A stretch of DNA of 35,345 nucleotides, taken from assembly GCA_019234945.1 (NCBI GenBank), contig JAFAKX010000099.1:1-35345 (forward strand), read 5' to 3'. This stretch comes from Silvibacterium sp. Its GTDB lineage: Bacteria > Acidobacteriota > Terriglobia > Terriglobales > Acidobacteriaceae. How positions within the stretch are numbered: position 1 is the stretch's first letter; every line of letters begins with the position of its first letter. Made by a program: the position numbers and the translations under genes. Below, in pieces: positions 1-35,345 of this stretch. A model generated the notes under the pieces. That model was not told where the DNA came from. It did no database searches and saw nothing but the letters and a program-made list of their open reading frames with translations.

Positions 1-1394
1 GGTACAGTCCGCTGAACGCCGATCCGACCGGCACCGCCAATCTTCAGTTGTACAAAATTCTGGGCCAGCCCCCGGTTGCCTTTCCGCATCCCAGCGGATC
101 CGCCGAAGTCGCCGCCTTCCAATACATCAATGAAAACCTGTGCGGGACCTCGGCCTGCAACGTCAGAAATCAGTATGGCAACTTAGACATCGATATCGGC
201 ACAACGTATGAGATCCCATTGGAGAGCATGACGGTAGGCCCGAACGGTACGAATTGCATGAATCCCCAAAACGCTGGCGTGGCTTATTGTGTGGTCCGCG
301 CACAGCTTCTCAAGGAGTTCATTTTTGTCAGCAATATTCGCAACTTCTACGATAATGTGACGAGCCTTTGGGACGGCAGCGGAGGCTACAGCCTCGCCCA
401 GCAACTGGGCGCCTACCAGCAAGTGCTGGCCACTATACCGAAGGCGCCGAAGACCGCACCGGCTCCGAGTCTGGGCAAGACCCTTGCGGACCTGTTTTTG
501 GGCCTGGCCAGCTTGATACCGGAGGTCGGATCTGTTGAGGTCGGATCTGTTTTCGGTTTGGCCGATACGTTCTTCAATTTCGGCACTAACCTCACGACGG
601 ATCCGAAGGGGAACCAGACCATCAATCTAACCTCGACCATCGGAGAGTTGGACAAGCAGGCGGCCAATCAATACATTGCACAGGCCTACACCACGGGAAC
701 TTTGTTCGAGTTCATTTATCAGGACTGGGGCAAGATGAGCGCGCTGGGCAACGCGCTGGCCTCAGGGAATCCGTCGTGGTCCTGGAGCTCTATCGAAACC
801 GCGCAGATACTGCAAGGAATGGGGCCGGCGATTCAGCAGGCCGCGTATCGGAGCATCATGCCCGCCGCCTATGCCATTGGCAGCTATCTGCCGCAGAGTG
901 ATGATAACTGCGCGCCGCCGGCCAACCCATGGAATCAGCCAGTATGGGGCCAAACCCCGCTGTTTGCACAGACATGGTCTTACGCGGTTTTGGACTACGG
1001 CGTCCCATGCCCAGCGGGTGTAACTCCTGTCATCCAACCTTTCAATTCGGACAACCTTTACGTTCCATACACGTATCCGACCGATACGACCAATCTGTAC
1101 CAGAACGATCCGCGTACCTCAACGATTCTGGCCGATTACTCCTGGTTGGGGATCAGCGCCCTGGGTACTCCCTATAGCGGTACCACCAGTGCTGGGGAGT
1201 ACGAGCCACCCGATTCGAAGTTGCTGAGCACGCTCTTCACGCCGGTATCGCAGGGCGGCCTGGGGGTTTATCGTCCTGCCTTCTTTGAAAGCTGGCCGTT
1301 TACCCACATAACCTGCGCTCCGGCATATGGTGTGCCCAGCAGCAACGGCGGCACCTACGTCGGGGGCTGCCCCTGGCCATCGCCGCCCAAGTAG
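1..1394 (+). CDS. Hypothetical protein, 5' end outside the window
   Basis: The reading frame is open from position 3 to a TAG at 1392-1394, so the gene starts left of the window and about 464 residues are visible. A TTG at 48 is the first start-like codon, but nothing suggests it is the true start. I do not recognise the family. The visible part has many Tyr, Asn, Pro and Gly residues and several Cys (in LCGTSAC, NCMN, YCVV, DDNCA, VPCPAG, ITCAP, GGCPWP), which fits an exported protein with disulfides. A glycine-rich hydrophobic stretch (LADLFLGLASLIPEVGSV) lies roughly a third of the way in and could be an amphipathic or membrane-active helix. A perfect 15-bp tandem duplication sits inside this stretch. 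The next gene downstream is convergent and about 450 bp away, so this gene is not part of the rml operon. Export is inferred from composition only. Confidence 0.7.
   Translation, partial: YSPLNADPTGTANLQLYKILGQPPVAFPHPSGSAEVAAFQYINENLCGTSACNVRNQYGNLDIDIGTTYEIPLESMTVGPNGTNCMNPQNAGVAYCVVRAQLLKEFIFVSNIRNFYDNVTSLWDGSGGYSLAQQLGAYQQVLATIPKAPKTAPAPSLGKTLADLFLGLASLIPEVGSVEVGSVFGLADTFFNFGTNLTTDPKGNQTINLTSTIGELDKQAANQYIAQAYTTGTLFEFIYQDWGKMSALGNALASGNPSWSWSSIETAQILQGMGPAIQQAAYRSIMPAAYAIGSYLPQSDDNCAPPANPWNQPVWGQTPLFAQTWSYAVLDYGVPCPAGVTPVIQPFNSDNLYVPYTYPTDTTNLYQNDPRTSTILADYSWLGISALGTPYSGTTSAGEYEPPDSKLLSTLFTPVSQGGLGVYRPAFFESWPFTHITCAPAYGVPSSNGGTYVGGCPWPSPPK
522..551 (+). repeat. Perfect 15-bp tandem duplication inside a coding region
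   Basis: The unit GAGGTCGGATCTGTT occurs twice head to tail at 522-536 and 537-551. It is a multiple of three, keeps the frame and duplicates five residues (EVGSV). A recent slippage event is the simplest explanation. Confidence 0.9.
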
Positions 1395-1841
1395 TCAGGC
1401 ACCGGCATTCAACATGCCTCGATGGCACCGCCTCGGATTATTGAACTGTTACATCAATCGCATCCCTCGTGAAACAGCGGAGCCGCTGCTGCAAACCAGC
1501 ACAGCTGGTTTCGCATCCACCCCGGCTCCTGGCCCGACCCACCTTTCGGACCAGGAGCCGGAAATCCGTTTTCAAACGGAAGAATGATACGGAATTGGCG
1601 GTGTTTGCGCTCTATCCCCAGAAGCGCACAAATGCGCGCTCAGAAATGATCGGCCGTCACTTTGACGTCCAGTCAGCAACTCGGAAATTGAGTCCCATCG
1701 ACCCGTCAATTGATGCGAAACTTCGAGGCACTCGTTGATGGGCTTCCGGACGAATTACGGCAACCAGGAAGTTTCAACTTCAACTGGGGACTTCAGGGCA
1801 ACGCCCTTGTTCAGGCGGGTGGAAATAGTTCAAAGGATTCC
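1395..1841. other. Intergenic region with a cluster of perfect hairpins
   Basis: No convincing gene lies between the two convergent genes. Within about 105 bp there are four perfect inverted repeats in a row: 1475-1480 with 1483-1488 (CAGCGG/CCGCTG), 1493-1500 with 1504-1511 (AAACCAGC/GCTGGTTT), 1522-1532 with 1551-1561 (CCGGCTCCTGG/CCAGGAGCCGG, 18-nt loop), and 1565-1570 with 1575-1580 (TCCGTT/AACGGA). A weaker pair follows at 1606-1611 with 1623-1628. A short hairpin (1795-1799 with 1803-1807) lies just past the rmlD stop. None is followed by a clean T-tract. Some could end the convergent transcripts, but the density is unusual. Confidence 0.6.
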
Positions 1842-2714
1842 TTAGCCGAGATTCATCCCGGCGAGAGTCTCGGCTAGTGCATCCTGCCACTGCGGCAGCG
1901 CCACTCCGAACCGCGCATTGAGCTTGGAGTTGGACATCAGCGAATTCTTCGGCCGCTTCGCCGGCGTGGGATATTCCGTACTCGGAATCCCGACGACCTC
2001 CGGCCAGTGCCTGCCTTCCGGCGCAGCGGCGCGGCGAAAGATCTCCTGCGCAAAGCCGCACCAGCTCGTCTCGCCGGCGCAGGTCATGTGATAGATGCCC
2101 GAGACTTCCTGAACGTTGGCATCGATCACGGCCCGCGTGGCACGGGCCAGCGCGGCAGCCGTCGTCGGCGCGCCGATCTGATCGTTTACCACGCGAAGCT
2201 GCTCGCGTTCGCGTCCAAGGCGCAACATCGTGCGCAGAAAATTCGCCCCGTGCGGGCTGTAAACCCAGCTTGTTCGAAAAATCAGATGGCGCCCGCCAAC
2301 TTCAGAAATCTTCTGCTCACCGGCGAGCTTCGTCCGCCCATACGTATTCAGCGGATTCACCGCATCACCCTCGACCCACGGGGAAGGTCTCGATCCGTCG
2401 AAGACGTAATCCGTCGAATAATGCACGAGTAGCGCCCCGATCTTGCGTGCCTCTTCGGCCAGAATCCCCGGAGCCTCGCCATTGACCCGCATCGCCAGCT
2501 CCGGCTCGGACTCCGCCCGGTCGACCGCGGTGTACGCCGCCGCATTGAGCACAATCTTTGGGCAGACTTCGGCCATTGCCTTGCGGATTGTTTCGGGTCT
2601 GGCCAGGTCGCACCATTGCCGATCCAGCGCGACCACCTCTCCTGCGCCTTGAAACGCCTTCTGCAGTTCAATCCCGAGTTGCCCCTGCGCGCCCAGAATC
2701 AGAACGCGACTCAC
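1842..2714 (-). CDS. rmlD: dTDP-4-dehydrorhamnose reductase (RmlD)
   Basis: This enzyme does the last step of dTDP-L-rhamnose synthesis: NAD(P)H-dependent reduction of dTDP-4-dehydro-L-rhamnose in the cytoplasm. The 290-residue product has the usual family length. It begins with a nucleotide-binding GAQGQLG at residues 8-14, carries STDYVFDG near 100-107 and the short-chain-dehydrogenase Y-x3-K pair at Tyr125 and Lys129 (YGRTK). The start is GTG at 2714, which overlaps the rmlC stop in a GTGA junction and supports translational coupling. It is the last gene of the rmlBACD operon. No strong terminator is visible after it, only a 5-bp hairpin at 1795-1807. No glycosyltransferase follows, so the user of the activated rhamnose lies elsewhere. 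Confidence 0.95.
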   Translation of the reverse strand: MSRVLILGAQGQLGIELQKAFQGAGEVVALDRQWCDLARPETIRKAMAEVCPKIVLNAAAYTAVDRAESEPELAMRVNGEAPGILAEEARKIGALLVHYSTDYVFDGSRPSPWVEGDAVNPLNTYGRTKLAGEQKISEVGGRHLIFRTSWVYSPHGANFLRTMLRLGREREQLRVVNDQIGAPTTAAALARATRAVIDANVQEVSGIYHMTCAGETSWCGFAQEIFRRAAAPEGRHWPEVVGIPSTEYPTPAKRPKNSLMSNSKLNARFGVALPQWQDALAETLAGMNLG

Positions 2715-3256
2715 GCAAAGACCTCGGCATCCTTGAGCAGCTTGCCCTGCTGGTCCTTCGCCGAGACGATCGCTTCCTCAGCGGCCACGGGCCACGCAAT
2801 CCCCAGCGCCGGGTCATCCCACAGCACCGTTCTCTCGCCGGCCGGTGAGTAATAGTCTGTAACCTTGTAGCAGAACCCCGCCTTCTCACTCAGCACAGCA
2901 AATCCGTGCCCGAATCCTTCGGGAATCCACAGCGCCATCCCGCTGTCGCCCGAAAGCTCGAAAGCAACATGCTTGCCGAAGTTGGGTGAACTACGCCGCA
3001 TATCGACGGCCACATCGATGACCCTGCCATAGACCACCCGCACCAGCTTTCCCTGCGGCTGCGTGATCTGATAGTGAATGCCGCGAATGACGTTTTTAAC
3101 GGAAATAGAAAAGTTGTCCTGCCGCCACTCCGTCGGCAGCCCCGCCTCGCGCATCTCGCGCTCGTTGTAGGTCTCAAAGAACGCCCCGCGCGTGTCGGAA
3201 AAAATCTTCGGCGTTAACAGCAGCACTCCGGGCAGCCCGGTCTCGGAGATCTGCAT
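2711..3256 (-). CDS. rmlC: dTDP-4-dehydrorhamnose 3,5-epimerase (RmlC)
   Basis: RmlC converts dTDP-4-dehydro-6-deoxy-D-glucose to dTDP-4-dehydro-L-rhamnose by epimerising C3 and C5. The 181-residue length and single cupin fold match the family. Visible hallmarks are an early DTRGAFFETYN segment (21-31), the catalytic-type histidine in RGIHYQ (His61), the strand VRVVYGRVIDVAVDMRRSSP, and the late segment PEGFGHGFAVL followed by KVTDYYSP. The start is ATG at 3256, only 3 bp after the rmlA stop, and the stop overlaps the rmlD start by 4 bp. This tight packing shows one transcript. Nothing is unusual in the sequence. Confidence 0.95.
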   Translation of the reverse strand: MQISETGLPGVLLLTPKIFSDTRGAFFETYNEREMREAGLPTEWRQDNFSISVKNVIRGIHYQITQPQGKLVRVVYGRVIDVAVDMRRSSPNFGKHVAFELSGDSGMALWIPEGFGHGFAVLSEKAGFCYKVTDYYSPAGERTVLWDDPALGIAWPVAAEEAIVSAKDQQGKLLKDAEVFA

Positions 3257-3259
3257 CCT

Positions 3260-4150
3260 CTAAACCGGCCCGCCCGGAAAATGCGGCTCATTCAACAGCG
3301 AAATCAGGTACTGCCCGTATCCGCTTTTGCGCACCGGAGCCGCAAGCGCCTCAAGCTGCTCGCCGGAAATGTAACCGTAGCGGTACGCTATTTCCTCCGG
3401 ACACGCAATTTTCAGCCCCTGCCGCCGCTCAATGGTGTGGATGAACATCCCCGCCTCGAACAATGACTCGTGCGTCCCCGTATCCAGCCACGCCATGCCA
3501 CGGCTCATGATCTCCACGTCGAGCAGCCCGCGCTCGAGATACGCCTTGTTCACGTCTGTGATCTCAAGCTCCCCGCGCGCGGATGGCTTGAGCGATGCCG
3601 CGATCTCGACCACATCGTTGTCGTAGAAATAAAGCCCCGTCACTGCGTACCGCGACTTCGGAGCCGCGGGCTTCTCCTCCACGCTGATCGCCCGGCCCTG
3701 CCCGTCAAACTCCACCACTCCGTACCGCTCCGGGTCCTGTACCGGATAGGCAAACACCGTAGCGCCGTTCGTCTTCGCAGCTGCCCGTTTCAACTGCGCA
3801 GACAGCGCCTGCCCGTAAAAGATGTTGTCTCCCAGCACCAACGCGCTCGCGTCCGCGCCGACAAAGTCTCTGCCGATGATGAACGCCTGTGCCAGCCCGT
3901 CCGGACTCGGCTGCACGGCATAGCTCAGCGAAATGCCCCAACGAGCACCGTCGCCCAGCAGATCGGCAAAGCGCTGCGTGTCCTGCGGAGTCGAGATGAT
4001 CAAAATGTCGCGAATCCCGGCCAGCATCAGCGTACTGAGCGGGTAATAGATCATCGGCTTGTCATAGACGGGCAGCAGCTGCTTCGAGACCACATGCGTT
4101 ACCGGATACAGCCGCGTTCCTGAGCCTCCAGCGAGAATGATTCCCTTCAT
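3260..4150 (-). CDS. rmlA: Glucose-1-phosphate thymidylyltransferase (RmlA)
   Basis: RmlA opens the pathway by joining glucose 1-phosphate and dTTP into dTDP-glucose. The frame is open upstream to 4288, but the true start is ATG at 4150: it forms an ATGA overlap with the rmlB stop and directly precedes the canonical N-terminus [18 protein letters not shown]. This gives 296 residues, the usual size. The nucleotide-binding signature GGSGTRLYP is at residues 8-16, followed by [24 protein letters not shown], then VLGDNIFYG and [21 protein letters not shown], all typical of the family. The enzyme class is usually inhibited by dTDP-rhamnose; no local regulatory site was seen. Confidence 0.95.
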
Positions 4151-5283
4151 CGCCCCGCACGCTCCAGGATGGGCCGCTCCAGAACCGGCCGCCCACCCGA
4201 AAGCCTTTCCGAATAATTCAGCTCGATCCACTCCTTGTAATGACCCGAGCGCACATCGTCCACCCACTCCATATTCGCGAGAAACCACTCGATCGTCTCG
4301 CGGATGCCGCTCTCGAACTGCTTCTCCGGCCGCCAGCCCAGCTCGCGCGTAATCTTCTCCGCGTTGATCGCGTAGCGCCGGTCGTGCCCCGGCCGGTCTT
4401 TCACGTATGTGATCAGCTTGCGCCGGCTGCCGATCTTCGCGTCGGGACCGGCATCTGGCCTCAGTTCATCGAGAATGTCGCAGATCGTCGTCACCACGTC
4501 GATGTTCCGGCGCTCACTCGACCCTCCCACGTTATAGGTCTCGCCCGCGCGCCCGCGCTCCAGCACCTCGCGGATCGCCGCGCAGTGGTCCCCCACAAAC
4601 AGCCAGTCGCGCACGTTCAGCCCGTCGCCATACACTGGCAGCGGCTTGCCTTCGAGCGCATTCAAAATCATCAGCGGGATCAGCTTCTCAGGAAACTGGT
4701 AGGGCCCGTAATTGTTCGAGCAGTTCGTCGTAAGCACCGGCAGGCCATAGGTATGAAAGTAGGCCCGTACCAGGTGATCCGAAGACGCCTTCGACGCCGC
4801 ATAAGGACTGTTCGGCGCATACGGAGTTTCCTCCGTGAACGCTGGGTCATCCGGCCCCAGCGTCCCGTATACCTCATCCGTCGAGACATGTAGAAACCGG
4901 AACTGCGGCTTGTCTTCCGCCGGAAGCTCGGCCCAGTACGCCCGCGCCTGCTCGAGCAGCGTGAATGTTCCGACAACATTTGTCTGGATAAACGCCGCCG
5001 GCCCCTCGATCGAGCGGTCCACATGACTCTCGGCCGCAAAGTGCAGGATAGCCCGCGGCTTGTGCTCGCGAAGCAGCGATGCAACCAGCGCGGAGTCTCC
5101 AATATCTCCGCGCGCGAACACATGCCGCGGATTCTCCTCGATCGATCGCAGGTTTCCGCGGTTCCCGGCATAGGTCAGCAGGTCGAGATTCACTACCGCC
5201 GATCGAGTCTTCGCAATCCAGTTAAGGACGAAGTTCGAGCCGATGAAGCCGGCCCCACCCGTCACCAGCACCGTGTCGTTCAT
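4147..5283 (-). CDS. rmlB: dTDP-glucose 4,6-dehydratase (RmlB)
   Basis: RmlB makes dTDP-4-dehydro-6-deoxyglucose from dTDP-glucose with bound NAD+. The 378-residue product is an extended short-chain dehydrogenase: the Rossmann motif GGAGFIGSN is at residues 9-17, the catalytic Thr-Asp-Glu triplet is at 135-137 (VSTDEVYG), and the Y-x3-K pair is Tyr161 and Lys165 (PYAASKA). It is slightly longer than the common 350-360 residues because of a C-terminal tail after [11 protein letters not shown]. The start is ATG at 5283. It is first in the operon, so the promoter should lie in 5284-5381; only a weak candidate was seen there (minus strand TTGCCG at 5357-5362 and TATCTT at 5336-5341, with a short 15-bp spacer). 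Confidence 0.95.
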
Positions 5284-5381
5284 GCCGCTCCCGAAAGTCC
5301 TTCTTCGACCATGCTATCGGAAGCGCCGAGGCCCTAAGATACCCCTTTGTGGTCATCGGCAATCTGGGACTGGCTCTGCCA

Positions 5382-8300
5382 TCACTCTACCTTGAGCGTC
5401 AGCGTGGCCGTGCGGCTAAGCCCCGGAGCGGTGCCTGTCACCGTCAGTGTGTAGACGCCTGAGGGTGTCGGGGTGCCCGGCGGAGTCGTGCCTCCTCCAA
5501 AGCTCTGCTTACCGGACGTAACGTTCAGGTTGCACCCCGCCGGAATGAGCAGCCCCAGCAGCCCAGCGAGAGCGAGACATCTCCACCAGCGGAAGATCCC
5601 CTGTGGTCTTTGCCTCCCCTGTGGTAAGGCCGTCCATCTTCGGCGCCGGCCCGCCACAAATCCCATCGGCACCACGACTGCCAACATCAGCCCCAGCCCG
5701 CGCCCGCCCGCCTGGACGCGATACCTGGCTGCCGCGCTCGACGATGACTGCCCGGTCGCAATTGTCATCGTTGCTGACACCGAATTCTGACCTGTTAAAG
5801 GCAATGAGAGCGGATTCACGGTGCAGCTCGCGTTTTGGATCTGCAGTGGTTGCGGACAACTAAGCGTAATTTCCCCGGTCGACCCGTTGACCGGCTCAAT
5901 CGAAAGCATGAACGTTGCCGTCTGCCCGCTGGTGATCACGGCAGACGACGATCCGCTGACCTGCAATGCAAAATCCTCGCCGTTGCCCGAGAGCGCCACC
6001 GTAAGCGGCGCCTTCAGTTGCGCGGCGCTCACCGTCATCGTCCCGGTGCGCGCGCCCACCTGGCTCGGCGTAAATGTCACGCCGATCTGGCAGCTCGCGC
6101 CAACGGCCAACGTCGTTCCACATCCGCTCGACGATGCTGCCTGCGCCGCAAAATCTCCCGTGGCTGCAAAAGTCAGGCCAGTCAGCGCCACGCCGCCGTT
6201 ATTCGTCAGCGTTACCGCGAGCGGCGGGCTCGTCTGGCCCACCCCATAGTTAAAACTGAGCGAAGCTGGCGCCACCGATATCCCCGCCGGGGCCAGGCCC
6301 GTCCCGTTCAGCGTCACTGTCTGGGTGCGCAGCATGTCGGTCACAATCAGCGTCCCTGTCTCCTGGCCTACCTGCGTCGGGACGAACTTCATCACGATCG
6401 CGCAGATCGAGTGGCCAGCCAGTGATGGGCCGCACTGATTCACCGCGTTAAAGTCCCCGCTTACCTGCGTAGCGATCAACGCGAGCGCCTGGTCGCCGCT
6501 GTTTGTGAGGGTTACCTGCTGCGAGAGGCTTGCCGTGCCGATCGTCTGCGGACCAAACGTGAGATTCAGCGGCGCGAGGCTGTCGGTAGCAGGCGACTGG
6601 CCCACGCCCGAGAGCTGCGCCGTCTGCGTTCCCGCGCTGTCCACCACCGACAGTGTGCCCGTTTCGTTGCCTGAAGTCATCGGCGTGTAGGCAATGCTCA
6701 GCGTGCATCCGGTGTCCGGCGGCAGAGATGCCCCACAGGTATTCGCCGTGATCGAGAAGTCGCCAGTCACCGTCTCGCTGGTCAGCCCCGCCGCAACGCC
6801 GCCCGTGTTTGAAATCGTGACGTTCTGGACCTGCGCCGTCTTGCCCAGCAGCGTCTGCGGGAAGCTCACCGAGGCTGGCGTCAGCACCATTGCCGGCCCT
6901 GGAACTCCCGTGCCGCTCAACTGTACCGTCACCTGGCCACCGCCGGTAATGTTTCCGTAGACCGTCAACAACCCGGTGAGTTGTCCGGTCTGCATGGGGC
7001 CGGGGTCGAACGTCACATTCACCGTGCACGCATCGCCTGGAAGCACCGCTTCGCCCGCGCAGTGATCCGTCTCGGCGAAATCCCCCGTCTTGCTCACCTG
7101 GGTCACGTTGAGCGTTATCTTGCCGGTATTGATGATGGAGATCGTTTGTGTCGCGCTCTGGGTCCCGTCCTCCTGACTGGGGAAGCTCAGTGATGCCGGA
7201 TTTGCATTTGCCGTGGTCATCGCCGTTCCTGCCGTCACCAGCGGAATCTGCCACACGCCTCGTCCGTAGGTCGCCGCTCGCAATACCGATGTCGAGCCCT
7301 CATTCACGGTGGTCAGCTGAATCACCGGCGCGTTCGGCAGGGACGTTCCGAAGACATTCCAGCAATTAATCGTGGGATTCGCGCACGACCAGACGTTTCT
7401 CGTGATGTACACGCCCGTGTCCATCGCCACATACGCCGTATTGGCGTCGTTCGGATCGATCACGATGCTGTTCGCCGGCGCATTTGGCAGGTTGCGCGAC
7501 AGGTTTTGCCACACTGCGCCGCCGCTGACAGATCCGTAAAGCTTCGCTTCGGCGATTCCGTTCCCGGTGAACCCTTCTACCGTGGCATAAACTGTTTGGC
7601 CGGTCGGATCATGCGGGTCAACATAGATGCTCGAAATGTCGAATCCGCCCGGATTGAACTGCCCGTTGGACGCGCCTCCATTGGCCACCGGCCGGTGAAA
7701 CAGGTCCACCCAGCCCGTCGTCGAGCCCGAAGAATTGGTCACCGACGCAGTGAAAATATGCCCTGGAACCGTCGCCCCGCCATCGAGCAGACCCGCCATT
7801 CCTGCATAGATCTGCTCCGGCGTTCCCGGCGCATCCGTTGCGCTGCCCGAAGCCGCAAGGGACCGGATCTCCGCATTTCCATCGCAGTACGGCCCCGGAT
7901 CGCCGTCCAGCATCGAACTGAGCAGGTTTGCGCTCGTCCAGGCCGATCCGCCGGTGGCCGGGCCGCGCCACATCCGGCACGTCCCGACAATCACGTTGGC
8001 GGTGTCCTGCGGGTCGAGGATCCAGGGCGCTGGAATCGTCTGCTGGTCGCCGTCTCCGCCCACCTGCGTGCTCCCGATCGCGGGGAGAAAGCCCGCCTCG
8101 TTGCAGCCCGATCCCTCAGTGCAGCGATTGATCGAGACCCCGAAGATCGACGTCGCGTACCAGTTGGCTTCAACCGCGGGATCGATGGCCGCGTAGTTGC
8201 CCTCGCCGTCAAGCACCTGCGGCCACGAGCCTGTCGTCACACTCGAAGTCGCCGCCGCCGTACCCAAGGCCCCAAGGGACGCCATCATGTTCAGCGGATT

Positions 8301-9983
8301 GTTCGCGTCGTTCGCCAGGTCCTCGACCTCCGCCAGTGATCCCAGCCCTCCGTTCAGGTTCTGGTAGTGCGTTGCGTCGTCGGGAGAGCACGTCGCCTGC
8401 TGCTGGTTCAGGGCATCGGTCGTCCGCCACAGCCCGCCGTCGTTGCCGAAATACACCAGCCCCAGTGCGCCCAGCGTCGCATCGAACGCATGCTGCGCCC
8501 ACGCCACTCCGGCCGATGCGCATCCGCCCGCATTCGTCGTGTTGCGCCATGCGCAGCTGTTCGCCAGGCTGCATCTGTAGATATCGGCCGTGCCAACAAA
8601 CAGCAGTGTGTCCTGCTGCGATGGGACCGCCGCCAGGTACAGGTCATAATCCGCCCCCTGAATCGTCGTGTCGCCATTGCCGGCCTCAATCGCCGTATCC
8701 GCAATCTGATTCGCAAACGTCACCGTCGCCGACGAGCACGCCCCGCCATTCAGTGCGCAGACATCCTGCCACAGGCCCTGGTCCTGGTTGTTGATATCCG
8801 TCGTCAGCGCAAACAGATCGCCTGTCACTGGCTGCACGGCAAGCGCGCCGCGAAAGATCGGGCACGCGGGCGAACCTGTCGATCCGGCATTGGTAGGGCA
8901 GTACACCGTTGTCAGCCCGGTCCCCGGCTGATTCGCCAGCCGCCTCCAGTTGACGCCGTCCGGCGACTGGTAATACCCATGAAAACGCACCGCGGCATAG
9001 AACATCTGGCGTATCGGATTCCACACTACCGCCGTCGCCGCATTGCCGTTCGTCGTAAAGTTTGTCAGGTTCGACTGCACGACGCTCGACGCCGAATCGG
9101 AGATCTTCGCGAGATACCAAGTCTGCCCCGCATCCGGAGAGTAATAGATCCCCATGATGCTGCTTCCCGATATGGCAGCGTTGACCTCCACGCCCTCGGC
9201 CGCCTGCGAAACGGCTGCAACCACCAGATTCGGATTCGCCGTGCTCCAGGCGAATCCCGCAAAGCCATTGCCCTGGAAACTGAAGTTCGCCACGCCGCCG
9301 ATGCTGGGATCGGACGAGTTCGAAATGAGTCGCCAGGTCAGGCCACCGTCCGCCGACCGCAGAATGCCGGCTCCGTAATACGAATCCGTTGCATCATTGG
9401 GATCGCCTGTCCCGGCCAGCACCACTCCCGAGCCGCCCGGCTGAACAGTGACAGCGCCGATGCTCAGTGACGCCACGTTCGTCGCCGCATACTGGCTCAG
9501 CGTATCGGTCAGTGGAGTAAACGTCACCGCCGCGGAATTTCCCGCCGCATTCACCGACTTCCACACGCCCCCGCCCGTCGTCCCCACGTAGACGGTATTG
9601 CCCGTCGGGTCCGACGGATCGGCTGTGATGCTGCTCACCCTCCCCGTCACCGCGCCGAACGCCGATGTCGTCACCTGCGCCGGTCCCAGCGGCTGCCACG
9701 GCGCTGTCAGGGGCGTGCTCACGCCAGTTGTGTCTCTCTGAACCACCATGGCCTGATGCTGCGCCCTCGCCTCGGCCAGCATCTGGGCGGCATTCCGCGG
9801 ATAACTCCGCTGCGGCCCGACTGCCCGACGCGCAAGGAATCTTCCCGACCGCCGCTGCTGCGCCGGAGCATGCCAATCCCGCAAGCTCTGCCTTGCCTGG
9901 CTCTGCGCGTGGATGTTGCCGGCTGCTGTCGAGAGCCCCAGCGATGCGCACAGTCCGAGTATCAGTCGATTCCGGTTCCTCAC
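5382..9983 (-). CDS. Giant exported BNR-repeat and choice-of-anchor-D protein
   Basis: The 1533-residue product starts with a signal peptide (basic MRNRNR, hydrophobic LILGLCASLGLSTAA, cut near IHAQ). Residues about 90-910 look like a sortilin/VPS10-type BNR propeller of the kind often labelled glycosyl hydrolase: WQPLGPAQV, GRVSSITADPSDPTGNTVYV, GTTGGGVWKS, and several later SADGGLTW-like and SPDAGQTW turns. Four repeats of about 100 residues follow, starting near 925, 1030, 1135 and 1234, each with a pattern like PASLSFP...TITNTG...GDF...C...CTVNVTFDP...GTLTV...LSGTG, which is the HYDIN/choice-of-anchor-D Ig-like type. A fifth Ig-like domain lies near 1337-1420. The C-terminus is composite, with two hydrophobic segments around an Arg patch and then a short beta-strand tail. 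The GTG start at 9983 follows a purine-rich GAAGGGGG and lies 12 bp from a palindromic repeat. Catalytic activity is not evident; adhesion or surface binding is inferred. Confidence 0.85.
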   Translation of the reverse strand: MRNRNRLILGLCASLGLSTAAGNIHAQSQARQSLRDWHAPAQQRRSGRFLARRAVGPQRSYPRNAAQMLAEARAQHQAMVVQRDTTGVSTPLTAPWQPLGPAQVTTSAFGAVTGRVSSITADPSDPTGNTVYVGTTGGGVWKSVNAAGNSAAVTFTPLTDTLSQYAATNVASLSIGAVTVQPGGSGVVLAGTGDPNDATDSYYGAGILRSADGGLTWRLISNSSDPSIGGVANFSFQGNGFAGFAWSTANPNLVVAAVSQAAEGVEVNAAISGSSIMGIYYSPDAGQTWYLAKISDSASSVVQSNLTNFTTNGNAATAVVWNPIRQMFYAAVRFHGYYQSPDGVNWRRLANQPGTGLTTVYCPTNAGSTGSPACPIFRGALAVQPVTGDLFALTTDINNQDQGLWQDVCALNGGACSSATVTFANQIADTAIEAGNGDTTIQGADYDLYLAAVPSQQDTLLFVGTADIYRCSLANSCAWRNTTNAGGCASAGVAWAQHAFDATLGALGLVYFGNDGGLWRTTDALNQQQATCSPDDATHYQNLNGGLGSLAEVEDLANDANNPLNMMASLGALGTAAATSSVTTGSWPQVLDGEGNYAAIDPAVEANWYATSIFGVSINRCTEGSGCNEAGFLPAIGSTQVGGDGDQQTIPAPWILDPQDTANVIVGTCRMWRGPATGGSAWTSANLLSSMLDGDPGPYCDGNAEIRSLAASGSATDAPGTPEQIYAGMAGLLDGGATVPGHIFTASVTNSSGSTTGWVDLFHRPVANGGASNGQFNPGGFDISSIYVDPHDPTGQTVYATVEGFTGNGIAEAKLYGSVSGGAVWQNLSRNLPNAPANSIVIDPNDANTAYVAMDTGVYITRNVWSCANPTINCWNVFGTSLPNAPVIQLTTVNEGSTSVLRAATYGRGVWQIPLVTAGTAMTTANANPASLSFPSQEDGTQSATQTISIINTGKITLNVTQVSKTGDFAETDHCAGEAVLPGDACTVNVTFDPGPMQTGQLTGLLTVYGNITGGGQVTVQLSGTGVPGPAMVLTPASVSFPQTLLGKTAQVQNVTISNTGGVAAGLTSETVTGDFSITANTCGASLPPDTGCTLSIAYTPMTSGNETGTLSVVDSAGTQTAQLSGVGQSPATDSLAPLNLTFGPQTIGTASLSQQVTLTNSGDQALALIATQVSGDFNAVNQCGPSLAGHSICAIVMKFVPTQVGQETGTLIVTDMLRTQTVTLNGTGLAPAGISVAPASLSFNYGVGQTSPPLAVTLTNNGGVALTGLTFAATGDFAAQAASSSGCGTTLAVGASCQIGVTFTPSQVGARTGTMTVSAAQLKAPLTVALSGNGEDFALQVSGSSSAVITSGQTATFMLSIEPVNGSTGEITLSCPQPLQIQNASCTVNPLSLPLTGQNSVSATMTIATGQSSSSAAARYRVQAGGRGLGLMLAVVVPMGFVAGRRRRWTALPQGRQRPQGIFRWWRCLALAGLLGLLIPAGCNLNVTSGKQSFGGGTTPPGTPTPSGVYTLTVTGTAPGLSRTATLTLKVE

Positions 9984-9995
9984 GCGCCCCCTTCG

Positions 9996-10141
9996 GCATT
10001 TCCGGAGTCACGTGTCCCTTGAAGGTTTTGCTAGGTCGCCGCTCCCTGATGGTCCACCCCAGCGACGAAGATCTGTCGCTGTGGCCCGGGTAGCATCGAC
10101 ACTTGATCTGTCGCTTCGGGGTACATCAACTCCGAAAATGC
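9996..10141. repeat. Palindromic dispersed element, copy A
   Basis: This is one of three related elements in the window. Its ends are inverted (GCATTTCCGGAGT at 9996-10008 and ACTCCGAAAATGC at 10129-10141). A 22-bp core at 10033-10054 is identical to positions 33555-33576 in copy C. At 146 bp it is longer than the others: its centre has extra sequence with a repeated GATCTGTCGCT (10070-10080 and 10105-10115). It ends 12 bp before the GTG start of the giant minus-strand gene, so any promoter of that gene must lie in or beyond it. Confidence 0.8.
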
Positions 10142-10325
10142 GCTTGCCCGCCGATAAAACGAGCCCGGGTCCATTGCACACGACGCGCAGTGCTACTTGA
10201 GCGCCGGGAGGCACAGAAATCACAGGTCTGTTTCGACGTGGGAAAGTCGGCCCATTATGAAACCAGCGAACCGCGCGAGCCAGATTACTTTTGTTTGGAA
10301 CGATTGCAGCGCGAGCCAGGCCGGC

Positions 10326-10511
10326 TCACTCAATCCGGAAAACCGAACCGAACATCGGAAGGCCGCTCTTCGACGACTTCGTCGCTTCATCCTGGATCAC
10401 GTCCCAGTGTTCCTTGAGCTTTCCATCCTCCAAGCGGAGGATGTCCACCACGATCCAGTTTGCCGGCGATCCAAAACCGGAAACTGAGAATCGATCCCGA
10501 TTGCCGGGCAC
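10326..10511 (-). pseudogene. C-terminal remnant of a SnoaL-like/NTF2-fold protein
   Basis: Reading from GTG at 10511, the frame gives about 61 residues ending in a TGA at 10326-10328. The stretch VVDILRLEDGKLKEHWDVIQDEATKSSKSGLPMFG closely resembles the end of SnoaL-like (NTF2-fold) proteins, in which a DIFRxExGKIxEHWDVIQ strand is followed by a short SGxxMF tail. Those proteins are normally about 130 residues. Here an in-frame TAG lies two codons upstream of the GTG, and no N-terminal half is recognisable. I read it as a decayed fragment. The adjacent 10142-10325 and 10512-10609 hold nothing I can identify. Confidence 0.65.
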
Positions 10512-10609
10512 CCGCTATGCAGAGGGATCCTCGCAGATCAGGTCATGTATCGCTCTCTAGAAATCCATGATCCGCATTCGCCTCATCCAAGCAGGAAGAG
10601 GTGACGAGC

Positions 10610-11128
10610 ATGCCCGAGAAAGAAACCCTGGAACGAGCGAAAGAAGATCTGCGCGAAGGCAAGTCGCCCAAGACGGCGGCGGGAGAATTCATTCACGAAG
10701 AGATTGAGCATGTCCGCGAGGGTAAGCACGGGGTCCGTTCCCCTCAGCAGGCAATCGCTATCGGCTTGAGCAAAGCGCGCCGGGCTGGCATTCCTGTGCC
10801 TCCTCCGGCGAAGGGCAAGGCAAAAGAGAGTACAAGGACAAGCGCGGAACGTGACTATGAGAAAGGGCAGTCCGGTGATCGCGAAAAGCCATCGGCCCGC
10901 AGGTCCCGCGCGCGTGAGGAAGTTCTCCAGCGCGAGCCCCACTCGACCGCCTCACATCAGGCTCTCTCGAGACAGGCTCGAAAGGCCGCGAAGTCGAGAA
11001 CCAGCAAGGAACGCCATGACGCTGCGGAGAAGGCGGTAAGGACCAAAGGCAAAACAGGACTGAAGCAGGCAGCCAAGAAAGCCGCTGCCACGCGATCCCG
11101 AACCCGGACCAGAAAACGCGCGGCTTAG
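10610..11128 (+). CDS. DUF6496 domain protein with a basic histone-like tail
   Basis: The 172-residue product begins MPEKETLERAKEDLREGKSPKTAAGEFIHEEIEHVREGKHGVRSPQQAIAIGLSKARRAGIPVPPP, which matches the DUF6496 pattern as I know it; its function is not established. The remaining 110 or so residues are very rich in Lys, Arg, Ala and Ser and end in KKAAATRSRTRTRKRAA, like histone H1-type bacterial tails, so nucleic-acid binding is plausible but inferred. The start is ATG at 10610, nine bases after AGGAAGAGG (10592-10600); a GTG at 10601 directly abuts that site and is too close. The gene is flanked on both sides by remnants of other genes. The frame after its TAG continues open into the MFS remnant. 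Confidence 0.8.
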   Translation: MPEKETLERAKEDLREGKSPKTAAGEFIHEEIEHVREGKHGVRSPQQAIAIGLSKARRAGIPVPPPAKGKAKESTRTSAERDYEKGQSGDREKPSARRSRAREEVLQREPHSTASHQALSRQARKAAKSRTSKERHDAAEKAVRTKGKTGLKQAAKKAAATRSRTRTRKRAA

Positions 11129-11422
11129 CGACAGGTCAGCCGAGTCGATCGGGTCGCCCATCTGCACAAGAGAGATACCTTCTTCGAGCGCTATTTCAAC
11201 TCTCTGGAGCGGGCGGGCCGCCGCAGCGGGGCTAGCCTCGCGACCGCGTGCCACTACAATCTGGCACAACTGCAGCAAATCGTCGATTCGCAGGCGAACG
11301 TACTTGCCTACATCAGCGCTTTTTTCTTATTCGGAATGATCGTTGCGTTTCCTATCCCGCTGCCATTCCTCATGAAAGGTCCTTCAACCGAGGAGACGGC
11401 TGCAGCCCAGGGCATGCACTAG
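11129..11422 (+). pseudogene. C-terminal remnant of an MFS (DHA2-type) efflux transporter
   Basis: Directly after the DUF6496 stop, in the same frame, 97 codons stay open to a TAG at 11420-11422. The translation contains FFERYFNSLERAG, then YNLAQLQQIVDSQANVLAY, a membrane segment ISAFFLFGMIVAFPIPLPFL and MKGPS. This is the layout of the end of EmrB/QacA-like drug exporters, where a QQQAxxLAYxDxFxLxG segment forms the last helix and is followed by a short Lys/Arg-Pro tail. No start codon precedes this part, and the other 13 or so helices are missing, so it cannot be a working transporter. It is best read as debris left when the DUF6496 gene came to lie upstream. Confidence 0.7.
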
Positions 11423-11428
11423 GGCCCT

Positions 11429-12250
11429 TTATTGCTGTTGCGGCTGCGGGGCGCTCTGTGGAGCAGGATATTGCGGCGCGGCGTTCCCGGGACGACTGCC
11501 TGGTTGAGCAGGTGCCGATGGCTTCGGATGCTCCAGCAACTTGAACCCATCCCGAACGACGGAAAAATTCTGCTGGAGAAGATCTGCCTCGAGCACCTGG
11601 CCGTCGGGGGTATAAAACAGATCGACATCGATCGAGTTCTCCGAACTGACAGCGACCCTCGCGTGCTGCACTTCGATCTGTGAACCGTTGAGCTGTCCCC
11701 GGACGCTGGACCCGGGCGCAATGGTCGACGGGACCAGGATGCCGTCTTCTTTGGGAATCAGAATCCAAGATGTTGGCGGATTCTCTGTAGCCACCCGACT
11801 CAGCAGCAGATAAGCTGCCGGGTCGAGATCGAGCAGCAAAACCAGGTGCTGGTGCCGGTCCACTGTGTTTTGGGTCTGTTTGCTGTTAGCGGATACGCCG
11901 ATCTGAAACTGGCGGCCCGTTGGGTCCGAAGCGGCGGTAAATGTAACGGCACTCCCGTTGACGCTGCCGCTGAGTTCATCCCGAACCAGATTGAGGCTGC
12001 TGTCAAGACTCTGCGTATTGCTGAAGCTATAGCTGAATTTCGTCAGGTTCAATTTGCCGTGGGACGTGATGGAGTATCCGTTAGCGGTGGTCTGGACAGT
12101 GTAGTCCCCTTCGCCAACGGTTTTCCCATCTTGATAGATGCCATAGTGAGCAGAACCGGCGGTGAGCGCGGGCTGGCCGAAAGAGGCGGCGGCCGTAATC
12201 GACAAGGCAGAAACAAGAGCAAAGGTGCGGCAAAAGGCAGAGACGTACAT
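11429..12250 (-). CDS. Exported protein of unknown function with a Pro/Gln-rich tail
   Basis: The 273-residue product starts with a clear signal peptide (MYVSAFCRTFALVSALSITAAASFGQ). The mature part opens with HYGIYQDGKTVGEGDYTVQTTANGYSITSHGKLNL and goes on with alternating strands (SYSFSNTQSLDSSLNLVRDELSGSVNGSAVTFTA), which suggests a beta-rich fold. The pattern of a short ligand- or lipid-cradle type sheet is reminiscent of DUF3108/DUF6134-like periplasmic proteins, but I cannot assign it. The last 35 or so residues are Pro, Gln and Ala rich (SAPAQPGSRPGNAAPQYPAPQSAPQPQQQ). The start is ATG at 12250. It lies 125 bp downstream of the superoxide dismutase gene on the same strand, with a hairpin between them, so it probably has its own transcript. 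Confidence 0.8.
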   Translation of the reverse strand: MYVSAFCRTFALVSALSITAAASFGQPALTAGSAHYGIYQDGKTVGEGDYTVQTTANGYSITSHGKLNLTKFSYSFSNTQSLDSSLNLVRDELSGSVNGSAVTFTAASDPTGRQFQIGVSANSKQTQNTVDRHQHLVLLLDLDPAAYLLLSRVATENPPTSWILIPKEDGILVPSTIAPGSSVRGQLNGSQIEVQHARVAVSSENSIDVDLFYTPDGQVLEADLLQQNFSVVRDGFKLLEHPKPSAPAQPGSRPGNAAPQYPAPQSAPQPQQQ

Positions 12251-12320
12251 TCGCGCTAGAATCCTCTACCTTCTCAGACACATATTGGCCCCGGAAAGAT
12301 GCGCTGCAACATGCCGGAAA

Positions 12321-12356
12321 GGGTATGGGACAACGTGCTCCGGTTTCCCGATACCC
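12321..12356 (-). terminator. Possible hairpin after the superoxide dismutase gene
   Basis: GGGTATGGGA (12321-12330) pairs with TCCCGATACCC (12346-12356) with one bulge and a 15-nt loop. It lies 20 bp beyond the minus-strand sod stop. There is no good T-run after it, so termination is only a guess. A 12-bp direct repeat GCTCCGGTTTCC (12337-12348 and 12359-12370) overlaps the area. Confidence 0.35.
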
Positions 12357-12375
12357 TCGCTCCGGTTTCCTTCGG

Positions 12376-12987
12376 CTATTTCTGGGCCTGTTCGAACCGC
12401 TTGTTGATTTCGTCCCAGTTCACAACGTTCCACCAAGCGGCAAGATATTCGGGCCGGCGGTTCTGATATTTCAGGTAGTAAGCGTGCTCCCAGACGTCGT
12501 TGCCGAGGATCGGGAACTTTCCTTGTATGAACGGGCTGTCCTGATTCGCCGTCGTCGTGATCGTCAGCTTGCCGTTATCCCACAGGAGCCAGCCCCACCC
12601 GGAGCCGAACTGTTTGGCGGTCGTTTCATTGAACTGCTTCTTGAAAGATTCGAAGTCGCCGAAATCCTTGCGGATCTGCGCGACGATCGTGCCCGTGGGC
12701 TCACCGCCGCCGTTCGGCTTCATGATGTTCCAGAACATTGTGTGGTTGACGTGGCCGCCACCGTTATTTCGCACTGTAGTGCGAATATCCTCGGGGATGC
12801 TGTTGATGTTCCGCAAGAGATCCTCGGGAGCGTGCTTCCCGAGTTCCGGATGCTTTTCGATGGCGCCGTTGAGATTGGTAACGTAGGCCTGGTGGTGCTT
12901 GTCGTGGTGAAGATGCATCGTCTGCTCGTCGATATAGGGCTCGAGCGCAGCATAGTCATAGGGCAATGGTGGAACTTCGTATGCCAA
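12376..12987 (-). CDS. sodA: Superoxide dismutase, Mn type
   Basis: The enzyme converts superoxide to oxygen and hydrogen peroxide. The 203-residue length and N-terminus [20 protein letters not shown] are canonical for the Fe/Mn family. The four metal ligands are visible: His27 (in HLHHDKHH), His81 ([11 protein letters not shown]), Asp163 and His167 (NDVWEHAYY). The GGGH before the second ligand and Gln148 in NQDSPF favour manganese over iron; this is inference from family patterns. The start codon is TTG at 12985-12987, chosen because the canonical N-terminus begins there and GGAG lies about nine bases upstream. No signal peptide is present, so it acts in the cytoplasm. It seems to be monocistronic. 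Confidence 0.95.
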
Positions 12988-13389
12988 AGCGTTTCTCCTT
13001 CACTCGTGATTGCTCATACCAGAATCTTCGCGCCGTTCCAGCAGAATTCAGGGGACGCGTCCTCGATCATAATGGATGCGGCAGCGTAATGGAGCGCTGC
13101 AAGCACAAAGCTATGGCCAACCTATCTGATCGGGTTTGCAGCGTTGAATCAAATGGTTAGGCTACCGCGGGAATGCCCGGGGGTTGAGTGCTCTACTTTG
13201 TTTGGGACTTCGGTTAAAAATGCGGCAGTTATCTGCGACCGCAGCGTAGCGTGGAACATCTCGGCGTAGGAAGCGAGGAATCGACCACGCTCGCTGGAGA
13301 CCATCGCAGCCTTTAGATAAACTGCCCTATGCGGTGTTTTTGGGGCATCAGAATTTCTGGTGGCCGCTGCTTTTAGAATTGATTAGGCC
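12988..13389. other. Intergenic region with a long imperfect hairpin
   Basis: No gene was found between the divergent sod and glucanase genes. A long imperfect inverted repeat spans about 13216-13342: AAAAA at both outer ends, GGCAGTTATCT (13224-13234) against AGATAAACTGCC (13315-13326), CTGCGA (13233-13238) against TCGCAG (13304-13309), and CAGCG-T-AGCGTGG (13242-13254) against CCACGCTCGCTG (13285-13296). The loop contains AAGCGAGGAATC. It could be a decayed dispersed palindrome or a structured RNA upstream of the next gene. Confidence 0.55.
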
Positions 13390-14820
13390 TTGGCTCGTTC
13401 GAAGATAACTCGTCGACAACTGCTGCGAACGGCAGGCGCCTCAGGCATGTTAGCACTGGGAGCGCCGGCAATGGCGATGGCGGAGGGCCTTCAGAACCAG
13501 CCGCAAGCTCCCCAAGTCAAGCCCGGACAGGAACCACAGCCCGAGTCACAGGCTGCGCAAAAGTATCCTCAACAACTCGGCGCCTTCATCAACCGCCCAC
13601 TGACCCAGGTATCGAAGGCCGCTGAGACCCTGCTCGATGATCTTGTGGGCCGTGGCTGTGATTTCTTCTACAACGAGGCAAGCCCGAGGAGCGGGCTGGT
13701 GCGCGATCGGGCTCCGGCGGCTGGCCGCTCGCTCAGCCGGGTAGCCAGCATTGCCGCCACGGGTTTCGGGCTGAGCGCCCTGTGCATCGCGGCAAAGCGA
13801 AACTACCTGCGCCAGGGCGACTGTGAAGCGAGGATCGAAAAAACGCTGGCCTTTCTGCTTGAACAATGCCCTCACGAGCATGGATTTCTCTACCATTTCA
13901 TCGATATGGAAAGCGGCCAGCGCATGTTTGGCAGCGAGCTCTCGTCGATCGACACCGCCCTGCTGCTCTGTGGAGTGCTACTCTGCCGTCAGTACTTTGA
14001 AGGAAACACGCGCATCGCCGCCCTTGCGACCACGTTTTATCGCCGAATCGATTGGCAGTGGATGCTGAACGGGGGCACGACCCTTTCGATGGGGTGGCTT
14101 CCGGACCAGGGTTTTCTGAGCCATCGCTGGGATATTTATTCCGAGCTCATGACCATGTACCTGATGGCAATCGGCTCCCCCACGCACCCCATCCCGGCCG
14201 ACACCTGGAACGCGCTGCAGCGGCCCGTGGTGCAGTTCGGCGGCATCGATTACATCAGCGGAGTCGCGCCCCTGTTCATTCACCAATACGCACACGCCTG
14301 GTGCGACTATCGCGATATCAGGGACCTTCACGCAAACTACTTCACCAACTCGATTGCCGCCACGCGCACCCACCAGTTGTGGTGCCTGACTCTTGGCAAG
14401 ACGTTCCCTTGGATTGACCAGGACATGTGGGGAATCACGGCGTCCGACTCACGGAACGGATACCGGGTATGGGGTGGTCCACCGGCCATGGGACCGCTGG
14501 ACGGAACTCTCGTGCCCTCTGCCGCCGCGGGATCATTGCCATTCCTCCCTGCCGAGTGCTCTCATGTGTTGTTGAGCATGCGGGAAAAAATGGGTGACCG
14601 CGTATGGACCCGCTATGGATTTGTGGATGCTTTCAATCCCAAAACGAACTGGTTCGCGACCGATATTCTCGGAATCGACCAGGGCGTCAGTGTCCTGATG
14701 GCAGAAAACCTACGAAGCGGCTTCGCCTGGCAGTACTTTATGAAGAACCGCGAGATCGTCCATGCGATGAACGAAGTGCAGTTCCATCCCGACCCGGAAG
14801 CCAATTCGCAGGTGCTGTAG
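13390..14820 (+). CDS. Tat-exported glucoamylase-fold hydrolase (GH144-like)
   Basis: The 476-residue product has a Tat-type signal (SKITRRQLLRTAGASGMLALGAPAMAMA) and a Gln/Pro-rich linker to about residue 60. The rest is an (alpha/alpha)6-type domain of the PF10091 glucoamylase group. Hallmarks are DFFYNEASPRSGLVRDR (about 92-107), ASIAATGFGLSAL, and the block near 408-445 with YGFVDAFNPKTNWFATDILGIDQGVSVLMAENLRSGFAWQ. Characterised relatives (GH144) cut beta-1,2-glucans; the substrate here is inferred. The frame has a TAG just six bases upstream, so the TTG at 13390 is the earliest possible start and is needed for the Tat motif. Its ribosome-binding site is poor. It heads a same-strand block with the GH15 gene and the pentose-phosphate genes, which suggests use of external or periplasmic glucan. 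Confidence 0.85.
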   Translation: MARSKITRRQLLRTAGASGMLALGAPAMAMAEGLQNQPQAPQVKPGQEPQPESQAAQKYPQQLGAFINRPLTQVSKAAETLLDDLVGRGCDFFYNEASPRSGLVRDRAPAAGRSLSRVASIAATGFGLSALCIAAKRNYLRQGDCEARIEKTLAFLLEQCPHEHGFLYHFIDMESGQRMFGSELSSIDTALLLCGVLLCRQYFEGNTRIAALATTFYRRIDWQWMLNGGTTLSMGWLPDQGFLSHRWDIYSELMTMYLMAIGSPTHPIPADTWNALQRPVVQFGGIDYISGVAPLFIHQYAHAWCDYRDIRDLHANYFTNSIAATRTHQLWCLTLGKTFPWIDQDMWGITASDSRNGYRVWGGPPAMGPLDGTLVPSAAAGSLPFLPAECSHVLLSMREKMGDRVWTRYGFVDAFNPKTNWFATDILGIDQGVSVLMAENLRSGFAWQYFMKNREIVHAMNEVQFHPDPEANSQVL

Positions 14821-14933
14821 ACTCTGGGCGAAAGCCAGAAAACATGTAACTCATTCTTGGAAGTTTCATCTCTCTAGGGTAGAGTTCTGGCCTTGGGCAT
14901 TTGACCAGGTCGCCGAAAATTACGGAGCGATTG

Positions 14934-17390
14934 ATGACGGAGTTGCTACCACAATATTCATGGGTTGAGGGTCAGGGCCAGGCGTTCGGCGCACCGGGCA
15001 TGGAGCCACGCTGGACGTCGGCGGCGAAAGACACGGTGGGCACCGCGTACGCGGCATCGAGCCGCGCCTGGTACACCGTTTCGCATGGCATTCTGAACGA
15101 GATCTACTACCCAACCATCGACCGCCCGCAGATTCGCGACATGGGATTTCTGATCACGGACGGAGAAACCTTCTTCCACGAAGAAAAGCGTGACCTGAAG
15201 CACGAATGTACGTACATCGATTCAGATACGCTGGGCGTGCGGATTACCTCGCACGATTCCGACGGCCGGTACACACTCATAAAAGAAATCATTAGCGACC
15301 CACACTATCCGGTTGTCCTGATCCGGGCGCGACTCGAGGGTGATAAGGAATTTTTGTCTCGCCTGAGCGTGTATGTTCTGCTGGCTCCGCATGTCGATGG
15401 CGGCGGGGCGGGAAACTCGGCGCGCACACTGCGGGTAAATGGCGAGTTGGCAGCCGTGGCGTGGAAAAATGGAACCTCTCTTGCGCTCGCGACGGTCGGC
15501 GGATTCGTGCGCGCCAGTTGCGGATATGTCGGCAAGAGCGACGGCTGGCAGGATCTCAAACACAACCTGATCATGGATTGGGAGTTTGGCTCGGCGCTCG
15601 ATGGAAACATCTCCGTGATGGGCCAGATCGATCCAGAGCGCCACAGTGATTTCACCATTGCGATCGGCTTCGGCGAAGGGCATCATGCGGCCCTTGTGGC
15701 AACGATCGGATCGCTGGGAACCCCCTTCGAAAGGCACCTCAAGCGCTTCATCGAGCAGTGGCACCGTGCCGCAAGTCCCCGCGAATGGGCGGTAAACTCC
15801 AACGACGGTGGCCGTCTTCTGCAGATCAGCCACAACGTGGTGCTCGCCCACGAAGACAAGACCTATGCGGGCGCATTCATCGCATCGGCTTCGATCCCGT
15901 GGGGCTACTCGAAAAGCGATGACGACCTCGGCGGGTATCACCTTGTCTGGACCCGTGACATGGTGCAGAGCGCAACAGCCCTGTTGGCCAGCGGGCGGGT
16001 CGATACAGCCCGCCGCGCCCTGACGTATCTCGCGTGCACGCAGCGTCCCGACGGAGGATTCGCCCAGAACTTCTGGATCGACGGAACGCCATACTGGACC
16101 GGCATCCAGCTCGACGAAGTGGCGTTCCCTATCATGCTCGCCTGGCGGCTTTGGAAACTGGATGGGCTGGGCAACTGGGACGTATTCCCGTTCGTTGAGC
16201 GGGCTGCGGGTTTCCTGGTGCGCTATTCGCCCATCACTCAGCAGGAGCGTTGGGAAGAGAACGCGGGCTACTCGCCTTCAACACTGGCAGCCGTAATTGC
16301 GGGCCTCGTCTGCGCGGCAGAACTGGCGGACGCGCACGGGTCTCCGGAGCTCGCGAGCTTTCTCTGCGAATACGCGGACTGGATCGAGAGTCATCTGGAA
16401 GACTGGACGGTGACCAATGATGGCGTGCTTCTGCCCGGCGTGCAGCGCCATTACATGCGTATCCGGCCTCCGGAATGCGGCGAGCCGTATGCCCATGAAG
16501 AATGCGGCAAAGAAATGGTCCATATCGCGAACCGCGGCCCGGGAGAGAAAGCGGATTTCGAGGCTCGCGAGGTTGTAGACACAGGCTTCCTGGAACTGGT
16601 GCGTTACGGTATCCGGCGTCCCGACGACCCAGTGATCGTGAATACTCTGAAAGTGATCGACCATGTTCTGAAGATCGATACGCCGAAAGGCCCGTGCTGG
16701 CGACGCTATAACCACGACGGCTACGGTCAGCGTCACGATGGCGGCCCGTTTGCGGGGTTCGGTCAGGGACGCGCCTGGCCGCTGCTTACCGGTGAGCGCG
16801 CACATTATGAATTGGCTGCCGGCAACGACGTCAGTGCACTTGTTGCGTCGTTCGAGAATTTTGCTTCCAAGGGTGGCATGTTCCCCGAACAGATCTGGGA
16901 CGAGCCCGACAAAAAAGGACTCGTCTTCGGCGGCCCCGCAGGCTCGGCGATGCCGCTCGTCTGGGCGCACGCGGAGTATCTCAAACTGCTGCGCTCCATT
17001 CACGACGGCCGGGTTTTCGACAAGATCGACCCCGTTGAGAAGCGCTACGCCAACGGACGAGACAGAATAAAGCTTGAGATCTTTAAGCTGCGCCGGCCCA
17101 TCAAGCAAATTCGCGCCGGGTATACTCTTCGCATCGTGGCGGCGGAGCATTTTCGCGTGCTGTGGACATCCGACGGCTGGCAGTCGGTTACTTCGGTCGA
17201 AAGCGCAACTGTGGGCCACGCAGGATCTTTCGCCGATATTCCGGTGAGAAGCGGGCAGACCGGGACGATTTCGTTTACTCTTTTCTGGCCGATGCAAAAC
17301 CGTTGGGACGCCATCAATCACGATGTAACAATCGAACCGGAGGAGCAGGCCGGACCCGAAATTTCCGCCTACGAACTGCAAAAGGTTTGA
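14934..17390 (+). CDS. GH15 glucoamylase/glucodextranase-type glucosidase
   Basis: The enzyme should release glucose from the ends of alpha-glucans or malto-oligosaccharides. I chose ATG at 14934, six bases after GGAG (14924-14927), over a TTG at 14901; this gives 818 residues. The N-terminal part to about residue 280 matches the glucodextranase-like N domain (TVSHGILNEIYYPTIDRPQIRDMGFLITDGETFFHEEKRDL). The catalytic (alpha/alpha)6 domain follows with VWTRDMVQSATALLA, DGGFAQNFWIDGTPYW and the general-acid region EENAGYSPSTLA (Glu441-Glu442). The second conserved glutamate is Glu621 in WPLLTGERAHYELA. The C-terminal 120 or so residues form a beta-rich extension. No signal peptide is visible, so it is probably cytoplasmic. 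It sits 113 bp after the GH144-like gene and 116 bp before tkt. Confidence 0.92.
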   Translation: MTELLPQYSWVEGQGQAFGAPGMEPRWTSAAKDTVGTAYAASSRAWYTVSHGILNEIYYPTIDRPQIRDMGFLITDGETFFHEEKRDLKHECTYIDSDTLGVRITSHDSDGRYTLIKEIISDPHYPVVLIRARLEGDKEFLSRLSVYVLLAPHVDGGGAGNSARTLRVNGELAAVAWKNGTSLALATVGGFVRASCGYVGKSDGWQDLKHNLIMDWEFGSALDGNISVMGQIDPERHSDFTIAIGFGEGHHAALVATIGSLGTPFERHLKRFIEQWHRAASPREWAVNSNDGGRLLQISHNVVLAHEDKTYAGAFIASASIPWGYSKSDDDLGGYHLVWTRDMVQSATALLASGRVDTARRALTYLACTQRPDGGFAQNFWIDGTPYWTGIQLDEVAFPIMLAWRLWKLDGLGNWDVFPFVERAAGFLVRYSPITQQERWEENAGYSPSTLAAVIAGLVCAAELADAHGSPELASFLCEYADWIESHLEDWTVTNDGVLLPGVQRHYMRIRPPECGEPYAHEECGKEMVHIANRGPGEKADFEAREVVDTGFLELVRYGIRRPDDPVIVNTLKVIDHVLKIDTPKGPCWRRYNHDGYGQRHDGGPFAGFGQGRAWPLLTGERAHYELAAGNDVSALVASFENFASKGGMFPEQIWDEPDKKGLVFGGPAGSAMPLVWAHAEYLKLLRSIHDGRVFDKIDPVEKRYANGRDRIKLEIFKLRRPIKQIRAGYTLRIVAAEHFRVLWTSDGWQSVTSVESATVGHAGSFADIPVRSGQTGTISFTLFWPMQNRWDAINHDVTIEPEEQAGPEISAYELQKV

Positions 17391-17506
17391 AACCGATGAC
17401 AGTTCTGGAGAGTCATCCTTTAGGAATCTGAGTCGTGTTTTGTAGACGCCTATCAAAAACACTGTAAAGACGGGCGCCCAGCCCGGAACCCCGAAATGAG
17501 GTTTTC

Positions 17507-19528
17507 ATGACCGATATCGACCTGCTTTCCATCAATACCCTTCGATTCCTCGCCGTAGATGCTGTAGACAAGGCCAAGAGCGGCCATCCCGGTGCGCCCC
17601 TTGGTGATGCGCCCATAGCCTACCTGCTGTTCCATAAGTACATGCGGCACAATCCGAAGAACTCACACTGGTCGAACCGTGACCGGTTCGTGCTGTCGAA
17701 TGGGCACGCCTCGGCGTTACTCTACGGCTCGCTGCATCTCTCCGGCTACAAGGTCTCAATCCAGGATCTCGAACAGTTCCGGCAGTGGGAGTCGATCACC
17801 CCCGGCCATCCGGAGCGCGGCGACACCGACGGCGTAGAGGTAACAACGGGACCGCTCGGACAGGGACTCGCCATGGCGGTGGGCCTTGCTATCGCTGAAA
17901 AACATCTCGCCGCCGTTTACAACCGTCCCGGCCTTGACATTGTCGACCACTACACTTACGGCATCTGCGGTGACGGCGACCTCATGGAAGGCATTTCGCA
18001 CGAGGCGGCTTCCCTGGCCGGAACTCTCGGACTCGGCAAGCTCATCTTTCTCTATGACGACAACCTCATCTCGCTCGATGGTCCCACGGAACTGTCGTTC
18101 ACCGAGGATGTTCTGAAACGCTTTGAAGGCTATCACTGGCATACGCAGCGCGTGGCGGATGGCAACGATCTCGCCGCAATCTCCAAGGCCATCGAAGCTG
18201 CCAAGGCGGTCACCGACAAGCCTTCGCTCATAGCCGTCCGAACAGTGATCGGCTACGGCAGCCCCATCGCTGGCACAAACAAAGTTCACGGCGAAGCTCT
18301 AAAGCCCGATGAGGCCGCCGCAACCAAGAAAAACCTGGGGTGGCCCGAGGACAAGTTCTTTTATGTGCCTGAGGAAGCGCAGAAGAACTGGTCAACCATC
18401 ATCGATCGGGGCGCAAAGTATGAGCAGGATTGGAACAAGCTCTTCGCGAAGTACAAGAGCCAGTTCCCCGATCTGGCCGCGGAGTTCGAGCGCACGCAGG
18501 CCGGCACACTTAAGGAAGGATGGGAGAAGTCGCTGCCTTCCTTCCCCGCCGGCGGCAAGGGAGTGGCCACCCGCAACGCAGGCAATGCCATCATGAATGC
18601 CTTCGCCAAGGACATACCTGAGCTGATCGGTGGCGCCGCGGACCTGACCGCTTCAACCAAGACGATCCTCAAGGACGGCGGTAATTTCCACGTCGATCCA
18701 AAAGGAAGAAACATCTGGTTCGGCGTACGCGAGTTCGGGATGTGCGCAGCCGTGAATGGCATGGCGGCACACGGCGGACTCATCCCCTACGGCTCAACCT
18801 TCTTTACGTTCTCCGATTACTGCAAGTCGGCCATTCGCATGGCGGCGATCATGCACAGCCATTCGCTCTTCATCTTCACGCATGATTCGATCGCCCTCGG
18901 CGAGGATGGCCCGACGCATCAGCCCATCGAACACCTGATGATGCTCCGCGCTGTCCCGTACCTGACCGATTTCCGTCCAGCGGACGCGAACGAAACAACG
19001 GCAGCATGGCGGCTGGCCCTCGAGCGGAAGGCGCCCGCATTCATGGCGCTTTCCCGCCAGGATTTGCCCGTACTCGATCCGGACAAGCACGCCATCTACG
19101 AGGGCGTAAGCCACGGTGCTTACATCGTCGAGAAGGGAAGCGATTCTCCTGACTTGCTGATCGTGGCTACGGGCGCCGAAGTATGGGCATCCCTGAACGC
19201 CGCCACCGAGCTCGGCAAGCAAGGCATCGCAACCCGCGTGGTTTCGATGCCGAGCTGGAGAATCTTCGAGGAGCAGAGCGAAGATTACAAGGAGTCGATC
19301 TTCCCGGACCACCTCCCGAAACTGGCCGTCGAGGCGGGCGCCCCGCTCGGCTGGTGGAAGTACGTAGGCCGCCATGGCGACGTGATCGGACTGGAGCGCT
19401 TCGGAGCATCGGCGCCCGGCGCAATCGCTCTCGAGAAATTGGGCTTTGGCGTGGCGAATATCGTCAATCGCGGCAAAGCTCTCGTGGACCGCGTGCGAAA
19501 GGCCGAAGGAGCTCTCGCAAGCAGATAG
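17507..19528 (+). CDS. tkt: Transketolase
   Basis: Transketolase moves two-carbon ketol units between sugar phosphates with thiamine diphosphate in the non-oxidative pentose phosphate pathway. The 673-residue length matches the family. Motifs in order: KAKSGHPGAPLGDAPIAYLLF near the start, SNGHASALLYGSLHLSGY, TTGPLGQGLAMAVGLAIAEKHLAA, the diphosphate-binding GDGDLMEGISHEAASLAG, and the C-terminal half motif THDSIALGEDGPTHQPIEHLMMLRAVP. The start is ATG at 17507, with TGAGG five bases upstream. The downstream HAD gene is 50 bp away, so they are probably co-transcribed. Transaldolase is not in the window, so the non-oxidative branch is completed elsewhere. Confidence 0.97.
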   Translation: MTDIDLLSINTLRFLAVDAVDKAKSGHPGAPLGDAPIAYLLFHKYMRHNPKNSHWSNRDRFVLSNGHASALLYGSLHLSGYKVSIQDLEQFRQWESITPGHPERGDTDGVEVTTGPLGQGLAMAVGLAIAEKHLAAVYNRPGLDIVDHYTYGICGDGDLMEGISHEAASLAGTLGLGKLIFLYDDNLISLDGPTELSFTEDVLKRFEGYHWHTQRVADGNDLAAISKAIEAAKAVTDKPSLIAVRTVIGYGSPIAGTNKVHGEALKPDEAAATKKNLGWPEDKFFYVPEEAQKNWSTIIDRGAKYEQDWNKLFAKYKSQFPDLAAEFERTQAGTLKEGWEKSLPSFPAGGKGVATRNAGNAIMNAFAKDIPELIGGAADLTASTKTILKDGGNFHVDPKGRNIWFGVREFGMCAAVNGMAAHGGLIPYGSTFFTFSDYCKSAIRMAAIMHSHSLFIFTHDSIALGEDGPTHQPIEHLMMLRAVPYLTDFRPADANETTAAWRLALERKAPAFMALSRQDLPVLDPDKHAIYEGVSHGAYIVEKGSDSPDLLIVATGAEVWASLNAATELGKQGIATRVVSMPSWRIFEEQSEDYKESIFPDHLPKLAVEAGAPLGWWKYVGRHGDVIGLERFGASAPGAIALEKLGFGVANIVNRGKALVDRVRKAEGALASR

Positions 19529-19578
19529 TTCAGAAATCGCTCGAAGCCCGCTCACCCCCACTCAGGAAAGGACGAGCT

Positions 19579-20202
19579 ATGACCGACATCAGCACGATTT
19601 TGTGGGACGTGGGCGGAGTTCTGCTGACCAATGGCTGGGACCACGCAGGACGCGAAGGAGTTTTGTCGCGCTTCAGCCTGGACCCGGGCGAGTTCGAAAC
19701 CCGGCACGCGGACGCGAACGACGCATGGGAGAAGGGCCTGATCTCGGTCGACGAATACCTGCAGCGAACCGTGTTCTGGAAGCCGCGCGACTTTACGCCC
19801 GAGGAATTCTTCGGGGCGATGAAATCAGAGTCCCGAGTGTTGGAGGACAGTGCCCTGGCGATTCTCGAGAACATCGCGATGAGCCAGGACGTGGACCTCG
19901 GGATGCTGAACAATGAAGCCCGCGAACTAAATGACTACCGGATCGAGACATATGGTCTCCGCGGATACTTCGACTTTTTCTTCAGCTCTTGTTATGTCGG
20001 CTGCCGCAAGCCGACTCCGCAAATTTATCGCCTTGCTCTCGAGGTACTGCAGTGCGATCCGGAGGAAGTCATTTTCATCGATGATCGTCCCCAGAACGTA
20101 GAAGCCGCGGCTTCCTTGGGCATCCATGTGATCAGGTATAGAGGCCCGGAGCAGCTTGAACGCGAGCTGGCGTCCCTGGGAATCGTAGCGGAAGTGGCAT
20201 AA
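19579..20202 (+). CDS. HAD-family phosphatase (subfamily IA)
   Basis: The 207-residue product has the four HAD motifs. Motif I is ILWDVGGVLLTN with the nucleophile Asp10; the usual second aspartate two residues on is Gly12, a known variation in DxGG(V) members such as YihX-type proteins. Motif II is LGMLNNEA, motif III is the Lys in GCRKPTPQIYRLAL, and motif IV is VIFIDDRPQNVEAAASLG. YihX is an alpha-glucose-1-phosphate phosphatase, and that activity would fit between glucan-degrading and glucose-phosphate genes, but the substrate is only inferred. The frame is open far upstream into tkt; ATG at 19579 is chosen because AGGAAAGGA precedes it and the motif I strand starts at once. Spacing to zwf is 67 bp. 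Confidence 0.88.
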   Translation: MTDISTILWDVGGVLLTNGWDHAGREGVLSRFSLDPGEFETRHADANDAWEKGLISVDEYLQRTVFWKPRDFTPEEFFGAMKSESRVLEDSALAILENIAMSQDVDLGMLNNEARELNDYRIETYGLRGYFDFFFSSCYVGCRKPTPQIYRLALEVLQCDPEEVIFIDDRPQNVEAAASLGIHVIRYRGPEQLERELASLGIVAEVA

Positions 20203-20269
20203 TTTTGGCTTCACCAACCGGAAGCCTACGATGCCGGATTAGACTCGTGAAAGGCGCAAGGAGGATTCT

Positions 20270-21814
20270 ATGGCGACCACAGAAGTAAAGATTGCTCCGG
20301 AAAACATACAGGCAGTTTCGCCGCGCAGCGAGCGCATACCCGAGCCATGCATTGTCATCATTTTCGGTGCATCCGGCGATCTGACCAAGCGCAAGCTGCT
20401 GCCCGCGCTCTTCCATCTTGAGCAACAAGGCCTTCTGCCAAAGGAATTCGCCATCGTCGGCGTGGCGCGACGCGACCTCAAGGCCAGCTTTGCGGACGAT
20501 ATGAAAGACGGCATTCTCCGCTATGGCGATGGCCAGAAGGGCGACCCCGTGATCGACGAGTTCGTCAAGAAGGTCAGCTACCACGCGATGAACTTCGACG
20601 ATGACAAGGGTTATACCGACCTCAAAGACTTGCTCGAGCAGATCGATCGGGAGCGCGGGACGCAAGGCAACCGGCTCTACTATCTCGCCGTCGCCCCGGA
20701 ATACTTCTCCGACATCATCGACCACCTCGGGGCGCATGGCATGGCTCATCCGGAGAAGGGCCGCGCTCGCGTAATTATTGAAAAACCGTTCGGCCACGAC
20801 CTCCAGTCGGCAAGAGTGCTCAATGACGAGGTCAACAGAGTTTTCGACGAAGAACAGATCTTCCGCATCGATCACTATCTCGGCAAGGAAACCGTCCAAA
20901 ACGTCCTGGTCTTTCGCTTCGCCAACGGCATCTTCGAGCCCATCTGGAACCGCAACTTTATCGACCACGTACAGATCACGGCAGCCGAGAGCATCGGGAT
21001 CGAAGGGCGCGGCCCGTTCTATGAAAAGGCCGGCGCGTTGCGCGACGTGCTGCAGAATCACATGATGGAGTTGCTGTCATTCGTTGCCATGGAACCGCCG
21101 GTGTCGTTTGAAGCCGCGTCCGTACGCGGCGAAAAGGTAAAGGTTTGGCGCGCCATCAAACCGATCCCCATCGAAAACACCGTTCGCGGCCAGTACGCGC
21201 TTGGCATGGAAGACGGCCAGCAGGTGCAGGGCTACCGGGAGGAGGATCGCGTCGATCCCGAATCGAACACTGAAACCTACGCAGCCCTCAAGCTGGAGAT
21301 AGAGAATTGGCGCTGGGCCGGCGTTCCCTTCTATCTCCGCGCGGGCAAACGGCTGGCAAAACGCGTCACGGAAGTGATGATCCAGTTCAAGCAACCGCCA
21401 TTGTTACTTTTTGAGCGCGCGTCGTCTTCAGGGCCATGCAATGAGATTCAGCCCAACATCCTTACGATAAGAATTCAGCCGGACGAAGGCATCTCCCTGC
21501 GCTTCGGCGCCAAAGTACCCGGCCCGGATACAAATGTCTGTCCCGTGGTGATGGACTTCCAGTATGCAACAGCTTTCGGCGTCAACTCCGCCAACGGCTA
21601 CGAGCGCCTTCTACTGGACTCAATGCTGGGCGACCAAACCCTTTTCGCCCACCGCGACGGCGTCGAAGCGACCTGGGCGCTCTACACGCCGGTTCTTGAA
21701 GAATGGGCCAAGGTAAAGCCAAGGGACTTCCCCAACTACAAGGCCGGTGCCTGGGGTCCAAAGGCGGCAGATGGACTCATCGGTCGCGACGGCCGGCAAT
21801 GGCACAGGATTTGA
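20270..21814 (+). CDS. zwf: Glucose-6-phosphate 1-dehydrogenase
   Basis: Zwf oxidises glucose 6-phosphate to 6-phosphogluconolactone and makes NADPH, the first step of the oxidative pentose phosphate pathway. The 514-residue length is normal. The cofactor-binding GASGDLTKRKLLPAL is near residue 31-45 and the active-site RIDHYLGKETVQN follows near 200-212, with VIIEKPFGHDLQSA before it. A very strong ribosome-binding site AAGGAGG (20258-20264) lies five bases before the ATG, so high translation is likely. The gene is followed after 18 bp by pgl, whose product takes the zwf product. No regulatory site was identified. Confidence 0.97.
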   Translation: MATTEVKIAPENIQAVSPRSERIPEPCIVIIFGASGDLTKRKLLPALFHLEQQGLLPKEFAIVGVARRDLKASFADDMKDGILRYGDGQKGDPVIDEFVKKVSYHAMNFDDDKGYTDLKDLLEQIDRERGTQGNRLYYLAVAPEYFSDIIDHLGAHGMAHPEKGRARVIIEKPFGHDLQSARVLNDEVNRVFDEEQIFRIDHYLGKETVQNVLVFRFANGIFEPIWNRNFIDHVQITAAESIGIEGRGPFYEKAGALRDVLQNHMMELLSFVAMEPPVSFEAASVRGEKVKVWRAIKPIPIENTVRGQYALGMEDGQQVQGYREEDRVDPESNTETYAALKLEIENWRWAGVPFYLRAGKRLAKRVTEVMIQFKQPPLLLFERASSSGPCNEIQPNILTIRIQPDEGISLRFGAKVPGPDTNVCPVVMDFQYATAFGVNSANGYERLLLDSMLGDQTLFAHRDGVEATWALYTPVLEEWAKVKPRDFPNYKAGAWGPKAADGLIGRDGRQWHRI

Positions 21815-21832
21815 ACCGTAGATTCGGAGCGC

Positions 21833-22633
21833 ATGGCAAAGCAGATCGCAGTTGAATATCGCGTTTACGACAACGCAGACGCTTTAAGCAGAGCGGCTGC
21901 CGAGCATCTTCTGAAGGCAGCACAGGCCGCAGTCGTGGCCCGGGGCAAAGCGCGGATTGCGGTTTCCGGAGGCCACACGCCCCAGCGCACTTTCGAATTG
22001 CTGGCCAATGCGGCTGAACGCTTCTTGAGCGCTATGCCTTGGGGACAGATCGAGCTTTACTGGGTCGACGAGCGCTGCGTCCCACCGGACCATCCGGACA
22101 GCAACTATCGCATGACCCGCGAAGCGATGCTCACCAAAGTCCCGCTAAGGCCCGAGCAGGTCTTTCGCATCGAAGGCGAGCTGGAACCCGATGCAGGTGC
22201 TGCGCGCTACGAAAGCACGATCCGCAATCACTTCCGCCTGGAAGGCGCTGAGACGCCCCGCTTCGATGTGCTGGCGCTCGGCATGGGCGACGACGGGCAC
22301 ACCGCTTCCCTATTCCCGCACACCGCCGGGCTGCACGAACTGGCCCGGATTGCGATTGCCAACCACGTTCCACAGCAGAAAGAAAGCTGGCGCGTAACCC
22401 TTACCTGGCCCGTGATCGTCGAGGCGTCCGATATATTTTTTCTCATTGAGGGAAAGTCAAAGGCAGACCCATTGCATCGCGTCCTCCAGGGTCCGTATGA
22501 TCCTGAGACGTTCCCCTCGCAGCTGATCCAGCCGAAGAGCGGAAAGCTGCTGTATTTGCTGGATAAGGACGCGGCTGCGCTGCTGCCTCCCCCAGATGGA
22601 CAGGGCGTGGGGCGGCTCGAGATCAAACGATGA
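21833..22633 (+). CDS. pgl: 6-phosphogluconolactonase (DevB/SOL type)
   Basis: This enzyme hydrolyses 6-phosphogluconolactone made by Zwf. The 266-residue product matches the DevB/SOL family: RIAVSGGHTPQRTFELLA near 43-60, WVDERCVPPDHPDSNYRM near 80-98, and LGMGDDGHTASLFPHT near 147-162. ATG at 21833 follows GGAG closely. It is 18 bp after zwf and 19 bp before glk, so these three genes almost surely share a transcript. The C-terminus (PPPDGQGVGRLEIKR) is slightly longer than usual. Confidence 0.95.
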   Translation: MAKQIAVEYRVYDNADALSRAAAEHLLKAAQAAVVARGKARIAVSGGHTPQRTFELLANAAERFLSAMPWGQIELYWVDERCVPPDHPDSNYRMTREAMLTKVPLRPEQVFRIEGELEPDAGAARYESTIRNHFRLEGAETPRFDVLALGMGDDGHTASLFPHTAGLHELARIAIANHVPQQKESWRVTLTWPVIVEASDIFFLIEGKSKADPLHRVLQGPYDPETFPSQLIQPKSGKLLYLLDKDAAALLPPPDGQGVGRLEIKR

Positions 22634-22652
22634 CGATCACGGTGATCAACGA

Positions 22653-23675
22653 ATGATACTGGCGGGAGATGTAGGTGGCACAAAGGTCGACCTGGCGTTA
22701 TACAGCTTCGAACACGGTCGCCTCCATCACTGTCGCGAAGAGAGGTTTCCGGCGCGCGAGTACAAGGGCCTGGAAGCCATTGTCGAAAAATTTCTGTGCG
22801 GCAGCGACAACCGCGACGTAACTGCCGCGTGCTTTGGAGTTCCCGGTCCCGTCCGCGGCGGCCGCCTGAAACTGACCAACCTCCCCTGGATCCTCGACAG
22901 TCGCGAGCTCTCACGCGAGCTCAAGATCGAGAACCTCTTTCTCATCAACGACCTCGAGGCCAACGGATATGGCATCGCCGAATTGTCATCGAATCAGATA
23001 TTCGAGTTGAGCCAGGGCGATCCGAGCGCGGTCGGAAACCGGGGCCTCGTCTCCGCTGGTACCGGCCTGGGCGAGGCAACGCTCGTCTGGAATGGCAAGA
23101 TCCACATCCCCATGGCGTCGGAGGGCGGCCACAGCGACTTCTCCGCGCGCAACGAACTGGAGATTGAGCTTCTGCGCTATCTGCAGCGCACTCTAAATGG
23201 TCGCGTGAGCTTTGAACGCGTGGTCTCCGGCATGGGCCTGCGAAACATCTACACCTTCCTCCGCGATGAAAAGGGAATGGAAGAGCCCGCATGGCTGAAG
23301 GAAAAGATGCTTCACGAAGATCCGAACGCCCTGATCGGAGAATTGGGAGAAGCCGGCAAAGTCGAGCTTTGCGCGAAGACCCTGGAGATGTTCGCATCCG
23401 CCTATGGCGCCGAGGCTGGGAATCTTGCTCTCAAGGTTCTGTCCGTAGGAGGAATGTACCTGGGCGGAGGAATTGCTCCCAAGCTGTTGAAGAAGATGAC
23501 TGATGGAGCCTTCATGAAGGCCTTCACTGATAAGGGCCGGCTCAGTGATCTCCTTATCCGAATGCCCGTACGCATCATCCTCGAAAGCCGTTGCGCTCTC
23601 ATGGGAGCCGCCGCGTATGCTGAAGCCCGTGCTGCGGCGTTAACAGGAGAGTCAATCAGGGCCGCATCTCTCTAG
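22653..23675 (+). CDS. glk: Glucokinase (Glk, bacterial hexokinase family)
   Basis: Glk phosphorylates glucose with ATP and so supplies Zwf. The start is ATG at 22653, where the phosphate-binding MILAGDVGGTKVDLALY begins; an upstream TTG at 22596 lies inside pgl and is rejected. That gives 340 residues. Other motifs are CFGVPGPVRGGRLKLTNLPW, NDLEANGYGI, the GTGLGEATLVW turn and SEGGHSDFSARNELE, which belong to the PF02685 glucokinase family rather than ROK, whose CxCGxxGC zinc motif is absent. The ribosome-binding site is weak, so translation may depend on coupling to pgl, which ends 19 bp upstream. Confidence 0.95.
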   Translation: MILAGDVGGTKVDLALYSFEHGRLHHCREERFPAREYKGLEAIVEKFLCGSDNRDVTAACFGVPGPVRGGRLKLTNLPWILDSRELSRELKIENLFLINDLEANGYGIAELSSNQIFELSQGDPSAVGNRGLVSAGTGLGEATLVWNGKIHIPMASEGGHSDFSARNELEIELLRYLQRTLNGRVSFERVVSGMGLRNIYTFLRDEKGMEEPAWLKEKMLHEDPNALIGELGEAGKVELCAKTLEMFASAYGAEAGNLALKVLSVGGMYLGGGIAPKLLKKMTDGAFMKAFTDKGRLSDLLIRMPVRIILESRCALMGAAAYAEARAAALTGESIRAASL

Positions 23676-23714
23676 AGATTCGCAAACCGTTGAGCACCCC
23701 GGCACTTAAACGAT

Positions 23715-24092
23715 ATGCTGAAGAAATTACGAGATATGAAAACGAGACTTCTGAGCATCACGGTTTTGGTGGCCAGCCTGCTGGTCTCTTCTTCATTGGC
23801 TTTCGCCCACGCGGTTCTCCTCTCGTCGACTCCAAAGGCTCATGAAACGCTCCACGGGCCGTCGCTCAATATCGACCTCAAGTTCAATTCCAGGGTTGAC
23901 GGGAGCCGCTCCAGTCTGAGTGTGATGACTTCCGACGGTTCCGTTAAAGCCCTCTCCCTGTCGAAACAGGTTGAGCCAAACGAGTTGACTGCCCGAGCCC
24001 AGCTGGCTCCGGGAAATTACACTTTGCGCTGGCAGGCACTGGCCGTGGACGGCCATATAACCCGAGGCCAAATCCCATTCACCGTAGCGTGA
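23715..24092 (+). CDS. copC: CopC-type periplasmic copper-binding protein
   Basis: The 125-residue product has a signal peptide that should be cut after SSSLAFA, so that the mature protein begins with His32 (HAVLLSSTPKAHETL). Together with Asp112 and His114 (VDGHITRGQIPFTV), this builds the Cu(II) site of CopC. The Met-rich Cu(I) loop of the classical CopC is absent, so this is the Cu(II)-only type. An alternative start is ATG at 23736 (MKTRLL); neither has a strong ribosome-binding site. copD follows after 20 bp. In the family, CopC hands copper to CopD for import; the role here is inferred from that pairing. Confidence 0.88.
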   Translation: MLKKLRDMKTRLLSITVLVASLLVSSSLAFAHAVLLSSTPKAHETLHGPSLNIDLKFNSRVDGSRSSLSVMTSDGSVKALSLSKQVEPNELTARAQLAPGNYTLRWQALAVDGHITRGQIPFTVA

Positions 24093-24112
24093 AATAAGGT
24101 TCCTGGCATAAA

Positions 24113-25735
24113 GTGATTTGGCTCATTCAGGATTTTGATCTTCTATCTGTTATCTTCCGAGCCCTAGCGCTTTCGCTCGAAGCGCTCACCGTGGGTGGAG
24201 TGATCGTGCTGCTCTTCGTGGCTCCCGCCAATAGTGGAGAGCCTTCAGCACGTGACGCCGTGCGCAAATTCGTCTCCCGCTTCGCGCTCAGTCTGGCGAT
24301 CATTCAACTTCTGGCTGTCGCAGAGAGCAGTATCATGCTAATGGCTGGCGTCTCGAATCTGGCATTTCGGGACGTCATCGACGCCGCCTTCTTTCGTGCC
24401 GATTGCCTCCTTGTGGTCGCCGCGCTCGCGATCTTCTTCCTGGCACGACGAGGCAACGACCGCGCGGCCCTTTTTGCCGCAGCCACAATTGTCGCCGCGT
24501 CAACTGCGCTCAGCCATGCCGCATCGCGCGTGGATGTCCGGCCGCTTTTGCTGCTCCTCACGATCCTCCATCATCTCGGAGCAGCCGCCTGGATAGGAGG
24601 CCTGGCCAGTCTGCTGGTGACTATCCGAGCGACAGAGGACCCGCGGAAGATTCATCCGATGACCGAACGGTTCTCCAGATTGGCTATGGTGAGCGTCGCA
24701 GCCCTCGTGCTGGCCGGTGTGGGCATGGCATGGTTCTTAATCGGATCCTGGAAGGCGTTCTACGGCACATCCTACGGGCTGATGCTGCTCGCGAAGGTTT
24801 ACCTTCTCCTTCTGGCTCTCGGGCTCGGCGGCTGCAACTTCTGGCTCGTGCGGAGCACTCGATCTGACGCCGCTCCGACGTTGATCCGTCTGCGGCGATT
24901 CAGCGAGGTTGAGATCGGCCTAGGCTTTACCGCACTCCTCGCTGCTGCTTCCATCACATCCCAGGCTCCTGCCGTCGATCTCACGCCTCAGGATCTGCCG
25001 AGCAGGCACGAAATCGTTGAGCGGATGAGTTGGAGATCTCCCGGCCTGCACAGTCCAAAAGTCTCTGAGCTTCCCAAAGCTCCGCCTCTCAAGGTGCATC
25101 TCGAAGATGTGTCGTTTTCGGGCGGAAGCCTGGGCAACGCCATGAGCCGGAAGTGGTCCGAGTACAACCACCAGTGGGCTGGGTTGATCGTGCTGGTGAC
25201 GGGAGCGCTGGCCCTAGTCTCAAGATTCAAGGGCCAGGCCTGGGCACGAAACTGGCCCCTGCTCTTCATCGGTCTAGCCGTTTTCATTGTTATTCGCGCA
25301 GATGCCGACGCATGGCCGCTCGGGCCGCGCTCGTTCTGGGCCACGTTCGCCGAATCCGATGTCCTTCAGCACCGTCTCTATGCATTACTGATTACCTGCT
25401 TTGCAATTTTCGAGTGGGCTGTGGAAACGGGCCGGCTCAATTCGCAGAAAGCGGCGCTTGTGTTTCCGGCTCTGTGCGCTGCAGGCGGCGCGCTGCTGCT
25501 CACTCATTCGCACGCAACCGGCAATATCAAGGAGGAACTTTTTGCCGAAATGAGTCATACGCCGGTCGCCTTGCTCGGCGCCACCGCCGGCTGGGGTAGA
25601 TGGCTGGAACTCCGCAGCGTCCACGACGAATCACCGTCCGGTCAAAGACCCTTCGTACTTCGCATCGCAAGCTGGATCTGGCCGCTCTGCCTGATGATTG
25701 TGGGCCTCATCCTCCTGAATTACCGCGAGTCCTGA
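24113..25735 (+). CDS. copD: CopD-type copper import membrane protein
   Basis: The 540-residue product is a multi-pass inner-membrane protein. Many hydrophobic segments are visible, starting with VIFRALALSLEALTVGGVIVLLFVA. The CopD-type segment LTILHHLGAAAWIGGLASLL lies near residues 145-165. A loop with many Pro and His (about 295-345) separates an N-terminal and a C-terminal membrane block. The latter ends with LLLTHSHATGNIKEELFAEMSHTPVALLGATAGWGRWLELR, with His residues typical of late CopD helices. The start is GTG at 24113, 20 bp after copC. A copper function is inferred from the family and from the neighbour. The gene is on the same strand as glk and the whole carbohydrate block but is not otherwise linked to it. 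Confidence 0.85.
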   Translation: MIWLIQDFDLLSVIFRALALSLEALTVGGVIVLLFVAPANSGEPSARDAVRKFVSRFALSLAIIQLLAVAESSIMLMAGVSNLAFRDVIDAAFFRADCLLVVAALAIFFLARRGNDRAALFAAATIVAASTALSHAASRVDVRPLLLLLTILHHLGAAAWIGGLASLLVTIRATEDPRKIHPMTERFSRLAMVSVAALVLAGVGMAWFLIGSWKAFYGTSYGLMLLAKVYLLLLALGLGGCNFWLVRSTRSDAAPTLIRLRRFSEVEIGLGFTALLAAASITSQAPAVDLTPQDLPSRHEIVERMSWRSPGLHSPKVSELPKAPPLKVHLEDVSFSGGSLGNAMSRKWSEYNHQWAGLIVLVTGALALVSRFKGQAWARNWPLLFIGLAVFIVIRADADAWPLGPRSFWATFAESDVLQHRLYALLITCFAIFEWAVETGRLNSQKAALVFPALCAAGGALLLTHSHATGNIKEELFAEMSHTPVALLGATAGWGRWLELRSVHDESPSGQRPFVLRIASWIWPLCLMIVGLILLNYRES

Positions 25736-25822
25736 TCCACTGAATCGAGCCGCGCGGACAATCTCGGCAAGCAGCGGCCACCCACTTTGCGATATCGTAA
25801 AGACTGGTGTTTCCGGCGTTCA

Positions 25823-25933
25823 GCATTTTTGGAATAGGTGTATCCAGTGGCACAGAGTTCAAGGCGACGCGACCAACGGTGAGCGGCGGCCTTGGCGTAT
25901 TTTTCAAGGGGACACGGTATTTCCAAGAAGGTG
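25823..25933. repeat. Palindromic dispersed element, copy B (inverted)
   Basis: The sequence is the reverse complement of copy C with moderate divergence. The left end (25823-25845) differs at only two of 23 positions from the reverse complement of 33603-33625. The core at 25871-25892 corresponds to the 22-bp core of the other copies. The right end is more diverged. It ends 41 bp before the ATG of the M1 aminopeptidase gene. A reading frame of that gene runs through it, but it is not part of the protein. Confidence 0.75.
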
Positions 25934-25974
25934 TTGGATCGCGCCGCCCGCCCATTTCATCCAAGAGACAATCC

Positions 25975-28575
25975 ATGCAATTCTTTCAACGACCTCTAGG
26001 TGCGGGGCTTATCCTCGCCGTCATGACTTTTCTCGCCGGGCAGATCCACGCTCAAAGGCTGCCGCAGACCGTTCATCCCGAGCATTACCAGCTCACCCTC
26101 ACGCCAGATCTCAAAGATGCAACCTTTAGCGGTAGCGAAAAGATTGCGGTCGTGCTCGATCAGCCCTCCGATTCGATCACTCTGAACGCAGCCGAGATCA
26201 AGTTCCAAAGCGTAACCACCAAAGCAGATGGCACGGAACTGAAGGCCACAGTGGCCGAAGACCCGGCAAAGCAGCAGGCCACGTTCAAGTTCGATCGCAC
26301 ACTTCCGGCCGGCCCTCTCACGCTGCAGATCGAGTACACCGGCATTCTGAACGGCCAACTGCGCGGCTTCTACCTTTCCAAGACCGCCCGGCGCAATTAC
26401 GCCGTGACTCAGTTCGAGCCTACCGATGCACGTCGGGCATTCCCTTCATTTGACGAGCCGGCGATGAAAACCACTTTCGACGTCACTCTGGTTGTCGATA
26501 AGGGCGACACCGCCATCTCGAACACCAACATCGTTGCGGACACCCCAGGCCCCGGCCCGAACAAGCACACCATCCACTTCGCGACTACGCCAAAGATGTC
26601 GACTTATCTGGTTGCATTTCTGGTTGGCGACCTCCAGTGCACCTCGGGCGAAAGCGACGGCACCCCGATCCGCGCCTGCGCCACTCCAGACAAGGTGGAA
26701 TACACGAAGTTCGCGCTATCCGCCGCAGAATTCGTCCTCCACTATTACAACGACTACTTCGGCATCAAGTACCCGATGCCCAAGCTCGACATGATCGGGC
26801 TGCCTGATTTCGAAGCGGGCGCGATGGAAAACTTTGGCGCAATTACCTATCGCGAAACTGACCTGCTGATCGACGAAAAGACCGCCTCAGTCGGCTCGAA
26901 GAAGAACGTCGCTCTCGTGGTTGCGCACGAAATGGCCCACCAGTGGTTCGGCGACATGGTCACCATGCAATGGTGGGATAATCTGTGGCTGAACGAAGGC
27001 TTCGCCACCTGGATGGAAAACAAGCCCGTGGCGGCATGGCATCCGGAGTGGAACATCCCGCAGGACGTCGCCGCCGGCTTGAATGGCACCCTGAACCTCG
27101 ACGCACAGCGCACCACGCGCACCATTCGCGCCAAAGCCGAGACTCCTGACGAGATCAACGAGATGTTCGATGGCATTACCTACGGCAAGGCCGGAGCGAT
27201 GCTGCTGATGGTGGAGAACTACGAAGGCGAAGGTACCTTCCGCCAGGGCGTACACAACTATCTCGCCGCCCATATGTATGGCAACGCTACAGCCGAGGAT
27301 TTTTGGAATGCGCAGACCGCGGTCAGCCACAAGCCGGTAGACAAAGTAATGGAGAGCTTCGTAGAGCAACCCGGCGAGCCCCTCCTGACCTTTGAAAACC
27401 CCAGCGGGAACACCGTCGCTGCCAGCCAGCAGCGCTTCTTTCTGAGCCCCAGCGCAAAGACTGACAAGGCGCAGACATGGTCGGTCCCTGTTTGCTTCAA
27501 GGCAGGTGGCCAAAACGAGAACTGCAAAGTCCTTTCTCAGACTCAACAATCACTGTCGACACCGGTAACTCCGTTTCTCTTTGCCAACGCACAAGGCAAA
27601 GGCTACTACCGCACCAAATACCCGGCCGATATCTACGCGAAAATCGTTGCCAATGTTGAGGCCGGCCTCACACCGGAGGAACGCATTATCCTGCTCGGCG
27701 ATGAGTGGGCACAGGTGCGGGCGAACATAGCACCGGTGGGAGACTATCTCAATCTTGCTGCGGCTGTGAAGGATGATCCCAGCGGTACGGTCATCGAAAC
27801 TGCTCTTGGCAGCGTCGAGTCCATTTATTCGCGCATCGCGGCGACTCAGCAGGAGCGTGATGCTCTTTCAGCCTGGGTCCGGCAGACTTTCAAGCCGTCC
27901 TTCGACCGGCTGGGAGCGCCATCTCCAGACGATACTCCCGAAAAGAAGGAGCTGCGCGCCGCCTTGTTCGGAGCTCTCGGCACCATCGGCAAGGATCCGG
28001 GCGTCATAGCACAGGCGAAAGAACTGGCGGAGAACTATCTCAACGACCAGCATTCTGTAGACTCGACGCTCGCGGAAACCGCTATGGGAATAGCCGCCGT
28101 CAACGGAGACGCTGCCTTCTACAATCACCTGCAGAAGGTAGCTGAGACGGCGACCAATCCTGAGCTCCAGGAGGACAGCCTTCACCTTCTGGCAGAGTTC
28201 AAGGATGCATCCCTCGAGAAGCGCTCCCTCGACTACACCGTGTCCGGCAACGTAAGAAATCAGGACTCGGTCATCGAGTTGCTCATCATGTTGCGCGGCA
28301 CAGACACTCGCGATCTTGCCTGGAACTACATCCAACAGAACTGGGACAGGGTAAAGGCACAACTCACGACCTCGATGGGTGGCTACCTTGTAAGCGGGGC
28401 CGGCAGCTTCTGCAGCGCGGAAAAGCGCGACGAGGTGGTGAGCTTCTTCACCACCCACCAGGTCCCGGCGTCTCAGCGGGCGCTGGCCAGGGCAAAGGAT
28501 CAGATCAACGACTGCATCGAGCTTCGTTCATTGCAGGAGCCCAATCTGAAAGCCTGGATTTCCAGCGACAAGTAG
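25975..28575 (+). CDS. Exported M1 family aminopeptidase
   Basis: The product is a zinc aminopeptidase that removes N-terminal residues from peptides, and is probably periplasmic. I chose ATG at 25975, which gives 866 residues with a clear signal peptide (MQFFQRPLGAGLILAVMTFLAGQIHAQ). The frame is open upstream to 25807, but that part runs through a dispersed repeat. The exopeptidase motif GAMEN is at 282-286. The zinc site is HEMAHQWFGD with His318, Glu319 and His322, and the third ligand Glu341 in NLWLNEGFATW, spaced as in the family. The N-terminal beta domain (17-230) and a C-terminal helical ERAP1_C-like domain (about 540-850) are visible. A strong terminator follows 25 bp after the stop, so the gene is the end of a transcript. 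Gene name pepN is avoided because cytoplasmic PepN differs. Confidence 0.92.
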   Translation: MQFFQRPLGAGLILAVMTFLAGQIHAQRLPQTVHPEHYQLTLTPDLKDATFSGSEKIAVVLDQPSDSITLNAAEIKFQSVTTKADGTELKATVAEDPAKQQATFKFDRTLPAGPLTLQIEYTGILNGQLRGFYLSKTARRNYAVTQFEPTDARRAFPSFDEPAMKTTFDVTLVVDKGDTAISNTNIVADTPGPGPNKHTIHFATTPKMSTYLVAFLVGDLQCTSGESDGTPIRACATPDKVEYTKFALSAAEFVLHYYNDYFGIKYPMPKLDMIGLPDFEAGAMENFGAITYRETDLLIDEKTASVGSKKNVALVVAHEMAHQWFGDMVTMQWWDNLWLNEGFATWMENKPVAAWHPEWNIPQDVAAGLNGTLNLDAQRTTRTIRAKAETPDEINEMFDGITYGKAGAMLLMVENYEGEGTFRQGVHNYLAAHMYGNATAEDFWNAQTAVSHKPVDKVMESFVEQPGEPLLTFENPSGNTVAASQQRFFLSPSAKTDKAQTWSVPVCFKAGGQNENCKVLSQTQQSLSTPVTPFLFANAQGKGYYRTKYPADIYAKIVANVEAGLTPEERIILLGDEWAQVRANIAPVGDYLNLAAAVKDDPSGTVIETALGSVESIYSRIAATQQERDALSAWVRQTFKPSFDRLGAPSPDDTPEKKELRAALFGALGTIGKDPGVIAQAKELAENYLNDQHSVDSTLAETAMGIAAVNGDAAFYNHLQKVAETATNPELQEDSLHLLAEFKDASLEKRSLDYTVSGNVRNQDSVIELLIMLRGTDTRDLAWNYIQQNWDRVKAQLTTSMGGYLVSGAGSFCSAEKRDEVVSFFTTHQVPASQRALARAKDQINDCIELRSLQEPNLKAWISSDK

Positions 28576-28599
28576 AGCCAACAGAACAACAAACAAGGG

Positions 28600-28626
28600 A
28601 CGGGCGGAAAGGATTCCGCCCGTTTT
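28600..28626 (+). terminator. Rho-independent terminator after the M1 peptidase gene
   Basis: ACGGGCGGAA (28600-28609) pairs perfectly with TTCCGCCCGT (28614-28623) around an AGGA loop and runs into TTTT. The 10-bp GC-rich stem makes this the best terminator in the window. It also argues against a TTG at 28630 as the start of the next gene. Confidence 0.9.
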
Positions 28627-28671
28627 CTATTGCGGCCGAGCCGGATCAAGCTCACCGATAAGATAAGAGCT

Positions 28672-29379
28672 GTGACCACATTCAAAGACAGACTGGCCGC
28701 CATCGAAGAGCGCATCGAACAGGCATGCAGGCGCGCCGGCCGCCGTCGTGAGGAAGTACGACTGATGGCCGTCTCGAAGGTGCATCCCGTCGAGGCAATA
28801 TTCGAAGCGGCTGAAGCCGGGGTATCGCTTTTCGGCGAGAACCGAGTTCAGGAGTTCGAGCGCAAACGGCCCGAGTTAGTACACCTCAATCAGATTGAGG
28901 TGCACCTAATAGGACACTTGCAGGCGAACAAATCGGCGAAAGCCGCCGAACTGTTTTCAGCTATCGACACCCTGGATTCGCTTCGCCTCGCCGAACGGCT
29001 CAACGACGCTGCGCAAAAGTTGAATCGCAGCCTTCCAGTGCTCCTCGAAATCAAGCTGAGCCCCGAAGCCACGAAGACCGGACTTGATCCCGCCGGACAC
29101 GAACTCGACGAATTGCTCGACCGGATGCCGGATCTTTCCCACCTCTACGTACGCGGTCTCATGACCATCGCTCCCCTCGACGAGAATCCCGACTCTGCCC
29201 GAAACTGCTTCCGGCAATTGCGCAGGCTGCGCGATGAACTGGCGGCGCGGCATTCCCGACTCAATCTGTCACAGCTGTCTATGGGCATGTCGGGCGACTT
29301 TGAGATAGCCATCGAGGAAGGCTCGACCATGGTGCGCATCGGGACTGCGTTGTTTGGAAAACGCGAGGTCCGGCCTTGA
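28672..29379 (+). CDS. yggS: YggS family PLP homeostasis protein
   Basis: The family (YggS/PLPBP) binds pyridoxal 5'-phosphate and keeps its level in balance; it has no known catalysis. From the GTG at 28672 the product has 235 residues, the usual length, and begins with TFKDRLAAIEERIEQACRRAGRRREEVRLMAVSK. The PLP lysine is Lys36 in AVSK. Further hallmarks are FGENRVQEF, HLIGHLQANKS, LSPEATKTGLDP, RGLMTIAPL and LSMGMSGDFEIAIEEGSTMVRIGTALFG. A TTG at 28630 in the same frame lies only four bases past the terminator and is unlikely. The DUF167 gene overlaps its stop by four bases, and this pairing is widely conserved. Confidence 0.93.
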   Translation: MTTFKDRLAAIEERIEQACRRAGRRREEVRLMAVSKVHPVEAIFEAAEAGVSLFGENRVQEFERKRPELVHLNQIEVHLIGHLQANKSAKAAELFSAIDTLDSLRLAERLNDAAQKLNRSLPVLLEIKLSPEATKTGLDPAGHELDELLDRMPDLSHLYVRGLMTIAPLDENPDSARNCFRQLRRLRDELAARHSRLNLSQLSMGMSGDFEIAIEEGSTMVRIGTALFGKREVRP

Positions 29380-29675
29380 AAGCCGACAAGGCAAACGAGG
29401 CGTCGTTCCTCGTCCGTGTAACGCCGCGGGCCCGGCGCACTCAGTTCACTGGACTGATGCAGGATGGTGCAAACACCATCATTAAAATCGCCGTCGCCGC
29501 CCCACCCATCGATGGACGCGCGAACGCCCAGTTGATCTCCTGGCTCGCATCCGTGCTGGACGTGCCCCGTTCCGCAATCGAAGTTGCTTCAGGCGAGCAC
29601 TCACGAAACAAGCGGGTGCGCGTCAGAGGCTGTACGATGGCTGACATCGAAAAGACATTCAAGCCTGACGGGTAG
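29376..29675 (+). CDS. DUF167 (YggU) family protein
   Basis: The 99-residue product is a small alpha/beta protein of unknown function. The family pattern is clear: FLVRVTPRARRTQF, then IKIAVAAPPIDGRANAQLISWLASVLDVPRSAIEVASGEHSRNKRVRVRG. The start is TTG at 29376, which overlaps the yggS stop as TTGA; this coupling, and the loss of the N-terminal strand with any later start, support it. The stop is TAG at 29673-29675. The 122 bp to the convergent kinase gene hold no clear terminator. Confidence 0.9.
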   Translation: MKADKANEASFLVRVTPRARRTQFTGLMQDGANTIIKIAVAAPPIDGRANAQLISWLASVLDVPRSAIEVASGEHSRNKRVRVRGCTMADIEKTFKPDG

Positions 29676-29797
29676 GGCGATAGCAACTGCGAAAAGTGCA
29701 CCCCCCATCATCCGATTAAACTGCTAAAAAGAGCCATCAACACAAACTTCCGTAATCGCCGACCATCCGGTTAGAGGGCCCAAAAGGTGGCAGTCTC

Positions 29798-32700
29798 TCA
29801 AAAAACCGATTGACGTGGAGCAGACAATTTGGCGTATGCAATCGAGGCAGGAATCGTCAGCTCGACCTCCGTACCCGAATCGGGCTTACTCTGAACAGTT
29901 AACTTCCCCCCGGCAAGTTTGGCGCGCTCCTGCATGCCGGCCAAACCAAAGTGTCCTTCACGGCCGCCATCCAGAACCTGCGGGTCGATGCCTTTTCCGT
30001 TGTCCTGGACGAGCACTCGAAGCTGTTTTCTGTCGTAGCAGATTTTGACTTTAATCCGCCCCGCGCCGGAATGCCGGAAGGCATTGCATGTGGCCTCGCT
30101 GGCGATGCGGTACACCTCGTCCCTCAGGATCGGGTGCAAATCTCGCGACTCTCCTTCCACCACTACATGAAAGTCCACGGGTGTCTGGGCATTTTGCTCT
30201 GCCGCGAGTCTTTCTCCGTCCCTGGCGAGGGCACAGGCGAGGTCGTTTTGGATGACCGCCGAGGAGCGCATCCCACGCACCGCAGCCCGACCCTCGTTGA
30301 TGGCCTCTTGGCCCTGCTCCAGGAAACCCTCCAGCCTCTCGCGTGCTTCAGCTGGCAGTTCCCGGATGTGGGCTAACGTATGAAACTTCATCATCACGCC
30401 CTGAAAACTTTGCAGCATCGTGTCATGCAAGTCCCGCGCGATGCGCGTTCGTTCGGCGACGCGCTCTTCCAGACGGATGTTGAATTGCCGCGCCTGCTGG
30501 TACATCCGCAGTCGATGGAACGCATAGAGCGACGCCAGTAATGCAGCCACGCATGACAAACGGAACCAGACGGTCTGGTAATACGCGGGTGCGACGGAGA
30601 AATCGAGGAATGTCCCGGCCTCGTTCCACACGCCGCTGTTATTACAAGCCATCACGCGGAAGCGGTAGTTGCGGGGAGGCAGATTGGTATAGAACGCTTG
30701 CCGTCGATTGCCGGCCTCTTGCCAATCGCTGTCCAGGCCTTCCAGCTTGTAGCGAAAGAACACCTTTTCCGGCGCGACCAAGCTGAGCGCCGTATAGTCG
30801 ATCTGCAAGTCGCGCACCCGCGCGGGCAGAGACAGGCGCTCACCCACAGTGGAAGCCGGGTCGTAGGTCTTGCGGTCAGCGGTGATCTGCTCGATGTGCA
30901 CCGGCGGCGGAAGCTTGTTGAAGGGAAGGTGGTGGGGATCGACGACGCTGACGCCGTCCCCGGCCGAGAACCACAGTTTTCCATCCGAGGACCTGGCGAC
31001 CTGCGGAGTGTAGCCGCCAGGTCGAAAGTGTCCGAAGTCAAAACGCGATATGCCCGCGTGGCTTGTTACTCCGTCGGAGCTGTCGAAAACCGTGGCTTGT
31101 ACCATCCGCTTGGTCTCTTTATCCCTGTCTGCTGCGGCGGCCCAGGCGTCCAACTCGGAGCGCGCAATGCGAACCAAGCCGCACGGCATGTAGAGCCAGA
31201 ACGAATGGTCGTTGTCCTGTATCACCCAGTGAACCGCATCACAGGGCAGCCCGTTCTTGCCGGTCAGCGTGGCAATGCGACCGTTCTTCAAGCGGCTGAG
31301 TCCGCCTTCTGTGGCGGCCCAAACGGTACCGTCTGGATCGAATCGAAAACGGCTAACCCTGCCCTCGCCCAGCCCGTCGGCGGCACCGAACGATGCGCGG
31401 ACCTCACCATCACGAAAATACTCGATGCCGCCGTTAAAGAATCCAAGCCACAGGCCACCCTGCACAGGATCAGCGGCTAGAGCGCTAGCGTTATCTTTAT
31501 GTCGCAACCTGTCCCGAGGAATTTGTTGGACCTCACTTCGCGCAGACAAACGAAAAAGACCGCTTTCCTGGTTGGCAATCCACAGGTTTCCCGCCTTGTC
31601 CTGCGCGATGCCATGCACGGGACCACCGGGAACGCCGCTTATGGGAGCAAATCGGTCATTCTCGAGGTATCCGACCCCGGCATTCGTGGATATCCAGATT
31701 TGCCCGCGATCATCCTGAAACAGAGAATTCGGGGCGAGTCCATTGAGTTTCCCATCTTGTTTCACGCTGCCGGTACGGGCAATCGTGATCTTCCCGTGAT
31801 TCCACCGGTTCAAGCCGCCATAGGTGCCGAGCCAAACGCTTCCATCCCTGTCCGCTAGAACCGATCCGACAGCGGCACTCGACAATCCTTGCTTCACGGA
31901 AAGCGTGGTGACGGCAAAGTCGCGAAAGCGGTCAAGGCCGTTTAACGTAGCGGCCCAAACACTGCCTTCGCGATCTTCGAAGAGGGCCAAAACGTTATCG
32001 CCCGTGAGTCCGTCAGGCAGCGAAAAAACATCCGTCTGTCGCTGATGTACATGCACAAGGCCCCGGTCCGAAGCTCCGACCCACAGACCGCCATCGCGAT
32101 CGCGGAGTAGCCTTCGGGTTACGAAATGCTGCACGTTGCCTGGGAGCGGATACGGCTCGGGTTTCCCACCAACGAGTCGCCTCATTCCGCCGCGCATGCC
32201 GATCAAAAGTGTGCCGTCATCGTCTTCAGCCAGACCTCGGATTCCGTCCGGCTCGCCCGGCAGCGAATAGAATTTTGGCGGACCAGGTTTCCATTGCCAT
32301 AGCCCATCTAGCGCTCCCATCCAGAGATTGCCTTTGCCGTCCTCGAGCAAGCTGACCACGCCATGGCCAAGAGCGCCGTCCTCCCCGAAGCACTGAGCAG
32401 TGCCACCGTGAATTGCGCATAGCTTCCCTGGAGGAGGAAACGCCAGCCCGCCGGCCCATACGGTGCCTTCCCGATCCTCAAGGAGCGCAGAAATAATTTG
32501 CCCAGCAAGTTCCGGGTACTCAGTCAGCTTGCCGTCCTTCCAACTTGCCAGCCCCTTCCAAGTGCCGATCCAAAGAGTCCCGTCGCGCGTGCCCAGCAGC
32601 CTCCGAATATAAGTGGAGGGGAGATGCTGACCCCGGGGGGGCTGCCAGGGGACGCTCCGAACGCCATCGAAGCGAAGCAAGCCGAATTCCGTGCCCAGCC

Positions 32701-32884
32701 AGAGGTAACCGTCAGGCGTCTGGGCAATTGAGACGATTGTGCCTTTCGTAAGGCCCTCGCGGACCTTCCACGCCGTGTGCGCGTACTGGCTGATGTCGAG
32801 CGAGGGATCGAGGGCAGAAGCACAGGTGCAGCACACCAGCAGAATGCCAGCCACGATCATGGCTCTGCAACGCACCTTGCCCAT
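29798..32884 (-). CDS. Propeller-type sensor histidine kinase (Reg_prop/Y_Y_Y)
   Basis: The 1028-residue product has a signal peptide or first membrane helix (MIVAGILLVCCTCASA). About twelve blade motifs of the two-component propeller type follow (WLGTEFGLLRFDG, WIGTWKGLASW, WVGASDRGLVHV, WLGTYGGLNRW and others) to about residue 650. A Y_Y_Y domain covers about 680-760, and a membrane helix near 765-785 (VWFRLSCVAALLASLYAF) leads to the cytoplasmic part. This has HisKA_3 with the phospho-accepting His820 in RIARDLHDTMLQSFQG and a HATPase domain with Asn934 (CNAFRHSGAG), DNGKGIDP and GHFGLAGMQERA. There is no receiver domain and no response regulator in the window. Periplasmic propellers of this type sense glycans or other ligands; the ligand is unknown. 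The ATG at 32884 has a weak ribosome-binding site. Confidence 0.93.
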   Translation of the reverse strand: MGKVRCRAMIVAGILLVCCTCASALDPSLDISQYAHTAWKVREGLTKGTIVSIAQTPDGYLWLGTEFGLLRFDGVRSVPWQPPRGQHLPSTYIRRLLGTRDGTLWIGTWKGLASWKDGKLTEYPELAGQIISALLEDREGTVWAGGLAFPPPGKLCAIHGGTAQCFGEDGALGHGVVSLLEDGKGNLWMGALDGLWQWKPGPPKFYSLPGEPDGIRGLAEDDDGTLLIGMRGGMRRLVGGKPEPYPLPGNVQHFVTRRLLRDRDGGLWVGASDRGLVHVHQRQTDVFSLPDGLTGDNVLALFEDREGSVWAATLNGLDRFRDFAVTTLSVKQGLSSAAVGSVLADRDGSVWLGTYGGLNRWNHGKITIARTGSVKQDGKLNGLAPNSLFQDDRGQIWISTNAGVGYLENDRFAPISGVPGGPVHGIAQDKAGNLWIANQESGLFRLSARSEVQQIPRDRLRHKDNASALAADPVQGGLWLGFFNGGIEYFRDGEVRASFGAADGLGEGRVSRFRFDPDGTVWAATEGGLSRLKNGRIATLTGKNGLPCDAVHWVIQDNDHSFWLYMPCGLVRIARSELDAWAAAADRDKETKRMVQATVFDSSDGVTSHAGISRFDFGHFRPGGYTPQVARSSDGKLWFSAGDGVSVVDPHHLPFNKLPPPVHIEQITADRKTYDPASTVGERLSLPARVRDLQIDYTALSLVAPEKVFFRYKLEGLDSDWQEAGNRRQAFYTNLPPRNYRFRVMACNNSGVWNEAGTFLDFSVAPAYYQTVWFRLSCVAALLASLYAFHRLRMYQQARQFNIRLEERVAERTRIARDLHDTMLQSFQGVMMKFHTLAHIRELPAEARERLEGFLEQGQEAINEGRAAVRGMRSSAVIQNDLACALARDGERLAAEQNAQTPVDFHVVVEGESRDLHPILRDEVYRIASEATCNAFRHSGAGRIKVKICYDRKQLRVLVQDNGKGIDPQVLDGGREGHFGLAGMQERAKLAGGKLTVQSKPDSGTEVELTIPASIAYAKLSAPRQSVF

Positions 32885-32924
32885 TGTGAATCCATCTTAA
32901 TCCAGCCGCAACGGCCTTCATGCT

Positions 32925-32940
32925 TGTGATTCTTTTCACA
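32925..32940 (-). promoter_or_regulatory. CRP/FNR-family-like palindrome upstream of the kinase gene
   Basis: TGTGA-TTCTTT-TCACA is a perfect match to the CRP half-sites with the right 6-bp spacer. It lies inside a wider inverted repeat (CTTCATG at 32916-32922 and CATGAAG at 32939-32945). Its centre is 48 bp upstream of the kinase ATG. A possible -10 box TAAGAT lies at 32894-32899 on the minus strand with no good -35, which would fit an activator-dependent promoter. The binding protein is unknown. Confidence 0.5.
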
Positions 32941-32945
32941 TGAAG

Positions 32946-33516
32946 CCCGGGTTTCCAGGGTGTAACTCTAGCTCTGTTCCAAAATTGAAGCGGCGAGGGT
33001 GAGGTATGACTCACCCGAGTCCGGCCCGATGCCGGCCCTTATTGGCGACTAGCTCGAAATTGCGAAGTTGCCGTATCACGGGAACACGGAAGTTATTTCC
33101 CGGCGAAGAATTTATTCACCGCATTTGGATCAATACTGATTGCGCGGGTGCGGTCTCACGTGTTCGTTACGAGCCTTTGTCAGCATTCTTCGAGACAAGC
33201 CTGTTTCGCCGCATAAGAAATGGCCGTGGAATTCCCTCCAATTGGGTCTTACTTCTCTTTCCCAATAATCTCGCTTGGCATCGGGATATACGGTATAGAC
33301 GCTTTCTGCCTGAATGAATCAAACCCGCATCGACTTCTTCCAGCTTGTTCGATTCTTTGCCGATAAAAGTGATCTCGCCGATTCGAACGTGTCGTCTGAA
33401 CACTCACGCTGGGCTCCTTGGCCGGTTCGCACGTCTTGCAATATTCGCAAATCGCCCGCGAGAGCCCCTACCCCATCCAAAGCCTGACAACTGCACCCAA
33501 CTCCCGTACACTTATG
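32946..33516. other. Long intergenic region without a recognised gene
   Basis: About 570 bp upstream of both flanking genes hold no product that I recognise. Frames such as 33167-33403 (minus) and 33006-33317 (plus) are open, but their translations have no family signature and no convincing ribosome-binding site. Local structures are short: GGTGAG/CTCACC near 33000-33016 and CCGGC/GCCGG just after. The base composition appears less GC-rich than the neighbouring genes, so this may be decayed or imported DNA. Confidence 0.5.
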
Positions 33517-33625
33517 GCATTTTCGGAATCACTGTGTCCCGTCGAAAGTGTGCCAGGTCGCCGCTCCCTGATGGTCGCGTCGACTTTTGAGCAATGGTTT
33601 CGGGATACACCAATTCCGAAAATGC
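33517..33625. repeat. Palindromic dispersed element, copy C
   Basis: This is the most regular of three related elements. Its 25-bp ends (33517-33541 and 33601-33625) are inverted repeats identical at 21 of 25 positions, starting GCATTTTCGGAAT. The centre holds the shared 22-bp core at 33555-33576, identical to 10033-10054 in copy A. It ends 34 bp before the ATG of the sodium:solute symporter gene. No transposase is encoded. Confidence 0.85.
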
Positions 33626-33659
33626 TGTACCGCTTGATCCCATCAACACAGGAAGACGA

Positions 33660-35099
33660 ATGTCACCACTCTACGCCGTAGTTCTCGGCGCAATTGTCCT
33701 CACGCTCATGAGCGTATCGCTCGCCCGGCTTCGCAAGGTGAAGACGAAGGCAGACTATCTCGTCGCGGGCCGTTCCCTCTCTGCCTTCGTGCTCGTCTTT
33801 ACCCTGCTTTCGTCGTGGATCGGCTCAGGCTCACTGCTCGGCGGAGCCGAGAACGCCTATAAGCATGGCTTTGTCGCGCTGTGGCAGGGCGGCGGCGGAT
33901 GGGCCGGGTTGCTGCTCATCTACTTCATTGCTCCCCGCGCACGCAGGTTCGCCCAGTTCACCATTCCCGACCTGCTTGAGGCCCGATACAACCAGACCGC
34001 ACGCGTGCTGGGAGTGATCGCGGTTCTGTTTGCCTACACCGCAATTACCAGCTACCAGCTTATCGGCGGCGGAGATATCCTCCACCTGATCTTTCCAGAC
34101 GTCATCAGCGCGACCTTCGGCAAGTACATCATCGCGACCTTCGTGATCGTGTTCACGGCAATCGCCGGCATGTCATCTGTTGCGTACATGGACGTAGTCA
34201 TCGGCCTGCTCGCCACCTGCACCATGCTGATTGCGTTCCCGGTTTTGACACACGCAGCCGGCGGTTGGAGCGCCGTGCATCACGCGCTCCCGGCAAGCCA
34301 CTTTCAAGCCCTCGGCGACCTTTCGCTTATCCAGGCCCTGGAGCTGAGCGTACCCACGTGCTTGCTGATGCTCGGCAATCAGTCGATGTATCAGAAGTTT
34401 TTTTCCGCCAAATCAGAGAAAGACGCGCGCGTCGCCGTCGTCGGATGGATCATCGGCACTGTGATTCTCGAAACCATCATCGTCGCGCTTGCCATCGTGG
34501 GCTCGGCGCGATTCCCGTCCGGCGAAGTCTCCCAGCATCCCCGCGAAATCCTGGCTTACTCCGCCCTTCACGGCCTGCCAGCGTGGCTGGGCGCCCTGCT
34601 CATGGGGGCCATCTTCGCGAAGATTATCTCGACCGCGAACAACTACCTGTTTTCCCCCGCGACGAATCTCGTCAACGACGTCTTCGTGCGCTACATCTCG
34701 CCGGACGCATCGCACAAGCGCGTGCTCATCGTGTCGCGACTCATGGTCGTCCTGCTCGGCATCTGGGCGCTCTACCAGGCGTTGGGTACCGAATCCGTCC
34801 TGAAGAAAACCCTTTACGCCTACACCATCTACGCTTCAGCACTAACCCCCGCTATCCTCGCAGCCTTCTATTCCCGCCGCGCCAACGCGGCCGGAGCCGT
34901 CAGCGCCATCGCCGCCGGAACATTTGTCACCGTCTTCTGGGATTCAGCCTTCATCCACAACCATCTGCCAGCCGTAATCGCCCAGCGCGACGCGATCTTC
35001 CCCGCTTTGCTCGCAGCGGTGCTCTGCCTGATCCTCGTCAGCGCGCTGACTAAACCACCTAAGCCCGAGACCGTTGCACGTTTCCATGAACTCTCATGA
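33660..35099 (+). CDS. Sodium:solute symporter family transporter
   Basis: The 479-residue product is a multi-pass membrane protein of the SSS family, which imports sugars, amino acids, urea or other solutes with sodium. Typical features are the first helix (MSPLYAVVLGAIVLTLMSVSLA), KVKTKADYLVAGRSLSAFVLVFTLLSSWIGSGSLLGGAENAYKHG, RFAQFTIPDLLEARYN and the late stretch MGAIFAKIISTANNYLFSPATNLVNDVFVRY. The substrate cannot be told from the sequence. ATG at 33660 is chosen because AGGAAG lies just upstream; an earlier ATG at 33594 falls inside the palindromic element. The gene converges with an OPT gene six bases beyond its stop. Confidence 0.92.
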   Translation: MSPLYAVVLGAIVLTLMSVSLARLRKVKTKADYLVAGRSLSAFVLVFTLLSSWIGSGSLLGGAENAYKHGFVALWQGGGGWAGLLLIYFIAPRARRFAQFTIPDLLEARYNQTARVLGVIAVLFAYTAITSYQLIGGGDILHLIFPDVISATFGKYIIATFVIVFTAIAGMSSVAYMDVVIGLLATCTMLIAFPVLTHAAGGWSAVHHALPASHFQALGDLSLIQALELSVPTCLLMLGNQSMYQKFFSAKSEKDARVAVVGWIIGTVILETIIVALAIVGSARFPSGEVSQHPREILAYSALHGLPAWLGALLMGAIFAKIISTANNYLFSPATNLVNDVFVRYISPDASHKRVLIVSRLMVVLLGIWALYQALGTESVLKKTLYAYTIYASALTPAILAAFYSRRANAAGAVSAIAAGTFVTVFWDSAFIHNHLPAVIAQRDAIFPALLAAVLCLILVSALTKPPKPETVARFHELS

Positions 35100-35105
35100 G
35101 CGGCT

Positions 35106-35345
35106 TCATTTCCCGTTTAGCGGCTTGCGCGCAAAGTGATAAAGCGAGAAGGCCAGCGCCGCAAACATCACCACCGAGAGAGGCTGGCGATAGAGAAGCT
35201 GATAAAGGCTAGAACTCGGCGCAAACCATACTCGCATCTCGTTTCCCGTCGCCGCTTCGTACAGCTTTCGGGCAACTCCGAGGAGTCCCATGATCCCGCC
35301 CGCTGCAATCAGTCCGCTCGCGTAGAGCGAGCCCGGAGAAACTTC
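35106..35345 (-). CDS. OPT family oligopeptide transporter, C-terminal part
   Basis: The frame is open from the right edge to a stop at 35106-35108, giving the last 79 residues. The start EVSPGSLYASGLIAAGGIMGLLGVARKLYEAA resembles the late SPGSLYASGLIAAGGI segment of OPT family transporters. One more hydrophobic helix (PLSVVMFAALAFSLYHFA) precedes the end. The gene runs toward the symporter gene and ends six bases from it. The rest lies outside the window. Confidence 0.7.
   Translation of the reverse strand, partial: EVSPGSLYASGLIAAGGIMGLLGVARKLYEAATGNEMRVWFAPSSSLYQLLYRQPLSVVMFAALAFSLYHFARKPLNGK

Follow-up and report, generated by a model that had tools for sequence, protein, structure and literature searches.

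The window analyzed here, a 35,345-bp stretch of Silvibacterium sp. DNA, carries three similar palindromic elements, each just ahead of a gene, and the question raised by this locus is whether they form a shared switch or landed there by chance. E1 (9996 to 10141), E2 (25823 to 25932 or 25933) and E3 (33517 to 33625) were all present where the first-pass annotation had placed them. Its distances of 12, 41, and 34 bp to the following start codons were reproduced, as was its identical 22-bp core, AGGTCGCCGCTCCCTGATGGTC, shared by E1 (10033 to 10054, plus strand) and E3 (33555 to 33576, plus strand). With E3 as the sole BLAST query against the window's genome, E1 was recovered at E = 1.0e-10 and E2 at 2.8e-8, a similarity far beyond chance; covariance-model E values were 9e-21, 2e-19, and 1.5e-31 for E1, E2, and E3, respectively, from a model trained on these same three copies. 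E3 (core orientation plus), with 109 bp between its inner ends, is the best-preserved window copy, E2 (minus) is old and degenerate, and E1 (plus) is an old copy of the type GCATTT[C/T]CGGA that has lost its terminal TAs. At 146 bp, E1 is longer than E2 and E3 because an unrelated 38-bp hairpin repeat with the motif GACGAAGATCTGTC is nested in its core (10055 to 10092 by alignment, no strand assigned); this motif was also present within two further element copies and, outside any copy, at two positions in the fetched loci. The edge of E1 lies 12 bp from the GTG of a large minus-strand gene (5382 to 9983), while E2 precedes a plus-strand M1 aminopeptidase gene (25975 to 28575; PF01433, PF11838, and PF17900) and E3 a plus-strand sodium:solute symporter gene (33660 to 35099; PF00474). 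The peptidase and symporter had thus been named correctly, whereas the supposed giant BNR protein matched no BNR model in Pfam at E ≤ 0.001 and matched ASH/HYDIN-type Ig domains instead.

The three elements belong to a family of short, nonautonomous transposons (MITEs) with terminal inverted repeats and no transposase gene, whose median length is 117 bp (n = 171 copies). The earlier description of them as MITE-like is borne out by IS630-type ends, a YTAR target, TA duplication, and empty sites. The profile search that it had proposed for the genome and its relatives returned at least 30 places in the window's genome (covariance-model search), at least 8 of 9 members of the genus and at least 11 of 60 sampled genera of the taxonomic family, all copy counts being lower bounds (150 or 61 candidates scored per genome; 40 in the G050 long-copy and sister searches). 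Five recent copies in the window's genome were 97 to 100% identical. The 171 copies are a nonrandom sample comprising 28 of the 30 from the window's genome, 38 from genome G050, 22 from G016, the 43 best scoring of other genomes, and 40 from 38 stretches picked by the exact core.

Comparison with relatives established how these elements insert. At the E3 locus of the sister species G004 and G003 the flanks are joined by a single TA, where the window has TA-element-TA (33513 to 33514 and 33628 to 33629, neither assigned a strand), and E3 is a clean insertion into TA. In two sister species the gap corresponding to the E2 site had no E2, and the counterpart gaps of two G050 copies lacked the element in G138; among 40 candidates scored per genome, none in G050's three sister genomes was a close copy. 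TA was kept at both ends in 91 of 171 copies, and among copies outside stop codons the outer neighbor of the TA was a purine on 90 of 98 sides, the target being YTAR.

To the same taxonomic family belong nine IS630-type transposons of 1025 to 1058 bp, found via protein match, whose ends resemble TAGAGCATTTTCAATCAAGGTGTATAG and whose targets were YTAR in 9/9; DDE_3 was confirmed for all three of their proteins that were checked. For each of their 18 ends, no more than 13 of 9,892 background TA 27-mers scored as well or better, while the ten ends of five other IS630s, used as a control, ranked 3122 to 7317 among the background. Five of the nine end pairs came from an inverted-repeat search without the element profile and four were picked with it, so the end comparison is partly circular. 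A sixth control IS630 (L265; ranks 1415 and 7439) was left out because its ends had been set roughly 17 bp too deep within it; the right one resembles the TAGAGC group. Element and IS630 ends share the outer and inner boxes only, spacer and interior being different, and by-eye inspection of the transposon ends revealed no interior in common. A DDE_3 match was obtained in 4 of 10 element-bearing genomes searched and was absent from the window's assembly (72% complete), G008, G010, G039, G050 (99% complete), and G051 (one contig). Both IS630s with these ends and short elements occurred in G065 and G048. The transposase with matching ends that the first-pass annotation had suggested seeking was found in relatives and not in the window's 72%-complete assembly. 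In G050, none of the 40 of 60 candidates scored was a long copy with the same ends, and one solitary 16-bp end outside the listed copies lay 98 bp from a copy.

Taken together, we are confident that E1 to E3 belong to a MITE family that descends from IS630 (Tc1/mariner) transposons and is mobilized, most likely in trans, by an IS630-type transposase, with this IS630 group as its presumed source. Such a transposase, made elsewhere in the cell or population, would bind the two-part ends (GAGC..TT.C as the outer and GSTGTA as the inner box), excise the element, and insert it into the TA within YTAR, duplicating the TA. Since E1 to E3 are copies of a TA-inserting transposon, their position before three genes is most likely a chance landing and not a shared switch.

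Tenzen and Ohtsubo are said, by the title of their 1991 paper, to have described a preference for TA in CTAG. The present elements share the CTAG/YTAR target and the TA duplication with IS630 and ISY100 (Tc1/mariner), whose ends are bound by two HTH motifs (PMC2170065), and differ in lacking a transposase and in having 13-bp arms that are almost perfectly paired. A close likeness by description, not sequence, is to RUP of Streptococcus pneumoniae, summarized in the excerpted sources as a tightly folded 107-bp element with IS630-like TIRs and a TA target that is thought to be mobilized by IS630-Spn1 (PMC2229807, PMC3049150). Small size, TIRs, target, and folding are alike, but the arms of the present element vary between copies with compensating changes and, in one species, copies sit at stop codons. 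Correia/NEMIS and ERIC/IRU, of other hosts and sequences and likened here by description, are introduced in the same excerpts as small mobile hairpins with TA ends and target duplication, the effect of ERIC on mRNA stability depending on orientation (PMC2229807); the present element has no orientation bias at stops. MITEPsy1 of Pseudomonas syringae (100 bp; target CTAG or YTAA) is similar in length and target, but the part of its description consulted gives a 4-bp duplication, not TA, and a suggested origin from ISPsy2, family listed as "IS5?" (PMC3189936). Literature searches on such an element family in Acidobacteria and on the theme of IS630, CTAG, and stop codons yielded no description of it among the matches listed. 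The family is new, while its kind, an IS630-type MITE, is already known. In 16 loci searched against Rfam, no hit overlapped the element (E up to 5), and plasmid and phage collections queried with one copy (L027) gave no match.

Given the positions of E1 to E3, we scrutinized the placement of copies relative to genes. Gene prediction relied on a home-made codon scorer that misplaced at least two window genes (the large gene, at its start, and the one at 10601 to 11128); genome labels of L085, L086, L094, and L101 were assumed, which affects only the gene models in the group "other". Of the copies in the window's genome, 16 had a stop as the closer gene boundary and 12 a start (15 and 13 under another distance rule), with 54% nearer a stop expected at YTAR sites (p 0.85), and the named records likewise had no 3' bias (p 0.87). 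In G050, 30 of 38 copies lay exactly in a stop codon that was replaced by the element's own end. For comparison, 75 of 2,478 TAs in the same loci serve as stop codons, and at YTAR sites with the elements removed, occupied sites included, 54 of the 174 in stops or outside genes were stop-codon sites. Correspondingly, 32 of 37 G050 copies were nearer 3' ends vs. 64% expected at YTAR sites (p 0.003), as were 17 of 22 in G016 (p 0.017, uncorrected); copies in one genome are related, so these tests overstate independence. One explanation is that the MITE family was adopted in some species as a 3'-end hairpin for mRNA end protection or weak termination, the stop-codon position being selected and not merely tolerated, in keeping with arm pairing that is maintained while sequence changes. 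We consider this improbable, as stop-codon copies had no orientation bias (32 same, 31 opposite), no terminator-like site was found at 33400 to 33680 around E3, the bias was confined to some genomes, and plain purifying selection could explain the same pattern. For an IS630-derived MITE, many usable YTAR sites are stop codons (TAG, TAA), and because an end reading TAG or TAA restores the stop, insertion there should do no harm and copies should build up; the distribution would then reflect chance plus the removal of harmful insertions.

A conserved cis-regulatory leader, either an RNA hairpin or a regulator site before genes for exported or membrane proteins, is very unlikely and already contradicted by genome-wide placement, even though all three window copies lie 12 to 41 bp ahead of a start codon. 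The first-pass annotation had proposed testing whether copies exceed chance in 5' leaders, an excess that the counts in the window's genome did not support, and its regulatory role for placement before exported and membrane proteins found no backing either, since hydrophobic proteins were not in excess downstream (6 of 20 downstream genes vs. 18 of 52 others; p 0.79, simple hydrophobicity cut). RNA folding was strong for E1 (z −4.0) and E3 (z −5.8), but E2 folded weakly (z −1.6), 14 of 200 shuffles being equally good. In the window's genome, 13 copies lay no more than 100 bp ahead of a start, and in 11 of these the core was opposite to the gene (p 0.02), whereas other genomes were split 26 to 26, and E1 and E2 (opposite) differ from E3 (same). 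Two sister species without E2 and E3 at the matching loci retain the downstream genes. The elements gave no evidence of a shared regulatory function, and three repeats ahead of genes do not by themselves imply one.

A local effect is a separate matter. The promoter-like CTGACA-17-TACACT (33484 to 33512, plus strand; 1 found vs. 0.1 expected in shuffles) abuts the left TA of E3, and CTGACA-17-TAGACT stands at the empty sites in G004 and G003. Because E3 lies directly behind this conserved promoter-like sequence, it may sit in the 5' leader of the symporter gene. Because transcription of a copy could yield a long folded hairpin, individual insertions, E3 among them, may alter the mRNA of a neighbor, and a local effect of E3 on the symporter appears possible from these sequence features. 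What had been guessed to be a control element is now an insertion that can be placed on a tree, a hairpin behind a promoter-like sequence with the site empty in two sister species.

Repeats of REP or TIR type that are mobilized by Y1 tyrosine transposases (RAYT/TIRYT) are known in other Acidobacteria, and the first-pass annotation had named a RAYT gene as a possible partner. Y1 genes were far commoner than the element (53 vs. at least 11 of 60 sampled genomes) and three Y1 loci examined (L211 to L213) lacked it; with a duplicated TA and ends matching those of IS630, mobilization by Y1 enzymes is very unlikely, although the element's ends often read CTA..TAG, like those of GTAG-tagged REPs, and E1's nested hairpin may itself be a repeat of this kind. 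In the excerpted source, GTAG-tagged REPs are 20 to 40 bp palindromes served by Y1 transposases, with ends that often supply a TAG stop (PMC3733652); stop-supplying ends are common to both, and TA duplication, a feature of the present element, goes unmentioned for REPs in that excerpt. The length of about 117 bp and the three element-free Y1 loci do not fit a RAYT-type REP, a 20 to 40 bp hairpin beside Y1 genes.

The arms of the IS630-type MITE vary greatly and yet remain complementary, more so than in IS630 relatives. The 13-bp arms pair at 12.2 of 13 positions, with 88 left-arm versions among the 171 copies, while the inner boxes and often the core persist; positions 14 to 16 agree between both ends in about 94% of copies vs. 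14 of 27 cases in IS630 relatives. Tentatively, and with considerable doubt, hairpin-templated repair or cruciform selection could rewrite both arms jointly, letting a MITE lineage switch IS630 transposases; if so, one lineage would outlive each helper by moving between them. As part of this reading, stop codons would be safe places to land for ends that read TAG or TAA, G050 being the clearest case. The family thereby allows tests of how paired transposon ends cochange and of stop codons as harmless sites for a TA-targeting transposon. The exact core pattern also occurred on one contig, putatively viral, of a viral-contig collection. The window itself is dense in copies, with three in 35 kb vs. 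0.30 expected from 30 in 3.5 Mb (P 0.004), a local cluster remarked post hoc.

The three palindromes that the first-pass annotation had placed ahead of three genes within 35 kb, with ends and core in common, are all present in the sequence: E1 (9996-10141), E2 (25823-25932/3), and E3 (33517-33625) precede genes encoding a large ASH/HYDIN-type protein, an M1 aminopeptidase, and a sodium:solute symporter, respectively. They belong to a real family of acidobacterial IS630-type MITEs that is of an ordinary kind and apparently hitherto undescribed. With E3 as the sole query, the Silvibacterium assembly (3.50 Mb, 256 contigs, 72% complete) yielded 25 match rows, E1 and E2 included. A covariance model built from a 20-copy alignment returned 49 rows there, equating to 30 places because 19 rows repeated a palindrome already matched on its other strand. 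Across 171 copies, length including both TAs had a median of about 117 bp (range 114 to 161). A copy opens with TA, a GAGC-like start, and an arm (13 paired bases overall) and closes with the complementary arm and TA; between the arms, an apical hairpin is flanked by two inner boxes, the first close to ACTGTGTCC and the second close to TTCGGGATACA. The apical hairpin comes in more than one version: one is the core GGTCGCCGCTCCCTGATGGTCGCGTCGACTT, which is replaced by different hairpins in some copies of genomes G016, G001, G002, and G061. Three 85-bp copies in genome G050 (L214, L215, and L216) retain both ends but little of the apical hairpin, as expected for deletion at a palindrome. E1 and two more Silvibacterium copies (L041 and L050) have a further small hairpin nested within the core. 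This nested repeat, with a GACGAANAYCTGTC core and C-rich and G-rich flanks (10055-10092 in E1), also occurs free of elements at L201:4792 and L207:1510, and may be a REP-type repeat. Locus L084 (G061) holds two near-identical copies in the same orientation, 217 bp apart (1369-1485 and 1703-1819), and L219 (G050, contig C41) has a solitary element end (TAGAGCGGTTCCCGAG) at approximately 1900-1920, directly behind a possible gene end and some 100 bp away from a complete copy.

Counting the Silvibacterium genome itself, the element was present in eight of nine genomes of the genus and 11 of 60 genomes of the taxonomic family (one per genus), with G016 and G050 giving at least 52 rows each. Among 40 candidates scored per genome, no close copy was detected in three sister genomes of G050, queried with a G050 stretch carrying two copies. 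The exact core pattern recovered 37 stretches from 84,980 species genomes, titled Acidobacteriaceae bacterium (26), Acidobacteriales (8), Terracidiphilus (2), and Acidobacteriota (1). Plasmid and phage collections searched with one copy gave no match. One copy lies on an IMG/VR contig listed as viral (L210, 846-962), where its TA ends a 1566-codon reading frame.

Empty sites were found in two sister species, G004 and G003. At the E3 locus these read CTCCCGTAGACT-TACCG and CTCCCGTAGACT-TACGG, respectively, and the window reads CTCCCGTACACT-TA-element-TA-CCGC; as both flanks are conserved, the ancestral site most likely carried a single TA. Both sisters also have a matching gap without E2, whose edges have decayed too far for the junction to be placed to the base, and no model match (E up to 1) occurred in 16 stretches searched, including these E2 gaps. 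For two G050 copies, genome G138 has counterpart gaps without the element, the first with a right flank matching from TA onward, the second shown by gene order and spacing only. TA was retained on both sides of 91 of the 171 copies, on one side of 62, and on neither side of 18. In 49 copies that keep both TAs and lie outside stop codons, a purine adjoins TA on 90 of 98 sides, and the target is therefore YTAR.

A protein search for IS630-type transposons was positive in 21 of 150 genomes (30 loci fetched), and both ends could be set for nine transposons, 1025 to 1058 bp apart (e.g., TAGAGCATTTTCAATCAAGGTGTATAG; for comparison, E3 reads TACAGCATTTTCGGAATTGGTGTATCC inward from its right end), five pairs without the element profile and four with it. 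All nine have a YTAR target. Scored by the short-element profile (positions 3-27), none of the 18 ends was equaled or outscored by more than 13 of 9,892 background TA-27-mers, which were taken from outside known elements and may include undetected element fragments. Five other IS630s that these searches brought up had ends ranking 3122 to 7317; a sixth was left out, its ends having been set wrongly. DDE_3 transposase domains were matched in four of ten element-bearing genomes, and their absence from the other six, including the Silvibacterium assembly, G050, and one-contig G051, counts against IS630s as helpers; helper loss, or a helper lying in the unassembled part of the Silvibacterium genome, would explain it.

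Two points deserve a further look, namely paired change of the arms and heavy stop-codon use in one species. The 20-copy alignment, which has 19 distinct rows, showed compensated changes, with both sides altered and pairing kept, in nine of 13 arm pairs. The combined covariation score of arm and core helix was 0.407 vs. 0.157 for shuffles and at most 0.168 for slid versions, whereas 40 of 500 shuffles attained the count of 23 further pair types. Over the 171 copies (88 distinct left arms), own arms paired at 12.24 of 13 positions vs. 9.18 for arms from two copies and 8.58 where left arms differed at four or more positions, figures that describe related copies and do not count events. The two ends agreed at positions 14-16 in 14 of 27 IS630 cases vs. 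about 94% in short elements, and IS630 ends agreed more at positions 18-24 (0.56-1.00 vs. 0.23-0.68); near-perfect 13-bp arms thus characterize the short elements.

In G050, the TA of the element is the exact stop codon of the gene reading into it in 30 of 38 copies, compared with 4/28 in the Silvibacterium genome, 3/22 in G016, 8/40 in copies from stretches found by the exact core pattern, and 15/43 in the best-scoring copies of remaining genomes. Within the G050 loci, stop codons contain 75 of 2,478 TAs and, with elements removed and occupied sites counted, make up 54 of the 174 YTAR sites that are either intergenic or in stops. No orientation bias was evident at stop codons (32 vs. 31). Joining the flanks where both TAs remain yielded TAG or TAA in 41 of 41 cases, which agrees with the model and is no independent proof, because the target is already YTAR.

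A regulatory role, proposed from the three placements, was not borne out genome-wide, either by start and stop proximity or by hydrophobic-gene counts. Of 28 Silvibacterium copies, 16 have a stop and 12 a start as the nearer gene end (15 vs. 13 under an alternative distance rule), with 54% expected nearer a stop from YTAR sites outside genes (P = 0.85); across the four placement tests, uncorrected, the others gave 32/37 nearer a stop in G050 (64% expected, P = 0.003), 17/22 in G016 (51% expected, P = 0.017), and 24/40 among the core-pattern copies (P = 0.87). Genes starting within 200 bp of Silvibacterium copies showed no hydrophobic excess (6/20 vs. 18/52, P = 0.79). Upstream copies there (up to 100 bp before a start) had the core opposite to the gene in 11 cases and the same in two (P = 0.02), perhaps by chance; no such excess was seen in other genomes (26 vs. 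26). One element in G002 (L066, 1501-1616) lies only 3 bp from a tRNA gene (1620-1692), and a weak Acido-Lenti-1 RNA match (RF01687, 30.6 bits; gathering score 37) lies at L040:1839-1888, about 220 bases from an element.

The sole promoter-like match in 33400-33680, CTGACA-17-TACACT, ends directly before the left TA of E3, and at the corresponding position both G004 and G003, where the site is empty, have CTGACA-17-TAGACT. Were this match a promoter, transcription would start within E3, in its left arm, and give a leader with the hairpin (RNA fold -49.6 kcal/mol, z -5.8), a prediction covering this one copy. In G004 and G003 the symporter gene directly follows the preceding conserved gene, so a region was gained or lost here. 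Between E2 and E3, a sensor-kinase-like gene (29798-32884) has many partial relatives in the Silvibacterium genome (contigs C64, C228, C145, C143, C177, C99, and C167), some at contig ends.
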